Shown: one piece after another, positions 1-64,000 of the stretch | Position numbering within the stretch: the first letter of the stretch is position 1 | How the letters are laid out: every line of letters starts with the position of its first letter | DNA from: Pseudomonadota bacterium | Lineage (GTDB): Bacteria; Pseudomonadota; Gammaproteobacteria; Burkholderiales; Burkholderiaceae_C | Length of the DNA stretch: 64,000 bases | NCBI GenBank assembly: GCA_018241265.1 | Contig: JAFEEF010000034.1 | Span: 1 to 64,000, forward strand | Direction: 5' to 3' | Notes under the pieces: model-generated | Database searches by the model: none | What the model saw: only the letters and a program-made list of their open reading frames with translations | Told to the model about the DNA's origin: nothing | Translations under genes and position numbers: made by a program

Positions 1-594
1 CACGAGAAGATCGAGACCAACAACCTGCTGATGATCGTGCTGATCCTGCTCACCGTCGCGGTGGGCGGGCTGGTCGAGATCGTGCCGCTGTTCTTCCAGC
101 GCTCGACGACCCAGCCGGTCGAAGGACTGAAGCCCTACACCGCGCTGCAGCTCGCCGGCCGCGACGTCTACGTGCGCGAAGGCTGCTACGGCTGCCACTC
201 GCAGATGATCCGCCCGCTGCGCGCCGAGACCCTGCGCTACGGCCACTACTCGCTGGCGGGCGAATCGGTCTACGACCATCCGTTCCAGTGGGGCAGCAAG
301 CGCACCGGCCCGGACCTGGCGCGCGTCGGCGGCCGCTACAGCGACGAGTGGCACCGCATCCACCTCAACAACCCGCGCGACCTGGTGCCCGAGTCGAACA
401 TGCCGGCCTACACCTGGCTGGCCGGCTCGATGGTCGACCCGGAGCAGATGGCGCCGAAGATGCGCGCGCTGCGCAAGGTCGGCGTTCCGTATACCGACGA
501 CGAGATTGCCCGGGCGGCCGAGGAGGTCAAGGGCAAGAGCGATCTCGATGCGCTGGTCGCTTACCTGCAGGTGCTCGGCACCGCGGTCAAGTGA
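1..594 (+). CDS. ccoO: cbb3-type cytochrome c oxidase subunit II (5' partial)
   Basis: Membrane-anchored monoheme cytochrome c subunit of the high-affinity cbb3 terminal oxidase; it passes electrons from CcoP toward the CcoN heme-copper centre. The frame is open from the first base, and residues [10 protein letters not shown] before the first internal ATG at 31 match the normal CcoO N-terminus, so only the start codon and perhaps a few residues lie outside the window. One N-terminal membrane segment is followed by the conserved LVEIVPLFF stretch, the heme motif CYGCH (about 184-198) and a conserved [10 protein letters not shown] region that supplies the axial Met in this family. It is the first visible gene of ccoO-ccoQ-ccoP-ccoG; ccoN should lie just upstream. 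Confidence 0.95.
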
Positions 595-667
595 GCCGGC
601 GGAGCGACTTGCCCATGAAGACGCACGACGCTTCGAGCGGGCATGGCTTGCATAGCTTCTGAAAGAC

Positions 668-838
668 ATGAGCATGGACCTCAACGACCTGCGCATCCTC
701 GTCACCGTGTTCTCGTTCGCGATCTTCGCCGGCATCGCGGTCTGGGCCTGGTCGCGTCGCAATCAGGCGCGCTTTGCCGAGGCCGAGCGCCTTCCTTTCC
801 TCGACGAGCAGCCGACCGACGGAGCCCGCCATGAGTGA
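668..838 (+). CDS. ccoQ: cbb3-type oxidase small subunit CcoQ/FixQ
   Basis: A 56-residue protein starting MSMDLNDLRI with one hydrophobic helix (about residues 10-28, VTVFSFAIFAGIAVWAW), then a basic RRNQARF patch and an acidic tail. This is the usual size and topology of CcoQ, which stabilises CcoP in the cbb3 complex. It sits between ccoO and ccoP and its last codons overlap the ccoP start by 8 nt, implying translational coupling. Sequence conservation in CcoQ is low, so the call rests on size, topology and position. Confidence 0.88.
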   Translation: MSMDLNDLRILVTVFSFAIFAGIAVWAWSRRNQARFAEAERLPFLDEQPTDGARHE

Positions 839-1748
839 CTTCTTCTCGAGCGGCTGGTCGATCTACATCGCCGCCGTCACCATCCTCGGCCTGATCGGCT
901 GCCTCGTGCTGCTCGTGATCGCGAGCAAGGCCAAGGTGATGGCGAAGGACAACTCGACCGGCCACGTCTGGGACGGCGACCTGACCGAGCTCAACAACCC
1001 GCTGCCGCGCTGGTGGATGATCCTGTTCGTGCTGACGATCGTCGTCGGCGGCATCTACCTGACGCTCTATCCGGGCCTCGGCAGCACCGCCGGTGCGCTG
1101 TCCTGGAGCAGCCTGGGCCAGTACACGGCAGAGCAGGACCACGCCGGCGCGGCGATGGCGCCGATCTACGCGAAGTACGCCGCGCTGCCGGCAGAGCAGC
1201 TCGCGAAGAACCGCGATGCGATGGCCATCGGCGAGCGGCTCTTCATCAACAACTGCACCGCCTGCCACGGCTCGGACGCGAAGGGCAGCAAGGGCTTTCC
1301 GAACCTGACCGACGACGACTGGCTCTACGGCGGCAGCCCCGAGAAGATCGTCGAGACGATCACGCACGGCCGGCGCGGCTCGATGCCGGCGATTGCCGCG
1401 GCGGTCGGCAATGCCGACGACGTGCGCAACGTCGCCAACTACGTGCTCAGCCTGTCGGGCAGCCCGCACAACGAGATCGCCGCATCGGCCGGACGCGCCA
1501 AGTTCCAGGCGATCTGCGCCGCCTGCCACGGCCCGGAAGGCAAGGGCAACCAGGCGATCGGCGCGCCCAACCTGACCGACAAGATCTGGCTGCACGGCTG
1601 GGGCGAGGACGCGATCGTCTCGATGGTGACCAACGGCAAGACCAACGTGATGCCGGCGCAGGAGCAGCGGCTGACCGCCGAGCAGATCCACGTGCTGGGC
1701 GCGTACGTCTGGAGCCTGTCGCACCGCGCCGAGTCCGTGACGCCGTAA
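831..1748 (+). CDS. ccoP: cbb3-type cytochrome c oxidase subunit III (diheme)
   Basis: Diheme cytochrome c subunit of cbb3 oxidase, the entry point for electrons from soluble cytochrome c. I chose the ATG at 831 (MSDFFSSGWSIYIA) because it gives the usual length of about 305 residues; an upstream in-frame start at 774 would only add sequence that overlaps ccoQ. Two N-terminal membrane segments (about residues 10-30 and 60-80) flank the conserved HVWDGDLTELNNPLPRWW stretch. Two c-type heme motifs follow, CTACH (about 1255-1269) and CAACH (about 1518-1532), each in a cytochrome c domain. It overlaps ccoQ and is followed after 6 nt by ccoG. Confidence 0.96.
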   Translation: MSDFFSSGWSIYIAAVTILGLIGCLVLLVIASKAKVMAKDNSTGHVWDGDLTELNNPLPRWWMILFVLTIVVGGIYLTLYPGLGSTAGALSWSSLGQYTAEQDHAGAAMAPIYAKYAALPAEQLAKNRDAMAIGERLFINNCTACHGSDAKGSKGFPNLTDDDWLYGGSPEKIVETITHGRRGSMPAIAAAVGNADDVRNVANYVLSLSGSPHNEIAASAGRAKFQAICAACHGPEGKGNQAIGAPNLTDKIWLHGWGEDAIVSMVTNGKTNVMPAQEQRLTAEQIHVLGAYVWSLSHRAESVTP

Positions 1749-1754
1749 CGACCG

Positions 1755-3230
1755 ATGAACCACGCCGCGCCGACCGCGCGCCCGGTCATCCCGATCGCGC
1801 CGGTTCCGCCCTCCGACGACGCCGCCGTGCAGGTGGTGTCGATGTACCAGGCCGAGGCGAAGATCCATCCGCGCTCGGTGCAAGGCTGGTTCGCGGCCTG
1901 GCGCTGGCTGTTCGTCTGGGGCACGCAGCTGCTCTACTACGGCTTGCCGTGGCTGACCTGGAACGACCGCCAGGCGGTGCTGTTCGATCTGGGGGCGCGG
2001 CGCTTCTACATCTTCGGCCTCGTCCTCTACCCGCAGGACTTCATCTACCTCACCGGGCTGCTCGTCGTCTCGGCCTACGCGCTGTTCCTGTTCACCGCGG
2101 TGGCGGGCCGACTGTGGTGCGGCTTCGCCTGCCCGCAGACCGTCTACACCGAGATCTACCTGTGGGTCGAACGCCGCTTCGAAGGCGACCGCGCGGCGCG
2201 CATGAAGCTCGACGCCGGCCCGTGGACGCTCGAGAAGTGGCTGCGCAAGGGCGGCAAGCAGGTGACCTGGGTCGCGATCGGCCTGGTCACCGGCATCACC
2301 TTCGTCGGCTACTTCACGCCGATCCGCACCTTGCTTGCCGAGACGCGCGCGCTCGACCTGGGCGCCTGGGAAGCCTTCTGGATCCTGTTCTACGGCTTCG
2401 CGACCTACGGCAACGCCGGCTACATGCGCGAGCAGGTGTGCAAGTACATGTGCCCGTATGCGCGCTTCCAGAGCGCGATGTTCGACCACGACACGATGAT
2501 CGTCAGCTACGACGCGCAGCGCGGCGATCCGCGCGGCTCGCGGCCGCGCTCGCTGCCGCATGCCGAGCTGGCGTCGCGCGGCAAGGGCGAGTGCATCGAT
2601 TGCACGCTGTGCGTGCAGGTCTGCCCGACGGGCATCGACATCCGCGAGGGCCTGCAGTACGAGTGCATCAGCTGCGCCGCCTGCATCGACGTCTGCAACG
2701 GCGTGATGGACAAGATGGCGTATCCGCGCGGACTGATCCGCTTCGCGACGCAGAACGGGCTGAAGGAGCGTTGGACCCGCAGGCAGATGTTCGGCCGCGT
2801 GCTGCGGCCGCGCGTGCTCGTCTACAGCAGCTTGCTGCTCGCGATCGTCGCCGGCCTCGCCATCAGCCTGGCGCTGCGCAGTCCGTTCCGGGTCGACGTG
2901 GTGCGTGACCGTGGCGCACTCGCGCGCGAAGTGCAGGATGGCCGCATCGAGAACGTCTACCGCCTGCAGGTGATGAACTCGGCCGAGTCGGCCGAACGCT
3001 TCCGCATCGGCGTGGCCGACCTGAGCGGCGCCGTCGTCGCGGCCGGCGCCGAGGTCGAGGTCGGGCCGACCGAGGCGCGCTGGGTGCCGGTCGCGGTGCA
3101 GTTGCCGGCCGAGGCGGCACATGCACTCGGGCCGGGCGCGCACCGCATGCGCTTCGTCATCGAGCGCCTGGCCGATCGCGCCGGCACGTCGTCGGTGGTC
3201 GAGAAGTCGACCTTCGTCGTGCCGCGCTGA
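1755..3230 (+). CDS. ccoG: cytochrome c oxidase accessory protein CcoG (RdxA/FixG family)
   Basis: Membrane iron-sulfur protein of the FixG/RdxA/CcoG family, implicated in copper handling and assembly of cbb3 oxidase (family knowledge). The 491 residues show an N-terminal membrane region with the CGFACPQTVYTEIY signature, further membrane helices, and two [4Fe-4S]-type clusters of cysteines (CIDCTLCVQVCP and CISCAACIDVCN, about 2590-2700). One more membrane helix (about 2815-2875) precedes a C-terminal Ig-like extracytoplasmic domain. It lies 6 nt after ccoP in the same operon. Confidence 0.95.
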   Translation: MNHAAPTARPVIPIAPVPPSDDAAVQVVSMYQAEAKIHPRSVQGWFAAWRWLFVWGTQLLYYGLPWLTWNDRQAVLFDLGARRFYIFGLVLYPQDFIYLTGLLVVSAYALFLFTAVAGRLWCGFACPQTVYTEIYLWVERRFEGDRAARMKLDAGPWTLEKWLRKGGKQVTWVAIGLVTGITFVGYFTPIRTLLAETRALDLGAWEAFWILFYGFATYGNAGYMREQVCKYMCPYARFQSAMFDHDTMIVSYDAQRGDPRGSRPRSLPHAELASRGKGECIDCTLCVQVCPTGIDIREGLQYECISCAACIDVCNGVMDKMAYPRGLIRFATQNGLKERWTRRQMFGRVLRPRVLVYSSLLLAIVAGLAISLALRSPFRVDVVRDRGALAREVQDGRIENVYRLQVMNSAESAERFRIGVADLSGAVVAAGAEVEVGPTEARWVPVAVQLPAEAAHALGPGAHRMRFVIERLADRAGTSSVVEKSTFVVPR

Positions 3231-3253
3231 ACCCACCCGAGAGGAGCCGTCCC

Positions 3254-3520
3254 ATGAACCGACAACCGACCAGACCCGAGCCGGGCGTGCCGTGGTTCCG
3301 CTACCGCATCGTCTGGTTCATGCTCGCATTGCCGGTCGCCGCGGTGATCGGCAGCGTCGCGAGCGCCGTCATCGCGACCCGCCATGCCGATCCGGCGATC
3401 GTCGATCACCGTCCGACGCACGCGCTGGCGGCCGAGGACGCCGCCGAAGGCAACGGCCGCGCGCGCTCGATGCTGCCGGCCGAAGTCGGCCGCAACCATG
3501 CGACGACGCCGCTGCGCTGA
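3254..3520 (+). CDS. short FixH-like membrane protein
   Basis: An 88-residue protein with one membrane helix (about residues 20-45). The N-terminal PWFRYRIVWFM and the ATRHADPAIVD stretch resemble the start of FixH, whose gene normally follows ccoG/fixG. Full-length FixH proteins are roughly twice as long and carry an extracytoplasmic domain; here only the membrane anchor and the conserved DP motif remain, ending in a low-complexity tail. A good Shine-Dalgarno (GAGAGGAG) precedes the ATG. Its role in oxidase assembly is inferred from position and partial similarity. Confidence 0.7.
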   Translation: MNRQPTRPEPGVPWFRYRIVWFMLALPVAAVIGSVASAVIATRHADPAIVDHRPTHALAAEDAAEGNGRARSMLPAEVGRNHATTPLR

Positions 3521-3547
3521 CGCGCGATCCACGACGACGAGCCGACC

Positions 3548-3811
3548 GTGAAGCGCCTCGCAATGACGATCCTCTGGCCGGCCTTCCTGGTCGCCGGCGT
3601 GCTGGAGATGCTCGTGTTCGCGGTCGTCGACCCGCGCGAGCTGCACTGGTTCGGCGGGCCGTCGATCGACTGGACGGTGCAGGCGGTCTACACCGTCACG
3701 TTTCTGATCTTCTGGGGTGCCATCGCGACGGCCGGCGCGCTCAGCGCGCTGCTCTCGATCGAGACCGACGGGCCGGCCGTCGGAAAGCCCGGGCTGCGTC
3801 GCTGGCCGTGA
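3548..3811 (+). CDS. small two-helix membrane protein of the cbb3 locus
   Basis: An 87-residue protein read from a GTG start, with two predicted membrane helices (about residues 7-27 and 45-67) joined by a short loop containing DPRELHWFGG. I do not recognise a characterised family; similar small membrane proteins follow ccoG/fixH in many Burkholderiales. It is the last gene of the oxidase cluster before a 190-nt gap. A function in oxidase assembly or stability is only positional inference. Confidence 0.65.
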   Translation: MKRLAMTILWPAFLVAGVLEMLVFAVVDPRELHWFGGPSIDWTVQAVYTVTFLIFWGAIATAGALSALLSIETDGPAVGKPGLRRWP

Positions 3812-3945
3812 CCGCGTCGGCGCGGAGCCGGCAGCTCTGCGGAGCGCGATCGGGTCCGGATGCCGAAGATGCCACATCGATCAATTGCGCTGCCGGCTTG
3901 CGCCGGTTCTTCGCAAAGCGCGAGCGTGGGTTTGATCTTCGTCAG

Positions 3946-3972
3946 TCAAGTCGGCCTTTGCGGCGTCGATGA
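3946..3972 (+). promoter_or_regulatory. candidate sigma-28 (FliA) promoter of the chemoreceptor gene
   Basis: TCAAGTCG at 3946-3953 and GTCGATGA at 3965-3972 are separated by 11 nt and resemble the flagellar sigma consensus TAAAGTTT-N11-GCCGATAA (TNAAG kept, and 6 of 8 positions in the -10). The -10 ends 27 nt before the ATG at 4000, leaving a leader of about 20 nt that contains GGAG. Chemoreceptors are commonly FliA-dependent. Confidence 0.45.
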
Positions 3973-3999
3973 GCGGCGTGCACTCATGGAGCCCCTTCG

Positions 4000-5973
4000 A
4001 TGACGTCGACCACGACCCGCCTGTCTTCCGTCCCGCCGCGCCGCAGCTTCGGCGACTTCTTTGCCCACCATGGCATCTGGGCGCCCGGCGTGCGCCTGTT
4101 CCGCAGCATCGGTTTTCCGAGCAAGGCGATCCTGATCACGCTGGTCTTCCTCGTGCCGTTGGCGACGCTGCTCGTCGCCTACCTGGAGAGCAAGCACGAC
4201 ATCATCGTGATCGCCGAGCAGGAGCGCGCCGGCGTGCAGATGGTGCGCGCGGTCGAGCCGTGGCTGATCGAGGTGCAGAAGCAGCGCCGGCTCGTGCTGT
4301 CGGGCATGCAGGAGAAGGTCGACCTGGGCGCGATCGAGACGGCGCAGCGCGAGGCCCGCAAGCTGATCGACGCCGGCCCGGCCGGTGTCGACGTGAAGCC
4401 GGCGCTGGCCGATGCGCTGAAGGCGCAGGAGGCCGTGCGCGCCGCGGCCGCGGATGCGAACGCCGTCGGCGGCGCCCTGCAGGCCTATGTCGACGCGATG
4501 CTGTCGCTGCGCACCAGCGCGCTCGATGCCTCGCAGCTCTCGCTCGACCCCGAGCAGGCGACCTACTACCTGATGGCGGCATCGACCGACACGGTGTCGT
4601 CGGTGATCGAGTCGGTGTCGCACAGCCGCGCGACGAGCGGTGCGATCGACCGCGGCGGCGTCGCGACGCCCGACCAGTTGCGCCGCCTCTATGCGGTGCG
4701 CAGCGCCGGCGTCGAGCGCCTGGCCACGGTGAGCGACCAGCTGGGCCGTGCCGCGGCCGCCGAGCCGAGCGTGCGCGAGCGGCTGAAGGCCGACGATGCG
4801 CTGAAGACCGCGCAGGCCTTCTATGCGGCCGCCGACGCGGCGTGGTTCGGCAAGAGCTTCGCCGGCAGCGTGCAAGCGCTGAACGGGCCGGGGCAGGCCG
4901 CCGTGGACGCGCTGCGCAAGCTGTCGGCCGACGGCACGCAACTGCTCGACGAACTGCTGCAGGCGCGCATCGCCGCGACCGAGCGCGAGCGCAACGAGGT
5001 GCTCGCGGTGGTGGTCGTGGCGCTCGCGCTGGTGGCCTACCTCTTCTACGCGTTCTTCCGCGTGATGGACGGCGGCCTCGGCGAGGTGGCGCGCCACCTG
5101 CGCGCGATGACCGACGGCGACCTGACCGCGTCGCCGCATCCATGGGGCCGCGACGAGGCGGCGCACCTGATGATCTCGTTGTCGGAGATGCAGCATGCGC
5201 TGCGCGTCATCGTCAAGGACGTGCGGGTCGCGTCGGACGAACTCGTGCACGCGAGCGGCGAGATCGCGTCGGCGTCGACCGACCTGAGCCAGCGCAGCGA
5301 GCAGGCGGCGGCGAACCTGGAGGAGTCGGCATCGGCGATCGAGCAGATCTCGTCGACCGTGCGCCAGGCTTCCGAGCATGCGCAGGAAGCGGCGCGCTGC
5401 GCCAACGACAACGCCAGCGTCGCCGATGCCGGCGGGCGCACGATCGCCACCGTCGTCGAGACGATGCAGAACGTGCAGGGCTCGTCGAACAAGATCGAGA
5501 ACATCATCGGCGTGATCGACGGCATCGCGTTCCAGACCAACATCCTCGCCCTCAATGCCGCGGTCGAGGCGGCGCGCGCCGGCGAGCAGGGCAAGGGCTT
5601 CGCGGTCGTGGCCAGCGAAGTGCGGGCACTGGCGCAGCGCTCGGCGAGCGCGGCGCGCGAGATCAAGGGCCTGATCGTGGCCAGCGCCGAGCAGGTCGAG
5701 ACCGGCACGCGCGTCGTCGACGAGGCCGGGCGCACCATGCAGCAGCTCGTCGGCACGGCCGAGCGCATGCGCGGGCTGCTGAGCGGCATCTCGACGGGCG
5801 CGACCGAGCAGAGCACCGGCATCGCGCAGATCGGCGCCTCGGTGCAGGCGCTCGACCAGCAGACCCAGCAGAACGCCGCGCTGGTCGAGCAGACCGCGGC
5901 CGCCGCGGCCTCGCTGGAGGAACAGGCGCGCTCGTTGTCCGAGCGGGTGGCGCGCTTCAGGCTGCCGGCCTGA
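4000..5973 (+). CDS. methyl-accepting chemotaxis protein
   Basis: Transmembrane chemoreceptor that signals to CheA/CheW. The 657 residues comprise a cytoplasmic N-terminus, a first membrane helix (about residues 42-64), a largely alpha-helical periplasmic domain of about 270 residues, a second membrane helix (about 333-352), a HAMP linker and a long coiled-coil signalling domain. The signalling tip is clear (IAFQTNILALNAAVEAARAG, about 5528-5587), followed by GKGFAVVASEVRALAQRS. No C-terminal NWETF-like CheR tether is present; the protein ends FRLPA. The ligand cannot be told from sequence. It stands alone, with a sigma-28-like promoter just upstream. Confidence 0.95.
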   Translation: MTSTTTRLSSVPPRRSFGDFFAHHGIWAPGVRLFRSIGFPSKAILITLVFLVPLATLLVAYLESKHDIIVIAEQERAGVQMVRAVEPWLIEVQKQRRLVLSGMQEKVDLGAIETAQREARKLIDAGPAGVDVKPALADALKAQEAVRAAAADANAVGGALQAYVDAMLSLRTSALDASQLSLDPEQATYYLMAASTDTVSSVIESVSHSRATSGAIDRGGVATPDQLRRLYAVRSAGVERLATVSDQLGRAAAAEPSVRERLKADDALKTAQAFYAAADAAWFGKSFAGSVQALNGPGQAAVDALRKLSADGTQLLDELLQARIAATERERNEVLAVVVVALALVAYLFYAFFRVMDGGLGEVARHLRAMTDGDLTASPHPWGRDEAAHLMISLSEMQHALRVIVKDVRVASDELVHASGEIASASTDLSQRSEQAAANLEESASAIEQISSTVRQASEHAQEAARCANDNASVADAGGRTIATVVETMQNVQGSSNKIENIIGVIDGIAFQTNILALNAAVEAARAGEQGKGFAVVASEVRALAQRSASAAREIKGLIVASAEQVETGTRVVDEAGRTMQQLVGTAERMRGLLSGISTGATEQSTGIAQIGASVQALDQQTQQNAALVEQTAAAAASLEEQARSLSERVARFRLPA

Positions 5974-6040
5974 AGTCCCTGAGCGCACTATGATGCGACC
6001 GTGAGTAGCAGGGTCCAGCGATACCGACAACACTCCCAAT

Positions 6041-6232
6041 TTGGTGATTGAACATCTCCGCTGCATGCGAGGCAAGATCGACCTCTTGAGCGAGGACATG
6101 CAGCTGGTCAAGGGCCGGTCGACGTCGCTCGAGGCGCAAGTCGCCGGTCTGCACAATCAAGTCGCGCTGGTTCACGGCGACATGGCGACGGTGCACGGGC
6201 GCCGGCTCGACCTCGCGGACGAGTCGCGGTAG
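6041..6232 (+). pseudogene. remnant of a small coiled-coil hypothetical protein
   Basis: The frame encodes NLVIEHLRCMRG...DMQLVKGR...LEAQVAGLHNQ...HGDMATVHGRRLDLAD, the pattern of small helical proteins common in proteobacteria that usually begin M(S)DT-PNLVLEHLR-IR. Upstream codons still read S-D-T-D-N-T-P-N (from about 6017), but the codon where Met is expected is TCC and a TGA lies at 6002-6004, so only TTG (6041) or GTG (6044) could start it. The C-terminal repeat also looks shortened. I read this as a decayed gene; a short TTG-started gene is the alternative. Confidence 0.4.
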
Positions 6233-6250
6233 CGTCCGATCTCCGACCGG

Positions 6251-6745
6251 TCAGGCGATCGCCTCGAGCAGGATCGCCTGCACGACGAAGCGCCGGTTGT
6301 CCTGGATGGAGGCCGTGCCGCCGAGCCGCTCGGCAAGGACCGCCGTCTCATGGCCGCCCGCCGCGATGCCGTCGAAGAACGGCACGCCGGCCTCCTCGCT
6401 CAGCTGGCGCACCAGCGCCGGCGCGATCCCCTGGCATTCGATGGCGTCGTAGAGGCGGCCGAGCACGCGCGCGGTCTGGCGCATCTCGATGCGCGGGCTC
6501 CACAACGTCAGCCGCGGCTCGATCTGCGCGACCTTCGCGCCGAGTTCGGTGGCGGCGCGGCGGAACAGCGCGGCGTCGGCACCGTCCTGCGCGGCGCACA
6601 TCAGCCCGAGGTTGCGGCCGCGCAGCAGCGACGGCGGAGCGCCCGCCTCGGCCGCGCAGCGCAGCGCCATCGCATGTGCGAGCAGCGCATCCAGGTCGCA
6701 CGCCGCCATGTGCTCGCTGTCTCCAAGGGTGTGGATAGAGTCCAT
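6251..6745 (-). CDS. ornithine/aspartate carbamoyltransferase-like half protein
   Basis: A 164-residue protein resembling the N-terminal, carbamoyl-phosphate-binding half of ornithine carbamoyltransferase. LLRGRNLGLMC lines up with the LLKGKTLAL strand, TARVLGRLYDAIECQG with the DTARVLGRMYDAIEYRG region, and VPFFDGI with VPVWNGL. The STRTR phosphate-binding motif is absent (AQDGADAALFRR in its place) and the ornithine-binding half (about 150 residues) is missing, so catalysis is unlikely. The start at 6745 is not certain; ATG 6709 has a GGAG 11 nt upstream. It stands alone between genes of unrelated function. A stand-alone paralogue with a new role is the simplest reading. Confidence 0.6.
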   Translation of the reverse strand: MDSIHTLGDSEHMAACDLDALLAHAMALRCAAEAGAPPSLLRGRNLGLMCAAQDGADAALFRRAATELGAKVAQIEPRLTLWSPRIEMRQTARVLGRLYDAIECQGIAPALVRQLSEEAGVPFFDGIAAGGHETAVLAERLGGTASIQDNRRFVVQAILLEAIA

Positions 6746-6870
6746 CCGGGCCGCAAGCGCCCATGGTTCGATGGGCTAGCGTAACGACGTTGTGGCGCGG
6801 CACGTTGATGCGCGTCAAGGCACCGTCGTACAGCGCTGCCTGGTCGCCTGCGCCGCTTTTGCAATGACGC

Positions 6871-8940
6871 TCAGCGCGCGCCCACGATGACGCGCGCGAT
6901 CGCCCCCGCGAGCTCCTCGCGCGAGTAGGGCTTGCGCAGCAGCTCCCAGTCGGACGGGCTGTCGCGGTCGGCCTCGAGCAGTTCGGACGAATAGCCCGAC
7001 ATCAGCACGATCGCGAGGTGCGGCAGGCGCCGGCGCGCCTCGTGCGCGAGCTGTGTGCCGCGCATGCCGGCGCCGAGCGCGATGTCGCTCAGCAGCACGT
7101 CGTAGGGCGCCTGCGGTTCGATCGCGAGCAGCGCCTGCTCGGCGCTCGCCGCCGCCGTGACCGCGCAGCCCAGCGCGTCGAGGAAGGTGCGCACCACGGC
7201 GCGCACCTCGGCATCGTCCTCCACCAGCAGCACGCGCAGGCCGGGCGGCACGTCCTGCCCGGCGGCATCGGCATCGGTTTCGGGCAGGCCCTGGGCGCAC
7301 GGCAGGTAGAGCGTGATGACGGTGCCCGCCCCGGGCGTGGTGTCGATCGCGATCGCGCCCCTGGACTGCTTGGCAAAGCCGTACACGGTGCTGAGGCCGA
7401 GGCCGGTGCCGCGGCCCGCGCCCTTGGTCGTGAAGAAGGGCTCGAAGGCGCGTTCCTTCACCTCGTCGGTCATGCCGCTGCCGTTGTCGGCGATCGCGAT
7501 CGCGACGTAGCCCTCGGGTGCGGCCTCGGCATCGTCGAGCTCCTCGCGCACCGCATCGAGCGAGCGGCAGACCTCGGCGTGGAAGCGCAGCCGGCCGCCG
7601 TCGGGCATGGCGTCGCGCGCATTGATCGCGATGTTGAGCAGGGCCGACTCGAGCTGACCCGCATCGGCGAGCACCGGCGGCGTGGCCGGCGCCACGTCGA
7701 CCTCGATGCGCACGCGCTGGTCGAGCGTGCGGCGCAGCATGTCGGCGAGCGACCGGATGAGCGCGCCCACGTCGAGCGCGCTCGGCTGCAGCACCTGGCG
7801 GCTCGAGAAGGCGAGCAGCTTGGCCGTGAGTTCGGCGCTGCGCCGCGCCGCGCGCATCGCGGCGCCGACGAGCTGCTGGCTGCGCGCATCGCCGGCCACC
7901 GACGGCAGCTCCTCGAGCACCTGCAGGTTGCCCTGGATCACGGTGAGCAGGTTGTTGAAGTCGTGCGCGATGCCGCCGGTGAGCTGGCCGACGCTCTCGA
8001 GCCGCTGCGCGTGGTTGAGCTGCTCCTCGGTCGTCGCGCGCTGCAGGCTGGTGGCGAGCAGGTTGGCGAGCGAGACGAGGAAGCGCAGCTCCTCGTCGCC
8101 GAAGCGCTGCGCCCGGAGCGAGCGCACCGCCAGCGCGCCTATCGTGCGGCCGCGGTCCGAGACCGGCACGGCAAGCGCGCTCACCAGCCCGGCGTCGAGG
8201 TAGGCGGGCGGCACGACGAAGCGCGTCTCGAGGCGGTAGTCGGGCACGATCAGCGGCTCGCCCTTGGAGAGTACGAGCCCGGGCGACGAGTCCGGCAGGT
8301 AGGGGATGCGCGCGCCGACCTCCTCGCCGGGCAGCGGCCCGACGCCGCTGGCCACCCGCAGCACGCCCTGCGCGGGCTCCAGCAGGTAGACCGTCGCGAC
8401 CTCGACCTCGAGCGCCTCGGCGGCGATCGCCGGCGCCTGATCGAGCAGGATCTGCGTGTCGCGCTCGTTGACGACATGATGGCCGAAGCGCGCCAGCTGC
8501 TCGCTGTAGCGCGCCCGCTGCAGCGCCTGGCGCACGCGCGGATAGGCGCCGATGCCGCGGATCGCCGCGACGACGAGCGGCAGGCCGTGGTCATGCAGCG
8601 GGCTGAGGGCGATCTCGACCATCACCTCGCTGCCGTCCTTGCGCCGCGCGACGAGATCCATCTGCGTGCCCATCGGCCGCGGCTGCGGCGCCCGCGCGTA
8701 GCCGGCGCGGAATGCCGCATGGCGCGGCCGGATCGCGTCGGGCACTAGCACGTCGACCGGCAGGCCGGCCAGCTCGTCGGTGGTGTAGCCGAGCAGCGAG
8801 GCCGCGGTCGGATTGGCCAGCACGATGGTGCCGGTCAGGTCGACCAGCAGCAGCGCGTCCGGATAGGCCGCGAACAGCGACCGGAACACGGTCTGCTCGG
8901 CGATGCCGGCAGGCAGCGCCGGTGCGCCCGTCGTGGTCAT
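6871..8940 (-). CDS. hybrid sensor histidine kinase (PAS-GAF-HisKA-HATPase-REC)
   Basis: Soluble sensor kinase of 689 residues with no membrane helix. Order: PAS (about 15-130; LLVDLTGTIVLANPTAASLLGY), GAF (about 160-300), a HisKA-type H-box with GGIAHDFNNLL (His near 325), an ATPase domain with NARDAMP, DNGSGM and GRGTGLGLSTVYG (about 430-545), and a C-terminal receiver (about 565-689; LLVEDDAEVR, phospho-acceptor in LLSDI, Lys in LLRKPYS). Its gene starts 4 nt after the stop of the OmpR-type regulator, so the two form one operon. The HDFNN H-box with a fused receiver is typical of kinases that feed a separate response regulator. The signal is unknown. Confidence 0.93.
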   Translation of the reverse strand: MTTTGAPALPAGIAEQTVFRSLFAAYPDALLLVDLTGTIVLANPTAASLLGYTTDELAGLPVDVLVPDAIRPRHAAFRAGYARAPQPRPMGTQMDLVARRKDGSEVMVEIALSPLHDHGLPLVVAAIRGIGAYPRVRQALQRARYSEQLARFGHHVVNERDTQILLDQAPAIAAEALEVEVATVYLLEPAQGVLRVASGVGPLPGEEVGARIPYLPDSSPGLVLSKGEPLIVPDYRLETRFVVPPAYLDAGLVSALAVPVSDRGRTIGALAVRSLRAQRFGDEELRFLVSLANLLATSLQRATTEEQLNHAQRLESVGQLTGGIAHDFNNLLTVIQGNLQVLEELPSVAGDARSQQLVGAAMRAARRSAELTAKLLAFSSRQVLQPSALDVGALIRSLADMLRRTLDQRVRIEVDVAPATPPVLADAGQLESALLNIAINARDAMPDGGRLRFHAEVCRSLDAVREELDDAEAAPEGYVAIAIADNGSGMTDEVKERAFEPFFTTKGAGRGTGLGLSTVYGFAKQSRGAIAIDTTPGAGTVITLYLPCAQGLPETDADAAGQDVPPGLRVLLVEDDAEVRAVVRTFLDALGCAVTAAASAEQALLAIEPQAPYDVLLSDIALGAGMRGTQLAHEARRRLPHLAIVLMSGYSSELLEADRDSPSDWELLRKPYSREELAGAIARVIVGAR

Positions 8941-8944
8941 CGCG

Positions 8945-9667
8945 TCACCCGCCCGTCACCGCGGGCACGAAGATGTAGCCGGCGCCGCGCACCGACTTGA
9001 TGACCTGCGGGTCGTCGGGATCGGCATCGAGCTTCTTGCGCAGCCGCCCGACCTGCACGTCGACCGTGCGGTCGAACGGCCCGGCCTCGCGGCCGCGCGT
9101 CTGCTCGAGCAGGAAGTCGCGCGACAGCACGCGGCCCGGGTGCTGGGCGAAGGTGTGCAGCAGGTCGAACTCGCCGCCGGTGAGCGCCACCTCCTGGCCC
9201 TGCGGATTGGTCAGGCGGCGCGCGGCACTGTCGAGCTCCCAGCCGGCGAAGCAGAGGCGCGTGGGCGTGGGCGCGATCGGCGCGGCGGCCGGCGGCGGGT
9301 GCAGCCGGCGCAGCACCGCCTTGATGCGCGCCAGCAGCTCACGCAGGTCGAACGGCTTGGTGACGTAGTCGTCGGCGCCGACCTCGAGGCCGACCACCTT
9401 GTCGACCGCGTCGCCGCGTCCGGTCACGATGACGAGGCCGCAATGCCAGTGCTCGCGCAGCTGCCGCGCGATCGAGAACCCGTCCTCGCCGGGCAGGCCG
9501 AGGTCGAGCAGCACGAGCGCCGGCGCATCGGCGGCCATCAGGGCCATCAAGGCGCGGCCGCTGTGCAGTTGCGTGACGCGATAACCGTGCCCCTGGAGGT
9601 AGTTGCCCAGCAGCACGGTGATGTCGACGTCGTCGTCGAGGATGGCGATGTGGACGGGCGTGCTCAC
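8945..9667 (-). CDS. OmpR/PhoB-family response regulator
   Basis: DNA-binding response regulator of 240 residues: receiver domain with acidic pocket DDD (11-13), phospho-acceptor Asp55 in LVLLDLGLPGEDG and Lys in VTKPFDLRELL, then a winged-helix domain (about 145-238) with the usual VDVQVGRLRKKLD and SVRGAGYIF motifs. I chose the GTG at 9667 (reads STPVHIAILDDDVD) because it gives the family length; an upstream ATG at 9805 adds 46 low-complexity residues. It lies 4 nt upstream of the hybrid kinase gene, its probable partner. Confidence 0.93.
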   Translation of the reverse strand: MSTPVHIAILDDDVDITVLLGNYLQGHGYRVTQLHSGRALMALMAADAPALVLLDLGLPGEDGFSIARQLREHWHCGLVIVTGRGDAVDKVVGLEVGADDYVTKPFDLRELLARIKAVLRRLHPPPAAAPIAPTPTRLCFAGWELDSAARRLTNPQGQEVALTGGEFDLLHTFAQHPGRVLSRDFLLEQTRGREAGPFDRTVDVQVGRLRKKLDADPDDPQVIKSVRGAGYIFVPAVTGG

Positions 9668-9836
9668 GCAGGGCGACGGCAGTGCGGCGGATGCTCTCGA
9701 AGGGCCAGGGGCAGGGTGCGCAGAGCGTAGCAGCTTTCGCGCGCGGCCCGCGCCGCGCGGCCCCGGGTAGTGCCTGACGCCGCCGGCAGGCGGATCGGGC
9801 ATCATCCCGCGCCCAAGCTTTCATGGAGGTGGCGTC

Positions 9837-10403
9837 ATGGGTCCCATGCATCGATCGCTGGCCGCCGGCATCGCCTTGGCTGCCGGTGCCGCGGGCGCGC
9901 AGGCGGCCGGGTTCGCGTTGAGCAGCCCGACCATCAAGCCGAACAGCACGCTGACCGACGCGCAGGTGTTCAACGGCTTCGGCTGCAGCGGCAAGAACAT
10001 CTCGCCGGCCCTCGCCTGGGGCGGCGCGCCGGCCGGCACGAAGAGCTTTGCATTGACCGTCTACGACCCGGATGCGCCGACCGGCTCCGGCTGGTGGCAC
10101 TGGGTCGTCTACAACATCCCGGCGTCGGCGACGGGTATCCCGGAAGGCGCCGGCGACGCCGCCGGCAAGGGCCTGCCGGCGGGCAGCATGCAAGGCCGCA
10201 CCGACTTCGGCGCGCCGGGCTTCGGCGGCGCCTGCCCGCCGGCCGGCGACAAGCCGCACCGCTACGTCTTCACCGTGTACGCGCTGAAGACCGACAAGCT
10301 CGACGTGCCGGCCGACGGCAGCGCGGCGCTGGTCGGCTTCATGATCCACGCCAACATGCTCGGCGAGGCGAAGTTCACCGCGCGCTACGGGCGCGGCAAG
10401 TGA
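9837..10403 (+). CDS. YbhB/YbcL-family (PEBP-like) exported protein
   Basis: Raf-kinase-inhibitor-like protein of the bacterial YbhB/YbcL branch of the PEBP superfamily, 188 residues. An N-terminal signal peptide (HRSLAAGIALAAGAAGAQA) indicates the periplasm. The PEBP core is clear: NISPALAWGGAPAGTKSFALTVYDPDAP, WWHWVVYNIP, a GxPGFGGACPP segment and PHRYVFTVYALK. GGAGGTGG lies 7 nt before the ATG. The E. coli homologues have no settled function, so no reaction is assigned. It is a single gene divergent from the two-component system. Confidence 0.92.
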   Translation: MGPMHRSLAAGIALAAGAAGAQAAGFALSSPTIKPNSTLTDAQVFNGFGCSGKNISPALAWGGAPAGTKSFALTVYDPDAPTGSGWWHWVVYNIPASATGIPEGAGDAAGKGLPAGSMQGRTDFGAPGFGGACPPAGDKPHRYVFTVYALKTDKLDVPADGSAALVGFMIHANMLGEAKFTARYGRGK

Positions 10404-10537
10404 CGGCCGGCCACGAAGCAAGGATCGATCCTCGCTGCTCGTAGGGTAGGGCTGGCTGGCGCGCCGGTCCGGGCGCACACTGCGCCGCTGTCGCGTCACC
10501 GCAGGCGCGCCTCGTTCGCCAACCGTCGGAGCCCATC

Positions 10538-11944
10538 ATGCTCGAATCGCTGCGTACCGATCCCACCTTCCACCCGTCGCCGCGCCTGGCGATGGAGGCC
10601 CCGCGCGAGCGCATCGCCTACACCGCGCTGTTGTCGCCGGATGCCTCGCGGCCCGATGCGCTGGCGGTTGTCGACGTCGATCCGTCGTCGAGCCGCTACG
10701 GCAGCGTGCTGTACCGCCTCGACATGCCGAACCGCGGCGACGAGTTCCACCACTTCGGCTGGAACGCCTGCAGCTCGGCGCTGTCGCCGATGTCGGGCCA
10801 TGCGTTCCTGAAGCGGCGCTACCTCGTCATCCCCGGCATCCGCTCGTCGCGCATCTACGTCGTCGATACCGAGCCCGATCCGGCGCGGCCGACGATCGCC
10901 CGCGTGATCGAGCCCGAGGAGGTGATGCGCAAGACCGGCTATTCGCGCCCGCACACCGTGCATTGCGGACCCGAAGGCATCTACATCAGCACCCTCGGCG
11001 GTGCCGGCGCCGACGGCACCGAAGGGCCGGCCGGCGTGTTCCTGCTCGATTGCGAAACCTTCGACATCCTCGGCAAATGGGAGATCGAGCGCGGCCCGCA
11101 GAAGCTGCACTACGACTTCTGGTGGAACCTGCCGCGCGACTACATGGTGTCGAGCGAATGGGGCCTGCCGCCGCAGTTCGAGAACGGCATCGTTCCCGAA
11201 GACCTGCTCGGCAACCGCTACGGCCATGCGCTGCACTTCTGGGACTTGCGCGCGCGCCGCCATGTGCAGACCATCGACCTCGGCGCCAACCACCAGATGG
11301 CGCTCGAGATCCGGCCGGCGCACGACCCGACGCGCGAATACGGCTTCCTCGGCGTGGTCGTGGACACGACCAACCTCGAAGGCTCGATCTGGACCTGGTA
11401 CCGCGAGGCCGGCAAGTTCCACGTGCAGAAGACCGCCGTGATTCCGCCCGAGCCGGCCGACCCGGCATTGCTGCCGCCGCTGCTGAAAGGCTTCGGCGCC
11501 GTGCCGCCGCTGATCACCGACATCGACCTGTCGCTCGACGACCGCTTCCTCTACGTCGCCTGCTGGGGCACCGGCGAGCTGCGCCAGTACGACGTGACCG
11601 ATCCGTTCAAGCCGCGCCTGGCGGGCAGCGTGCACATCGGCGGCATCGCACGGCGCACGCCGCATCCGAACGGCCGCCTGTTCGGCGGCGGCCCGCAGAT
11701 GACCGAGATCAGCCGCGACGGCAAGCGCGTCTACTTCACCAACTCGCTCTACAGCCGGTGGGACACGCAGTTCTATCCCGACGGCGTGCCGGGCCGCCAG
11801 GTGATGTGCCACGTCGGTGCCGACGGCGGGCTGACGCTGGACGAGCGCTTCGTCGTCGACTTCGGCGCGGACTACGGCGCGCACCAGATCCGGCTGCAGG
11901 GCGGAGACTGCTCGACGGACTCCTTCTGCTATCCATCGGCATGA
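10538..11944 (+). CDS. SBP56 selenium-binding protein / methanethiol oxidase family
   Basis: A 468-residue beta-propeller protein of the SBP56/SELENBP1 family, whose bacterial and human members oxidise methanethiol to formaldehyde, H2S and H2O2. Diagnostic stretches are WNACSSA, RSSRIYVVDT, RPHTVHCGPEGIYIS, YDFWWNLPRDYMVSSEWG, LSLDDRFLYVACW, LRQYDVTDPFKPRLAG, GGPQMTEISRDGKRVYFT and the C-terminal GGDCSTD. In the animal protein the Cys region reads CSSC; here it is CSSA, so the first Cys is kept and the second lost. No signal peptide is visible, so it should be cytoplasmic, unlike periplasmic MtoX. A 6-helix membrane protein follows 49 nt downstream. Confidence 0.9.
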   Translation: MLESLRTDPTFHPSPRLAMEAPRERIAYTALLSPDASRPDALAVVDVDPSSSRYGSVLYRLDMPNRGDEFHHFGWNACSSALSPMSGHAFLKRRYLVIPGIRSSRIYVVDTEPDPARPTIARVIEPEEVMRKTGYSRPHTVHCGPEGIYISTLGGAGADGTEGPAGVFLLDCETFDILGKWEIERGPQKLHYDFWWNLPRDYMVSSEWGLPPQFENGIVPEDLLGNRYGHALHFWDLRARRHVQTIDLGANHQMALEIRPAHDPTREYGFLGVVVDTTNLEGSIWTWYREAGKFHVQKTAVIPPEPADPALLPPLLKGFGAVPPLITDIDLSLDDRFLYVACWGTGELRQYDVTDPFKPRLAGSVHIGGIARRTPHPNGRLFGGGPQMTEISRDGKRVYFTNSLYSRWDTQFYPDGVPGRQVMCHVGADGGLTLDERFVVDFGADYGAHQIRLQGGDCSTDSFCYPSA

Positions 11945-11993
11945 GGACGACATCGCGGCCCGCCGATTCATCCATAGCCGTCGGCGCGCACGG

Positions 11994-12656
11994 ATGACCA
12001 GCGCCGCATCGCTCTGGGCCGGCGTCGTCGCGATCGGCATCTACCATGGACTGAACCCGGCGATGGGCTGGCCGCTCGCGGTCGCGCACGGCCTCGAGCG
12101 GCGTCGCGGCACCGCGGTGTTCGGTACCTGGATACCGCTCGGCGTCGGCCACGTGCTGGCGATGGCCATCGTGCTCGTGCCGTTCGCGCTGCTCGCGTGG
12201 ATGCTCGAATGGAGCCGCGAGATCCGCGTCGCGGCCGGCGCGATCGTGCTGGGCTTCGGCGTGCTGCGGCTGTTCTGGCAGCGCCATCCGCGTGCGCTGG
12301 CGCGCATACCGCCGACCCAGCTCACGCTCTGGTCGTTCCTGATGGCGACCGCGCACGGCGCTGCGCTGATGCTGGTGCCGGTGCTGATGGGCCTGTGCGC
12401 GACGCCGCCGCCGGCATCGGCCGGCCCGCTGGCCCACGACGCGATGATGGGGCTGATGCGCAACGGCGCCGCGACCGCACTGACGGTGTCGGCGCTGCAC
12501 ACCGTCGCGATGATCGGCTCCGGGCTGGCGGTGGCGTGGATCGTCTACCGCTATCTCGGCCTGCGTGCATTGCGCGGCGCGTGGATCGACCTGGATCGCG
12601 TGTGGGCGATCGGGCTGATCGCATCGGGCGGCGTGGCGATCGCGATGGCGGTCTGA
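11994..12656 (+). CDS. six-helix membrane protein next to the SBP56 gene
   Basis: A 220-residue integral membrane protein with about six hydrophobic segments. Conserved-looking polar positions sit inside or at the ends of helices: GIYHGLNPAMGWPLAVAHGLE near the N-terminus, GVGHVLAM, TAHGAALMLVPVLM and SALHTVAMIGSG. Intramembrane His near the start of helices recalls metal-permease families such as NicO/UreH (which carry an HxxxxDH motif), but the exact motif is absent, so this is only a suggestion. The spacing to the SBP56 gene (49 nt, same strand) suggests co-transcription. Confidence 0.75.
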   Translation: MTSAASLWAGVVAIGIYHGLNPAMGWPLAVAHGLERRRGTAVFGTWIPLGVGHVLAMAIVLVPFALLAWMLEWSREIRVAAGAIVLGFGVLRLFWQRHPRALARIPPTQLTLWSFLMATAHGAALMLVPVLMGLCATPPPASAGPLAHDAMMGLMRNGAATALTVSALHTVAMIGSGLAVAWIVYRYLGLRALRGAWIDLDRVWAIGLIASGGVAIAMAV

Positions 12657-12999
12657 GCGCCGCCGCGGCGGCGCGCTCCCTGCGCGAAACGCGATGGCCG
12701 CACTGCGCCGAAGCGCACGGGCATCGCCGATCGGCTGCGTGATCGACCGAGTGAGGACGCCGCCGATGCCGCTCGCCAACATCACCGCGATCGCGGACCG
12801 CGCGATCATCGAGCGCGTGGCCGCCGCCGACGTCGCGCTGTCGACGCCGGCTCGCGGCTCGACGCTGAGACGCCCGGTCCGGTAGACGAGCAACTGCGAC
12901 GGTTCGATCGGCATGTCCGCCGGCGAGCAGTGGATGCGTCCGGACAGATGAAGGGAGGTGCTGCGAGGTGCAGCACCCCCTCTCCGAGGACACACCCGC
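12657..12999. other. intergenic stretch with a GC hairpin, no supported gene
   Basis: Short reading frames exist on both strands, but none has a convincing start, composition or recognisable sequence. The only structure I see is a perfect hairpin, GGTGCTGC (12957-12964), loop GAGGT, GCAGCACC (12970-12977), ending 22 nt before the next gene start; it would lie in that gene's leader. Confidence 0.5.
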
Positions 13000-13188
13000 A
13001 TGAAGCCCAGCAACGCGATCCGCCTGACCTCGCTGCTCGCCGCCGTCGTGATGGCCGGCCTGGTGGTCGGAAGCCAGTTCGGCATGGCCAACCACTACGC
13101 CGCACAGGCCGATGAGGCGCTGGCGCTGTCGCACGCGCTGAGCGTCGCGCAGTCCGCCAGCGCGGTGCCGCGCGGAGCCGCGATCTGA
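13000..13188 (+). CDS. small single-helix hypothetical protein
   Basis: A 62-residue protein beginning MKPSNAIRLTSLLAAVVMAGLVVGSQF, which reads as an uncleaved signal anchor or signal peptide followed by about 30 polar, Ala-rich residues with an ADEALALSHALS helix. The ATG is preceded by GAGGA at 12986-12990. I do not recognise a named family. It is followed after 77 nt by the ECF sigma gene on the same strand; a functional link is only possible. Confidence 0.55.
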   Translation: MKPSNAIRLTSLLAAVVMAGLVVGSQFGMANHYAAQADEALALSHALSVAQSASAVPRGAAI

Positions 13189-13265
13189 CCGGCTCGGCGG
13201 CCGAGCCGGATGACGCTGCGCCGCCAAGGCCCTAACATCCTGCGTGCCGAGTGCAGGGAGGCGAG

Positions 13266-13820
13266 ATGAACGACCTCAGCGAATTGCTGCGCCGAGTCAA
13301 CGCAGGCGAGACCGGCGCCCAGGACGCGCTGTTCGCGGCGGCCTACCCCGAACTGCGCAAGCTCGCGCGCTCGCGGCTGCACGATGGCGGCCGCAACACC
13401 TACCTGGACACCACCGCGCTGGTGCACGAGTCCTACCTGCGCTTCGTCCACGGGGGCCAGTTGCGCTCGGAGGACCGACGCGCCTTCTTCGGCTACGCCT
13501 CGCGCGTCATGCGCTCGGTGATCATCGATGCGGTGCGCAAGCGCCAGGCCGACCGGCGCGGGGGCGATCTCGAGCGGATCACGCTCGATACCCAGCTCGA
13601 AGACAAGCTCCCCGACGGCGAGGACGAACCCCTCAAGGTAGACGAGGCGCTCGAGGTGCTCGCGAAATCCGAGCCGCGCCTTGCGCGGGTCGTCGAGATG
13701 CGCTACTTCGGCGGCTACAGCGAGGCGGAGATCGCCGAGACGCTGGAGCTGACCGAGCGCACCGTGCGGCGCGACTGGACCAAAGCGCGACTGCTGCTCG
13801 GGGCGATGCTGCGCAGCTGA
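13266..13820 (+). CDS. ECF-like sigma factor (Sigma70_ECF/TIGR02999-type)
   Basis: A 184-residue alternative sigma factor. Region 2 is visible as LFAAAYPELRKLARSRL and TTALVHESYLRF, with GYASRVMRSVIIDAVRKRQADRRGG characteristic of the PF07638-type ECF family. Region 4 is VVEMRYFGGYSEAEIAETLELTERTVRRDWTKAR. I chose ATG 13266 because GGGAGGCGAG sits directly before it. Members are usually next to a Ser/Thr kinase with TPR or beta-propeller domains; no such partner and no zinc anti-sigma gene is visible here. Confidence 0.9.
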   Translation: MNDLSELLRRVNAGETGAQDALFAAAYPELRKLARSRLHDGGRNTYLDTTALVHESYLRFVHGGQLRSEDRRAFFGYASRVMRSVIIDAVRKRQADRRGGDLERITLDTQLEDKLPDGEDEPLKVDEALEVLAKSEPRLARVVEMRYFGGYSEAEIAETLELTERTVRRDWTKARLLLGAMLRS

Positions 13821-14059
13821 CCCCCGGTGCGGCCTTCCTGCGACTCTGCCCGCTACGCGTAGGGTCCATGGCTCCTGCTGTGGCGCCACTGCCCCCTGAA
13901 CGGTCCGTAGTGCAAAGGCGCGCTACGACCGTGTCGCAGCAAGCTGCCGTCGTTCGGATACGATGGATGTGCTGAGCGTTTGCGACACCTGAGCAGATGG
14001 GAACGCCAAGCGGGCGATCGTGAGCGTACCCTATTGCTTCTGCAAGTTCGGACGACGCG

Positions 14060-16192
14060 ATGCTGACCTTCATAGTCGGCGAGAGCGAACTCGCCAGACG
14101 TATACGTGCCTATCCATGGGACGACACGGAGCTCGGGGCACTTGAGACTTGGCCGGAGTCTCTCAAGACGCTTGTCAGCGTGATGCTCGCGGCGAATCAG
14201 CCGATGTATACGGTCTGGGGTCCGCGTCAGCTGTTGCTCTACAACGACCAGTACGTCTCGGTCCTGCAAGGCCATCACCCGAGCGCCCTGGGGCGGCCGT
14301 TTCTGGAGGTCTGGAGCGAAATCGCCGACGACCTGGAGCCTCTCGTCAAGAACGCATACGCGGGAATACCGTCCTACACGGACGACATCCTGCTGGTGCT
14401 TGAGCGCAGTGGCCATACCGAGGAGACGCACTTCGCCTACTCGTACACGCCGGTGTTCAACGCAACCGGCGTGGTGGACGGGTTCTTCTGCCCCTGTATA
14501 GAGACAACCGAGCAGGTGAAGGCTGCACACTTGATTCGGGAGAGCGAGGAACGGCAGGCATTTCTCCTGGGCCTGGGCGACGCGTTGCGGCCGTTGGTCG
14601 ATCCCGCACAGATCAAGAGCGTCGCGACGCGGCTGCTCGGAGAACAGCTTGCGGTGAACCGCGCCTTCTACGCGGACGCCGAAGCCGGCCACTGGCTGGT
14701 CAGCCGCGGCTACGAGCATGGCGTGGCAGCGTTGCCCGATCAGCCCTTCGACATGCCCGAATACGGCGACTGGATCATCGACGGATTTCTCGCCGGACAG
14801 CGGCTCGTCGTCAACGACATGGCGGCCGACCTGCGCTTCGACACCTCGGAGCGCGACGCGCACTTTGCACTGCAGATCGGGGCGGAGGTCGCGCTGCCCC
14901 TGGTCAAGAACGATCAGCTCGTTTCCATGCTCGTCGTGCACTCCGCCTCGGCGCGCAACTGGTCCGAGAAGGACCTTGCGCTCCTGGAGGAAGTCGCCGA
15001 GCGTACTTGGGCTGCCGTTGAACGAGCACGGGCAGAGTCTGCAGTGCGCGAGGGTGATCGCCGCAAGGACGAGTTCCTGGCTGTGCTCTCCCACGAGCTC
15101 CGCAACGGGCTGGCTCCGCTGGTCTACGACGCTCGGATCGGCACCCGCAGTGCCAACTTGCAGGAGATGGCGGCTGTTTTCGCGCGCATGGACGTCCAGT
15201 TGGGCCACGTCGTCCGTCTCGTCGACGATCTGCTGGATGTCGCGCGCATCACCGCCGGCAAGATCGAGCTTGTGTCGGAGCTTCTTCGGCCTCGCGAGGT
15301 CGTGACGCTGGCGATCGAGGCCTGTCGCGCAGAGATCGAGGCTTGCGGCCACGTCCTCACCGTCATCGACCAGACCGACACCGAGCTCCTGGTGTACGGT
15401 GATCGGGTTCGATTGACGCAGGTTGTGACCAACCTGCTTTCCAATGCAACGAAGTACACCGCCGAGGGCGGCAACATCACGGTACGCCTCGCCCGCGACG
15501 AAGAGGATGCGGTGATCGAAGTCGCCGACGACGGCATCGGAATTCCCGAGGCGGCACTGCCTCGCGTCTTCGATCTTTTCAGCCAGGTTCGTACCCAGCA
15601 ATCCAATGCGGCGGGCGGCCTCGGTATCGGTCTCGCGTTGGTCCGCGATCTCGTTGGCATGCACGGCGGCACGGCTGCCGCCTTCAGCGCAGGCCCAGGC
15701 CAGGGCAGTACGTTCAGCGTCCGTTTGCCGGTAGCAACCCATCTGTCAACCTCGGCCGCCGAAACAACGCCGGCCGACGTGAATGTCCCGAAAAACCGCC
15801 TGCACATCCTTGTCGTCGACGACTTGAGGGATGCCGCCGACTCGCTGTCCGAGCTGCTACGGCTCGACGGCGATGAGGTCAGCGTTGCGTATAGCGGCGA
15901 GGAGGCTCTAAGGGAAGTGCGGCGGCGGCCGCCCGACCTTGTTCTGCTCGATCTCGGCTTGCCCGGCATCGACGGCTTCGAAGTGTCGCGCGGCCTGCAG
16001 CGCATCTTTGCCGACGGGCGTCGTCCCCAGATCATCGCGCTGACCGGATGGGGCCAGGCTCAGGACCGCCAGCGATCACAAGAGGCAGGATTTGACGGCC
16101 ACCTCACGAAGCCGCCAAGGCAGGAGGATCTGCGGAGCGTGGTCGCCAGTGCGCGGTCGCGGAAGGCGCTCCGGGACGGCGCCACGTCGTAG
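14060..16192 (+). CDS. hybrid sensor histidine kinase (PAS-GAF-HisKA-HATPase-REC)
   Basis: A 710-residue soluble kinase. A PAS-like domain (about 30-160, WGPRQLLLYNDQYVSVL, GHHPSALGRPFLEVW) precedes a GAF domain (about 170-325), a HisKA domain with FLAVLSHELRNGLAPL (His near 345) and an ATPase domain with LSNATKYT, VADDGIGIP and GGLGIGLALVRDLV (about 450-565). A C-terminal receiver follows (about 590-705; VVDDLRDAADSL, LVLLDLGLPGIDG, LTKPPRQEDL). PAS-GAF kinases of this build include phytochrome-like and bacteriophytochrome-associated kinases, but no chromophore Cys can be assigned. It has no adjacent response regulator. Codon use is less GC-extreme than in the flanks, suggesting later acquisition. 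Confidence 0.92.
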   Translation: MLTFIVGESELARRIRAYPWDDTELGALETWPESLKTLVSVMLAANQPMYTVWGPRQLLLYNDQYVSVLQGHHPSALGRPFLEVWSEIADDLEPLVKNAYAGIPSYTDDILLVLERSGHTEETHFAYSYTPVFNATGVVDGFFCPCIETTEQVKAAHLIRESEERQAFLLGLGDALRPLVDPAQIKSVATRLLGEQLAVNRAFYADAEAGHWLVSRGYEHGVAALPDQPFDMPEYGDWIIDGFLAGQRLVVNDMAADLRFDTSERDAHFALQIGAEVALPLVKNDQLVSMLVVHSASARNWSEKDLALLEEVAERTWAAVERARAESAVREGDRRKDEFLAVLSHELRNGLAPLVYDARIGTRSANLQEMAAVFARMDVQLGHVVRLVDDLLDVARITAGKIELVSELLRPREVVTLAIEACRAEIEACGHVLTVIDQTDTELLVYGDRVRLTQVVTNLLSNATKYTAEGGNITVRLARDEEDAVIEVADDGIGIPEAALPRVFDLFSQVRTQQSNAAGGLGIGLALVRDLVGMHGGTAAAFSAGPGQGSTFSVRLPVATHLSTSAAETTPADVNVPKNRLHILVVDDLRDAADSLSELLRLDGDEVSVAYSGEEALREVRRRPPDLVLLDLGLPGIDGFEVSRGLQRIFADGRRPQIIALTGWGQAQDRQRSQEAGFDGHLTKPPRQEDLRSVVASARSRKALRDGATS

Positions 16193-16393
16193 AGCAGGCC
16201 CGTTGCATGCTCGCGCGCCGCAACGCGTTGAAGCCTGTTCATCGGCACTACCAACGACTGCGGCGCGTCACCCGACGCCCGCGGTCGGCTCCTTGCGCGG
16301 CGCGCTGGTGCCACCCGCTGACGGGCCAACAGCTTGCGCCAGACTTCCGCCATGACGCATGGCATGTCCCGCGGGCGACGTCGGCCCGGCCGC

Positions 16394-16762
16394 TCAAGCC
16401 TTTACGTCGACGACCGGTTCGAAGCCGCCGAAGATCATGCGCTTGCCGTCGAAGGGCATGGGCGGATTGCCGGGTGTGGACGGATCCATGCGCGGGTCTT
16501 CCATGATCTGCTTCATTGCAGCGTCGCGCGTGGCCTTGTCCGGCCATTCGATCCACGAAAAGGCCACCGTCTCTTCAGCCGTCGCCTGGACCGCGCGGCG
16601 GAAGTCGGTGACTTTGCCGTCGGGGACGTCGTCGCCCCAACCCTCGATCACGCGGATCGCACCCAGCTCGATGAATATCGGGTCGAGCTGGCGCGCGTGC
16701 TCGACGAACTTCTGCTTGTTGGCGGTGGGGACCGCGATCACGAAACCATCGATGTATGACAT
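16394..16762 (-). CDS. DUF1428 family protein
   Basis: A 122-residue protein starting MSYIDGFVIAVPTANKQKF, with the family signatures WGDDVPDGKVTDFRRAVQA, TVAFSWIEWPDKATRD and DGKRMIFGGFEPVVD. These are small ferredoxin-like (dimeric alpha/beta barrel) proteins without an established function, related in fold to antibiotic-biosynthesis monooxygenase-type proteins. I chose ATG 16762, preceded by GGGAG, over a start at 16894 that adds 44 unrelated residues. It appears monocistronic. Confidence 0.9.
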   Translation of the reverse strand: MSYIDGFVIAVPTANKQKFVEHARQLDPIFIELGAIRVIEGWGDDVPDGKVTDFRRAVQATAEETVAFSWIEWPDKATRDAAMKQIMEDPRMDPSTPGNPPMPFDGKRMIFGGFEPVVDVKA

Positions 16763-17167
16763 GCCTACACTCCCGTTGGGTTGATCGGTCGGGGTGCCCG
16801 CCTGAGGGCGCCCTCGTATCCCATCGACGAACGACTGGACGCTGGATCGACATGACATGCCCGGCAGGTCGACACGTGCCCTGCGTCGCTGCAACGCTGC
16901 AACGGGCGCGCGCTCTCAGAGTGGCAACTCGGAGGTCGCGTACAGCACCCTTGCCGTCGCCGGCCGATGATGGCGATCCACAGCGTCACCTGCAGACCTT
17001 GCCCGGGACGGCCGCTGAGTGCCGGACACCTGACGTCACGGTTGCCATCGACGGGAGCCCTCGGCCCTTGCATCTGCGCACGATGAGCAGCTTCTGGATG
17101 ACCAGCAGCGCACCGGCGGTGGTCAGGATGGCGACCGTGAAAGGGGTGCTCACGGCCGCCGGCAGGT
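16763..17167. other. intergenic stretch, possible short membrane peptide on the minus strand
   Basis: No recognised gene. A minus-strand frame from GTG 17153 to 16986 would encode 55 residues beginning VSTPFTVAILTTAGALLVIQ, a plausible single membrane helix followed by a basic RRCKGRG tail. It starts 14 nt downstream of the acetyltransferase stop but has no clear ribosome binding site, so I do not call it as a gene. Confidence 0.35.
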
Positions 17168-17698
17168 TCAGCCGTCCACTGGCGCCAGCGGCGTGTCCAG
17201 CAGCAGTTGGTAGAAGGCAAGATCCAGCCAGCGCCCGAACTTGAAGCCCACCTGCGGCAATGTGCCGACGTGGCGGAAGCCCAGCCGCTCGTGCAACGCG
17301 ATGCTGACGGCGTTCCGGGCATCGATTCCGCCGATCATGGCGTGAACATTGCGCGGACGGGCGGCCTCGGTCAGCCCCCGCAGGACCTGCATGCCCAAGC
17401 CGCGGCCGCGGTGATCCTTGTGCACGTACACCGAGTGTTCGACGCTGTACTTGTAGGCCGGCCACGCCCGGAAGGGGCCGAAGCTGCCCACGGCAGCCAG
17501 CGCACCGTGCTCGTCCTCGAGCCCTATGACGGGGAAGTGGCCCTTCTCCTTCGCGGCGAACCAGGCCTCCATGCTGGCCTGCGGACGTGGCTCGTAGTCG
17601 TAGAGCGCCGTCGATGTGACGATCGCCTCGTTGAAGATGTCGAGGATGGCGTCGGCGTGCCGGGCGTGCGTGCAGTGGACGAGGGTGTGCGAAGTCAT
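17168..17698 (-). CDS. GNAT-family N-acetyltransferase (phosphinothricin/MnaT-like)
   Basis: A 176-residue GCN5-related acetyltransferase most like the Pat/MnaT group that acetylates small amines such as phosphinothricin or methionine analogues. Visible features: IFNEAIVTSTALYDYEPR near the N-terminus, SVEHSVYVHKDHRGRGLGMQVL (acetyl-CoA-binding R/Q-x-x-G-x-G/A loop), MIGGIDARNAVSIALHERLGF, and GFKFGRWLDLAFYQLLL at the C-terminus. Its ATG overlaps the stop of the XRE-cupin regulator by 4 nt (ATGA), so both are translated from one mRNA and the regulator probably controls it. The natural substrate is unknown. Confidence 0.9.
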   Translation of the reverse strand: MTSHTLVHCTHARHADAILDIFNEAIVTSTALYDYEPRPQASMEAWFAAKEKGHFPVIGLEDEHGALAAVGSFGPFRAWPAYKYSVEHSVYVHKDHRGRGLGMQVLRGLTEAARPRNVHAMIGGIDARNAVSIALHERLGFRHVGTLPQVGFKFGRWLDLAFYQLLLDTPLAPVDG

Positions 17699-18282
17699 GT
17701 CGATCTCCGGGTCGTGCCAGTACCGCGCACCAGGGCCAGCATGTAGCGGGCCGGTCGCGAACCTGGGTTATGGAAGGTGATGCGATCGCCCAGGGTCATC
17801 GCCATGCAGTCGCCGACGTGCAGCGTCCAGCTGCGACCCTCGTGGGTGATGTCCATCGCACCCTTGATGACCCAGACCTGCTGCTGGACACCGACACGGC
17901 GCACCGGGTTGTCGAACACCACCGTCTCGCCCGCCGGAAACGTCACCTCAACCAGGTCGACAGGGGAGTCCACGCTCGCGGGCGACAGTTGCCGGCGGAC
18001 ATAACCCGAGGCCGGGTCCGTCCACACCGGTTGGTCGGCACGGCGAGCCACCGGATCGGGATCCGCCGCTCGGGCGTCGCCTGCAAACAGCGCGGGCAGC
18101 GAAATCCCCAGGGCATCGGCAAGCTTGTTCAGCACCGCAGCGGTGGCGCTGGTCTCCTGGCGCTCGATCAACGAGATCATCGAACGACTCACGCCGCTCA
18201 GCGCTGCCAGTTGCTCCAGCGTCAGATCGCGGTCACGTCGCAGGTCGCGGACGCGTGCGGCGAGTAGGGCGTCGACATCCAT
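17695..18282 (-). CDS. XRE-family transcriptional regulator with C-terminal cupin
   Basis: A 195-residue dual-domain regulator. An HTH_3 domain (about residues 8-65; LRRDRDLTLEQLAALSGVSR, MISLIERQETSATAAVLNKL) is followed by a cupin ligand-binding domain (about 110-190; VFDNPVRRVGVQQQVWVIKG, HEGRSWTLHVGDCMAM). Such proteins control small metabolic or amine-related operons in response to a ligand held by the cupin. I chose ATG 18282 because it starts right at a palindromic operator with a good -10; a start at 18351 would read through that operator. The downstream acetyltransferase gene overlaps by 4 nt. Confidence 0.92.
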   Translation of the reverse strand: MDVDALLAARVRDLRRDRDLTLEQLAALSGVSRSMISLIERQETSATAAVLNKLADALGISLPALFAGDARAADPDPVARRADQPVWTDPASGYVRRQLSPASVDSPVDLVEVTFPAGETVVFDNPVRRVGVQQQVWVIKGAMDITHEGRSWTLHVGDCMAMTLGDRITFHNPGSRPARYMLALVRGTGTTRRST

Positions 18283-18319
18283 ACAATCCAGTATATTGGA
18301 TTGTTGATCCGGTACGCAA
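18283..18319 (-). promoter_or_regulatory. palindromic operator overlapping a leaderless promoter
   Basis: CAATCCA (18284-18290) and TGGATTG (18297-18303) form a perfect 7-bp inverted repeat with a 6-nt spacer. On the minus strand the spacer region reads TATACT (18295-18290), a -10 one base from consensus, with a weak -35 TTGCGT (18319-18314) 18 nt upstream. Transcription should start at or next to the A of ATG 18282, so the mRNA would be leaderless. Bound regulator would block RNA polymerase, which implies autorepression. Confidence 0.55.
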
Positions 18320-18451
18320 GAACTAAAAGCGAAGGCCGAGCCCGTACACATGGAAGACGCTACTCGTCCCGGAATTCGAAAGGTTCGTCTACAGCGATGC
18401 CGGGTCCAGTGGCGCCCAGGATCGCTTCATGATCCTAGGGTACGTCGATAC

Positions 18452-18480
18452 TTGACAGGAGAATCTATGAAAAGTAATGT
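18452..18480 (+). promoter_or_regulatory. candidate sigma-70 promoter of the octopine dehydrogenase-like operon
   Basis: A perfect -35 TTGACA (18452-18457) and a weak -10 TAATGT (18475-18480) are separated by 17 nt; the predicted start lies about 30 nt before ATG 18516. The stretch is more AT-rich than its surroundings. AGGAGAATCT-ATG at about 18457-18469 would also allow a 33-codon leader peptide overlapping the start of the downstream gene, but I see nothing that shows it is real. Confidence 0.35.
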
Positions 18481-18515
18481 AAGAGCGTTGCCTACTCCCT
18501 CCCGCTGCATCGCCC

Positions 18516-19589
18516 ATGAAGATCGCCATCCTGGGCGGCGGACACGGCTGCTATGCCGCCGCCGCTGACCTTTCCGAAGCCGGCCACCACGTGTCCCTCT
18601 GGCGCCGAGATGGCGCCGCGTTGCAGCCCCTGGTCGAAGCCGGTTCCATCACCCTGAAAGACGCTGGCGGCCAACGCGACATTCCGATCGCGCTTGCGAC
18701 GGCCGACATCGGCAAGGCGCTGCAGGATGCGGAGCTCATCGTCTTCCCGTCGCCCGCCGTTGCGCAGGAGGACGTCGCGCGGTTGATGGCGCCGCATCTC
18801 GTCGACGGGCAGGTGGTCTTCCTCGCGCCTGGCACCTTCGGCAGCTACGTGATGTCGCGCGTCGTGCGCGAATCGGGCTCCCGTGCCGACGTGGCGTGGG
18901 CGGAGACCGGAACGCTGCCGTATCTCGCGCGCAAGCATGGCGAGCGGGAGGTGAACGTGACGATCCGTGCGGTCCGGCTGCCGACGGGCGTCTACCCGGC
19001 GCGCAAGGGTGACCACGCCGTGGCCGTGATCCGCAAGGCCTATCCCAGCGTCCATGGCTGCGGTGACGCGCTGTCGGGCGCTCTGATGAACGCCGGTCCC
19101 GTCATCCATCCGCCCCTGATCGTGATGAACGCGGCGCCGCTGCAGCATTTCGAGCGCTGGGACATCCACAACGAAGGCACGCAACCGGCGGTGCGCGCGG
19201 TGACCGACCGCCTCGACGGCGAACGCGTGGCCGTGCGAGAGGCGCTCGGCTATGGCCAGCCGCACTACCCGTTGTCGGACCACTACCTGAACGACCAGTG
19301 GATGTACGGCGATGCTCACAAGAAGCTGGTCAAGTCCGGTGACTGGCGAGAACACATCGACCTGCACGCCCATCGCTACGTGCGCGAGGACACCGAGCTC
19401 GGACTGGCCTTCCTGGCGTCGGTCGCGCGCTTCGCGGGCGTCGACGCGCCGGTGGCGCATGGCCTGCTGGCGGTCGTGGGCGGCTTCCTCGGACAGGACC
19501 TGCGCCACGGCAGGCGCACGCTCGAAGCGCTCGGCCTCGCCGAGCTCGGTCGCGAGGCGCTGCTTCGCCGCCTGCACGATGGGGAGTGA
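18516..19589 (+). CDS. NAD(P)-dependent octopine/opine dehydrogenase-family protein
   Basis: A 357-residue oxidoreductase with an N-terminal Rossmann fold (MKIAILGGGHGCYAAAADL, GxGxxG-type) and a C-terminal Octopine_DH-type domain recognisable from PPLIVMNAAPLQHFERWDIHNEG and GYGQPHYPLSDHY, whose His is in the position of the family's catalytic His. Opine dehydrogenases reductively condense an amino acid with a 2-oxoacid; relatives act on other N-substituted or secondary alcohol substrates. The start has no clear ribosome site. It is followed after 4 nt by a 3-hydroxyacyl-CoA dehydrogenase-type gene, so a two-step dehydrogenase operon is likely. The substrate is not known. Confidence 0.8.
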   Translation: MKIAILGGGHGCYAAAADLSEAGHHVSLWRRDGAALQPLVEAGSITLKDAGGQRDIPIALATADIGKALQDAELIVFPSPAVAQEDVARLMAPHLVDGQVVFLAPGTFGSYVMSRVVRESGSRADVAWAETGTLPYLARKHGEREVNVTIRAVRLPTGVYPARKGDHAVAVIRKAYPSVHGCGDALSGALMNAGPVIHPPLIVMNAAPLQHFERWDIHNEGTQPAVRAVTDRLDGERVAVREALGYGQPHYPLSDHYLNDQWMYGDAHKKLVKSGDWREHIDLHAHRYVREDTELGLAFLASVARFAGVDAPVAHGLLAVVGGFLGQDLRHGRRTLEALGLAELGREALLRRLHDGE

Positions 19590-19593
19590 CGCG

Positions 19594-20583
19594 ATGGCAG
19601 CTCGCTACGCCGCGGTCGGCGCGGGACGCATGGGCCGGGGCATCGCGATCGCGTTCGCGTACGCCGGACACCGCATCGCTTTGGTGGATCTGCGCCGTCG
19701 GACCGAGGAGGCCTGGCGCCAGCTCGCCGACGAGGCTCGCGCCGAGATCGTCGGGAGCCTGCAGGGGCTCGTCCAGCTCGGCGCGCTCGACCCGGCGCTG
19801 GTGGATCCGATCGCAAGCCGCATCGAGTTCGTTGACGCTGCCCGGGCCGCCGGGGCACTGGCCGAGGCAGAGCTCGTGTTCGAGGGCGTCCCCGAGACGC
19901 TGGAAGCCAAGCGCGATGCCTTCTCGTTCCTGAACGAGCATTGCCGCGACGACGCCATCCTCACGTCGACCACCAGCAGCATCCTGGTCACGCAGCTCGC
20001 CGAGCTCGTGCGGCGGCCGGAGCGCTTCCTGAACATGCACTGGCTGAACCCGGCCTACATGATCCCGGTGGTCGAGCTGAGCGCGCACGCCGGCACACAC
20101 GCGGACGTGGTGCATCGTGCGCGCCGCATCATGGAGAGCATCGGCAAGCTGCCGGTGCTGTGCGGCGCCGCCCCAGGCTACATCGTGCCTCGGCTGCAGG
20201 CCCTGGTCATGAACGAGGCCGCCCGCATGGTCGACGAGGGTGTCGCCACCGCCGAAGAGATCGACAAGGCGACCCGCTTCGGAATGGGGTTGCGTTTCGC
20301 GGCGCTGGGCGTGGTCGAGTTCATCGACTTCGGCGGCGCCGACATCCTGCACCACGCGAGCCGGGAGATGTCGGCTTCGATCGACGCGGTGCGCTACGCA
20401 GCACCACCCGTCATCGGCCGGATGGTGGAAGAGAACCGGCTGGGCCTGAAGTCCGGGCGGGGCTTCTACGACTACAGCGATCGCGATGTCGCCGCGTATC
20501 GTCGCGACGTCCTGCAGCGCACCCTGGGCATGCTCGGGCACGCCGGCATGTGGCAGCCTGCTGCCGCAACCACGATCGAGTAA
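19594..20583 (+). CDS. 3-hydroxyacyl-CoA dehydrogenase-family protein (HBD/carnitine dehydrogenase-like)
   Basis: A 329-residue NAD-dependent dehydrogenase. The N-terminus YAAVGAGRMGRGIAIAFAYAG is the dinucleotide fold; VFEGVPETLEAKRDAFSFLN, ILTSTTSSILVTQLA, FLNMHWLNPAYMIPVVEL (catalytic His in NMHWLNP, normally GxHFFNP) and LPVLCGAAPGYIVPRLQALVMNEA follow. The C-terminal helical domain has FGMGLRFAALGVVEFIDFGG and KSGRGFYDY. Single-domain enzymes of this type oxidise 3-hydroxybutyryl-CoA, L-carnitine or similar; the altered HWLNP motif argues for a non-canonical substrate. It is coupled to the opine dehydrogenase-like gene and convergent with the MarR gene. Confidence 0.85.
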   Translation: MAARYAAVGAGRMGRGIAIAFAYAGHRIALVDLRRRTEEAWRQLADEARAEIVGSLQGLVQLGALDPALVDPIASRIEFVDAARAAGALAEAELVFEGVPETLEAKRDAFSFLNEHCRDDAILTSTTSSILVTQLAELVRRPERFLNMHWLNPAYMIPVVELSAHAGTHADVVHRARRIMESIGKLPVLCGAAPGYIVPRLQALVMNEAARMVDEGVATAEEIDKATRFGMGLRFAALGVVEFIDFGGADILHHASREMSASIDAVRYAAPPVIGRMVEENRLGLKSGRGFYDYSDRDVAAYRRDVLQRTLGMLGHAGMWQPAAATTIE

Positions 20584-20595
20584 GTCGACCCCGCT

Positions 20596-21072
20596 TCAGT
20601 CGTCATCGCCGGCGTCCTCGACGTCGGCACCCTGGTACATCTCGATCATCTGCTTGAGCGTCTCCTTGAGTTCGGCGGCGCGGGCCAGGCCGAAAGGCTC
20701 CAGCACCCGGCGCTCATGCTCGCGCGCCTGCTTGATCAGGCTCGCGACGAGTCGGCTGCCGGTCGCGGTGATCGCCACCAGCGTGACCCGACGGTCGTTC
20801 TCGTCGGCAATGCGCTTGACCTGCCCACGGGCTTCCATGCGGTCGAGTACGCGCGTCACGGTCGGCTGCTTGGTGACGGTGATCTTCGCCAGGCGGCCGA
20901 TGCTCGTCGGCTCGCTACCGGCCAGCGAGGCGAGCACGCGCCACTCGGAGACGGTGAAGCCCTTGGCCTTCGCGATCCGGTGGAACTCGCCGGAGATCAG
21001 ATGGCTCGCCTGCGCCAGCAGCGCCGGCAGGTAGTCGTCCACGAAACGGTCCTCGGTGTCTGTCCTGCTCAT
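20596..21072 (-). CDS. MarR-family transcriptional regulator
   Basis: A 158-residue winged-helix regulator: FTVSEWRVLASLAG, IGRLAKITVTKQPTVTRVLDRMEARGQVKRIADENDRR (recognition helix and wing) and a C-terminal dimerisation helix. It is transcribed away from the 2-oxoacid oxidoreductase gene across a 120-nt region carrying a candidate operator, so it is the probable repressor of the island. MarR proteins that respond to indole-3-acetate control the iad loci of Variovorax (recalled literature); whether this one does is inference. I took ATG 21072 (MSRTDTED); ATG 21096 would add 8 residues and cannot be excluded. Confidence 0.88.
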   Translation of the reverse strand: MSRTDTEDRFVDDYLPALLAQASHLISGEFHRIAKAKGFTVSEWRVLASLAGSEPTSIGRLAKITVTKQPTVTRVLDRMEARGQVKRIADENDRRVTLVAITATGSRLVASLIKQAREHERRVLEPFGLARAAELKETLKQMIEMYQGADVEDAGDDD

Positions 21073-21104
21073 GTCCGAATTGTTGCATCCCGGCATGTCC
21101 GACT

Positions 21105-21159
21105 AGGGAAATCCCTGGCCGAAGAAATCCATGACTTTTCATACGTTCTGGTATAAATT
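21105..21159. promoter_or_regulatory. divergent control region with candidate MarR operator and -10
   Basis: ATAC (21141-21144) and GTAT (21151-21154) form the core of an imperfect inverted repeat spanning 21136-21159 that overlaps a -10-like TATAAA (21152-21157) for the rightward operon. A second, perfect palindrome, AGGGA-AA-TCCCT, lies at 21105-21116 between the two genes. Either could be the regulator's binding site. Confidence 0.35.
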
Positions 21160-21192
21160 GATCGCAAGTGAAGGAGAGTCGCCGGAGCACTC

Positions 21193-23337
21193 ATGGCCGA
21201 ACGTTCGTTCGTTGAAGAGGTCAAGAAGCTGAAGCTGGGAGCCGGCGAGGTCTTCCGTGGCGAAGGCATCCTGGCCGTCACCAAGGCGCTGCTGGAGTCG
21301 GGCGTTGCGTACGTCGCGGGCTACCAGGGCGCTCCGATCTCGCACCTGATGGACGTACTGGCGGACGCCCAGGACATCCTCTCCGAGTACGGCATCCGGT
21401 TCGAGAACAGTGCCAGCGAAGCGACCGCTGCCGCGACCTTGGCCGCCTCGGTGAACTATCCCCTGCGCGGCGCGGCGACCTTCAAGTCGACCGTCGGCAC
21501 CAACGTCGCGTCGGACGCGCTGGCGAACCTGGCGTCCGGCGGCGTCACCGGCGGCGCGCTGATCGTCGTCGGCGAGGACTACGGCGAAGGCTCCTCGATC
21601 ATGCAGGAGCGCAGCCACGCCTTCGCGATGAAGTCGCAGATCTGGCTGCTCGACCCGCGGCCCGACCTGCCGAGCATCGTCGGCGCGGTCAAGCACGGCT
21701 TCGAGCTCTCGGAGGCCAGCAACACGCCGGTGATGCTGCAACTGCGCATCCGCGCCTGCCACGTGCATGGCGAGTTCATCGCCGGCGACAACCGGGCTCC
21801 CGACTTCACCCTGAAGCAGGCGCTGGAACAGCCGCAGCGTGACACCAGCCGCATCGTGCTGCCGCCCGCCAGCTTCCTGCACGAGCAGGAGAAGATCCGC
21901 GACCGTTGGCCCGCGGCCGTGCGCTACATCGAGCAGAACCGGCTCAACGAGTTCTTCAACGAGACCGGCGACGACATCGGGATCGTCGTCCAGGGCGGCA
22001 GCTACAACACCCTCATGCGCGTGCTCGAGCGCCTGGGCGTGGCCGATGTCTACGGCAACACCAGCGTGCCGCTCTATGTCATGAACGTCGCCTACCCGGT
22101 CATCGACCGGGAGATGCTGCGCTTCTGCCGGAACAAGCGTGCTGTCCTGATGGTGGAGGAGGGGCAGCCCAACTTCATCGAGCAGAACGTCGCGACGCTG
22201 CTTCGGCAGGCCGACTCTCCCGCGGCGTTGCATGGCAAGGACATGCTGCCGATGGCGGGGGAGTACACCGCGGCCGCGCTCATGAAGGGCGTGCGGACCT
22301 TCCTGGAGCAGTACGGCCGCCTCCGACCGATCGCGAAGCCGGCCACGGCCCAGCCGAGGAAGGTCATTCCGCTGAAAGCGCTGGACGAGAGCGTGCAGGG
22401 TCGGCCGCCCGGCTTCTGCACCGGCTGCCCCGAACGTCCCATCTTCACGGCGATGAAGCTCGTGGAGCGCGAACTCGGGCCGCATCACGTCAGTGCCGAC
22501 ATCGGCTGCCACCTCTTCTCCATCCTGCCGCCGTTCAACCTCGGCAACACCACGATGGGCTACGGTCTCGGTGCCGCGGGCGCGGCTGCGCTCAACGCGC
22601 CGGCGGGCAAGCGTGCGATCAGCGTGATGGGCGATGGCGGGTTCTGGCACAACGGCCTGACCAGCGGCGTCGCCAACGCGGTGTTCAACCGCAGCGACAA
22701 CCTCACGATCGTCGTCGACAACAGCTACACCTCGGCCACCGGCGGCCAGGACATCCTGTCGTCGACGGCGGTCAACAAGACCCGCGACACCGGCCACGCG
22801 ATCGAGGACGCGGTGAGGGGCGTCGGCGTCAAGTGGGTGCGCACGCTGGAACGCACCTACGACGTCGCCGGCATGCGCGACACGCTGCGCCAGGCGCTCA
22901 CGACGCAGGAGAAGGGCCCCAAGGTCCTGATCGCGCAGTCGGAGTGCATGCTCAATCGCCAGCGCCGCGAGAAGCCGTTGCAGCGAAAGGCGGTCGCCGA
23001 GGGCAAACGCGTCGTGCGCGAACGCTTCGGTGTCGATGCCGATACCTGCACCGGCGACCATTCCTGCATTCGCCTGTCGGGATGTCCGTCGCTCTCGATC
23101 AAGCCGAATCCGGACCCGCTGCGCCAGGACCCGGTCGCCACGGTGCTCGACTCCTGCGTGGGCTGCGGCCTGTGCGGAGAGGTCTCGCACGCCGCGGTGC
23201 TGTGCCCCTCGTTCTACAAGGCGCAGATCGTCACCAACCCGAGCCGTTGGGACCGCGTGAAGCGACGCATGAGCCTGGCCGTGATCGGCGCGCTGCAGCG
23301 TCGCGAGGCGCGTGCAAGGAGTCGCTATGCGTTCTGA
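21193..23337 (+). CDS. TPP-dependent 2-oxoacid:ferredoxin oxidoreductase alpha subunit (IorA-like)
   Basis: A 714-residue homologue of indolepyruvate:ferredoxin oxidoreductase alpha. The N-terminal pyrimidine-binding domain has GYQGAPISHLMDVLA and SASEATAAATLAASVNYPLR. The PP-binding domain has MGDGGFWHNGLTSGVANAVF with VDNSYTSATGG (about nt 22627-22750). Two cysteine clusters at the C-terminus (CTGDHSCIRLSGCP and CVGCGLCGEVSHAAVLCP, about 23047-23212) replace the usual ferredoxin domain. It opens the operon divergent from MarR and overlaps the beta gene by 11 nt. In this context I infer that the 2-oxoacid is isatinate, giving 2-aminobenzoyl-CoA. The homologue in iad loci is, as I recall, named iadA. 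Confidence 0.9.
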   Translation: MAERSFVEEVKKLKLGAGEVFRGEGILAVTKALLESGVAYVAGYQGAPISHLMDVLADAQDILSEYGIRFENSASEATAAATLAASVNYPLRGAATFKSTVGTNVASDALANLASGGVTGGALIVVGEDYGEGSSIMQERSHAFAMKSQIWLLDPRPDLPSIVGAVKHGFELSEASNTPVMLQLRIRACHVHGEFIAGDNRAPDFTLKQALEQPQRDTSRIVLPPASFLHEQEKIRDRWPAAVRYIEQNRLNEFFNETGDDIGIVVQGGSYNTLMRVLERLGVADVYGNTSVPLYVMNVAYPVIDREMLRFCRNKRAVLMVEEGQPNFIEQNVATLLRQADSPAALHGKDMLPMAGEYTAAALMKGVRTFLEQYGRLRPIAKPATAQPRKVIPLKALDESVQGRPPGFCTGCPERPIFTAMKLVERELGPHHVSADIGCHLFSILPPFNLGNTTMGYGLGAAGAAALNAPAGKRAISVMGDGGFWHNGLTSGVANAVFNRSDNLTIVVDNSYTSATGGQDILSSTAVNKTRDTGHAIEDAVRGVGVKWVRTLERTYDVAGMRDTLRQALTTQEKGPKVLIAQSECMLNRQRREKPLQRKAVAEGKRVVRERFGVDADTCTGDHSCIRLSGCPSLSIKPNPDPLRQDPVATVLDSCVGCGLCGEVSHAAVLCPSFYKAQIVTNPSRWDRVKRRMSLAVIGALQRREARARSRYAF

Positions 23338-24856
23338 CGGCGCCCAACCGATCAAGGTCGCGATCCTCGCCATGGGCGGGGAGGGCGGCGGGGTGCTGGC
23401 GGACTGGCTGGTCGACCTCGGCGAGTCCAACGGCTACATCGCGCAGACCACCTCGGTGCCGGGCGTGGCCCAGCGCACCGGCGCGACGATCTACTACGTC
23501 GAACTGTTTCCGGCGGCCGCCGCCGAGGCGCAAGGCCGGCCACCGATCCTGGCGCTGATGCCGCTGCCCGGCGACGTGGACGTCGTCCTCGCTTCGGAGC
23601 TCATGGAAGCGGGCCGCGCGATGCAACGCGGACTGGTCACCTTCGACCGCACCACGCTGGTCGCATCGACGCACCGCGTGTACGCGATCGCCGAGAAGTC
23701 CTCGATGGGCGATGGCCGTGTCGACTCGGACAACCTGCTCGCTCACGGCAATGCCGCGGCGAAGCGCTTCGTGCGATTCGACATGGCGAAGGTCGCCGAG
23801 GAAACGGGCAGCGTGATCAGCGCTGTGCTCTTCGGTGCCTTGGCCGGTACCGGCGCACTGCCGTTCGGCCGCAAGCAGTTCGAAGACACGATCGAGCGCG
23901 GCGGCGTCGGCGTGAAGGCGAGCCTCGAGGCCTTCGCCGCCGGCTTCGATCGCGCTTCCCGCGAAGAGACGAATGCGCAGGAATCGGCATCCGCCGAAGC
24001 GCCGGCCGATGTGCTGACGCCGACCGACCCGCAGGTACGGGCGCTGCTCGAGCGCGTGCGTGCCGAGTTGCCCGCCGGCGTACGTGCCACGGCCATCGAA
24101 GGCGTCCGCCGCTCGATCGACTACCAGGATCCCGCCTATGCGGCGCTGTACCTCGACCGCCTGAAGGGGCTGGTCGGTGTGGCGGGGTCGACGGACCAGG
24201 ACTTGCTCGTCGAGACGGCGCGCCACCTCGCGCTGTGGATGTCCTACGAGGACACGATCCGCGTGGCGGACCTCAAGACGCGCGCGAGCCGTTTCGAGCG
24301 GGTCGGCGCGGAAGTGAAGGTGCAGGGCGGCCAGATGCTCGACATCAACGAGTTCATGCATCCGCGCCTGCAGGAGATCTGCGAGACCTTGCCGGCCGGT
24401 CTCGGCCGCTGGCTGGAAAAGCCCGGTCTGGCTCGCAAGCTGGTCGAGCGTTTCACGCAGAAGGGCCGCGTCATCAAGACCAGCTCCTTGGGCGGCTTCC
24501 TGATGCTCTACACCGTGGCGCGCATGAAAGCGTGGCGCCGGAGCACGCAGCGCTTCGCGCTCGAGACGCAACGCATCGAGCAGTGGCTTCGGCGCATCGA
24601 GAGTGCCGCGCGAATCAATCCCCAGCTGGCACTCGAAATCGCCCAGTGCCAGCGACTGGTCAAGGGCTACAGCGACACGCACGAGCGCGGCTTGCGCAAC
24701 TACCAGACGGTGATGGCGGCCATGGACAAGGCTGGCGCGGCCATGGCGCCGGCCACGCTGCGGGAGCTTCGCGAAGCGGCGCTGGCCGACGAACACGGAC
24801 TCGAGCTCAAGGGTGTGCTGGCGCGCCTGGCGTTGCCGACGGAGCTGGCCGCATGA
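23327..24856 (+). CDS. 2-oxoacid:ferredoxin oxidoreductase beta subunit with DUF6537-type extension (IorB-like)
   Basis: A 509-residue partner of the preceding TPP subunit. The first 190 residues are the POR gamma-type domain (ILAMGGEGGGVLADWLVDLG, TTSVPGVAQRTGATIYYVEL, DVVLASELMEAGRAMQRGLV). The remaining 300 helical residues, with YDRLKGLVG-like YLDRLKGLVGVAG and VARMKAWRRSTQRFALET, match the long extension found on indolepyruvate oxidoreductase beta subunits of proteobacteria. AAGGAG precedes ATG 23327, which lies inside the end of the alpha gene. The following reductase gene overlaps by 4 nt. Confidence 0.88.
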   Translation: MRSDGAQPIKVAILAMGGEGGGVLADWLVDLGESNGYIAQTTSVPGVAQRTGATIYYVELFPAAAAEAQGRPPILALMPLPGDVDVVLASELMEAGRAMQRGLVTFDRTTLVASTHRVYAIAEKSSMGDGRVDSDNLLAHGNAAAKRFVRFDMAKVAEETGSVISAVLFGALAGTGALPFGRKQFEDTIERGGVGVKASLEAFAAGFDRASREETNAQESASAEAPADVLTPTDPQVRALLERVRAELPAGVRATAIEGVRRSIDYQDPAYAALYLDRLKGLVGVAGSTDQDLLVETARHLALWMSYEDTIRVADLKTRASRFERVGAEVKVQGGQMLDINEFMHPRLQEICETLPAGLGRWLEKPGLARKLVERFTQKGRVIKTSSLGGFLMLYTVARMKAWRRSTQRFALETQRIEQWLRRIESAARINPQLALEIAQCQRLVKGYSDTHERGLRNYQTVMAAMDKAGAAMAPATLRELREAALADEHGLELKGVLARLALPTELAA

Positions 24857-25839
24857 GCGCGACCGTGCTGTCCTTGAAAGTCGCGGACGTGCAGCAGCTC
24901 AATCCGCTGATCCGCCGCTTCCGTCTCGTCGCGCCGGATGGCGCGGCGCTGCCCTCGTTCACGGCCGGGGCGCACCTGCGGGTGCAGGTCACGCTTGCCG
25001 ATGGACGGCTCGACTGGCGCCACTATTCGCTGGTCAACTTCTCCACCGATGCGGCCGTCACCGAGAACCCGACGGAATACGCGATCGCCGTGCGCCTGGA
25101 GGGGGAAGGTCGTGGCGGCTCCCGTTTCATGCACGAGCGCGTGAAGCCCGGTGACACGCTGAGCATCGAGGCGCCGAAGAACGAGTTCCCGCTGCGGGTG
25201 CTGGACGGCTGCGCCGTGATGATCGCCGGCGGCATCGGCATCACGCCGATCACCGCGATGGCCGCCCAACGCAAGGCCGAGGGCCGCCCGGTGCGGCTGC
25301 ACTACGCCGCGCGCAGCCGTTCGCTGATGGCCTTCCTGCCCGAGCTGCAATCGCTGCTGTCCGACGACCTTCAACTGCATGCCGACGACGAGGCCGGCCG
25401 GCCGCTCGACATCGACGCGGTCCTCGACGGCTGCGAGTCGCATGACCAACTCTACGTCTGCGGCCCGAAGGTGATGCTGGACACGGTGCTGGCCAAGACG
25501 CAGGCCCGTGGGTGGACCCACGAGCGCGTGCACTTCGAGCTCTTCACCACGCCGGCGGCCGAGGGCGGCGACCGACCGATCGAGGTCGTGCTGGCCCAGA
25601 GCGGCAAGACGCTCACCGTGCCCGCGAAGCAGACGATCCTCGACTGCCTGATCGAGCAGGGCTGCGACCCGCTGTTCGACTGCAAGCGCGGCGAGTGCGG
25701 CGTGTGCTCGACGACGGTCATCGAAGGCGACATCGATCACCGCGACTACTTCCTGAGCGACGCCGAGAAGAAGAGCAACAAGGTGATGCAGATCTGCGTG
25801 TCCCGCTCTCGAAGCGGACGCATCGTTCTCGATCTCTAG
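24853..25839 (+). CDS. iadC: oxygenase reductase component (FMN/NADH/2Fe-2S, VanB/PDR type)
   Basis: A 328-residue class IA reductase that passes NAD(P)H electrons to a Rieske oxygenase. Order: FMN-binding barrel (about 1-105; HYSLVNFS), NAD-binding domain (about 106-225; MIAGGIGITPITAMAAQ, DQLYVCGPKVML) and a plant-type ferredoxin at the C-terminus (FDCKRGECGVC with the last Cys in MQICVS). It overlaps the upstream gene by ATGA and precedes the Rieske alpha gene by 15 nt, so it is the dedicated reductase. The symbol is used by analogy with the Variovorax IAA-degradation locus, from memory of the gene order. Confidence 0.9.
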   Translation: MSATVLSLKVADVQQLNPLIRRFRLVAPDGAALPSFTAGAHLRVQVTLADGRLDWRHYSLVNFSTDAAVTENPTEYAIAVRLEGEGRGGSRFMHERVKPGDTLSIEAPKNEFPLRVLDGCAVMIAGGIGITPITAMAAQRKAEGRPVRLHYAARSRSLMAFLPELQSLLSDDLQLHADDEAGRPLDIDAVLDGCESHDQLYVCGPKVMLDTVLAKTQARGWTHERVHFELFTTPAAEGGDRPIEVVLAQSGKTLTVPAKQTILDCLIEQGCDPLFDCKRGECGVCSTTVIEGDIDHRDYFLSDAEKKSNKVMQICVSRSRSGRIVLDL

Positions 25840-25854
25840 ACCCGAGGAAGCAGC

Positions 25855-27165
25855 ATGAGCCCTTATCGCGGACATCCCGATGCCGTGCGCGCGCTGGTCA
25901 AAGCCGACCGCGTGCACCGCGACCTGTACATCTCGCCCGAGGTGTTCGACCTCGAGCAGGAACACTTCTTTGCCAACACCTGGAACTACGTCGGCCATGA
26001 CAGCCAGATCCCGAAGAACGGCGACTACCTGACGGTGGACGTGGCAGGCCGGCCGCTGATCGTCGTGCGCCACACCGACGGCAGCGTGCGCGTGATGATG
26101 AACCGCTGCGCCCACAAGGGCAGCCGGCTGGTCAGCGACTGCGGCAACACGGGCAAGTTCTTCCGTTGCCCGTATCACGCCTGGACGTTCAAGACCGACG
26201 GCTCGCTGCTGGCGATCCCACTGAAGAACGGCTACGAGGGCACGCAGCTCCAGGAGTGCGAGTCGGCAAAGGGCTTGACGGCACTGAAGAACGTGCACGT
26301 GTACCGCGGCTTCGTCTTCGCCAAGCTCAACGACGTCGGTCCGAGCTTCGAAGACTACTTCGGCGACTCGCTCAGCTCGATCGACAACATGGCCGACCGC
26401 TCGCCGGAAGGACAGCTGGAGATCGCCGGCGGTTGCTTGCGGTACATGCACAACTGCAACTGGAAGATGTTCGTCGAGAACTTGAACGACACGATGCACC
26501 CGATGGTGGCGCACGAGTCGTCCGCCGGCACGGCCAAGCGCATGTGGGCCGACAAGCCGGCCGATACGCCCAAGCCCATGGCGATCGAGCAGTTCGTGCC
26601 ATTCATGTCCGACTACCAGTTCTTCGAGGACATGGGCGTGCGCGTGTTCGACAACGGCCACAGCTTCTCCGGCGTGCATTTCTCGATCCACAGCAAGTAC
26701 TCCGCGATCCCGGACTACGACGCCGCGATGAAGTCGGCCTACGGCGAGGAACGCACGCAGCAGATCCTCGGGCTGGCGCGTCACAACACGGTCTACTACC
26801 CCAGTCTCACGATCAAGGGCGCGATCCAGTCCATCCGCGTCGTGCGCCCGATCGCAGTGGACCGGACCTTGGTGGAGAGCTGGACCTTCCGCCTGAAGGG
26901 CGCGCCCGACGAGCTGCTGGCGCGCACCTGCATGTACAACCGGCTGATCAATTCGCCGTTCTCGGTCGTCGGCCACGACGATCTGCGCGCCTATCGCGGC
27001 ATCCAGGAAGGTCTGCACGCCAGCGGCAACGACTGGATCAGCCTGCACCGCAACTACGACGAGTCGGAGCTCCGGCAGAAGGACCTCACGACCAACGGCA
27101 CGAGCGAGGTCTCGATGCGCAACCAGTACCGCGCCTGGGCCCGGTACATGACCTTGACGATGTGA
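25855..27165 (+). CDS. iadD: Rieske aromatic ring-hydroxylating dioxygenase alpha subunit
   Basis: Catalytic subunit of 436 residues. The Rieske site is CAHKGSRL...FFRCPYHAWTF (about 26104-26190) and the mononuclear iron site is in ENLNDTMHPMVAHES (Asp-x2-His-x4-His, about 26473-26520). The C-terminal domain ends MRNQYRAWARYM. Together with the beta subunit and the reductase just upstream it forms a complete oxygenase without a separate ferredoxin. The arrangement matches iad loci, where this enzyme oxidises indole-3-acetate to dioxindole-3-acetate. That substrate is inference from context; anthranilate or other aryl acids cannot be excluded from sequence alone. Confidence 0.9.
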   Translation: MSPYRGHPDAVRALVKADRVHRDLYISPEVFDLEQEHFFANTWNYVGHDSQIPKNGDYLTVDVAGRPLIVVRHTDGSVRVMMNRCAHKGSRLVSDCGNTGKFFRCPYHAWTFKTDGSLLAIPLKNGYEGTQLQECESAKGLTALKNVHVYRGFVFAKLNDVGPSFEDYFGDSLSSIDNMADRSPEGQLEIAGGCLRYMHNCNWKMFVENLNDTMHPMVAHESSAGTAKRMWADKPADTPKPMAIEQFVPFMSDYQFFEDMGVRVFDNGHSFSGVHFSIHSKYSAIPDYDAAMKSAYGEERTQQILGLARHNTVYYPSLTIKGAIQSIRVVRPIAVDRTLVESWTFRLKGAPDELLARTCMYNRLINSPFSVVGHDDLRAYRGIQEGLHASGNDWISLHRNYDESELRQKDLTTNGTSEVSMRNQYRAWARYMTLTM

Positions 27166-27175
27166 GGACCGGGCC

Positions 27176-27655
27176 ATGAGCGTCACCCGACAGGATCTGA
27201 TCGACTTCGTCGTCCAGGAAGCGCGCCTGCTCGATGCCAAGCGCTTCGAGGAGTGGAACGCACTCTTTACCGACGATGCCTTCTACTGGGTTCCCCTGGC
27301 GCCCGACCAGAAGGACGGCATCAACCACACCTCGCACATGTACGAGGACAAGTTGCTGCGCGAACTCCGCATCGAGCGCCTGAAGAGCCCGCGGGCGTTC
27401 TCGCAGCAGCCGCCCAGCCGCTGCCATCACCTGCTGCAGATGCCGACCGTCGAAGCGTTCGACGAAGCCGGCAATGCCTTCGTCGTGCGCAGCGAGTTCC
27501 ACTACACCGAGTCGCAAGGCGACGACATGCAGATGTACGTCGGTACCTGCTTCCATCATCTCGCGGTGCAGGGCGGCCAGCTGAAGATGACGCTCAAGCG
27601 CGTCAACCTGCTCAACTGCGACGCTGCCTTGCCCGCGGTGCAGCTCTTCATCTGA
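27176..27655 (+). CDS. iadE: ring-hydroxylating dioxygenase beta subunit
   Basis: A 159-residue NTF2-fold structural subunit: VVQEARLLDAKRFEEWNALFTDDAFYWVPL at the N-terminus, SRCHHLLQMP and VRSEFHYTE in the sheet, and TLKRVNLLNCDA near the end, all standard for small dioxygenase subunits. It starts 10 nt after the alpha gene and is followed closely by the ligase. It completes the hetero-oligomeric oxygenase. Confidence 0.9.
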   Translation: MSVTRQDLIDFVVQEARLLDAKRFEEWNALFTDDAFYWVPLAPDQKDGINHTSHMYEDKLLRELRIERLKSPRAFSQQPPSRCHHLLQMPTVEAFDEAGNAFVVRSEFHYTESQGDDMQMYVGTCFHHLAVQGGQLKMTLKRVNLLNCDAALPAVQLFI

Positions 27656-27662
27656 CGTGCCG

Positions 27663-29285
27663 ATGAATACGGTCTACCAGAGGTTCCGCGAGACCGCGGA
27701 CCAGGCCGGGCAGGGCGACTTCCTGTTCGTCGACGCGGTCACCGCCCAGGCCTACGACGTCCCCGCCGGTCGCGTCGGCTGGGGCGAGGCGAAGGCCGAG
27801 GTCGAACGCCTGCGAGAGGCCTACGGCGCCGCGGGCTACGGTCATGGCCACCGCGTCGGCCTGCTGCTCGAAAACCGGCCTGCGTTCCTGTACCACTGGT
27901 TTGCGCTCAACGGCGTCGGCGCCAGCGTGGTGCCTATCAATGCCGACATGCGCTCGGCCGAGCTCGAATACCTCATCGGCCACAGCGAGATCTGCCTGGC
28001 CGTCACGCTGCCTCGACGCGAGGACGACCTGCGCGCCGCTGCGAAGGCCGCCGGCATCCGCTGCGAGACGGTGATGCTGGGCGCGTCGCAGATGCCGCGG
28101 GCCCCGGTCGCTGCCCCGCTCGCCGCTCAGCCCGTCGATGCCTCGACCGAGTGCGCGCTGCTCTACACCTCGGGCACCACGGGCCGTCCCAAGGGCTGCC
28201 GTCTGGGCAACGCGTACTTCCTGCGTGCCGGCGAGTGGTACGCCGAACTCGACGGCGTTTGCTCGGTGGTGCCCGGCCGGGAGCGCATCATCACGCCGCT
28301 TCCGCTGAACCACGTCAACGCCATGGCGTTCTCGACCATGGTGGTGCTCACGGCCGGTGGATGCCTCATCCAGCTCGATCGCTTCCACCCCAGGAGCTGG
28401 TGGCGCAGCGTCCGCGACAGCGGCGCGACGATCGTGCACTACCTGGGCGTGATGCCGGCGATGCTGCTCTCCACGCCCGCGTCGGAGCAGGACAAGCAGC
28501 ATCGAGTGCGCTGGGGTTTCGGCGCCGGTGTCGACAAGAGGAACCATGCGCCGTTCGAGGAGCGCTTCGGTTTCCCGCTGGTGGAAGCCTGGGCGATGAC
28601 CGAGACCGGCGCGGCGGCCTGCATCATGGCCAACCGCGGACCCCGGAACATCGGCACCAGCTGCTTCGGCAAGCCCGAGTCCTTCGTCGACGTCCGCCTG
28701 GTCGACGAGACCGGCGACGACGTGCCGCCCGGCACCCCGGGCGAGCTGCTGGTGCGTTCGTCCGGCGACGATCCGCGCCGCCACTTCTTCTCCGGCTACC
28801 TCAAGGACGACGCCGCGACGAACGAAGCGTGGCAGCTCGGCTGGTTCCACACCGGCGACATGGTGCGCCGGGACGATCAGGGCTTGCTCTACTTCGTCGA
28901 CCGCAAGAAAAACGTCATCCGCCGCAGCGGCGAGAACATCTCGGCGGTCGAAGTGGAGAGCGTGCTCAACCAGCACCCGGCGGTGAAGACGGCCGCCGTC
29001 GCCGCCACGCCCGACGACGTGCGCGGCGACGAGGTCATCGCCTGCATCATCCCGCGCGATCCCGTCTCGCCTGTGGACCGCGACGCGGTGGCCCGCAGCA
29101 TCGTCGAGTACGCGCTCGCGCACCTGGCGTACTACAAGGCGCCCGGCTACGTCGCCTTGGTCGACGAGCTGCCGTTGACGGCCTCGCAGAAGATCCAGCG
29201 TGGCCAGTTGCGTGACCTTGCGCGCGCCCTGCCGGGTCAGGCCGCCTGCGTGGACACGCGCGCCATGAAGAAGAGGCAGCCGTGA
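27663..29285 (+). CDS. AMP-forming acyl-CoA ligase
   Basis: A 540-residue member of the adenylate-forming (ANL) family, close in style to crotonobetaine/carnitine- and aryl-acid-CoA ligases. Motifs: LYTSGTTGRPKGC (A3), VEAWAMTETGAA (A5), WFHTGDMVRRDDQGLLYFVDRKKNVIRRSGENIS (A7-A8) and TASQKIQRGQ with the catalytic Lys (A10). I used ATG 27663; GTG 27657 is an alternative and neither has a clear ribosome site. The thiolase-like gene overlaps its stop by 4 nt. In the proposed pathway it activates dioxindole-3-acetate to its CoA ester, which fits a downstream step that needs a beta-hydroxyacyl-CoA. Confidence 0.88.
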   Translation: MNTVYQRFRETADQAGQGDFLFVDAVTAQAYDVPAGRVGWGEAKAEVERLREAYGAAGYGHGHRVGLLLENRPAFLYHWFALNGVGASVVPINADMRSAELEYLIGHSEICLAVTLPRREDDLRAAAKAAGIRCETVMLGASQMPRAPVAAPLAAQPVDASTECALLYTSGTTGRPKGCRLGNAYFLRAGEWYAELDGVCSVVPGRERIITPLPLNHVNAMAFSTMVVLTAGGCLIQLDRFHPRSWWRSVRDSGATIVHYLGVMPAMLLSTPASEQDKQHRVRWGFGAGVDKRNHAPFEERFGFPLVEAWAMTETGAAACIMANRGPRNIGTSCFGKPESFVDVRLVDETGDDVPPGTPGELLVRSSGDDPRRHFFSGYLKDDAATNEAWQLGWFHTGDMVRRDDQGLLYFVDRKKNVIRRSGENISAVEVESVLNQHPAVKTAAVAATPDDVRGDEVIACIIPRDPVSPVDRDAVARSIVEYALAHLAYYKAPGYVALVDELPLTASQKIQRGQLRDLARALPGQAACVDTRAMKKRQP

Positions 29286-30451
29286 AGCGACGCATGTCCT
29301 ACGAAGGCGTCGCGGTCGCCGTGCCGGTCACGGTGCCCTACGTGCGCTACTCGACGCACGGCGCGCATTGGTTCATCGGCCAGGCCCTCGAGGCCCTGGT
29401 CCGCGAGTCCGGCATCGACAAGGCGCAGATCGACGGCCTCACGATCTCGAGCTTCTCGCTCGGGCCGGACACCGCGGTCGGCGTCACCCAGCACATGGGC
29501 CTGTCGCCGCGCTGGCTGGACCACATCCCCAATGGCGGCGCGTCGGGCGTGATGGCGCTGCGCCGCGCGGCGCGCGCCGTGCAGGCCGGCGATGCCGACA
29601 TCGTGGCCTGCGTGTCCGGCGACACCAACCACGTCGACTCGTTCCGCCTGATGCTCGGTGGCTTCAGCTACTTCGCGCGCGACGCGAGCTACCCGTACGG
29701 CTCCGGCGGCCCGAACTCGATCTTCGCGTTCATCACCGCCAACTACATGCGCACTTTCGGCGCGACCCGCGAGGACTTCGGGCGCATCGCGGTCGCGCAG
29801 CGGGCGAACGCGCTGAAAAACCCGAACGCCATGTTCAAGAAGCCGCTGACGATGGACGAGTACATGAGTGCCCGTCCCATCTCCGATCCGGTGCATCTGT
29901 TCGACTGCGTGATGCCCTGCGCGGGCGGCGAAGCCTTCCTCGTGATGCGCGGGGAGAAGGCCCGCGAGCTGGGTCTGCCGCATGCCGTCGTCCGCGGTGC
30001 CATCGAGCGGCACAACGCCTATTCGGACGATCCGATCATGGTCCGCGGCGGCTGGGCGGTGGACCGCGACGACCTCTATGCGCAAGCCGGCGTCCAGCCT
30101 GCCGACATCGACTTCGTGCAGACCTACGACGACTATCCGGTCATCGTGATGCTGCAGTTCGAGGACCTGGGCTTCTGCGGCAAGGGCGAAGGTCCCGCCT
30201 TCGTCCGGTCGCGCTCGCTGACCTGCGACGGCGACTTCCCGAACAACACGTCGGGCGGCCAGCTGTCGGCGGGCCAGGCCGGGGCGGCGGGCGGCTTCCT
30301 CGGCATGACCGAGGCCATCCGGCAACTGACGAACGCGGCCGGCGATCGCTCGGTGCGCGATGCCAAGCTCGGCCTGGTCACCGGCTTCGGCATGGTCACG
30401 TACGACAGGTGCCTGTGCACGGGCGCCGTCATCCTGGGGGCGAGCGCATGA
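29282..30451 (+). CDS. thiolase-fold protein without the nucleophilic Cys (Ltp2/SCP-x-like, probable retro-aldolase)
   Basis: A 389-residue SCP-x/lipid-transfer-type thiolase-fold protein. The strand-helix segment where thiolases carry the acylated Cys reads HIPNGGASGVMAL, with Ala87 in the Cys position. The second half has QTYDDYPVIVMLQFEDLGF, NTSGGQLSAGQAGAAGGFLG and a terminal TYDRCLCTGAVIL. It is followed by a DUF35 zinc-ribbon/OB-fold domain, the obligate partner of Ltp-type proteins such as the steroid side-chain retro-aldolase Ltp2-ChsH2, which also lacks classical thiolase chemistry. I therefore infer aldol cleavage of a beta-hydroxyacyl-CoA. It starts with GTG in an overlap with the ligase stop; ATG 29294 is the alternative. 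Confidence 0.82.
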   Translation: MKRRMSYEGVAVAVPVTVPYVRYSTHGAHWFIGQALEALVRESGIDKAQIDGLTISSFSLGPDTAVGVTQHMGLSPRWLDHIPNGGASGVMALRRAARAVQAGDADIVACVSGDTNHVDSFRLMLGGFSYFARDASYPYGSGGPNSIFAFITANYMRTFGATREDFGRIAVAQRANALKNPNAMFKKPLTMDEYMSARPISDPVHLFDCVMPCAGGEAFLVMRGEKARELGLPHAVVRGAIERHNAYSDDPIMVRGGWAVDRDDLYAQAGVQPADIDFVQTYDDYPVIVMLQFEDLGFCGKGEGPAFVRSRSLTCDGDFPNNTSGGQLSAGQAGAAGGFLGMTEAIRQLTNAAGDRSVRDAKLGLVTGFGMVTYDRCLCTGAVILGASA

Positions 30452-30509
30452 GCGTGCCGGGCCGCTCCCAAACGCTCATCCCGCAGCGCGCAGCGCGGAG
30501 GGTTGCCCA

Positions 30510-31766
30510 ATGACGATGCCGCTGATGAAGCCCAAGCGCAAGAACCCGGTTCTGCGCACGCGGCAGATGAACCTGCCGCCGTGGTCGCGCGGACGGGTCG
30601 CGCTCGGCATGACCGCGGCCGCGTCGGAAGGACGCTTCGAGCTGCAGGTCTGCCGGCAGTGCCAGGCCGTGCAGTACCCGCCGCGCGAAGCCTGCCATCG
30701 CTGCCTGTCGCCCAAGCTGAAGTGGACGGCGCAATCGGGCGAGGGCACCTTGCTCGCGGACACGCGCCTGCACCACAGCAACGACCTCTTCTTCCGCGAG
30801 CGCCTGCCCTGGCGGCTCGGCATGGTCCATCTCGACGCGGGGCCCACCGTCATCGTGCACATGCACGACGAGATCGGGTCGCCGCCGCAGCGCGTGCGCG
30901 TGGGCGCCCGGCTGGACCGCGCCGGACAGGCGGTGCTCATCGGTTTTCCCAACGAAGGGAGCGAACACATGTCAGACGACAGGATGCTGCGCGAGATGGC
31001 CAGCGATCCGAAGTTCCGCAAGGTGCTGGTCACCGACGGCAAGACGGCCGTCGGCCAGGCGATCGTCAAGGCGCTGGTCAAGGCCGGCGCCGACATCGTC
31101 TGGGTCGGCCATGCGGAGCCCTGGAAGAAGCTGCCGGGCCTGGACGACATCACCTCGATGAAGGAGGTGACGCTGGTGCCGCTGGACCTCACGAACGAAC
31201 GCTCGGTGACGGAGCTCGCCGGCGAGATCGGCGGCAAGGTCGACATCGTCATCAACAACGCCGAGGTGCACCGAGCTTTCGGCATCGGCGGTCGCCGCGG
31301 CACCGACGTGGCCCGTGCCGAGATGGACATCAACTACTTCGGCCTGTTGCGCCTCGCACAAGGATTCGCGCCTGCGTTGAAGGGCCGCTCGGCCGATGGC
31401 GTCACGCACGCGGCCGCGTGGGTGAACCTGCTGTCCATCTACGCGCTGGCCAACTTCCCGCCGCACGGCACGTACTCGGCCTCGAAGGCCGCGGCGCTGT
31501 CGCTGTCGCAATGCCTGCGCGCCGAGATGCGTCCGGCCGGCATCCGCGTCGTCAACGTGTTCCCCGGTCCCATCGACGACGAATGGAACCAGAACCTGCC
31601 GCCGCCGAAGGTCGCGCCCTCGGCCCTGGCGAGCGCGATCGTGAACGCGCTCAAGCAGGGCGTGGAGGACGTGTATCCCGGCGAAGCCGCGCAGGAGTGG
31701 CTGGAGCGCTGGCGCGACAACCCCAAGGTGCTGGAGCGCGAGCTGGCTGCCGGAGGCGGGCAATGA
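30510..31766 (+). CDS. fusion of DUF35 zinc-ribbon/OB-fold and short-chain dehydrogenase
   Basis: A single 418-residue frame with two parts. Residues 1-150 are a DUF35-type protein: rubredoxin-like zinc knuckle CRQC (48-51) and CHRC (62-65), then an OB-fold with GEGTLLADTRLHHSNDLFF and PWRLGMVHLDAGPTVIVHMHD. From Met154 (ATG 30969) an SDR follows: VLVTDGKTAVGQAIVKALVKAGADIVWVG, VDIVINNAEVH, and catalytic HGTYSASKAAALSLSQ (Tyr-x3-Lys). GAAGGGAG lies 6 nt before ATG 30969, so the SDR may also be made separately. The SDR's Rossmann Gly motif is atypical (TDGKTAVGQA). The DUF35 part should bind the thiolase-like protein. Confidence 0.85.
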   Translation: MTMPLMKPKRKNPVLRTRQMNLPPWSRGRVALGMTAAASEGRFELQVCRQCQAVQYPPREACHRCLSPKLKWTAQSGEGTLLADTRLHHSNDLFFRERLPWRLGMVHLDAGPTVIVHMHDEIGSPPQRVRVGARLDRAGQAVLIGFPNEGSEHMSDDRMLREMASDPKFRKVLVTDGKTAVGQAIVKALVKAGADIVWVGHAEPWKKLPGLDDITSMKEVTLVPLDLTNERSVTELAGEIGGKVDIVINNAEVHRAFGIGGRRGTDVARAEMDINYFGLLRLAQGFAPALKGRSADGVTHAAAWVNLLSIYALANFPPHGTYSASKAAALSLSQCLRAEMRPAGIRVVNVFPGPIDDEWNQNLPPPKVAPSALASAIVNALKQGVEDVYPGEAAQEWLERWRDNPKVLERELAAGGGQ

Positions 31767-32557
31767 GCCTAGACATGACCGTCCTGGGCACGCTGGCCCT
31801 GGCGCTGGCGACCGGCCGCATCCGTGTCGTCGACCTGACGCAGACGCTGACGCCGGAATTCCCGCAGATCGCGCTGCCGCCCGAGATGGGCCAGTGCTGG
31901 CCGTTCCGCATCGAGGAGGTCTCGCACTACGACGACCGCGGTCCGGGCTGGTACTGGAACAACTTCTCCTGCGGCGAGCACACCGGCACGCACTTCGATG
32001 CGCCCATCCACTGGATCTCCGGCCGAGACCTGCCGAACAACTCGGTGGACACCATTCCCGCGCAGCACTTCGTCGCGCCCGCCTGCGTGATCGACTGCTC
32101 CGAGCAGGCCAAGGTCGATCCGGACTACCTGCTGACGGTGGCCGACATCGAGCAGTGGGAAGCGGTCCACGGCCGCATCCCGGCCGGTGCGTGGGTGCTG
32201 ATGCGCACCGACTGGTCGCATCGCACCGACCCCGAGGCCTACCAGAACTTCGACGAGACCGGTCAGCACACGCCCGGCCCCGCCAGCGAGGCGGTGCGTT
32301 TCCTGGTCGAGCAGCGCAACGTGCTGGGCTTCGGCACGGAGGCCATCGGCACCGACGCGGGCCAGGGCTATCACCTGCGGCCTCCGTATCCGTGCCACTA
32401 CTTCATGCACGGCGCCGGCAAGTACGGCCTGCAGTGCCTCACCAACCTCGACAAGCTGCCGCCCACCGGCGCGGTGCTGATCTGCCCGCCGCTGAAGATT
32501 CAGAAGGGCAGCGGCAGCCCGTTGCGCGTGCTGGCGATGGTGGAGGACCAGGCATGA
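31763..32557 (+). CDS. cyclase-family metal hydrolase, probable isatin hydrolase type
   Basis: A 264-residue member of the cyclase family (PF04199), which includes kynurenine formamidase and Mn-dependent isatin hydrolase. The metal-binding signature [12 protein letters not shown] (about 31981-32016) is intact, preceded by [13 protein letters not shown] and followed by [30 protein letters not shown] and [12 protein letters not shown]. It overlaps the preceding fusion gene by ATGA. In the proposed pathway it opens the lactam of isatin to isatinate. The family assignment is firm; the substrate is inference. Confidence 0.85.
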
Positions 32558-33282
32558 GCGCGCAGAAGGTCGCCGTCGTCACGGGCGGCAGCGCCGGCAT
32601 CGGCAAGGGCGTGTGCGAGCGGCTGCTGGCGGACGGCTACGAAGTGGTGTCGCTGGCCAGGCGCCGCGCCGACATCGAGCATGCGCGCATGCACAGCATC
32701 GAAGTCGATCTCATGGACCGCCGGGCGACGGCCGATGCCGTGCGCGAGATGGCGCAGCGATTCGAGGCGACCACGGTCGTCCACAACGCCGGCGTCATCC
32801 GCCCGGCGCTGCTGCCGGACGTGAAGCTCGACGACCTGGACGCGCTGGTCGATCTGCACCTCGGGTGCGCGATCCAGCTCGTGCAGGCGACCCTGCCGAC
32901 GATGAAGGCTCGGCGCTTCGGCCGCGTGGTGCTGCTGTCCTCCCGTGCCGCGCTCGGCCTGCAGACCCGCACGGCCTACTCGGCCACCAAGGCCGGCATG
33001 CTCGGCATGGCGCGCACCTGGGCGCTCGAGCTGGCGCCGGAAGGCATCACGGTGAACGTCGTGGCACCGGGCCCGATCCGCACCGACATGTTCTACGACG
33101 TGGTCGAGAAGGACAGCGACAGGGAGCGACAGCTCGCTGCCTCCATCCCGGTCCGCCGCCTGGGCCTCTCCGAGGACGTGGCGCGCGCGGTCTCGTTCTT
33201 CGTGGATGCCGACAACGGCTTCGTCACCGGTCAGGTGCTGTACGTGTGCGGCGGCACCAGCATCGGCAGCTTGTCCCTCTGA
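32554..33282 (+). CDS. short-chain dehydrogenase/reductase
   Basis: A 242-residue classical [22 protein letters not shown] (TGxxxGxG), VVHNAGV (NAG), LLSSRAAL, catalytic [11 protein letters not shown] (Tyr-x3-Lys), and [12 protein letters not shown]. It overlaps the cyclase gene by ATGA and is followed by the substrate-binding protein gene after 23 nt. The substrate is unknown; a step on a hydroxylated or oxo intermediate of the aromatic acid pathway is possible. Confidence 0.9.
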
Positions 33283-33305
33283 AGTTCCTCCGAAAGGCAG
33301 ACAAC

Positions 33306-34214
33306 GTGAACCTCGTTCGCCATTTCACGCTGGCCGTCATCGGCGCGGCGGCGGCCGTCTCGACGCTGGCCGCGGACCTGAAGGTCGGTTTCATCACCTC
33401 GCTGTCGGGCCCGGTTTCCTCGCTGGGCATTCCCTACGCCAAGGGCATCCAGGCGGGACAGGCGTGGAAGTCCGAAGTCGCGGGCCACAAGATCCAGCTC
33501 GTCCAGCTCGACGACGGCTCCGATCCCGCGACCTCGGCCCGCAATGCGCGCAAGCTGATCAACGAGGACAAGGTCGACGTCATCATCGGCACCGCGGGCT
33601 CGCCGGGCTCGCTCGCGATCGCGGCCGTGGCGCGCGAGACGAAGACGCCGCTGATCTCGATCGCCAACGCCAACCTCGCCGGCGAAGAGGGGGCGTGGAT
33701 GGTCACGCTGCCGCAGCCCGCTCCGCTGATGGTCGGCGCGGTCGTCGAGCGCATGAAGAAGTCCGGCGTGAAGACGGTGGGTTACATCGGCTTCTCCGAT
33801 GCCTGGGGCGACCTCGTCTACGACGCGCTCACGAAGGCCGCCGAACCCGCCGGGATCAAGGTCGTGACCAACGAACGCTACGCCCGCGCCGACACCTCGG
33901 TGACCGGCCAGGTGCTGAAGATCGTCGCCGCCCATCCGGACGCGGTCGGCGCGATCTCGGAAGCCGACCACGCGAACAGCATCATCGCCGCGGGGCGTGC
34001 CGACTTGTGCGCCGTCGCGCGACCGCACCTCGCCAATCCCGCCTGGACGCTGATGGAGGCCGCGAAGATCGGCTACGTCGAGCTCGCATGGCCGAAGCAA
34101 TACCGCGCGGCCAAGATGCAGCTGGAGCGAGACCTGGAGCGCCGGCGCGCCGTGCAGGCGCAGGTCGCCGGGCTGTCGCCGCTGGAGCAGGCCAACCGCG
34201 CGCTGGGGGTGTGA
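33306..34214 (+). pseudogene. chimera: truncated ABC substrate-binding protein fused to the tail of a 2-aminobenzoyl-CoA monooxygenase/reductase
   Basis: Residues 1 to about 212 are a periplasmic branched-chain amino-acid-type (LivK) binding protein: signal peptide [56 protein letters not shown] and IGFSDAWGD. From about residue 213 the sequence switches to [31 protein letters not shown] and WPKQYRAAK, which is the C-terminal end of the old-yellow-enzyme domain of salicylyl-CoA/2-aminobenzoyl-CoA monooxygenases. Binding proteins are about 380 residues and the monooxygenase about 780, so most of both is gone. The junction lies near AVGAI (about 33942-33957), a stretch both parents could share. 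No permease or ATPase genes are present. The product is unlikely to work as either parent. Confidence 0.75.
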
Positions 34215-34972
34215 TGCGGGGTCGACACGCGCTCGTCACCGGAGCAGCCCGAGGCATCGGCGCCGCGATTGCGCGCGCTCTTGCCGAAGAGGGCGCGACG
34301 CTGACGCTGCTGGGCCGGAACCGGGAAGCGCTGCAGGCGCTCGCGACATCGCTGCCGGGCGAGCACGGCGTGGCAGTCGCGGACGTCGGCGACGCCGGGC
34401 AGGTGCACTCGGCCTTCGAGCAGGCCCGTCGCGAGCGCGGCGCGATCTCCATCCTCGTGAACAACGCCGGGCAGGCCGAGAGCGCGCCCATTCTCAAGAC
34501 CTCGGTCGAGCTCTGGGCGCGCATGCTCGCGGTCAACCTGACCGGCACGTTCCTCTGCAGCCAGGTCGCGCTGCCGGACATGCTGGCCGCCGGCAGCGGC
34601 CGCATCGTCAACGTCGCCAGCACTGCAGCGCAAGTGGGTTACGCCTACGTCAGCGCCTATGTGGCGGCCAAGCACGGCGTGCTCGGGCTGACGCGCTCGC
34701 TCGCGCTGGAAGTGGCGCGCAAGGGCATCACGGTCAACGCGGTCTGTCCCGGCTACACGGAGACCGACATCCTGCGCGAGAGCATCGCCAACGTCGTCGC
34801 CAAGACCGGCCGAAGCGAAGCCGAGGCGCGCGCGGAGTTCTCGAAGTCGAACCCCCAGGGCCGCATCGTGCAGCCCGAGGAGGTGGCCGACGCGGTGCGC
34901 TGGCTGTGCAGCGACGGCGCGTCGGCCATCACCGGTCAGGCGATTTCGGTCAGCGGTGGGGAGGTGACATGA
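34214..34972 (+). CDS. short-chain dehydrogenase/reductase (3-hydroxyacyl-CoA dehydrogenase-like)
   Basis: A 252-residue classical SDR: ALVTGAARGIGAAIARALAEEG, ILVNNAGQAE, IVNVASTAAQ, YVAAKHGVLGLTRSLA (Tyr-x3-Lys) and VNAVCPGYTETD, ending AITGQAISVSGG. Its start overlaps the stop of the chimera by one base (TGATG). SDRs in this position accompany 2-aminobenzoyl-CoA monooxygenase genes in betaproteobacteria, where a hydroxyacyl-CoA dehydrogenase is needed for later ring-derived intermediates (context inference). Confidence 0.88.
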   Translation: MRGRHALVTGAARGIGAAIARALAEEGATLTLLGRNREALQALATSLPGEHGVAVADVGDAGQVHSAFEQARRERGAISILVNNAGQAESAPILKTSVELWARMLAVNLTGTFLCSQVALPDMLAAGSGRIVNVASTAAQVGYAYVSAYVAAKHGVLGLTRSLALEVARKGITVNAVCPGYTETDILRESIANVVAKTGRSEAEARAEFSKSNPQGRIVQPEEVADAVRWLCSDGASAITGQAISVSGGEVT

Positions 34973-35460
34973 GCATCGGCCTCGAAGACGCCCAGCTCGG
35001 GCATGAAGCCCGGGCCGGCAAGGGTGATCACGCCGCGCTGAAGCTTTGGCTTCGGATGCTGTCGTGCTGCACGGAAATCGAAGGGGAGATCCGCCGCCGC
35101 CTGCGCGATCGCTTCGGCGTATCGCTGGCCCGTTTCGACTACCTCGCCCAACTGCACAGGCATCGAGATGGTTTGAAGATGCGCGACCTGTCTCGCTACC
35201 TCATGGTCACCGGCGGCAACGTCACCGTGCTGACCGACGACCTCGAGAAGGACGGCCTGGTCGTCCGCGAGAACAGCCCGACCGACCGCCGCGCCTGGAT
35301 CGTCCGCCTCACGCCGGAAGGGCGGAAGAGCTTCGAGGCCATGGCGCGGGAACACGAAAGCTGGCTGGTCGAACTGTTCGGCGGCGTCGATGGCCGCAGC
35401 CTGCAGCAGTTGCATCAGCAACTCGGCGCGCTTCGCGTCACCCTCAACCAACGGCTCTGA
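34969..35460 (+). CDS. MarR-family transcriptional regulator
   Basis: A 163-residue winged-helix regulator: VSLARFDYLAQLHRH, LKMRDLSRYLMVTGGNVTVLTDDLEKDGLVVRENSPTDRRAW, with a C-terminal LQQLHQQLGALRVTL dimerisation helix. It lies inside the same-strand operon, overlapping the SDR by ATGA, so it is co-transcribed with the genes it may regulate. It is the second MarR gene of the island and clearly different from the divergent one. Relatives respond to aryl-CoA esters (family knowledge), so 2-aminobenzoyl-CoA is a candidate ligand. Confidence 0.88.
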   Translation: MSIGLEDAQLGHEARAGKGDHAALKLWLRMLSCCTEIEGEIRRRLRDRFGVSLARFDYLAQLHRHRDGLKMRDLSRYLMVTGGNVTVLTDDLEKDGLVVRENSPTDRRAWIVRLTPEGRKSFEAMAREHESWLVELFGGVDGRSLQQLHQQLGALRVTLNQRL

Positions 35461-35465
35461 TCCAC

Positions 35466-35642
35466 ATGGTCGACTCGAACGTTTCCCCCGCACTGCCGGC
35501 CGGCAACCGCAAGCCGGCGTCCGGCTTCACGTTCGGCGCCGCATGGCAACGCGACCTCGGCAAGAACGTGACGTGCGAAGCCGCGATGTCCAAGATGGTC
35601 GCCATCATCGCCCGCGAGCTTCTCAAGGAGGCTCGCGCGTGA
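35466..35642 (+). CDS. short hypothetical protein, possible gene remnant
   Basis: A 58-residue frame between the MarR and thioesterase genes, starting 5 nt after MarR and ending in a GTGA overlap with the next start. It reads MVDSNVSPALPAG...FTFGAAWQRDLGK...CEAAMSKMVAIIARELLKEARA. The C-terminal half looks like an amphipathic helix from a larger enzyme; I do not recognise it. No ribosome site precedes the ATG. Given the deletion scar 1.5 kb upstream, this may be a second internally deleted gene, but the open frame and tight spacing would also fit a real small gene. Confidence 0.35.
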   Translation: MVDSNVSPALPAGNRKPASGFTFGAAWQRDLGKNVTCEAAMSKMVAIIARELLKEARA

Positions 35643-36064
35643 GCCGCGCCTTCGTCGTCGACCGGCGCATCCGCTTCTCGGATTGCGATCCCGCGGGGAT
35701 CGTGTTCTATCCGCAGTACTTCGTGATGCTCAACGGCCTCGTCGAGGACTGGATCAACGAGCTCGGCGTGAGCTACCACGGGCTCGTCGTCGACCGACGA
35801 GTCGGACTGCCCACCGTACACCTGATGGCGGACTTCAAGGCCGTCAGCCGACTCGGGGACCGCGTTCGCCTTCGCCTGGAGGTCGTACGGCTCGGCCGCA
35901 GCTCGTTGACGCTTGCGGTGTCGTGCACCGGGCAGAAACCGGAAGACGTCCGGATGACGATGGCCCAGGTCATCGTCCTCACGTCGCTGGACACCCATCG
36001 CGCCATTCCCATTCCGGCGGACCTGCGGGTCGCCATCGAACAGTTCGCATTCCAAGGAACCTGA
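35639..36064 (+). CDS. 4-hydroxybenzoyl-CoA thioesterase-family (hotdog) acyl-CoA thioesterase
   Basis: A 141-residue hotdog-fold thioesterase with the 4HBT signature IRFSDCDPAGIVFYPQYFVMLN, whose Asp is the catalytic residue of the Pseudomonas-type enzymes. AAGGAGG lies 8 nt before the GTG start. In the context of a 2-aminobenzoyl-CoA pathway it could release anthranilate from its CoA ester or rescue dead-end CoA esters. It is tightly packed between the small frame and the RidA gene. Confidence 0.9.
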   Translation: MSRAFVVDRRIRFSDCDPAGIVFYPQYFVMLNGLVEDWINELGVSYHGLVVDRRVGLPTVHLMADFKAVSRLGDRVRLRLEVVRLGRSSLTLAVSCTGQKPEDVRMTMAQVIVLTSLDTHRAIPIPADLRVAIEQFAFQGT

Positions 36065-36065
36065 C

Positions 36066-36458
36066 ATGCAAGTCCTGCAACCGCCCGCCTGGCCTCGGCC
36101 CAAGGGCTATGCCAACGGCTTCGCCGTTCGCGGCCGCCTAGTCTTCGTCGCCGGCATGATCGGATGGGACGCCGAAGGTCGCTTCCCGAGCGACGACTTC
36201 GCGGACCAGGTGCGGCAGGCGCTCGCCAACATCGTCGAGGTGCTGCGCGAGGCGCGGGCCCTGCCCGAACACATCGTCCGCATGACCTGGTATGTGACCG
36301 ACAAGCGCGAGTACCTCGCTGCCGGCAAGGCGATCGGCCAGGCGTACCGCGAGCTGATCGGCTCGTACAACGCCGCCATGACGGCCGTCCAGGTGACAGC
36401 CCTGATGGAGGACCGTGCCAAGGTCGAGATCGAAGTCACCGCCGTCATTCCGGATTGA
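36066..36458 (+). CDS. RidA/YjgF-family protein
   Basis: A 130-residue RidA-superfamily protein: [55 protein letters not shown] and [28 protein letters not shown]. The Arg that canonical RidA uses for imine hydrolysis (in the C-terminal VxxLPxxxxVEIEA region) is not in its usual place; here the stretch is [13 protein letters not shown]. Such divergent members occur inside aromatic-acid operons and may hydrolyse enamine/imine intermediates from amino-substituted rings. It starts 1 nt after the thioesterase gene. Confidence 0.88.
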
Positions 36459-36468
36459 GGAGATCACC

Positions 36469-37647
36469 ATGTCCAGAGCCACGTTCCACTGGGACGACCC
36501 GATGCTGCTCGACCAGCAGCTCACCGACGACGAGCGCGCCGTGCGCGACGCCGCTTGCGCCTACTCGCAGCAGAGGCTCGCGCCGCGCGTGCTCGACGCG
36601 TTCCGCAACGAGAAGACCGACGCGTCGGTCTTCCGCGAGATGGGCGAGATCGGCCTGCTCGGTCCGACCATTCCCGAAGCCTACGGCGGCCCCGGCCTGA
36701 ACTACGTCTGCTACGGACTCGTGGCGCGCGAAGTGGAGCGCGTCGACTCGGGCTACCGCTCGATGATGAGCGTGCAGAGCTCGCTGGTGATGGTGCCGAT
36801 CTTCGAGTTCGGCAACGAGGCGACGAAGCAGAAGTACCTGCCGAAGCTCGCGGCCGGCGAGTGGATCGGCTGCTTCGGCCTGACCGAGCCGAACCACGGA
36901 TCCGACCCCGGCAGCATGGTCACGCGCGCCCGCAAGGTCGCCGGCGGCTACTCGCTGACGGGCAGCAAGATGTGGATCACCAACTCGCCGATCGCCGACG
37001 TGTTCGTCGTGTGGGCCAAGGACGACGAGGGCGCGATCCGCGGCTTCGTGCTGGAGAAGGGCTGGAAGGGCCTGTCGGCGCCGGCGGTGCACGGCAAGGT
37101 GGGCCTGCGCGCGAGCATCACCGGCGAGATCGTGATGGAGGAGGTGTTCTGCCCCGAGGAGAACGCCTTCCCCGAGGTGCGCGGCCTGAAGGGTCCGTTC
37201 ACCTGCCTCAACAGCGCGCGCTATGGCATCGCCTGGGGCGCGCTGGGCGCGGCCGAGGACTGCTTCCACAAGGCGCGGCAGTACACGCTGGACCGCAAGC
37301 AGTTCGGCCGCCCGCTCGCGGCCAACCAGCTGGTGCAGAAGAAGCTGGCCGACATGCTCACCGAGATCACCGTCGGCCTGCAATCCTGCCTGCGGCTGGG
37401 CCGCATGAAGGACGAGGGCACGGCCGCGGTCGAGATCACCTCGATCATGAAGCGCAACTCGTGCGGCAAGGCGCTGGACATCGCCCGCATGGCGCGCGAC
37501 ATGCTGGGCGGCAACGGCATCAGCGACGAGTTCGGCGTGGCGCGGCACCTGGTGAACCTCGAGGTGGTGAACACCTACGAGGGCACGCACGACGTGCATG
37601 CGCTGATCCTCGGCCGCGCGATCACGGGAATCGCCGCCTTCAACTGA
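36469..37647 (+). CDS. gcdH: glutaryl-CoA dehydrogenase-family acyl-CoA dehydrogenase
   Basis: A 392-residue FAD acyl-CoA dehydrogenase. GCDH-type features: [100 protein letters not shown] and [20 protein letters not shown], where the Glu of YEGTHDVH is the catalytic base. Glutaryl-CoA dehydrogenase oxidises and decarboxylates glutaryl-CoA to crotonyl-CoA. GAGGAG lies 7 nt before ATG 36469. It is 10 nt downstream of ridA and closes the operon, where it could act in lower-pathway beta-oxidation. Confidence 0.92.
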
Positions 37648-37660
37648 CCGTTGTGGTCAG
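37644..37660. terminator. hairpin between convergent genes
   Basis: CTGACC (37644-37649), loop GTTGT, GGTCAG (37655-37660) is a perfect 6-bp stem that contains the stop codons of both convergent genes. There is no T-tract on either side, so it would be at best a weak bidirectional terminator. Confidence 0.35.
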
Positions 37661-38283
37661 CGGCCGAGCCCCTTCAGGATCGCCTTCCCTGTCCCGAGCG
37701 GATCGCCGCGCGCCTTCTCCTCCTCGCGGCCCATGTACGTAAAGATGCCGTCCGACGTCTTCTGGCTGACGTAGTCGGTGATCTTCTTGTCGTCGTAGCC
37801 GACCGACGACAGCGTCTGCGTCTGCTTGAAGACGCCGGCCTTCTCGAGCGCGGAGCGCACGAGCGGGGTGAGCTTCTTGATGATGTCGCCGCTCGACGAC
37901 TTCTTCAGGTAGTCGGTCGCCGCGGTCTTGCCGCCGGTCGCGATCTGGCCCATGTCCTTCAGCGACATCTTGTCGATCGCGGAGCGGAAGATCGGCTTCG
38001 CTTCGGCGGCCGCCTGCTCGGCCGCATGGTTGAGGCTGCCCGAGATGTCGTTCGTGAGGCCGGCCTTGTCGGTCAGCTTCATCAGGCCACCGAGGTTCTT
38101 GCCGACGCCGGGCATCGCGATGCGGATCGCATCGTCGGCCGAGAACGCGCCGGGCTTTGAGAGCTTGTCAAGCGCGCTGTCCGACGCCTTGTCGAGCAGG
38201 CCCTTGACCGCGTCCTGCGCGTGTACAGGTACGGCGAATGCGCAGGCGACGACTGCGACGGCGACAAGGTGACGGATGGACAT
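37657..38283 (-). CDS. DUF4197 family exported protein
   Basis: A 208-residue protein with a signal peptide (HLVAVAVVACAFAVPVHA-Q), then the DUF4197 region: ALDKLSKPGAFSADDAIRIAMPG, NHAAEQAAAEAKPIFRSAIDKMSLKDMGQI, TDYLKKSSSGDIIKKLTPLVRSALEKAGV and VSQKTSDGIFTYMGREEEKAR. The family is widespread in proteobacteria, periplasmic, and of unknown function. The gene is monocistronic and convergent with gcdH. Confidence 0.92.
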   Translation of the reverse strand: MSIRHLVAVAVVACAFAVPVHAQDAVKGLLDKASDSALDKLSKPGAFSADDAIRIAMPGVGKNLGGLMKLTDKAGLTNDISGSLNHAAEQAAAEAKPIFRSAIDKMSLKDMGQIATGGKTAATDYLKKSSSGDIIKKLTPLVRSALEKAGVFKQTQTLSSVGYDDKKITDYVSQKTSDGIFTYMGREEEKARGDPLGTGKAILKGLGR

Positions 38284-38660
38284 GGCGCACCTCCGAATAG
38301 ACGTGGTGAGGCACGCAGCCTAGCAGCGATTGAGGATGCGATCGATGCGTGCGGTTCAATGTAACCGACTCGGCAGTCGCCGACGAAGGTGGTCGCGAAG
38401 CAGCGCTCGAAGCAGCGACGCAGTCCCGCGGTGTCCGTCGAATCGGGGTAAATCCAGTCCTTCGATTGTGAGAGGTGGGAGCCACAAAGGGAGCACTCGC
38501 AAGCAGATGAAGATGTTCCTGACGCCGAACGGCTTCGGTTCGAAGGCGGTGGTCACCCGAGCCGCCGGCCGCGACCGTGGAGTAACGCACGCCGCGTCAG
38601 CCTAGTGACAGCTGCATCGCCCTACAATGGTGCGGCGCAACATGCGCGTTGGAGACACCC
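38284..38660. other. intergenic stretch, possible -10 of the downstream SDR gene
   Basis: I find no supported gene. Short frames on both strands lack starts and family signatures. A -10-like TACAAT lies at 38623-38628, about 33 nt before ATG 38661, without a good -35 at the right distance; it may drive the SDR-phaC genes. Confidence 0.4.
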
Positions 38661-39476
38661 ATGGAATTCTCGAACCGCGTGGCCGTGATCACCGGCGGCG
38701 GCAGCGGCATCGGCCGCGCAGTGGCGTCGGCGATGGCGCGACGCGGCGTGGCCGCGGTGGCGCTGGTGGACATGAGCGAGGCGATCGAGGACGTCGCCGA
38801 CAAGCTCAACGCAGAGGCCGGCCGCGCCTTCGCCATCCCGTTCCAGGGCAACGCCACCGACGAGCGCTTCCGCACTCAGGTGTTCGACTCGATCAGCGGT
38901 CGCTACGGCCCCGTGTCGCTGTGCGTCCCGGCGGCCGGCATCACGCGCGACGACCTCGCGATCCGCATCGACAAGGACACCGGCAAGGCACGCATCTACC
39001 CGCAGGAGCAGTTCAAGCTGGTGGTCGACGTGAACCTGATCGCGCCGATCTACTGGGCGCTGGAAATGATCGGCCGCATCGCCGAGCACCGCCACGCCAA
39101 CGGCCTGAAGCGCTGGAACGCCGAAGAGGGCGTGCAGGGCTCGGTGGTGTTCATCGGCTCGATCTCATCGCAGGGCAATCGCGGACAGATCTCGTACGCC
39201 AGCACCAAGGCCGGCCTCGAGGGCGCGGCCGCCACCATCATGAAGGAAGCCATCTTCCACGGCGTGCGCTGCGGCGTCATCCACCCCGGCTTCACCGACA
39301 CGCCCATGGTGCGCCAGATGGGCATGGACTACGTCCAGAAGAACATCCTCCCCTACACCCAGCTCGGCCGCCTGATCCGGCCCGAAGAGATCGCCGACGC
39401 GATCTGCTTCATGCTCGCCAACTCGGCCGTGAGCGGCGAGCTCTGGGTCGACGCTGGCTGGCACGCGCCGGCCTGA
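38661..39476 (+). CDS. short-chain dehydrogenase/reductase upstream of phaC
   Basis: A 271-residue SDR: VAVITGGGSGIGRAVASAMARRG, VPAAGITRDDLAIRIDKDTGKAR, VFIGSISSQGNRGQISYASTKAGLEGAAAT (catalytic Tyr-x3-Lys), VIHPGFTDTPMVRQMG, and AVSGELWVDAGW. The NAG motif is replaced by PAAGI. The insertion around EEGVQGSVVFIGS is typical of acetoacetyl-CoA reductase-like or FabG-like proteins in PHA loci. GGAGA lies before ATG 38661. It is 64 nt upstream of phaC on the same strand, so it may supply hydroxyacyl-CoA monomers (inference). Confidence 0.85.
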   Translation: MEFSNRVAVITGGGSGIGRAVASAMARRGVAAVALVDMSEAIEDVADKLNAEAGRAFAIPFQGNATDERFRTQVFDSISGRYGPVSLCVPAAGITRDDLAIRIDKDTGKARIYPQEQFKLVVDVNLIAPIYWALEMIGRIAEHRHANGLKRWNAEEGVQGSVVFIGSISSQGNRGQISYASTKAGLEGAAATIMKEAIFHGVRCGVIHPGFTDTPMVRQMGMDYVQKNILPYTQLGRLIRPEEIADAICFMLANSAVSGELWVDAGWHAPA

Positions 39477-39540
39477 ACACCGCGGGGCAAGGCCCCGCCG
39501 CACCCGGCCACGAGACATCGAAAACGACAGAGGAGCAACG

Positions 39541-41289
39541 ATGGCCAGCAAAGACAAGCGCTCCGCCCCGGCGAAGGCGGACTTCGACACCGAGTTCCGC
39601 GCGCAGCTCGGGCAGATCACCTCGGGCCTTGCGCCCACCGCCTTCACCGCCGCCTGGTCCGACTGGGCGATGCACATTGCGCAGGCGCCGGCGCGGCGCG
39701 CCGAGATTCGGCGCCAGGCGCTGCTGCGCGCGCAGGACACCTGGGCCTTCGCCTGGCGCGCGCTCGCCGGTGAGACGCTGGCGCCTGCCGAAGGCTTCGA
39801 AGGCGGCCCGGACCGCCGCTTCAACGGCGAGGCCTGGTCGAAGTTCCCCTACAACGTCTGGGCGCGCGCCTACCGCAACCAGGCCGAGCTGATGAAGTCG
39901 GCCGTGGAGGGCGTCGAAGGCGTGAGCGAGGACCATGGCGGACTGGTCGACTTCAGCCTGCGCCTGATGCTGGACGCCGCCTCGCCTTCGAACTTCCTGG
40001 CCAGCAACCCCGAGTTGCTGGAGAAGACGCGGGCCGAGGGCGGGCAGAACCTGTTGCGCGGCTGGGAGAACTGGTTCGACGACCTGAAGCGCACGCTGGA
40101 GCATCTGCCGCCGGCGGGCACCGAGGCCTTCGAGGTCGGCAAGGCGGTCGCGGTGACGCCGGGCAAGGTGGTCTACCGCAATGAACTCGTCGAGCTGATC
40201 CAGTACTCGCCCACGACCGCGAAGGTGCATGCCGAGCCGGTGGTCATCTGGCCGGCCTGGATCATGAAGTACTACATCCTCGACCTGAGCCCGCGCAACT
40301 CGCTCGTGAAGTACCTGGTCGACCAGGGGCACACGGTATTCATGGTGTCGTGGAAGAACCCGGGCGAGGAAGACCGGGACGTCAGCCTTCACGACTACGT
40401 GGCGAAGGGCTTCCGCGCGCCGCTGGATGCCGTCACCGCCATTTGCCCCAAGCGCAAGGCGCACGCGGTGGGCTACTGCATCGGCGGCACGCTGCTGGCC
40501 ATCGGCGCTTCGCTGCTCGGGCGCGAACGCGACGAGCGGCTCGCGTCGGTGACGCTGTTCGCCGCCCAGACGGACTTCTCCGAACCCGGCGAGCTGGCCT
40601 TCTTCATCAACCCCAGCCAGCTGGCGATGCTGGACGCGTCGATGCAGCGCAAGGGCGTGCTCGAAAGCCGCGAGATGGGCGGCGCCTTCGTGCTGCTGCG
40701 CGCGCAGGATCTGCTGTGGCAGCCCATGGTCGACAACTACCTGAAGGGCGAGCGCACCCCGATGATCGACCTGATGGCGTGGAACGCCGACGGCACGCGC
40801 ATGCCATGCCGCATGCATTCGGAGTACCTGTACCGCCTGTACCTGGACAACGAGCTGGCGACCAACCGCATGCCGATGGACGGCAAGGTGGTGCGGCTGT
40901 CCGACATCCGGGTGCCGATGTTCGTGGTCGGCACCGAGGCCGACCACGTGGCGCCCTGGAAGTCGGTCTACAAGGTCGACAACCTGGTGCGCAGCGACGA
41001 CTTCACCTTCCTGCTCACCGCCGGCGGCCACAACGCCGGCATCGTCTGCGGGCCGGTGCACCCGAAGCGGCACTACCGCATCCGCACGCGGCGCCTGGTC
41101 GATCCGCACCTGGCGCCCGAGGAGTGGCTCGAGGAAGCCGAGCACCACCCGGGCGCCTGGTGGCCGGCCTGGCAGCAGTGGCTGGCGGCGCACTCGGGCG
41201 CGCTGACCAAGCCGCCGGCGTTGGGTGCGCCAGCGAAGGGCTACCAGGTGTTGGAAGACGCGCCGGGGCAGTACGTGCGACAGCGCTGA
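39541..41289 (+). CDS. phaC: class I poly(3-hydroxyalkanoate) synthase
   Basis: A 582-residue PHA polymerase that joins (R)-3-hydroxyacyl-CoA into polyester granules. The N-terminal PhaC domain (FRAQLGQITSGLAP...WSKFPYNVWARAYRNQAELM) precedes an alpha/beta-hydrolase core with the lipase-like box GYCIGG (nucleophile Cys near residue 312), Asp in GTEADHVAPW and His in GGHNAGIV, the full Cys-Asp-His triad. WPAWIMKYYILDLSPRNSLVKYLVDQGHTVFMVSWKNP is conserved. GAGGAGC precedes the start. Length fits class I enzymes. No phaA/phaB/phaP genes are visible nearby, so this may be one of several synthases. Confidence 0.95.
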   Translation: MASKDKRSAPAKADFDTEFRAQLGQITSGLAPTAFTAAWSDWAMHIAQAPARRAEIRRQALLRAQDTWAFAWRALAGETLAPAEGFEGGPDRRFNGEAWSKFPYNVWARAYRNQAELMKSAVEGVEGVSEDHGGLVDFSLRLMLDAASPSNFLASNPELLEKTRAEGGQNLLRGWENWFDDLKRTLEHLPPAGTEAFEVGKAVAVTPGKVVYRNELVELIQYSPTTAKVHAEPVVIWPAWIMKYYILDLSPRNSLVKYLVDQGHTVFMVSWKNPGEEDRDVSLHDYVAKGFRAPLDAVTAICPKRKAHAVGYCIGGTLLAIGASLLGRERDERLASVTLFAAQTDFSEPGELAFFINPSQLAMLDASMQRKGVLESREMGGAFVLLRAQDLLWQPMVDNYLKGERTPMIDLMAWNADGTRMPCRMHSEYLYRLYLDNELATNRMPMDGKVVRLSDIRVPMFVVGTEADHVAPWKSVYKVDNLVRSDDFTFLLTAGGHNAGIVCGPVHPKRHYRIRTRRLVDPHLAPEEWLEEAEHHPGAWWPAWQQWLAAHSGALTKPPALGAPAKGYQVLEDAPGQYVRQR

Positions 41290-41659
41290 AGCGCGGCGCC
41301 GGCGCGCCTGCCCCCTGGCCGTGCTCGACCGTCTCGTGCGGAACGCCGCCGCGGCGGTCGAGGCCGTTGTCGGCGATCCGCTGCCGCGCAGTCTCGGCGG
41401 ACCGTCCGTGTCCGGGCTCGGCTGGCAGGATGGCCGCGATGATCTTGAGCCCGCTCCCACTGCAGTACGGGCATCGCTCAGAGCGTCGCCCTTCTGACGC
41501 GGCCGACCTACTCGTCGCCCAATCGGCGAACTTACGGACCGGACTGCGAGCCGCTGTTCGCCTCCGCGCAGCAAATGGCAGCAATACGCGCAACAGGCGT
41601 CAAACCGAGCGAATCAGCGTACCGCTTACGTGGCTTGTCGGGTGGGCCGAATGGCTCGC
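41290..41659. other. intergenic stretch between phaC and tRNA-Ser
   Basis: No gene is supported. Open frames run through from phaC to the decarboxylase, but their translations have no family signature and include the peptide GESGIRTRGG, which is the usual artefact of translating across a tRNA-Ser on the opposite strand. No clear terminator after phaC was seen. Confidence 0.5.
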
Positions 41660-41750
41660 TGGCGGAGAGAGCGGGATTCGAACCCGCGGAGGGCTATTAA
41701 CCCTCACACGCTTTCCAGGCGTGCGACTTAAACCGCTCATCCATCTCTCC
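41660..41750 (-). tRNA. tRNA-Ser (anticodon GGA)
   Basis: On the minus strand a complete class II tRNA folds: acceptor GGAGAGA / TCTCTCC with discriminator G and encoded CCA, anticodon stem CACGC/GCGTG around loop CTGGAAA (anticodon GGA at 41714-41716), a long variable arm (GTGAGGGTTAATAGCCCTCC), and T-arm GCGGG-TTCGAAT-CCCGC. The long variable arm is typical of tRNA-Ser. Confidence 0.96.
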
Positions 41751-41891
41751 GGGCGACGGGAGTTTAGCCCAGGCGGACAACGCCGCCGTCCGCCGCGGCA
41801 CGGGCGCGGCACGGTCATCGATCGGTCCTACACTTCGCGCTCTTCGCCTGCGCCCTCGCAGTCGCCCACCCCCGCACGCCAGACCCCCTCC

Positions 41892-44156
41892 ATGCTGCAT
41901 TTCCGCTTTCCGATCGTCATCATCGACGAGGACTACCGGTCCGAGAACACCTCGGGCTTCGGCATCCGCGCGCTCGCGCAGGCGATCGAGAAGGAGGGCT
42001 TCGAGGTGGTCGGCGCGACGAGCTATGGCGACCTGTCGTCGTTCGCGCAGCAGCAGAGCCGCGCCAGCGCTTTCATCCTGTCGATCGACGACGAGGAGTT
42101 CGCGGGCGGCCCGGACATCGACCCGGCGGTGCTGAACCTGCGCAAGTTCATCGAGGAGATCCGCTTCAAGAACGCGGACATCCCGATCTACCTGTACGGC
42201 GAAACGCGTACGTCGCAGCACCTGCCGAACGACATCCTGCGCGAGTTGCACGGCTTCATCCACATGTTCGAGGACACGCCGGAGTTCGTCGCGCGCCACA
42301 TCATCCGCGAAGCCAAGAGCTACCTCGACGGCCTCGCGCCGCCGTTCTTCAAGGCGCTGATGGACTATGCGCAGGACGGGTCGTACTCGTGGCATTGCCC
42401 GGGGCATTCGGGCGGCGTCGCGTTCCTGAAGAGCCCGGTCGGCCAGATGTTCCACCAGTTCTTCGGCGAGAACATGCTGCGCGCCGACGTCTGCAACGCA
42501 GTCGAGGAGCTCGGCCAGCTGCTCGACCACACCGGGCCGGTCGCGGCGAGCGAGCGCAATGCGGCGCGCATCTTCAACGCCGACCACTGCTTCTTCGTCA
42601 CCAACGGCACGTCGACGAGCAACAAGATGGTCTGGCATCACACGGTGGCGCCGGGCGACGTGGTCGTGGTCGACCGCAACTGCCACAAGTCCATCCTGCA
42701 TGCGATCGTGATGACCGGCGCGGTGCCGGTGTTCCTGCGGCCGACGCGCAACCACTACGGGATCATCGGGCCGATCCCCGAGAGCGAGTTCTCGCCGAAG
42801 GCGATCCGCGCGAAGATCGCCGCCAACCCGCTGCTGAAGGACGTCGACCCGGATCGCGTGACGCCGCGCATCCTGACCTTGACGCAGAGCACCTACGACG
42901 GCGTGCTCTACAACACCGAGACGATCAAGCATTCGCTCGACGGCTACATCGACACCTTGCACTTCGACGAGGCCTGGCTGCCGCACGCGGCGTTCCACAA
43001 GTTCTACGGCACCTTCCATGCGATGGGCAAGAGCCGGCCGCGGCCGAAGGACCAGCTCGTGTTCGCGACGCAGTCGACCCACAAGCTGCTCGCCGGCATC
43101 AGCCAGGCGTCGCAGGTGCTGGTGCAGGACTCCGAAGGCCGCAAGCTCGACCGGCACCTCTTCAACGAGGCCTACCTGATGCACACCAGCACGTCGCCGC
43201 AGTACGCGATCATCGCGAGCTGCGACGTCGCCGCGGCGATGATGGAAGCGCCGGGCGGCCGCGCGCTGGTGGAAGAGAGCATCAGCGAGTCGCTCGACTT
43301 CCGCCGTGCGATGCGCAAGGTCGACAAGGAGTACGGCAAGGACTGGTGGTTCAAGGTCTGGGGCCCGGACAAGCTGGCCGACGACGGCATCGGCACGAGC
43401 AGCGACTGGCTGCTGCGCGCCGGCGAGAAGTGGCACGGCTTCGGCAACCTCGCCGACGGCTTCAACCTGCTCGATCCGATCAAGTGCACGGTGATCACGC
43501 CCGGGCTCGACGTGTCGGGCAAGTTCGCGAAGACCGGCATCCCGGCGTCCATCGTCACGAAATACCTCGCCGAGCATGGCGTCGTGGTCGAGAAGACCGG
43601 GCTCTACTCGCTCTTCATCATGTTCACGATCGGCATCACGAAGGGCCGATGGAACACGCTGCTGACCGCGCTGCAGCAGTTCAAGGACGACTACGACAAG
43701 AACCAGCCGATGTGGCGGGTGCTGCCGGAGTTCGTCGCGCAGCATCCGCGCTACGAGCGCATCGGCCTGCGCGACCTGTCGCAGAGCATCCACGAGACCT
43801 ATGCCAAGGGCGACATCGCGCGGCTGACGACCGAGATGTACCTGTCGGACCTGCAGCCGGCGATGAAGCCGAGCGACGCCTATGCCGCGATCGCGCGGCG
43901 CCAGACCGAGCGCGTCGACATCGATGCGCTCGAAGGCCGCATCACCACGTCGCTGCTGACGCCGTATCCGCCCGGCATACCGCTCTTGATTCCGGGCGAG
44001 CGCTTCAACCGGAAGATCGTCGACTACCTGCGTTTCACGCGCGCGTTCAATGCGGCCTTCCCGGGCTTCGACACCGATGTGCACGGCCTCGTCGAGGACG
44101 AGGGCGCGCCGGGCGGCACACGGCGCTATTGCGTGGACTGCGTGCGCGCCGAGTGA
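41892..44156 (+). CDS. biodegradative arginine/lysine/ornithine decarboxylase
   Basis: A 754-residue PLP enzyme of the Orn/Lys/Arg decarboxylase class I family. An N-terminal receiver-like wing domain (FPIVIIDEDYRSENTSGFGIRALA, SFILSIDDEEF-like) precedes the catalytic core: CPGHSGGVAFLKSPVG, ADVCNAVEELGQLLDHTGPVA, TNGTSTSNKMVWHHTV, HFDEAWLPHAAFH and the PLP-lysine segment STHKLLAGISQASQV (Lys near 398). The C-terminal domain has LLTPYPPGIPLLIPGERF. It decarboxylates a basic amino acid to a polyamine or to resist acid. Length is close to AdiA, but the substrate (Arg, Lys or Orn) cannot be fixed from sequence. ATG 41892 gives the normal family N-terminus. Confidence 0.93.
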   Translation: MLHFRFPIVIIDEDYRSENTSGFGIRALAQAIEKEGFEVVGATSYGDLSSFAQQQSRASAFILSIDDEEFAGGPDIDPAVLNLRKFIEEIRFKNADIPIYLYGETRTSQHLPNDILRELHGFIHMFEDTPEFVARHIIREAKSYLDGLAPPFFKALMDYAQDGSYSWHCPGHSGGVAFLKSPVGQMFHQFFGENMLRADVCNAVEELGQLLDHTGPVAASERNAARIFNADHCFFVTNGTSTSNKMVWHHTVAPGDVVVVDRNCHKSILHAIVMTGAVPVFLRPTRNHYGIIGPIPESEFSPKAIRAKIAANPLLKDVDPDRVTPRILTLTQSTYDGVLYNTETIKHSLDGYIDTLHFDEAWLPHAAFHKFYGTFHAMGKSRPRPKDQLVFATQSTHKLLAGISQASQVLVQDSEGRKLDRHLFNEAYLMHTSTSPQYAIIASCDVAAAMMEAPGGRALVEESISESLDFRRAMRKVDKEYGKDWWFKVWGPDKLADDGIGTSSDWLLRAGEKWHGFGNLADGFNLLDPIKCTVITPGLDVSGKFAKTGIPASIVTKYLAEHGVVVEKTGLYSLFIMFTIGITKGRWNTLLTALQQFKDDYDKNQPMWRVLPEFVAQHPRYERIGLRDLSQSIHETYAKGDIARLTTEMYLSDLQPAMKPSDAYAAIARRQTERVDIDALEGRITTSLLTPYPPGIPLLIPGERFNRKIVDYLRFTRAFNAAFPGFDTDVHGLVEDEGAPGGTRRYCVDCVRAE

Positions 44157-44172
44157 CGGCGGCGCACGCCGT
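44156..44172. terminator. GC hairpin between convergent decarboxylase and glk genes
   Basis: ACGGCG (44156-44161), loop GCGCA, CGCCGT (44167-44172) forms a perfect 6-bp stem in the 24-nt gap between the two convergent genes. No T-run follows on either strand, so termination activity is uncertain. Confidence 0.3.
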
Positions 44173-44180
44173 TGCTGCCA

Positions 44181-45161
44181 TCAGAGCGCGCGCGATGCGC
44201 CGAGCAGCGCCGGCGACACGTCGGCGTGGATCACGAACACCGGGATCTGCGTCAGGTAGTCGCGAAAGCGCCCCTTCGCCTCGAAGCGCTCGCGGAACGC
44301 GGACTGCGTGAACAGATCGCCGAGCCGCGGCACGATGCCGCCGCCGACGTAGACGCCGGCGCGCGCACCCAAGGTCAGCGCGAGGTTGCCGGCGACGCTG
44401 CCGAGCAAGGCGCAGAACATCGCGACGGCCTCGGCGCATTGCGCGCGCGTCGGCGGCTTGTCATGGCCGAGCGCGGCGGCGCTGATCTGCGCGGCGGTGA
44501 GCTTTTCCGCGGTGACGCCGTCGAGCTTGCAGAGCACGGCATAGAGCGCCTCGAGGCCCGGCCCGGACAGCGCGCGCTCGGCCGAGGCATGGCCGTAGGC
44601 GGCGCGCAGTTCGGCGATCACCGCGGCCTCCCGGTCGTTGTCGGCGGCCAGGGTCACATGGCCGCCTTCGCCTTGCAGCGGCGTCCAGCCGCCGCCATGG
44701 GGTACGGGGACCAGCCCGGAGACGCCGAGTCCGGTACCCGGGCCGAGCAACGCGATCGGCGTTCCGCTGGCGGGGGCGCCGCCGCCGAACTGGCGCACTT
44801 CGTCCGGCGCGAGTTCGGGCAGCGCCAGGGCCAAGGCGGTGAAGTCGTTGACGACGACGAGCCGTTGGAAGCCGAGTTCTTTCTGCAGCTCGGAGATCGA
44901 GAACGACCAATGGTGGTTGGTCATCTGCACGCGGTCGCCGGTGATCGGATTCGCGATGCCGATCGCACACCACGGCGGCGCCGGCTGCCCGAGCCGCTTC
45001 AGGTAGTCGGCCAGCGCGGCCCCGAGCGACGGATAGTCGTCGGTCGACAAGGTCGCGATGTCGTGCAGCGGCTGTCCGTCGCCATCCTGGAGCGCGAAGC
45101 GCGCGTTGGTGCCGCCGACGTCGCCGAGGACGCGGGCCGGCCGATCGGCGCGATCGGTCAT
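44181..45161 (-). CDS. glk: glucokinase
   Basis: A 326-residue ATP-dependent glucokinase of the bacterial ROK-less Glk family: [15 protein letters not shown] (phosphate loop), [36 protein letters not shown] with the catalytic Asp, [26 protein letters not shown] and [16 protein letters not shown]. It phosphorylates glucose to glucose-6-phosphate. Its ATG overlaps the fabI stop by 4 nt, so it is co-translated behind fabI, an unusual partner. Confidence 0.95.
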
Positions 45162-45946
45162 GAGGATGCGCCGATGCCGCTCACCACATGGCTGAAGCCG
45201 GCGTCGACATAGGTGATTTCGGCGGTGACGCCGGACGCGAGATCGGACATCAGGAAGGCCGCGACGTTCCCGACCTCGTCGATCGTCACGTTGCGGCGCA
45301 GCGGAGCGTTGGCCTCGACCACGCCGAGGATCTTGCCGAATCCCTTGATGCCGGCCGCGGCCAGGGTCTTGATCGGCCCGGCTGATACGCCGTTGACGCG
45401 GATGCCCTTCGGTCCGAGGTCTGCGGCGAGGTAGCGCACCGACGCTTCGAGCGAGGCCTTGGCCAAGCCCATCGTGTTGTAGTTGTCGATGCTGCGCAGG
45501 GCCCCCAGATAGGTCAGCGTCAGCAGCGCCGACTGGGTGCGCAGCCGCGGCAGCGCCGCCTTGGCGAGCGCCGGGAAGCTGTAGCTCGAGATGTCGTGCG
45601 CGATGCGGAAGCCTTCGCGCGACAGCCCTTCGAGAAAGCTGCCGGCGATCGCTTCCTTGGGCGCGAAGCCGATCGAATGGACGAAGCCGTCGAACTCCGG
45701 CCAGGCCTCGCCGAGCTGGGCGACCAGCCGTTCGATCTGCGCGTCGTCGGTGACGTCGCAGTCGAACGTGAGCGTCGAATCGAACTCGGCGGCGAATTCG
45801 GCGATGCGCTCCTTGAAGCGCTCGCCCTGGTAGCTGAAGGCGAGTTCGGCGCCTTCGCGGCGGCAGGCCTTGGCGATGCCGTAGGCGATCGATCGGTTGG
45901 ACAGCAGGCCGGTGATCAGCAGCCGCTTGCCGGCAAGAAAACCCAT
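45158..45946 (-). CDS. fabI: enoyl-[acyl-carrier-protein] reductase (NADH)
   Basis: A 262-residue SDR-like enoyl-ACP reductase, last step of the fatty acid elongation cycle and target of triclosan. Features: [43 protein letters not shown], and the catalytic Tyr-x6-Lys in [19 protein letters not shown], with [23 protein letters not shown] lies 5 nt before ATG 45946; longer reads from 46087 are not supported. It is transcribed away from rimP and overlaps glk by 4 nt. Confidence 0.96.
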
Positions 45947-46059
45947 GGCGTCTCCGTGGTTCAAGGCTGGGCAGATGCCCGCCGGCGAGAGCCGCTGCGG
46001 GCAGAGCGCGGCGATTTTGTCATGCAGGCCACGCCCGGCCGGCTTGACAGTATGCGAGG

Positions 46060-46088
46060 TTGCTAGTAACCGGTAGTCAGAGTACAAT
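46060..46088 (+). promoter_or_regulatory. candidate promoter of the rimP-nusA-infB operon
   Basis: TTGCTA (46060-46065) and TACAAT (46083-46088) are separated by 17 nt; the -10 is one base from consensus. The predicted start near 46095 leaves a leader of about 200 nt before rimP. The region is more AT-rich than its flanks. Confidence 0.5.
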
Positions 46089-46185
46089 CTCAGTTTTGCC
46101 AGAGAGCTGCTTGGCCGTTTGGAACCTGGCTCATCGAGTGCCCCTAGCGGCTTTCGTGAGCGAGGCGACGGAAGGCCTCAAACGT

Positions 46186-46213
46186 GGGCGGATTCTTCCG
46201 GCCCATTTTTTTT
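46186..46213 (+). terminator. intrinsic terminator-like hairpin in the rimP leader (possible attenuator)
   Basis: GGGCGGA (46186-46192) pairs with TCC-GCCC (46197-46204, one bulged G) around loop TTCT, followed by A and a run of eight T (46206-46213). It lies between the candidate promoter and rimP, so it would terminate a fraction of transcripts before the operon. Confidence 0.5.
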
Positions 46214-46297
46214 GCTCAAACGGTTTTTCGGGGTTTTTTGCTGGACGTGCATGCTGGGCGTGCAGATCGACAGACGGGGCGATAGACGGGGCGACTG

Positions 46298-46897
46298 ATG
46301 ACGTGGCAGAGCGCGGTTGAGCGCACCGTGACAGGACTGGGATACGACCTCGTCGGCACCGAGAAGGGGGCCGGCGGGCTGCTGCGTGTCTACATCGAGC
46401 ATGAGCCGCAAGCCGGCGCCGAGCGCTGGATCACGGTCGACGACTGCGAGCGCGTCACGCGCCAGCTGCAGCATGTGCTCGAGGTCGAGAACTGCGACTA
46501 CGCGCGTCTCGAAGTGTCGTCGCCGGGCCTCGATCGGCCGCTGCGCCGCGCGGCCGACTTTGCGCGCTTCGCCGGCGAGCAGGTCGAGATCGCGCTGAAG
46601 CTGCCGTTCCAGGGACGCAAGAAATGGCGCGGCGCGCTGCGGGCGCGCCCGGAAGGCGGCGAATCGGCCTGGCGGCTCGTGCTGGCCGACGAGACGGCGG
46701 CGGCCCGCAAGCCCGGCAAGGCCCGCCCGAAGCCGCCGGCCTCGCCCGAGGTCGAGCGCGTGCTGGATTTTTCGCTCGACGAGGTGCGCGAAGCGCACCT
46801 GGTGCCGGTCGTGAACTTCAAGGGACGGCAATCCGCCGCGCCCGCGGAGGAAGCGGCCGCGACGCACGATGAAGACGAAGGAGGTCGTATCCAATGA
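46298..46897 (+). CDS. rimP: ribosome maturation factor RimP
   Basis: A 199-residue protein needed for 30S subunit maturation. The N-terminal domain reads [30 protein letters not shown], with [21 protein letters not shown] and [31 protein letters not shown], the standard RimP signature. A charged linker and an acidic C-terminus make it longer than the E. coli protein, which is common in Burkholderiales. It starts the operon with nusA and overlaps it by ATGA. Confidence 0.95.
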
Positions 46898-48372
46898 ACC
46901 GCGAACTGTTGATGCTGGTGGACGCCATTTCACGCGAGAAGAGCGTGGACCTCGAAGTGGTGTTCGCGGCCGTCGAGTCCGCGCTCGCGTCGGCTTCGAA
47001 GAAGCTGCAGGGCGGGGAGGTCGACATTCGCGTGTCCATCGACCGCGAGACCGGCGACTACGAGACCTTCCGCCGCTGGCACGTCGTCCCGAACGACGCC
47101 GGCCTGCAGCTGCCTGATTCCGAGATCCTGCTGTTCGAGGCGCAGGAGCAGATCGCCGACATCGAGGTCGACGACTACATCGAGGAGCAGATCGAGTCGG
47201 TGTCGATCGGCCGCATCGGCGCGCAGGCCGCCAAGCAGGTGATCCTGCAGAAGATCCGCGACGCCGAGCGCGAGCAGTTGCTGAACGACTTCCTGTCGCG
47301 CGGCGAGAAGATCTTCGTGGGTACCGTGAAGCGCCTCGACAAGGGCGACATCATCGTCGAGTCGGGCCGCGTCGAAGGGCGCCTGCGCCGCAGCGAGATG
47401 ATCCCGAAGGAGAACCTGCGCACCGGCGACCGCGTGCGCGCCTTCATCGCCGAGGTCGACCCGACGTTGCGCGGGCCGCAGATCCTGCTGTCGCGCTCGA
47501 GCCCGGGCTTCATGATGGAACTCTTCGCGCAGGAAGTGCCCGAGATCGAACAGGGCCTGCTCGAGATCAAGTCGTGTGCCCGCGATCCGGGTTCGCGCGC
47601 GAAGATCGCGGTCGTCTCGCACGACAAGCGCGTCGACCCGATCGGCACCTGCGTAGGCGTGCGCGGCTCGCGCGTCAATGCCGTGACCAACGAGCTCGCC
47701 GGCGAGCGCGTCGACATCGTCTTGTGGTCGGAGGATCCGGCCCAATTCGTGATCGGCGCGCTGGCGCCGGCCAACGTGCAGTCGATCGTCGTCGACGAAG
47801 AGCGCCACGCGATGGACGTCGTCGTCGACGAGGAGAACCTCGCGATCGCGATCGGCCGCGGCGGCCAGAACGTGCGGCTGGCGTCCGAGATGACGGGCTG
47901 GCGCATCAACATCATGACGGCCGAGGAGTCCGCGTCCAAGCAGGCCTCCGAGACCGACCAGGTGCGCACGCTCTTCGTGGAGAAGCTCGACGTCGACGCC
48001 GAGGTCGCCGACATCCTGATCGCCGAAGGCTTCTCCAGCCTCGAGGAAGTCGCCTACGTCCCGATGCAGGAAATGCTCGAGATCGAGAGCTTCGACGAGG
48101 ACACCGTCACCGAACTGCGCACGCGCGCCAAGGATGCGCTCCTGACGATGGAAATCGCGCGGGAAGAAGGCGTCGGCGACACCACGCAGAACCTGCGCGA
48201 GTTCGAGGGCCTGTCGCCCGAGTTGCTCCAGAAGCTGTCGGCCGGCGGCATCCACACGCGCGACGACCTCGCCGACCTCGCGGTCGACGAGCTGACCGAG
48301 ATGACCGGCATCGACGATGAACAGGCCAAGGCGCTGATCATGAAGGCGCGCGAGCACTGGTTCGTGAACTGA
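46894..48372 (+). CDS. nusA: transcription termination/antitermination protein NusA
   Basis: A 492-residue RNA polymerase-binding factor. Order: N-terminal RNAP-binding domain ([22 protein letters not shown]), S1 domain ([14 protein letters not shown]), KH1 ([26 protein letters not shown]) and KH2 ([24 protein letters not shown]), then two acidic C-terminal repeats (from about 340) typical of proteobacteria. Second gene of the rimP operon; a 161-nt near-palindrome begins in its stop codon. Confidence 0.97.
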
Positions 48373-48532
48373 GAGGCTGAGAGGCAATCCGCCATGACCG
48401 CTCCGACCCCGAAAACGGCCCCACTCCGCGTTGCAAATGCTCGCCATAGCCCGAGCTATGGCTGCGCTTTGCGCCTTGATTGGGGCCGTTTGCGGGGCCG
48501 TCTCGGCCACGCCGGACTGCCTCTCAGCCTCT
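48372..48532. repeat. 161-nt imperfect palindrome between nusA and infB
   Basis: The outer 15 bp (48372-48386 and 48518-48532) are perfectly complementary, starting inside the nusA stop codon. Pairing continues inward with a few mismatches to a perfect 8-bp core stem GCCATAGC (48443-48450), loop CCGA, GCTATGGC (48455-48462). The symmetry centre of the core matches the centre of the whole element. Nothing in it is coding. It could be a MITE/REP-like mobile repeat, a processing site or a partial terminator for the operon. Confidence 0.8.
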
Positions 48533-48596
48533 GACATGGCCACCACCATGTAGCACGCACCGCACTGAACGCAAGACTAGCAAGGACAAACCACCC

Positions 48597-51539
48597 ATGG
48601 CTTCGACCACCGTCGCCCAACTCGCCGCCGAGCTGAACCGCTCGGCCGCGGTATTGCTCGAGCAGCTCCAGTCGGCTGGCGTCGGCAAGAAGTCGACGGA
48701 AGATGCGCTGACAGAGTCCGACAAGGAACGGCTGCTCGATCACCTGCGCTCCGCGCACGGCACGGCCGGCGGCGCCGAGCGCAAGAAGATCACGCTGACG
48801 CGCAAGTCCACGACCGAGATCAAGCAGGCCGATGCGAGCGGCAAGGCGCGCACGATTCAGGTCGAAGTGCGCAAGAAGCGCACCTTCATCAAGCGCGACG
48901 ACTCGCCGACGGCCGATGCATCGGCGGAGCCGGTGATCAGCGAGGCCGAACTGCAGCGCCGCGAAGAAGAAGCCAGCGCGCAGGCAGAACTCCTGCGTCG
49001 CCAGGAGGCCGACCTCGCCGAGAAGCGCCGTCTGCGCGAAGAGCAGGAAGCGCGCGAACGCGAGCGCGAAGCCGAGGAAGCGCGCGCACGCGAAGCCGCC
49101 GAGAAGCAGGCCGCCGAGGCCGCTGCCGCCGCGCTCGCCGCGGCGCAGGCGGCTGCGGCCGCCGAGGCTGCGGCCAAGGCCAACGCCACCAAGTCCGAAG
49201 CCGCGAAGTCCGAGGCGGCGAAGTCCGACGCGAAGGCGCCGGCGGCCGAAGCCAAGGCGGATGCCAAGCCGGCAGCCCCCGCCGAAGCGCCCAAGCCTGC
49301 CGAACCGGCCAAGCCGGCGCTGCGCGTGATCAAGGCGGCCGACGTCGCCAACGAGGACGCGCAGCGGGCCGCCGACCTGGCGAAGCGCCGCAAGGCCGCC
49401 GAGGAAGAAGCCGCGGCGATCCGCGAGATGATGTCGGGCCGCCGCAAGCCGGTGACGGCCGAGAAGAAGCCCGAGCCGCCGAAGCAGGCCGCGACCGAGA
49501 TCAAGGGCACGATCCACAAGAAGGCCGGCGCGCCTGGGGCGACGGCGCCCGCGGCGCCCGGTGCCGCCGCCAAGCCGGGCGACAAGAAGGCGATCAAGTC
49601 CGAGAAGCTGTCGTCGAGCTGGGCCGATGATGCGGCCAAGAAGCGCAACGCCGCCAAGCCGTCGCTGCGCGGCCCGGCGGGTGCCGGTGCCGGCCGTTCC
49701 GGCTGGCGCGCGCCGCGTGCCGGACGCCGCGGCGAGCGCAACGATGGCGGGCCGTCGAGCTTCATTCCGCCGGCGGAGTTCCAGCAGCAGGAGATCCACG
49801 TCCCCGAGACGATCTCGGTCGCCGACCTCGCGCACAAGATGTCGGTGAAGGCCTCCGAGGTCATCAAGCAGATGATGAAGCTCGGTCAGATGGTCACGAT
49901 CAATCAGCAGCTCGACCAGGAGACGGCGATGATCGTGGTCGAGGAAATGGGCCACACGGCGCTCGCCGCCAAGCTCGACGACCCGGAGGCCTTCCTCGAG
50001 GAGGAAGTGGCCGCGGGCACGCACGAGGAGACGCCGCGCGCGCCGGTCGTGACGGTGATGGGCCACGTCGACCACGGCAAGACCTCGCTGCTCGACTACA
50101 TCCGCACGACGCGCGTCGCGGCCGGCGAGGCCGGCGGCATCACGCAGCACATCGGCGCATACCACGTGAACACGCCGCGCGGCATGATCACGTTCCTCGA
50201 CACGCCGGGCCACGCCGCGTTCACCGCGATGCGGGCGCGCGGCGCGAAGGCGACCGACATCGTCGTCCTGGTGGTCGCGGCCGACGACGGCGTCATGCCG
50301 CAGACCAAGGAAGCGATCAGCCACGCGAAGGCGGCCGGCGTGCCCATCGTCGTCGCGATGAACAAGATCGACAAGCCCGAGGCCAACATCGAGCGCGTGA
50401 AGAGCGAGCTCGTTGCCGAGCAGGTCGTGCCGGAAGACTTCGGCGGCGATTCGCCCTTCGTCGGCGTCTCGGCGAAGACCGGGCAGGGCGTGGACGAGCT
50501 GCTCGAGCAGGTGCTGCTGCAGGCCGAAGTGCTGGAGCTGAAGGCCGCGGTCGATGCGCCCGCCAAGGGCCTCGTGATCGAAGCGCAGCTCGACAAGGGC
50601 CGCGGTCCGGTCGCGACCGTGCTGGTGCAGAGCGGCACGCTGAAGCGCGGTGACGTCGTGCTGGCCGGATCGAGCTACGGGCGCGTGCGCGCGATGCTCG
50701 ACGAGGACGGCAAGACCACCACCGAGGCCGGTCCGTCGATCCCGGTCGAGATTCAAGGCCTGACCGAGGTGCCGCAAGCCGGCGACGAGTTCATGGTGCT
50801 GGCCGACGAGCGGCGCGCACGCGAAGTCGCGACGTTCCGCCAGGGCAAGTACCGCGACGTCAAGCTCGCCAAGCGCCAGGCGGCGAACCTCGAGAACATG
50901 ATGGAGCAGATGGGTCAGGGCAGCGCCCAGACCCTGGCGCTCATCGTCAAGGCCGATGTGCAAGGCTCGCAGGAAGCGCTGGCGCAATCGCTGCAGAAGC
51001 TCTCGACCGACGAGGTCAAGGTGCAGATCGTCCATGCGGCGGTCGGCGGCATCAGCGAATCCGACGTCAACCTCGCGATCGCGTCGAAGGCCGTCATCAT
51101 CGGCTTCAACACGCGGGCCGACGCCGGCGCGCGCAAGCTCGCCGAGGGCAACGGCATCGACGTCCGCTACTACAACATCATCTACGACGCCGTCGACGAC
51201 GTGAAGGCGGCGATGACCGGCATGCTCGCGCCCGAGCAGCGGGAGGAAGTCATCGGCACCGCCGAGATCCGCCAGGTGTTCGTGGCGTCCAAGATCGGCA
51301 CGGTGGCCGGCTCGATGGTCACGGCCGGCGTGGTGCGGCGCGGCGCGCGCTTCCGCCTGCTGCGCGAGAACATCGTGGTCTACACCGGCGAGGTCGAGTC
51401 GGTGCGCCGCATGAAGGACGACGTGCGCGAAGTCAAGGAAGGCTTCGAGTGCGGTATCAAGCTGAAGAACTACAACGACATCAAGGAAGGCGACCAGCTC
51501 GAGTTCTTCGAGGTCAAGGAAGTGGCCCGGACACTGTAG
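48597..51539 (+). CDS. infB: translation initiation factor IF-2
   Basis: A 980-residue GTPase that delivers fMet-tRNA to the 30S subunit. The N-terminal IF2_N module ([26 protein letters not shown]) is followed by a long charged Ala/Lys/Glu-rich linker, a second IF2_N module ([21 protein letters not shown]) and the G domain with GHVDHGKT (near residue 488), DTPGH and NKID, then the C-terminal beta-barrels and fMet-tRNA-binding domain. AAGGA precedes ATG 48597. Length is at the long end for the family because of the linker. Confidence 0.97.
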
Positions 51540-51560
51540 AACCTCCGGCGGCTTTCACCC

Positions 51561-51596
51561 CGAACCCCGCCGTCCCAAACGGCGGGGTTCGTGTTT
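51561..51596 (+). terminator. strong intrinsic terminator between infB and rbfA
   Basis: CGAACCCCGCCGT (51561-51573) and ACGGCGGGGTTCG (51579-51591) form a perfect 13-bp stem around loop CCCAA, followed by TGTTTT. It stands inside the operon 18 nt before rbfA, so it probably sets the infB:rbfA ratio or marks an internal end, with rbfA-truB-typA partly read through. Confidence 0.8.
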
Positions 51597-51608
51597 TGGG
51601 GGATGTGC

Positions 51609-51974
51609 ATGCGACACAAGAAATCGATCCCGAACCGCAGCTTCCGCATCGCCGACCAGATCCAGCGCGACGTCGCCGAGCTGATCCGCGAGCTGAAAGA
51701 TCCGCGCATCGGCATGGTCACGATCAACGCGGTCGAGGTCACGCCCGACTATGCGCACGCGACGGTGCTGTTCTCGCTGCTGGTCGGCGACCCGGAGGAA
51801 TGCGAGACGGCGCTGAACGAAGCGGCCGGCTACCTGCGCAACAGCCTCTTCAAGCGGCTGCAGATCCACACCGTGCCGACCTTGCACTTCAAGTTCGACC
51901 GCACGACCGAGCGCGCCGCCGAGCTCAATGCGCTGATCGCGCAGGCGAACGCGACGCGGGCGAAGGACGACTGA
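51609..51974 (+). CDS. rbfA: 30S ribosome-binding factor RbfA
   Basis: A 121-residue KH-like cold-shock ribosome assembly factor. Visible: [52 protein letters not shown] and [25 protein letters not shown] chose ATG 51609 (MRHKKS), with GGGGG just upstream; ATG 51603 would add two residues. It lies directly after an intrinsic terminator and 4 nt before truB. Confidence 0.95.
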
Positions 51975-51978
51975 GACC

Positions 51979-52914
51979 TTGAAGAACACGGTCGCCCGCC
52001 GCGCCGTCCACGGCATCCTGCTGCTCGACAAGCCGCTCGGCCTGACGAGCAACGCCGCCTTGCAGCGCGCCAAGCGCCTCTTCCGCGCCGAGAAGGCCGG
52101 CCACACCGGTACGCTCGATCCGCTCGCGACCGGGCTCTTGCCGCTGTGCTTCGGTGCGGCGACGAAGTTCTCGCAGGCGAGCCTCGATGCCGACAAGGCC
52201 TATCGCGCGACCGTGCAGTTCGGCGTGACGACGACGACCGGCGATGCCGAAGGCGACCTGATCGCACGCCGCGACGGCCACGTGACCCGCGCGGCGTTGG
52301 CGGCTGCCTGCGCGCGCTTCATCGGCGCGATCCGCCAGGTGCCGCCGATGCACTCGGCGCTGAAGCACGAAGGCAAGGCGCTCTACGACTATGCGCGCGC
52401 CGGCGTCACGATCGAACGCGAGCCGCGCGACGTGACGATCCATCGCATCGTCGTCGAAGCAGCCGACGATGCCGGACCGAACGACATCTGGACGCTGCAC
52501 GTGCACTGCTCCAAAGGCACCTACATCCGCACCCTGGCCGAGGACATCGGCGCGGCGCTCGGCTGCGGCGCGCATCTCGCGGCCTTGCGCCGCACCCGCT
52601 GCGGGCCGCTGGACCTGGCGCAGGCCGCGACCTTCGAGCAGCTCGACGCGATGAGCGAAGCCGAACGAGAAGCCGCGCTGCTGGCGGCCGATGCGCTCGT
52701 CGCCGACTGGCCGATGGTGCGCCTCGGCACGGAAGATGCGGGCCGGTTCCTGACCGGCCTGCGCCGCCGCACCGCGCAGGCCGATGCGCCGCAGGTGCGC
52801 GTCTACGGACCCGAGCCGCACGCCTTCCTCGGCAGCGGCCACATCGCAGGCGGCGAGCTGATCCCGTCGCGCCTGCTCAGCCCGGCCGAAGTGCAGGGCC
52901 TGCTGAACGCTTGA
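51979..52914 (+). CDS. truB: tRNA pseudouridine(55) synthase TruB
   Basis: A 311-residue enzyme that makes pseudouridine-55 in the T-loop of tRNAs. The catalytic Asp is in [20 protein letters not shown], preceded by [19 protein letters not shown] and followed by [40 protein letters not shown] and [15 protein letters not shown]. No ATG or GTG precedes the conserved start, so the gene begins at TTG 51979, with AAGGA (51963-51967) upstream, 4 nt after rbfA. Confidence 0.96.
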
Positions 52915-52925
52915 ACGAGAACATC

Positions 52926-56926
<4,001 letters not shown>

Positions 56927-56927
56927 C

Positions 56928-58271
56928 TCAGGCCTGAACTGCCAGACCCACGCGGGCCGACCGCTTGCTGCGATGGCCGAACAGGAAGATCGTGATGCCC
57001 GCGATCACCGCCGGCACGCCGACCAGCGCGAACACCGCCGGCAGCGTCAGCCCCATCGACAGCATCGCCGCGCCGCCCATCGAGCCGACCACCGATCCGA
57101 TGCGGCCGACGCCGTTGGCCCAGGCGACGCCGGTGGCGCGGCAATCGGTCGGGTAGTAGCCGGCCGTCAGCGCATTCGCGCCGACCTGCGAGCCCGAAAT
57201 GCAGAAGCCCGCGCAGAAGACCGCCAGTCCGATCAGCGCCGGCGAGCCCGCCAGGCTGCCGATCGCGGCGATGAAGATACCGGCCAGCGCATAGCTCACC
57301 GCCAGCACGCGGTGCGGCGGCACGCGGTCCATCAGCCAGCCGAGCACGATCGCGCCGGCCGTCCCGCCGACCTGGAACATCGCGGTCACGAGCGATGCCG
57401 TCTTCAGCGACACGCCGGTGCTCTTGATGAAGGTCGGCAGCCAGCTCGACAGCAAGTAGATCACGAGCAGGCTCATGAAGAACGCGAGCCACAGCAGCAA
57501 GGTGCCGCGCAGCAGGTCGGGCTTGAAGAGACGGGTCAGCGGCAGACCGGCGGACTTGCGCTGCGCGATGGTGTAGCGCGCGTTGCCGTCGACCTGCTCG
57601 CCCGGCGCGACGCGGCGCAGGATCGCCGCGATGCGCGCGGCGGGCGCTCCGCGCAGCACGAGGTAGCGCACCGACTCGGGCAGCTTCCACACCAGAGCCG
57701 GCAGCAGCACGAGCGGCAGAGCGCCGCCGACGATCAGCACCGAGCGCCAGCCGAGCTGCTCGACGAGCTGCGCGGATGCGATGCCGCCGAGCGCCGAGCC
57801 GACGGTGAAGCCGCAGAACATGGTCGTGACGAGCAGCGAGCGGCGCTGCTCCGGGCAGAACTCGGAGGTCAACGTGATCGCGTTCGGCATCGCGCCGCCG
57901 AGCCCGAGGCCGGTGAGAAAGCGCAGCAGCACCAGTCCCCAGAGCGAGGGCGCGGCGGCCGATGCGAGGCTCGCGATGCCGAAGAACAGCACGCAGCCGA
58001 CCAGCACGCTCTTGCGGCCGTAGCGGTCGGCAAGCGGCCCGAACAGGAACGCGCCGGCCATCAGTCCCGCGAGGCCGGCGCCGAACAGCGGGGCGAGCTG
58101 CGCCGGCGTCAGGCTCCATTCGGCGCGGATCGCCGGCGCGAGGAAGCCGATCGCGGCGGTATCGAAGCCGTCGATCGCGACGATCAGGAAGCACAGCAGC
58201 ACGATCAGCAGCTGGAACGGCGCGATGCGGTGGCGATTGATGAAGTCGGTGACCTCGATCGAGGTGGGCAT
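56928..58271 (-). CDS. MFS transporter of the aromatic acid:H+ symporter (AAHS) family
   Basis: A 447-residue 12-helix permease. AAHS signatures: DGFDTAAIGFLAPAIRAEW in helix 1, GPLADRYGRKSVL in loop 2-3, LTGLGLGGAMPNAITLTSEFCPEQRR, and FCISGSQVGANALTAGYYPTDCRATGVAWANGVGRIGS. PcaK, BenK and MhbT-type carriers belong here. AAGGAGACATGAC sits before ATG 58271. It is the last gene of the run with gentisate and 3-hydroxybenzoate genes, so its substrate is more likely 3-hydroxybenzoate or gentisate than 4-hydroxybenzoate, though pobA is the convergent neighbour. Confidence 0.93.
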   Translation of the reverse strand: MPTSIEVTDFINRHRIAPFQLLIVLLCFLIVAIDGFDTAAIGFLAPAIRAEWSLTPAQLAPLFGAGLAGLMAGAFLFGPLADRYGRKSVLVGCVLFFGIASLASAAAPSLWGLVLLRFLTGLGLGGAMPNAITLTSEFCPEQRRSLLVTTMFCGFTVGSALGGIASAQLVEQLGWRSVLIVGGALPLVLLPALVWKLPESVRYLVLRGAPAARIAAILRRVAPGEQVDGNARYTIAQRKSAGLPLTRLFKPDLLRGTLLLWLAFFMSLLVIYLLSSWLPTFIKSTGVSLKTASLVTAMFQVGGTAGAIVLGWLMDRVPPHRVLAVSYALAGIFIAAIGSLAGSPALIGLAVFCAGFCISGSQVGANALTAGYYPTDCRATGVAWANGVGRIGSVVGSMGGAAMLSMGLTLPAVFALVGVPAVIAGITIFLFGHRSKRSARVGLAVQA

Positions 58272-58332
58272 GTCATGTCTCCTTGGTCTGTGATGTTTTC
58301 GTCGCGGCGTCGCTGCGCCGTCGCGCGCCGCT

Positions 58333-58417
58333 TCAGAACCTGTGAACGAACCCTCGACCCGGGGCTCTGAACAGGTTCTGAGCGAGTCGCCTGCGCTGCG
58401 CAATTTCCTAGGCGACT
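58333..58417. repeat. two inverted repeats in the transporter/hydrolase gap
   Basis: TCAGAACCTGT (58333-58343) and ACAGGTTCTGA (58371-58381) are perfect 11-bp arms 27 nt apart; AGTCGCCT (58385-58392) and AGGCGACT (58410-58417) are perfect 8-bp arms. Both lie within the 160-nt gap of an otherwise tight operon and could be a repeat element, mRNA processing hairpins or a partial terminator. Confidence 0.6.
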
Positions 58418-58430
58418 TCGCTCCGGCGAC

Positions 58431-59132
58431 TCAGTCGGCGGCCTTGACGTGGAGCCCGATCTCGCCGACGCCGGCGATCGATCCGTCGATGCGATCGCCG
58501 GCCGACACCGCACCCACGCCTTCGGGCGTGCCGGTGTAGATCAGGTCGCCCGGCTCCAGGTGATAGAAGCGCGACAGGTCGGCGATGACCTCGCGCACGT
58601 TCCAGATCAGCATCGACAGGTCCGATTGCTGGCGTGTCTTGCCGTTGACGCGCAGCTCGAGCGCGCCGCGGTCCAGTACCCGGCCCGGCATCGGAACGAT
58701 CGCCGAGACGACCGATGACTGCTCGACGTCCTTGCCCAGATCCCATGGCCGTCCCTGGTCGCGCGCCGCGAGCTGCAGATCGCGGCGCGTCATGTCGAGG
58801 CCGCAGGCATAGCCGTAGATCAGCTCGTGCGCATCGCCCGCGGTGACGCGGAAGCCCGGCCGGCCGATCGCGACGACGAGCTCCATCTCGTACTGGAAGT
58901 CGGCCGTCTCGGGCGGGTAGGCCACGGTCGCACCGGAGCCGACCAGCGTCTGCGGCGACTTCGTGAAGTAGAAGAGCTTGCTCGCGGCCTTGTCGACCGG
59001 CCGGCCCATCTCGATCGCATGGGCGTGGTAGTTGCGGCCGACGAAAAAGAGCCGGTTCACCGGCAGCCGGTCGCTCGTGCCTTGCACGGCGACCGAGGGC
59101 ACGGCGGGCGGGTTCCAGAGGTAGGTGGTCAT
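58431..59132 (-). CDS. fumarylacetoacetate hydrolase-family protein, probable fumarylpyruvate hydrolase
   Basis: A 233-residue FAH-family hydrolase. Metal ligands are in DFQYEMELVVAIG; RLFFVGRNYHAHAIEMG, KSPQTLVGSGATVAYP, ACGLDMTRRDLQLAARDQGRPWDLGKDVEQSS and GDLIYTGTPEGVG are the family signatures. Size and neighbours match the fumarylpyruvate hydrolase that splits ring-cleaved gentisate (after isomerisation) to fumarate and pyruvate. No maleylpyruvate isomerase gene is visible in this cluster, so maleylpyruvate may be hydrolysed directly or isomerised by an unlinked enzyme. Confidence 0.88.
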   Translation of the reverse strand: MTTYLWNPPAVPSVAVQGTSDRLPVNRLFFVGRNYHAHAIEMGRPVDKAASKLFYFTKSPQTLVGSGATVAYPPETADFQYEMELVVAIGRPGFRVTAGDAHELIYGYACGLDMTRRDLQLAARDQGRPWDLGKDVEQSSVVSAIVPMPGRVLDRGALELRVNGKTRQQSDLSMLIWNVREVIADLSRFYHLEPGDLIYTGTPEGVGAVSAGDRIDGSIAGVGEIGLHVKAAD

Positions 59133-59160
59133 CGGGTGTCTCCTGGGGTTCGGATCGGGT

Positions 59161-60198
59161 TCAGGAACGCTGCTCGTAGACGCCGAGCTTCTCGTGCAGC
59201 GGCGTCTCGTCGGCGATGAAGAAGAAGGCGGGTCGGGACGGCGATGGATTCGCCAAGGTCACCGGCGTATAGCCGGGCGCGACGCAGGTATCGGCTTCGG
59301 CCAGCGCATGCTCGGTCGCGCCGATGCGCACCGAGGCCGCGCCTTCGATCAGGTGGTAGACCGCTGCCGGCGAGCGCACCGGCAGCGCGAGGCGCTCGCC
59401 CGGCCGCAGCATCAGCGCGTGGTAGCCGAGGATGTTCTGCGCGTGCGCGCCGGTCTCGGGGTTCACGTAGGTGACCTGCAGCGCTTCATCGGCCGGCCGC
59501 TCGGCCGCGAGCGCTTCGAGCGCGGCGCGCGTATCGGACCAGGCATAGCGCAGCATCGGACAGGCGTTCGTCCCGCGCTCGAACGCCGGCGTCGGCACGA
59601 GACCCGGACGCCGGTAGGCACTGTCGCGCGGCGGCTTCACGGCCTGGCGCTCGCCATCGACGTGGTAGCTCGCCTCCATGTAGTGGACGAGCGGCAGATC
59701 GAGCACGTCGAGCCAGATCACCGGCTCGATGCCGTCATGGCCGTGCTCGTGCCACAGGCCGGTCGGCGTCAGCACGAGATCGCCGCGGTGCATCTCGCAC
59801 CGCTGGCCGTCCACCGTGGTGTAGGCGCCTGCGCCTTCGACGATCATGCGCACCGCGTTCGGCGTGTGGCGGTGCGCCGGCGCCCATTCGCCCGGCAGCA
59901 GGAGCTGCATGCCGAGGTAGATCGCGGCGCTGGCCTGCATGCTGTCCGCGCCGTGGCCCGGATTGGCGAGGACCAGTACGCGGCGCTCGGCCTTTTCGAT
60001 CGGCGTCAATGCGCCGGCGCGCATCAGCAGCGGGCGCAGCGTCTCGTACGACCAATGCGTAGTCCGGGTGCGCGGCTGCGGCTGGTCGGCCGGCAGCAAG
60101 GCGCGCAGGCTGGGCCAGAGCGGGACGAGGTTCTGCCGGGCGAGCGCCGCGCGGTAGTCGGTGGGCAAGTCTTCGAGGCGGCCGAGTTCCTGGCTCAT
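59161..60198 (-). CDS. gentisate 1,2-dioxygenase
   Basis: A 345-residue bicupin ring-cleavage enzyme. The N-terminal cupin has the iron-binding HRH region (LPGEWAPAHRHTPNAVRMIVEG) with the third His in TPTGLWHEHGHDG; the C-terminal cupin has PVRSPAAVYHLIEGAASVRIG and ETPLHEKLGVYEQ. It opens the gentisate ring between C1 and C2 to maleylpyruvate using Fe(II). It lies between the hydrolase and the 3-hydroxybenzoate hydroxylase, 28 nt from each. Confidence 0.93.
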   Translation of the reverse strand: MSQELGRLEDLPTDYRAALARQNLVPLWPSLRALLPADQPQPRTRTTHWSYETLRPLLMRAGALTPIEKAERRVLVLANPGHGADSMQASAAIYLGMQLLLPGEWAPAHRHTPNAVRMIVEGAGAYTTVDGQRCEMHRGDLVLTPTGLWHEHGHDGIEPVIWLDVLDLPLVHYMEASYHVDGERQAVKPPRDSAYRRPGLVPTPAFERGTNACPMLRYAWSDTRAALEALAAERPADEALQVTYVNPETGAHAQNILGYHALMLRPGERLALPVRSPAAVYHLIEGAASVRIGATEHALAEADTCVAPGYTPVTLANPSPSRPAFFFIADETPLHEKLGVYEQRS

Positions 60199-60226
60199 GA
60201 GTTTCTCCTTGCGATCAATCGGCGTT

Positions 60227-61426
60227 TCAGGCGGCGAGACAGGTATCGACCGTCCAGCCGTACAGCCACTCCATCGCGTCGTAGTAGCGCTCGGGCGTGC
60301 GGTCCTTCCACAGGTCGTTGCGCACCAGGCGCTCGACGCCCTTGGCGTGGAAGATGCGGCCCATCTCGCGGGCCGACAGCACGACGCGTGCGGTGCGCGC
60401 CACCCGCGAGCGCTGGTAGTGGGCGTAGGCCTTCGCGTGGTCGTTGCCGTGGACGCGCAACGCCTCGCCGAGCGTCACCGCATCCTCCATCGCCATGCAG
60501 GCGCCCTGCGCAAGGTACTGCAAGGTCGGATGCGCGGCATCGCCGAGCAGCGCGACGCGGCCGTAGACCCACTGGCCGATCGGCTCGCGGTCGGCGGTCG
60601 CCCAGCGCTTCCAGTCCTTCGGCAGGTCGATGAGCTGACGCGCCTTCGGGCAGATGCCTTCGAAGTAGCTCTGCACCTCTTCGCGGCTGCCCTCGCGCAC
60701 GCTCCACTCTTCCTGCTCGCGGCTGTGGAAGGTGACGACGACGTTGTACTGCTCGCCGCCGCGCAGCGGGTAGTGCACCAGGTGGCAGTTCGGGCCGACC
60801 CAGATGCTCGCGGCGTTCCATTGCAGGTCGGCCGGGAAGTCCTTCCGGTCGACGACCGCACGGTAGACGACGTGGCCCGAGACGCGCGCATCGTCGCCCA
60901 CGTATTGGCGCCGCACCGCCGACTTGACGCCGTCGGCGCCGATCAGCAGCAGGCCGCGGTGCGTGCCGCCCTTGGTGTCGTGCACCGTGACGCCGTCGTC
61001 GTCCTGCTCGACGCGCTGCACCGTCGTGCCGGTCGCCACGCTGATGCGGTCCGTGGCACGCGCGCCTTCGAGCAGCGAGCCGTGCACGTCGGCGCGATGG
61101 ATCACCGCATACGGATTGCCGAAGCGCGCCCGGAACGCCTCGCCGGTCGGTATGCGGCCGACCAGCGTCTCGTCGATCGCATCGTGCATCACCATCTCGT
61201 CGGTGTAGACGGCGCGACTGCGCGCGATGGGTCCGATGCCGAGCGCGTCGAACGCCGCGAACGCGTTCGGCCCGAGCTGGATGCCGGCGCCGATCTCGCC
61301 GAGGTGCGGCGCCTGCTCCAGCACCTTGACGCTGTAGCCCTGGCGCGTGAGGGCCAAGGCCGCCGCGATGCCGCCGATGCCGCCGCCGGCGACGAGGATC
61401 GGAAGGGTGGTCTTGCTGCTGCTCAT
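60227..61426 (-). CDS. 3-hydroxybenzoate 6-monooxygenase (FAD)
   Basis: A 399-residue class A flavoprotein hydroxylase. GGGIGGIAAALALTRQGYSVKVLEQAPHLGEIGAGIQLGPNA is the FAD-binding start; IHRADVHGSLL, GADGVKSAVRRQYVG (GD motif region) and RVALLGDAAHPTLQYLAQGACMAMEDAVTLGEAL follow. This is the salicylate/3-hydroxybenzoate hydroxylase group; the adjacent gentisate dioxygenase points to 3-hydroxybenzoate 6-hydroxylation giving gentisate. Salicylate 5-hydroxylation is chemically possible but is usually done by a Rieske enzyme. First gene of the run, divergent from the LysR gene. Confidence 0.9.
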   Translation of the reverse strand: MSSSKTTLPILVAGGGIGGIAAALALTRQGYSVKVLEQAPHLGEIGAGIQLGPNAFAAFDALGIGPIARSRAVYTDEMVMHDAIDETLVGRIPTGEAFRARFGNPYAVIHRADVHGSLLEGARATDRISVATGTTVQRVEQDDDGVTVHDTKGGTHRGLLLIGADGVKSAVRRQYVGDDARVSGHVVYRAVVDRKDFPADLQWNAASIWVGPNCHLVHYPLRGGEQYNVVVTFHSREQEEWSVREGSREEVQSYFEGICPKARQLIDLPKDWKRWATADREPIGQWVYGRVALLGDAAHPTLQYLAQGACMAMEDAVTLGEALRVHGNDHAKAYAHYQRSRVARTARVVLSAREMGRIFHAKGVERLVRNDLWKDRTPERYYDAMEWLYGWTVDTCLAA

Positions 61427-61495
61427 CGCGTGTCTCCTGTCGTCGTGTGCGGGCAGTGTCGATCTCGGACGCTATTGCGTAAAGCCGTGATCGGA

Positions 61496-61508
61496 TATAC
61501 CTTGCATA
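61496..61508. promoter_or_regulatory. LysR-type binding motif in the divergent region
   Basis: TATACCTTGCATA (61496-61508) is a T-N11-A motif with TAT/ATA dyad, placed 30 nt before the LysR start and about 70 nt before the divergent hydroxylase start. This is the standard location for autoregulation and target activation by the LysR protein. Confidence 0.45.
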
Positions 61509-61537
61509 CCGTTTCTTGATAGAGGGCAGGTGTCGCC

Positions 61538-62467
61538 ATGGCCAAGCTCGACATCGACTGGCTGCACGTGTTCATCGAGGTCTACAAGACGCAGAGCGTG
61601 TCGCGCGCGGCCGAGCACCTCGGCATGGCGCAGGCCAACGCCAGCGTCGCGCTCGCCAAGCTGCGCGCCCATTTCGGCGACAAGCTGTTCGCGCGGACGT
61701 CGCGCGGCATGGAGCCGACGGCGTTCGCGCAGACGATCTATGCCGACGTGCAGGCATCGGTCGAGCGGCTGGCGCGCCTCGCCGGCACGCGCGCCGCGTT
61801 CGATGCCGCGACCGCCGAGCGCAGCTTTCGCATCGGCATGACCGACATCAGCGAGGTCGTCGTGCTGCCCACGCTCGTGAATCATCTGCGCCGCGCGGCG
61901 CCCGGCGTCGTCGTCGAAGCCGAGCGCATCACGACCGAAACGCCGCGCCGGCTGGAGGCCGGCGACATCGACCTCGCGGTCGGCTTCATGCCGCACCTCG
62001 AGGCCGGCTTCTACCAGCAGGTGCTGTTCCAGCAGGCCTTCGTCTGCCTCGCGTCAGCCGATCATCCGCGCGTGCAGTCGAAGCCGACCAAGGCGCAGTT
62101 CCTCGCCGAGAGCCACATCGTCGTGACGACGTCGGGCACCGGCCATGCGATCGTCGACAAGGTGATGGCGCAGAAGGGCTACGAGCGGCGCATCGCGTTG
62201 AAGGTGCCGAGCTTTCTCGGTGTCGCGCGGCTCGTCGCGCGCACCGAACTGCTGGTCATCGTGCCGCGCCGCCTCGGCGATGCGTTCGCGCAGCAGGAGC
62301 GCGTGCGCCTGATCGATCCGCCGGTGCACCTGCCGGCGTTCGCGGTCAAGCAGCATTGGCACGAGCGTTTCCATGCCGACGCCGCCCATGCCTGGCTGCG
62401 CCAGACGCTGGCGGCGGTGCTCAACTCGACGGCCGGCGCGAGCGCTGCTTCGCCGAAGGCGGCTTGA
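61538..62467 (+). CDS. LysR-family transcriptional regulator
   Basis: A 309-residue LysR regulator with an N-terminal HTH (IDWLHVFIEVYKTQSVSRAAEHLGMAQANASVALAKLRAHFGDKLFART) and a C-terminal effector domain (FRIGMTDISEVVVLPTLVNHLRRAAPGVVVEAE). Similar NahR/NagR-like or PnrR-type proteins regulate gentisate and salicylate pathways. It is divergent from the 3-hydroxybenzoate operon with a T-N11-A motif between, so it is its probable activator. Its last 47 nt overlap the convergent DUF1801 gene. Confidence 0.93.
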   Translation: MAKLDIDWLHVFIEVYKTQSVSRAAEHLGMAQANASVALAKLRAHFGDKLFARTSRGMEPTAFAQTIYADVQASVERLARLAGTRAAFDAATAERSFRIGMTDISEVVVLPTLVNHLRRAAPGVVVEAERITTETPRRLEAGDIDLAVGFMPHLEAGFYQQVLFQQAFVCLASADHPRVQSKPTKAQFLAESHIVVTTSGTGHAIVDKVMAQKGYERRIALKVPSFLGVARLVARTELLVIVPRRLGDAFAQQERVRLIDPPVHLPAFAVKQHWHERFHADAAHAWLRQTLAAVLNSTAGASAASPKAA

Positions 62468-62876
62468 CGATGGTCGTGAGCGGCGGTGCGCTCTTCAGCG
62501 CGTCGGCCTGCGCGGCGGCGGCCTGCGCGATCAGCGCCCTGACGGCCGGCAGGCCGAGGTCGGCGGCGCTCTTCAGCCGCACGCCGCGCACCTGCACGCC
62601 CGAGCCTTCGAGCAGGCCTTCGGGATCGTGCAGATCGACGCCGCGCAGGAAGAACAGCGTGACCCATTGCGGATAGCCGGCGATCGAGATGAACGACTCG
62701 CGCGAGCGCTCGCTAGCGCTGATGCCGAAGACGAGCGCGTTGTAGTTGTCGAACACCAGTTCGTAGCCGCGCGGGAAGGCGGCGCGCAACCGCGTGCGCG
62801 CGTCGCGCAACTGGGTCTCGATGGCCGGGGTGTACTTGGCGAGGAAGGCGGCGATCTGCGATTCGTTGCTGTCCAT
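62421..62876 (-). CDS. DUF1801 family protein
   Basis: A 151-residue YdhG-like protein: FLAKYTPAIETQLRDARTRLRAAFPRGYELVFDNYNALVFGIS, ISIAGYPQWVTLFFLRGVDLHDPEGLLEGSG and RLKSAADLGLPAVRALIAQAAA, ending in a basic Ser/Pro/Lys-rich tail. The family has a small alpha/beta fold and unknown function. I chose ATG 62876 (MDSNESQ). Its 3' end overlaps the end of the LysR gene on the other strand. Confidence 0.85.
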   Translation of the reverse strand: MDSNESQIAAFLAKYTPAIETQLRDARTRLRAAFPRGYELVFDNYNALVFGISASERSRESFISIAGYPQWVTLFFLRGVDLHDPEGLLEGSGVQVRGVRLKSAADLGLPAVRALIAQAAAAQADALKSAPPLTTIVKPPSAKQRSRRPSS

Positions 62877-62976
62877 CGGCGTAGGCGTGGTCTCCGAGAC
62901 GATCGAAGAGCGCGAGTGTCGTACATCTGCGGCCGACATGCCGGACAGCGTGCGGCACGCGCATGCCGATGCCGAT

Positions 62977-64000
62977 TCAGATCACCGATACCGTCACCAC
63001 CGTCGTCTTCGTCACGCCGCCTCCGGTGCAGGCGAGCCGGTAGACATACAGGCCGCGCTTGGTCGGCGTCACCTTGAGCTGCCCGCCGATCGGCTTTCTT
63101 CCGCTCCACGCGCCGCTCGCGAAGCATGCGTCGAGGTTGGCGGAACTCCATTGCACCGAGTAGGGCTGGCCGACGATGGTGTCGAACGGCGGGATGCACT
63201 CGCCGAATTCGTTGTAGCAGGTCTTCGTCATCGACAGCGTCGCGGGTTGCGGCGCGAGCGCATCGAAACTGAAGACCGAGCCGCTCGCGCCCGGCGCACC
63301 GCCATATTGCGTCGTCGTGCCGTAGAGCAGGCCATCGCTGCCGAAGATCGGCGCGGCCACCGGCTCCGTGCCGTCGAAGGGCGACAGCAGCCGCAGGACC
63401 GTCAGCTTGCCCAGCGGCGTGATGCGGAAGATCGCGCCATAGCCGCTCGTCCCGCCGCCGAACGCGAGGCCGTAGAGCTTGCCGTCCGGCCCGCGCGCCA
63501 GGCCGCCGACCGGCTCGTAGGCGTCCCAGCCGTTGAAGCCGTAGAGCGTCGTGACGGTGCCGTCTGCCGTCATCCGGAAGACCGTGCCGCCGCCGTAGGG
63601 CCCGCCGCTGACGGTGACGCCGTAGAAGGTGCCGGCCGGCATCTCGACGAATCCCGAGGCCGGCCCGCTGCCGTCGGTGCCGTTGAACACGTGCAGGATC
63701 GTCAGGCTGCCCGTCGGCGTGATCCTGAAGATCGCGCCGTGCGGGTTCGCCGTCGGCCCGTAGCGCAGGCTGCCGTAGAGGTTGCCGTCGCTGCCGCGCA
63801 TCAGGCCTCCGGGCTCCTGGCCTTCGGACGGCACGAAGGCGTGCAAGGTGCCGAAGGAGCCGTCGGGCGCGAGCTTGAACACCGTGCCGGCATCGCTCGC
63901 ATTGCCGCCGCGCGCCATCGTCCCGTAGAGGTAGCCGTCGCCGCCGTCGACGAGGCTGCCCGGCGTGTCGCCGTCCGGACGGCCGGTCGCGGTGAAGGTG
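62977..64000 (-). CDS. GloVer-repeat (choice-of-anchor tandem repeat) protein, 5' partial
   Basis: The visible 341 residues run off the right edge of the window; the frame stays open through TFTATGRPDGDTPGSLVDGGDGYLYGT before the first internal ATG. It is made of about 50-residue repeats of the form G-x-FR(I/M)T-G-LT(V/I)L(H/Y)-FNG-DG-P-GL-RG-DG-LYG, as in extracellular GloVer proteins, followed by an Ig-like C-terminal module (LSMTKTCYNEFGECIPPFDTIVGQPYSVQWSSANLDACF). Likely secreted or surface-exposed; the function of the family is unknown. Confidence 0.85.
   Translation of the reverse strand, partial: TFTATGRPDGDTPGSLVDGGDGYLYGTMARGGNASDAGTVFKLAPDGSFGTLHAFVPSEGQEPGGLMRGSDGNLYGSLRYGPTANPHGAIFRITPTGSLTILHVFNGTDGSGPASGFVEMPAGTFYGVTVSGGPYGGGTVFRMTADGTVTTLYGFNGWDAYEPVGGLARGPDGKLYGLAFGGGTSGYGAIFRITPLGKLTVLRLLSPFDGTEPVAAPIFGSDGLLYGTTTQYGGAPGASGSVFSFDALAPQPATLSMTKTCYNEFGECIPPFDTIVGQPYSVQWSSANLDACFASGAWSGRKPIGGQLKVTPTKRGLYVYRLACTGGGVTKTTVVTVSVI

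Follow-up and report, generated by a model that had tools for sequence, protein, structure and literature searches.

An iad-type auxin degradation operon in a Burkholderiaceae_C bacterium and its predicted route through isatin and isatinate to 2-aminobenzoyl-CoA

Key root bacteria use the iad pathway for the clearance of excess auxin (indole-3-acetate, IAA), and the pathway is being engineered into root-associated strains. In Variovorax paradoxus CL014 the locus consists of a divergent iadR followed by iadA to iadK2 (PMC9613470, PMC12633357). According to the published work, the operator is located in the iadR-iadA intergenic region, and the operon is released when IadR binds IAA. The Rieske oxygenase system IadCDE adds one oxygen to IAA, which yields a mono-oxygenated product C10H9NO3, the SDR IadJ is required for the formation of dioxindole-3-acetate and IadK2 is described as non-essential (PMC12633357). 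In the published scheme, as far as accessible, IadG acts as a ketothiolase, anthranilate is the endpoint and IadAB carries no assignment.

We analyzed a window of 64,000 nt (positions 1 to 64,000 of contig JAFEEF010000034.1, assembly GCA_018241265.1) from a Pseudomonadota bacterium of the Burkholderiaceae_C. Judged by orthology, gene order and regulator, the locus found here is an iad-type IAA degradation operon. Its order iadR-A-B-C-D-E-F-G-H-I-J-K2 is the published Variovorax order, with iadK2 truncated in the window; all genes lie on the plus strand except iadR. With IadD as the query, the ten genes iadA to iadJ were found in the same order on one strand in 55 of 80 loci, a conservation far beyond chance, and several of the remaining 25 loci end at a contig boundary. 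IadD, the large (alpha) subunit of the Rieske oxygenase (25855..27165), matches the crystallised IadD of V. paradoxus CL014 (9o71) over its full length (residues 1-436, 842 bits). The oxygenase reductase iadC (24853..25839; FAD, NAD and Fer2 domains) and the small (beta) subunit iadE (27176..27655; Ring_hydroxyl_B) are located in the expected order, and the iad marker genes iotA/iadA and iorB/iadB are both present and orthologous. The MarR-family repressor iadR (20596..21096, minus strand) matches the structures 7kfo/7kki (MarR_73 with IAA, 216 bits). Six of the seven published IAA contacts are identical (Y15, A18, S28, H32, W45 and R46) and V65 is replaced by I, and release of the operon by IAA is predicted here as well. 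By the position published for V. paradoxus, the operator would be expected at 21097..21192; no shared operator motif was recovered. Domains and coordinates confirm the gene list and order of the original prediction, including the divergent MarR gene, and the comparison of synteny and identity with iad loci agrees with the iad-type identity that it proposed.

The conserved block exceeds positions 21193..36458. It reaches downstream to an acyl-CoA dehydrogenase gene (36469..37647; 91% identity to its Caenimonas counterpart) and upstream to a 3-hydroxyacyl-CoA dehydrogenase gene (19594..20583; Pfam 3HCDH_N, 3HCDH), which is often found upstream of iadR in loci of Caenimonas and Variovorax and in some from Ramlibacter, with 71-78% identity among the loci listed. 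Two features at the end of the operon were missing from the earlier gene list. One is a gene at 33306..34214, in which IadK2, an IAA-binding protein, is cut at residue ~214 (7ylt, 349 bits for residues 23-215) and continues in frame into a C-terminal tail (~90 residues) from ACMR, the 2-aminobenzoyl-CoA monooxygenase/reductase; this tail is 69% identical to the intact ACMR of the same genome. The other, at 35463..35642, is a remnant that fuses the start of an enoyl-CoA hydratase with two small acyl-CoA dehydrogenase fragments; the matches behind it are short, with a best E of 7e-7. An intact IadK2 does not define an iad locus, because the protein was published as non-essential. Between the two features lie an SDR gene (34214..34972), which is placed after ACMR in relatives (64-84% identity to the post-ACMR gene of loci L093, L094 and L095), and a second, iadR2-like MarR gene (34969..35460; 75% to the Caenimonas gene at the same place). 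A 4HBT-family thioesterase gene (35639..36064), a neighbor of ACMR in L094, L141 and L147, and a RidA-family gene (36156..36458; Ribonuc_L-PSP) follow. An intact ACMR gene, a hydratase gene, a ligase gene and a dehydrogenase match are present on another contig (C45). Judged from these alignments, all that is left of ACMR next to the operon is the tail fused to IadK2, and the 2-aminobenzoyl-CoA genes have decayed. It is quite unlikely that both features were created by the assembly and that the organism itself holds a full module here, even for a genome in 116 contigs that was judged from its contig sequence. The breakpoint of the fusion (about 33942-33946) has an overlap of ~5 bases, which seems too short for the usual assembly collapse; moreover, two or three separate breakpoints lie within one module, whose core genes have further copies at other places in the genome.

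For the operon as a whole we propose, with a probability of about 0.74, a route of IAA oxygenation, CoA attachment, retro-aldol cleavage, isatin hydrolysis and oxidative decarboxylation of isatinate to 2-aminobenzoyl-CoA. The chemistry of the original prediction largely stands: its retro-aldol cleavage, isatin hydrolysis and TPP-enzyme step agree with the enzymes encoded and with metabolites in the literature. It assigned the step from IAA to dioxindole-3-acetate to the Rieske enzyme. Its oxygenase system stands, but in V. paradoxus the enzyme makes C10H9NO3, and oxidation to dioxindole-3-acetate needs IadJ (PMC12633357). The window encodes IadJ at 32554..33282, and the SDR motifs are intact in this protein. 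The AMP-forming acyl-CoA ligase IadF (27657..29285) is predicted from its AMP-binding domains and gene order to convert dioxindole-3-acetate to the CoA ester.

The next step would be carried out by IadG (29282..30451) together with the DUF35 part of IadH (30510..31766), splitting the tertiary beta-hydroxyacyl-CoA into isatin and acetyl-CoA. IadG has a thiolase fold with best PDB matches to 9myr (179 bits), 6ok1 (158 bits) and 4u4e (157 bits); the last, named "Thiolase", scores nearly as high as 6ok1. IadG had been described as a thiolase-like protein without Cys. This holds for the nucleophile position, where the alignment places Gly, but not for the whole protein, which has seven Cys elsewhere. 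As in the Sal/Ltp2 retro-aldolases, the nucleophile Cys is missing, a catalytic Tyr is present and a DUF35 partner is encoded alongside. The acid residue of that family (in YDCY the Cys, in Ltp2 the second Tyr) is replaced by Asp in a YDDY motif, which together with two Gln is kept in 71 of 71 IadG matches covering the site. IadG is therefore predicted to work like these enzymes with a variant site, in which Tyr282 would be the base and Asp284 the likely acid, and the retro-aldol split to isatin proposed earlier is in line with these features. No biochemical precedent for YDDY was found in the accessible parts of published accounts of Sal/Ltp2-type retro-aldolases. IadH consists of a ChsH2-like zinc ribbon and OB domain (zf-ChsH2, OB_ChsH2_C) fused to an SDR half (adh_short), and all 71 matches are full length with the four zinc Cys. 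The SDR half looks degenerate. None of the 71 proteins has the canonical TGxxxGxG (70 read TDGK(T/S)xxG, one SDGKSAVG), and the catalytic Tyr is changed to Phe (FSASK) in 69 of them; the IadH of the window reads TDGKTAVG, yet unlike those 69 it retains the Tyr of YSASK. With the canonical nucleotide motif absent from its SDR half, IadH is probably the DUF35 partner of the aldolase. A 2025 preprint suggested that IadG works as a usual ketothiolase and that the side chain is removed reductively by IadH as a functional dehydrogenase. The annotation, the near-equal match to 4u4e and a C8H7NO2 product in V. paradoxus (PMC12633357), two hydrogens more reduced than isatin, fit this, but dioxindole may arise from reduction of accumulated isatin. 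With no nucleophile Cys in IadG, no SDR nucleotide motif in IadH and a tertiary beta-alcohol as substrate, which cannot become a 3-keto ester, we regard the suggestion as very unlikely.

IadI (31763..32557) is assigned as an isatin hydrolase by strong orthology. This cyclase-family protein matches the isatin hydrolases 5nnb (381 bits), 5nmp and 5nna with 380-381 bits. All seven residues that bind Mn or shuttle protons in LaIHA are kept (H69, H73, D75, H79, D193, H207 and Q219 correspond to H73, H77, D79, H83, D198, H212 and Q224), and the motif GLQC is present in 70 of 70 orthologues. The earlier assignment of isatin hydrolysis to isatinate to this gene is thereby supported.

Isatinate, the sole 2-oxo acid of the route, would be converted with CoA to 2-aminobenzoyl-CoA and CO2 by IadAB. 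IadA (21193..23337; TPP_enzyme_C) is the alpha subunit of a TPP-dependent 2-oxoacid:acceptor oxidoreductase with GDG and cysteine motifs conserved in its orthologues, and IadB (23312..24856; NF006179, 727 bits) is the beta subunit with a POR gamma-type domain and DUF6537. Among 398 Pseudomonadota genomes, IadA was found in 29 and isatin hydrolase in 25. Both occur together in 23, often close by and mostly without the IAA oxygenase; in the two other hydrolase genomes (G320, G408) IadA was not found. In 25 genomes from 16 genera IadA has at least 60% identity. Isatin hydrolase is located within 30 kb of it in 20 of these (11 genera), and 13 of them, from 6 genera, have ACMR at a distance of up to 15 kb. 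These counts are uncorrected for kinship; eight of the 25 genomes belong to one genus. An IadD match is missing in 19 of the 25. The hydrolase is on a different contig in G378, G308 and G400 and was not found at the thresholds used in G105 and G345. In L141 and L147, iadA, iadB, the thioesterase and ACMR are contiguous. No AMP ligase was found within the ten fetched IadA stretches of 15-20 kb. Of the 20 ACMR loci near IadA or iad, 4 have an anthranilate-type ligase within 15 kb; of the 55 other ACMR loci, 45 have one and ten are without it. The ligase is present in 3 of 13 IadA-linked ACMR loci (G278, G281, G412) and also in G076 and Tsukamurella, whose cyclase deviates from the hydrolase motif (GLTS). 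L093-L096 carry a different, IadF-like ligase before ACMR, and A. thermophilum has iadA-F and ACMR, with G, H and I absent within the fetched stretch. ACMR without iad is common (19 of 35 same-family genomes).

Since IadA accompanies isatin hydrolase and ACMR, and ACMR loci at its side are usually without the ligase, IadAB is predicted to form 2-aminobenzoyl-CoA from isatinate; with the ligase mostly missing at these loci, IadAB is the predicted source of the CoA ester. The original prediction of this product fits the enzyme class and gene company, but nine genes, iadC-K2, restore anthranilate in V. paradoxus without iadAB (PMC12633357), and IadAB is therefore dispensable for anthranilate in that strain. 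It is probable that IadAB is an isatinate (2-aminophenylglyoxylate) oxidoreductase and forms with isatin hydrolase and ACMR a portable isatin module, which replaces the anthranilate-CoA ligase, occurs far beyond auxin degraders and was joined to the auxin oxygenase in iad loci via a new YDDY-type retro-aldolase, IadG with the DUF35/pseudo-SDR protein IadH. The accessible iad literature contains no report of 2-aminobenzoyl-CoA on this route. The operon may instead stop at anthranilate as published, with isatinate decarboxylated via 2-aminobenzaldehyde or by another enzyme and IadAB in a side role or none. C7H7NO accumulates with the nine-gene cassette (PMC12633357), IadA is present in just 67 of 80 IadD loci (others are cut by contig ends), and iadA and iadB are absent from a 21-kb stretch of L027. 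This alternative is unlikely, as IadAB is described in the literature as a marker found exclusively in iad-like operons, its genes iotA and iorB rise 30.7- and 7.6-fold with IAA in B. japonicum, and its linkage to isatin hydrolase and ACMR persists where the IAA oxygenase is missing. Most improbable is that IadAB is a genuine indolepyruvate oxidoreductase supplying the operon with tryptophan-derived indoleacetyl-CoA or IAA. Database names and a distant TIGR03336 match point in this direction, as does the aryl-pyruvate activity cited in the B. japonicum study, but the match is far under the family cut-off (288 versus 651 bits), no isatin hydrolase match was found in the four genomes with only distant IadA-like copies (<60% identity), and among the genes searched for in the loci viewed the linkage is to isatin hydrolase and ACMR.

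If IadAB acts on isatinate, its reaction would directly link the degradation of auxin with an established pathway for burning aromatic rings. ACMR would dearomatize 2-aminobenzoyl-CoA, in this genome with the intact copy on contig C45, and the thioesterase could divert 2-aminobenzoyl-CoA to anthranilate. IadAB and IadG, the one unassigned and the other called a ketothiolase in the published scheme that ends at anthranilate, each receive a specific, assayable reaction, and genes now annotated as indolepyruvate oxidoreductase receive a likely substrate. Isatinate- and aminobenzaldehyde-type formulas accumulating with the nine-gene cassette may also be explained: C8H7NO3, which builds up in a V. 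paradoxus deletion background overexpressing iadC-K2 without iadAB (PMC12633357), fits isatinate. This build-up could come from overexpression instead. iadAB plus ACMR are predicted to carry auxin carbon into central metabolism.

The closest known system is the iad locus of V. paradoxus CL014; identities to the Variovorax loci listed are about 78-85% for IadD, 81-85% for IadH and 87-91% for IadI. The locus of the window differs by the cut IadK2 with its ACMR tail and by the absence of a second IadD-like oxygenase, which is found in most Variovorax loci listed. Like Caenimonas, it has SDR, MarR, RidA and acyl-CoA dehydrogenase genes after the operon, and it adds the thioesterase. The iac and anaerobic iaa pathways also degrade IAA, with other gene sets according to the literature, and iaa likewise ends at 2-aminobenzoyl-CoA. 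The pathway from anthranilate with ligase and ACMR is present on contig C45, whereas IadAB-linked loci are mostly without the ligase. IadI shares all seven metal and catalytic residues with LaIHA and RsIHA (5nnb, 5nmp; PMC6117287) and is located in an IAA operon. With CtSal-ShyDUF35 and TcLtp2-ChsH2DUF35 (PMC12329534), IadG shares the fold, a Gly at the position of the nucleophile Cys and the catalytic Tyr, and with CtSal it also shares two Gln; IadH corresponds to their DUF35 partner, including the C-x2-C-x10-C-x2-C site. They differ from these steroid retro-aldolases by YDDY instead of YDCY or YDHF, by a DUF35 fused to a degenerate SDR where the steroid enzymes have a hydratase, and by the predicted substrate, a small indole instead of a steroid side-chain.

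The genes between positions 20596 and 36458 of the window were called and domain-scanned together with their neighbours. The divergent regulator gene iadR (20596-21096, minus strand) is followed on the plus strand by iadA (starting at 21193), iadB, iadC, iadD, iadE, iadF, iadG, iadH, iadI, iadJ (ending at 33282) and a truncated iadK2 (33306-34214). Further downstream follow an SDR gene, a second MarR gene (MarR2), a remnant, and genes for a thioesterase, a RidA protein and an acyl-CoA dehydrogenase. The genome containing this contig comprises 5.86 Mb in 116 contigs, and the proteins have close named relatives in Caenimonas, Ramlibacter and Variovorax. The original prediction of an iad-type locus for indole-3-acetate (IAA) degradation is supported. 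The order iadC-D-E-F-G-H-I-J-K2 is that of a nine-gene region described as sufficient for the conversion of IAA to anthranilate (PMC12633357), and the full-length IadD sequence can be aligned with the crystal structure of V. paradoxus CL014 IadD (9o71, 842 bits). IadR matches MarR_73 (7kfo/7kki) with 216 bits and is identical in six of the seven published IAA contacts, V65 being replaced by Ile. Moreover, iadA and iadB were described as exclusive markers of iad-like operons (PMC9613470). The locus is an iad locus of the already known kind. A genome scan with IadD as query yielded 273 relatives, and the analysis continued with the best 80; 55 of these 80 loci carry iadA to iadJ completely, in the same order and on one strand, and individual genes are present in between 66 and 80 loci, several loci ending at contig ends. 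An octopine/nopaline-dehydrogenase-like gene is located upstream of the locus (18516-19586); in Paracoccus saliphilus, a gene of this name lies beside the iad cluster as well (L105, 1-978). A plasmid of Azospirillum thermophilum (L001) carries iadA to iadF with an SDR gene and a 2-aminobenzoyl-CoA monooxygenase/reductase (ACMR) module, and no iadG, iadH or iadI within the fetched stretch.

The gap between iadR and iadA was searched for an IadR operator motif common to the loci. Common 8-mers exist there among the Variovorax loci; we claim no operator, because none of the 25 most frequent ones occurs in the window. Rfam at gathering thresholds revealed nothing in the window beyond one tRNA gene (RF00005, 41663-41750, minus strand), and a plasmid megablast gave partial relatives only, mostly across iadA. 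In the region 48001-52000 the AT skew is strong (0.25), and short tandem repeats occur at 49034-49315.

The best solved relatives of IadG are 9myr (179 bits), the steroid aldolase 6ok1 (158 bits) and 4u4e, which is named a thiolase (157 bits). A thiolase fold alone would not distinguish aldolase from thiolase. 9myr appears to be CtSal, judging from its YDCY motif and numbering. CtSal uses Tyr302 and Cys304, assisted by Gln347 and Gln352, Ltp2 relies on YDHF and a further Tyr, and in these aldolases Gly takes the position of the nucleophilic Cys of thiolases (PMC12329534). At the corresponding places, read off the alignment with the structural relatives, IadG has Tyr282, Asp284, Gln327, Gln332 and Gly, so that the motif is YDDY instead of YDCY or YDHF. 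All 71 locus hits that cover the motif contain YDDY and the stretch NTSGGQLSxGQAG (73 IadG hits in all, the two not covering it being excluded), and the motif pattern occurs in 118 of 120 listed database homologues, including that of the window. The beta carbon of dioxindole-3-acetyl-CoA bears a tertiary alcohol, so that a retro-aldol reaction giving isatin and acetyl-CoA, and not thiolysis, would be the simple cleavage. In IadH, the DUF35 half keeps C-x2-C-x10-C-x2-C in 71/71 sequences. The canonical TGxxxGxG of the SDR half is found in 0/71 and is replaced by TDGK(T/S)xxG (70/71) or SDGKSAVG (1/71). The catalytic Tyr is changed to Phe in 69/71, and by alignment both Tyr and Lys are lost in Sagittula and Paracoccus; the IadH of the window, which is outside the 71, retains the Tyr. 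IadJ, used as control, keeps TGGSAGIG in 68/70 and YxATK in 70/70. Because IadH lacks the SDR nucleotide motif while IadJ keeps its own, IadH most likely acts, judged from its sequence, as the DUF35 protein that partners IadG, its other half being a pseudo-dehydrogenase.

The cyclase-family hydrolase IadI had been predicted to convert isatin to isatinate, and this assignment is supported by orthology and by its catalytic residues. Among solved structures, isatin hydrolases match IadI best (5nnb and 5nmp, 381 bits each; 5nna, 380 bits; 4j0n, 276 bits). All manganese ligands and proton-shuttle residues described for isatin hydrolase in PMC6117287 were found in IadI, and GLQC is kept in 70/70 orthologues. 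It was suggested in a preprint that IadI may be a broad-specificity amidase; on these sequence grounds, an assignment as isatin hydrolase is more precise.

IadAB belongs to the class of CoA-acylating 2-oxoacid oxidoreductases, and isatinate is the only 2-oxo acid within the proposed route, in which IadAB would turn isatinate and CoA into 2-aminobenzoyl-CoA. The main text of PMC12633357 contains no occurrence of iadA or iadB. Published data lend outside support to the proposed role. In B. japonicum, iotA (iadA) was up 30.7-fold and iorB (iadB) 7.6-fold with IAA (PMC3788728). C8H7NO3, the formula of isatinate, and C7H7NO were reported to accumulate in strains overexpressing iadC-K2, those with the deletion background being without iadAB. 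Anthranilate was restored in the deletion background; therefore IadAB is not required for its formation. In a survey of 398 Pseudomonadota genomes, with the best two IadA candidates scored per genome, IadA (E <= 1e-150) was found in 29, isatin hydrolase (E <= 1e-60) in 25 and both in 23 genomes (hypergeometric 1e-29, genomes treated as unrelated). A 36% cyclase match of genome G345 was left out, and two-piece IadA matches of G105, G308, G403 and G458 were joined as one gene with rounded joint identity. Four genomes with solely more distant IadA copies gave no hydrolase match. Among the 25 genomes with IadA of at least 60% identity (16 genera, eight genomes from one genus), the hydrolase gene and IadA are at most 30 kb apart in 20 (11 genera) and at most 5 kb apart in 14. 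IadD is missing at E <= 1e-100 in 19 of the 25, and in 15 of these 19 the hydrolase is still within 30 kb. ACMR is present in all 25 genomes and within 15 kb of IadA in 13 (6 genera). Its mere presence was dropped as evidence, since 19 of 35 same-family genomes without IadD match also carry ACMR, and linkage and ligase loss were used as tests instead. Plasmid records give the same picture: cyclase-MarR-iadA-iadB in Sulfitobacter, a hydrolase gene immediately upstream of iadA-iadB in Novosphingobium, a second hydrolase-iadA-iadB-type unit beside a full iad cluster in Paracoccus, and iadA-iadB-thioesterase in Ruegeria and Sagittula. A Tsukamurella plasmid carries a cyclase whose motif departs from that of the hydrolase, as well as iadAB accompanied by ACMR and a ligase. 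In loci L141 and L147, iadA-iadB-thioesterase-ACMR is contiguous. Searches of the open-access library gave no published description of the reaction proposed for IadAB, of the YDDY aldolase reading of IadG or of a module made up of isatin hydrolase, IadAB and ACMR.

FAD amine-oxidase-like genes (L138, 10941-12515 and 13727-15298) flank isatin hydrolase in a genome without IadD match, and FAD oxidoreductase genes are located near iadAB in Tsukamurella (L102); they may provide a local isatin source. The host genome encodes a second IadA-like protein (59%; G000:C102:33017-35122, locus L137). On a Hydrogenophaga plasmid (L107, 10011-12359), an IadA-like gene (77%) lies beside glutamine synthetase-like, amidotransferase and Rieske genes with IS1071 nearby, a neighbourhood which we take to resemble an aniline cluster.

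A CoA ligase is needed ahead of ACMR when free anthranilate is the substrate. We compared 75 ACMR loci, linked ones having IadA within 15 kb (one set) or IadI within 30 kb (iad set). An anthranilate-type ligase was found within 15 kb in 4/20 linked and 45/55 other loci (Fisher p 1.5e-6) and, with the iad set removed, in 3/13 and 30/36 (p 1.8e-4), loci being treated as unrelated in both cases. G083, without full-length ACMR, was omitted, the split ACMR of G084 entered the count as a single locus, G017 and G084 gave partial ligase matches, and G068, without IadI match, was scored as unlinked. G308 has both kinds of ACMR locus, one with the ligase and one with iadAB and a thioesterase and no ligase on its contig. 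IadA stretches of 15-20 kb were fetched from 10 of the 29 genomes with IadA, and an AMP ligase was found in none of the ten; G278 and G471 have a ligase immediately beyond the stretch. Loci L093-L096 hold a different, IadF-like ligase before ACMR, which counts against the pattern of ligase loss.

In the window, iadK2 ends at residue ~214, where the reading frame continues into the C-terminal ~90 residues of ACMR; at the junction both homologies overlap by about 5 bases. A 59-residue frame after MarR2 combines the start of a hydratase with two short dehydrogenase pieces, the matches being short (best E 7e-7). Contig C45 of the same genome carries an intact ACMR gene together with genes for a MarR protein, a hydratase, RidA, a ligase and a protein matching an acyl-CoA dehydrogenase at 30%. 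The simplest history would be that the window formerly had the joined module and that the lost portion is duplicated on C45; that the truncated tail stems from an assembly join seems improbable. Whole-genome searches for ACMR and IadI took in 27 of the 80 IadD loci. ACMR was found in 26 of these 27 iad genomes (in one case in pieces), the remaining one giving partial matches only, and in 7 of the 27 it lies within 30 kb of iadI on the same strand. Downstream of iadJ, Caenimonas soli (L093) carries a K2-like gene, then a second IadD-like gene and one more K2-like gene. After ~4 kb left unannotated in this analysis, genes follow for an IadF-like ligase, an SDR, ACMR, an SDR, MarR2, a hydratase, an acyl-CoA dehydrogenase, RidA and another acyl-CoA dehydrogenase. 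Most of the Variovorax loci inspected among L002-L081 have an additional K2-like gene and an additional IadD-like oxygenase gene (about 55-62% identity) downstream of iadK2, whereas the window has neither.
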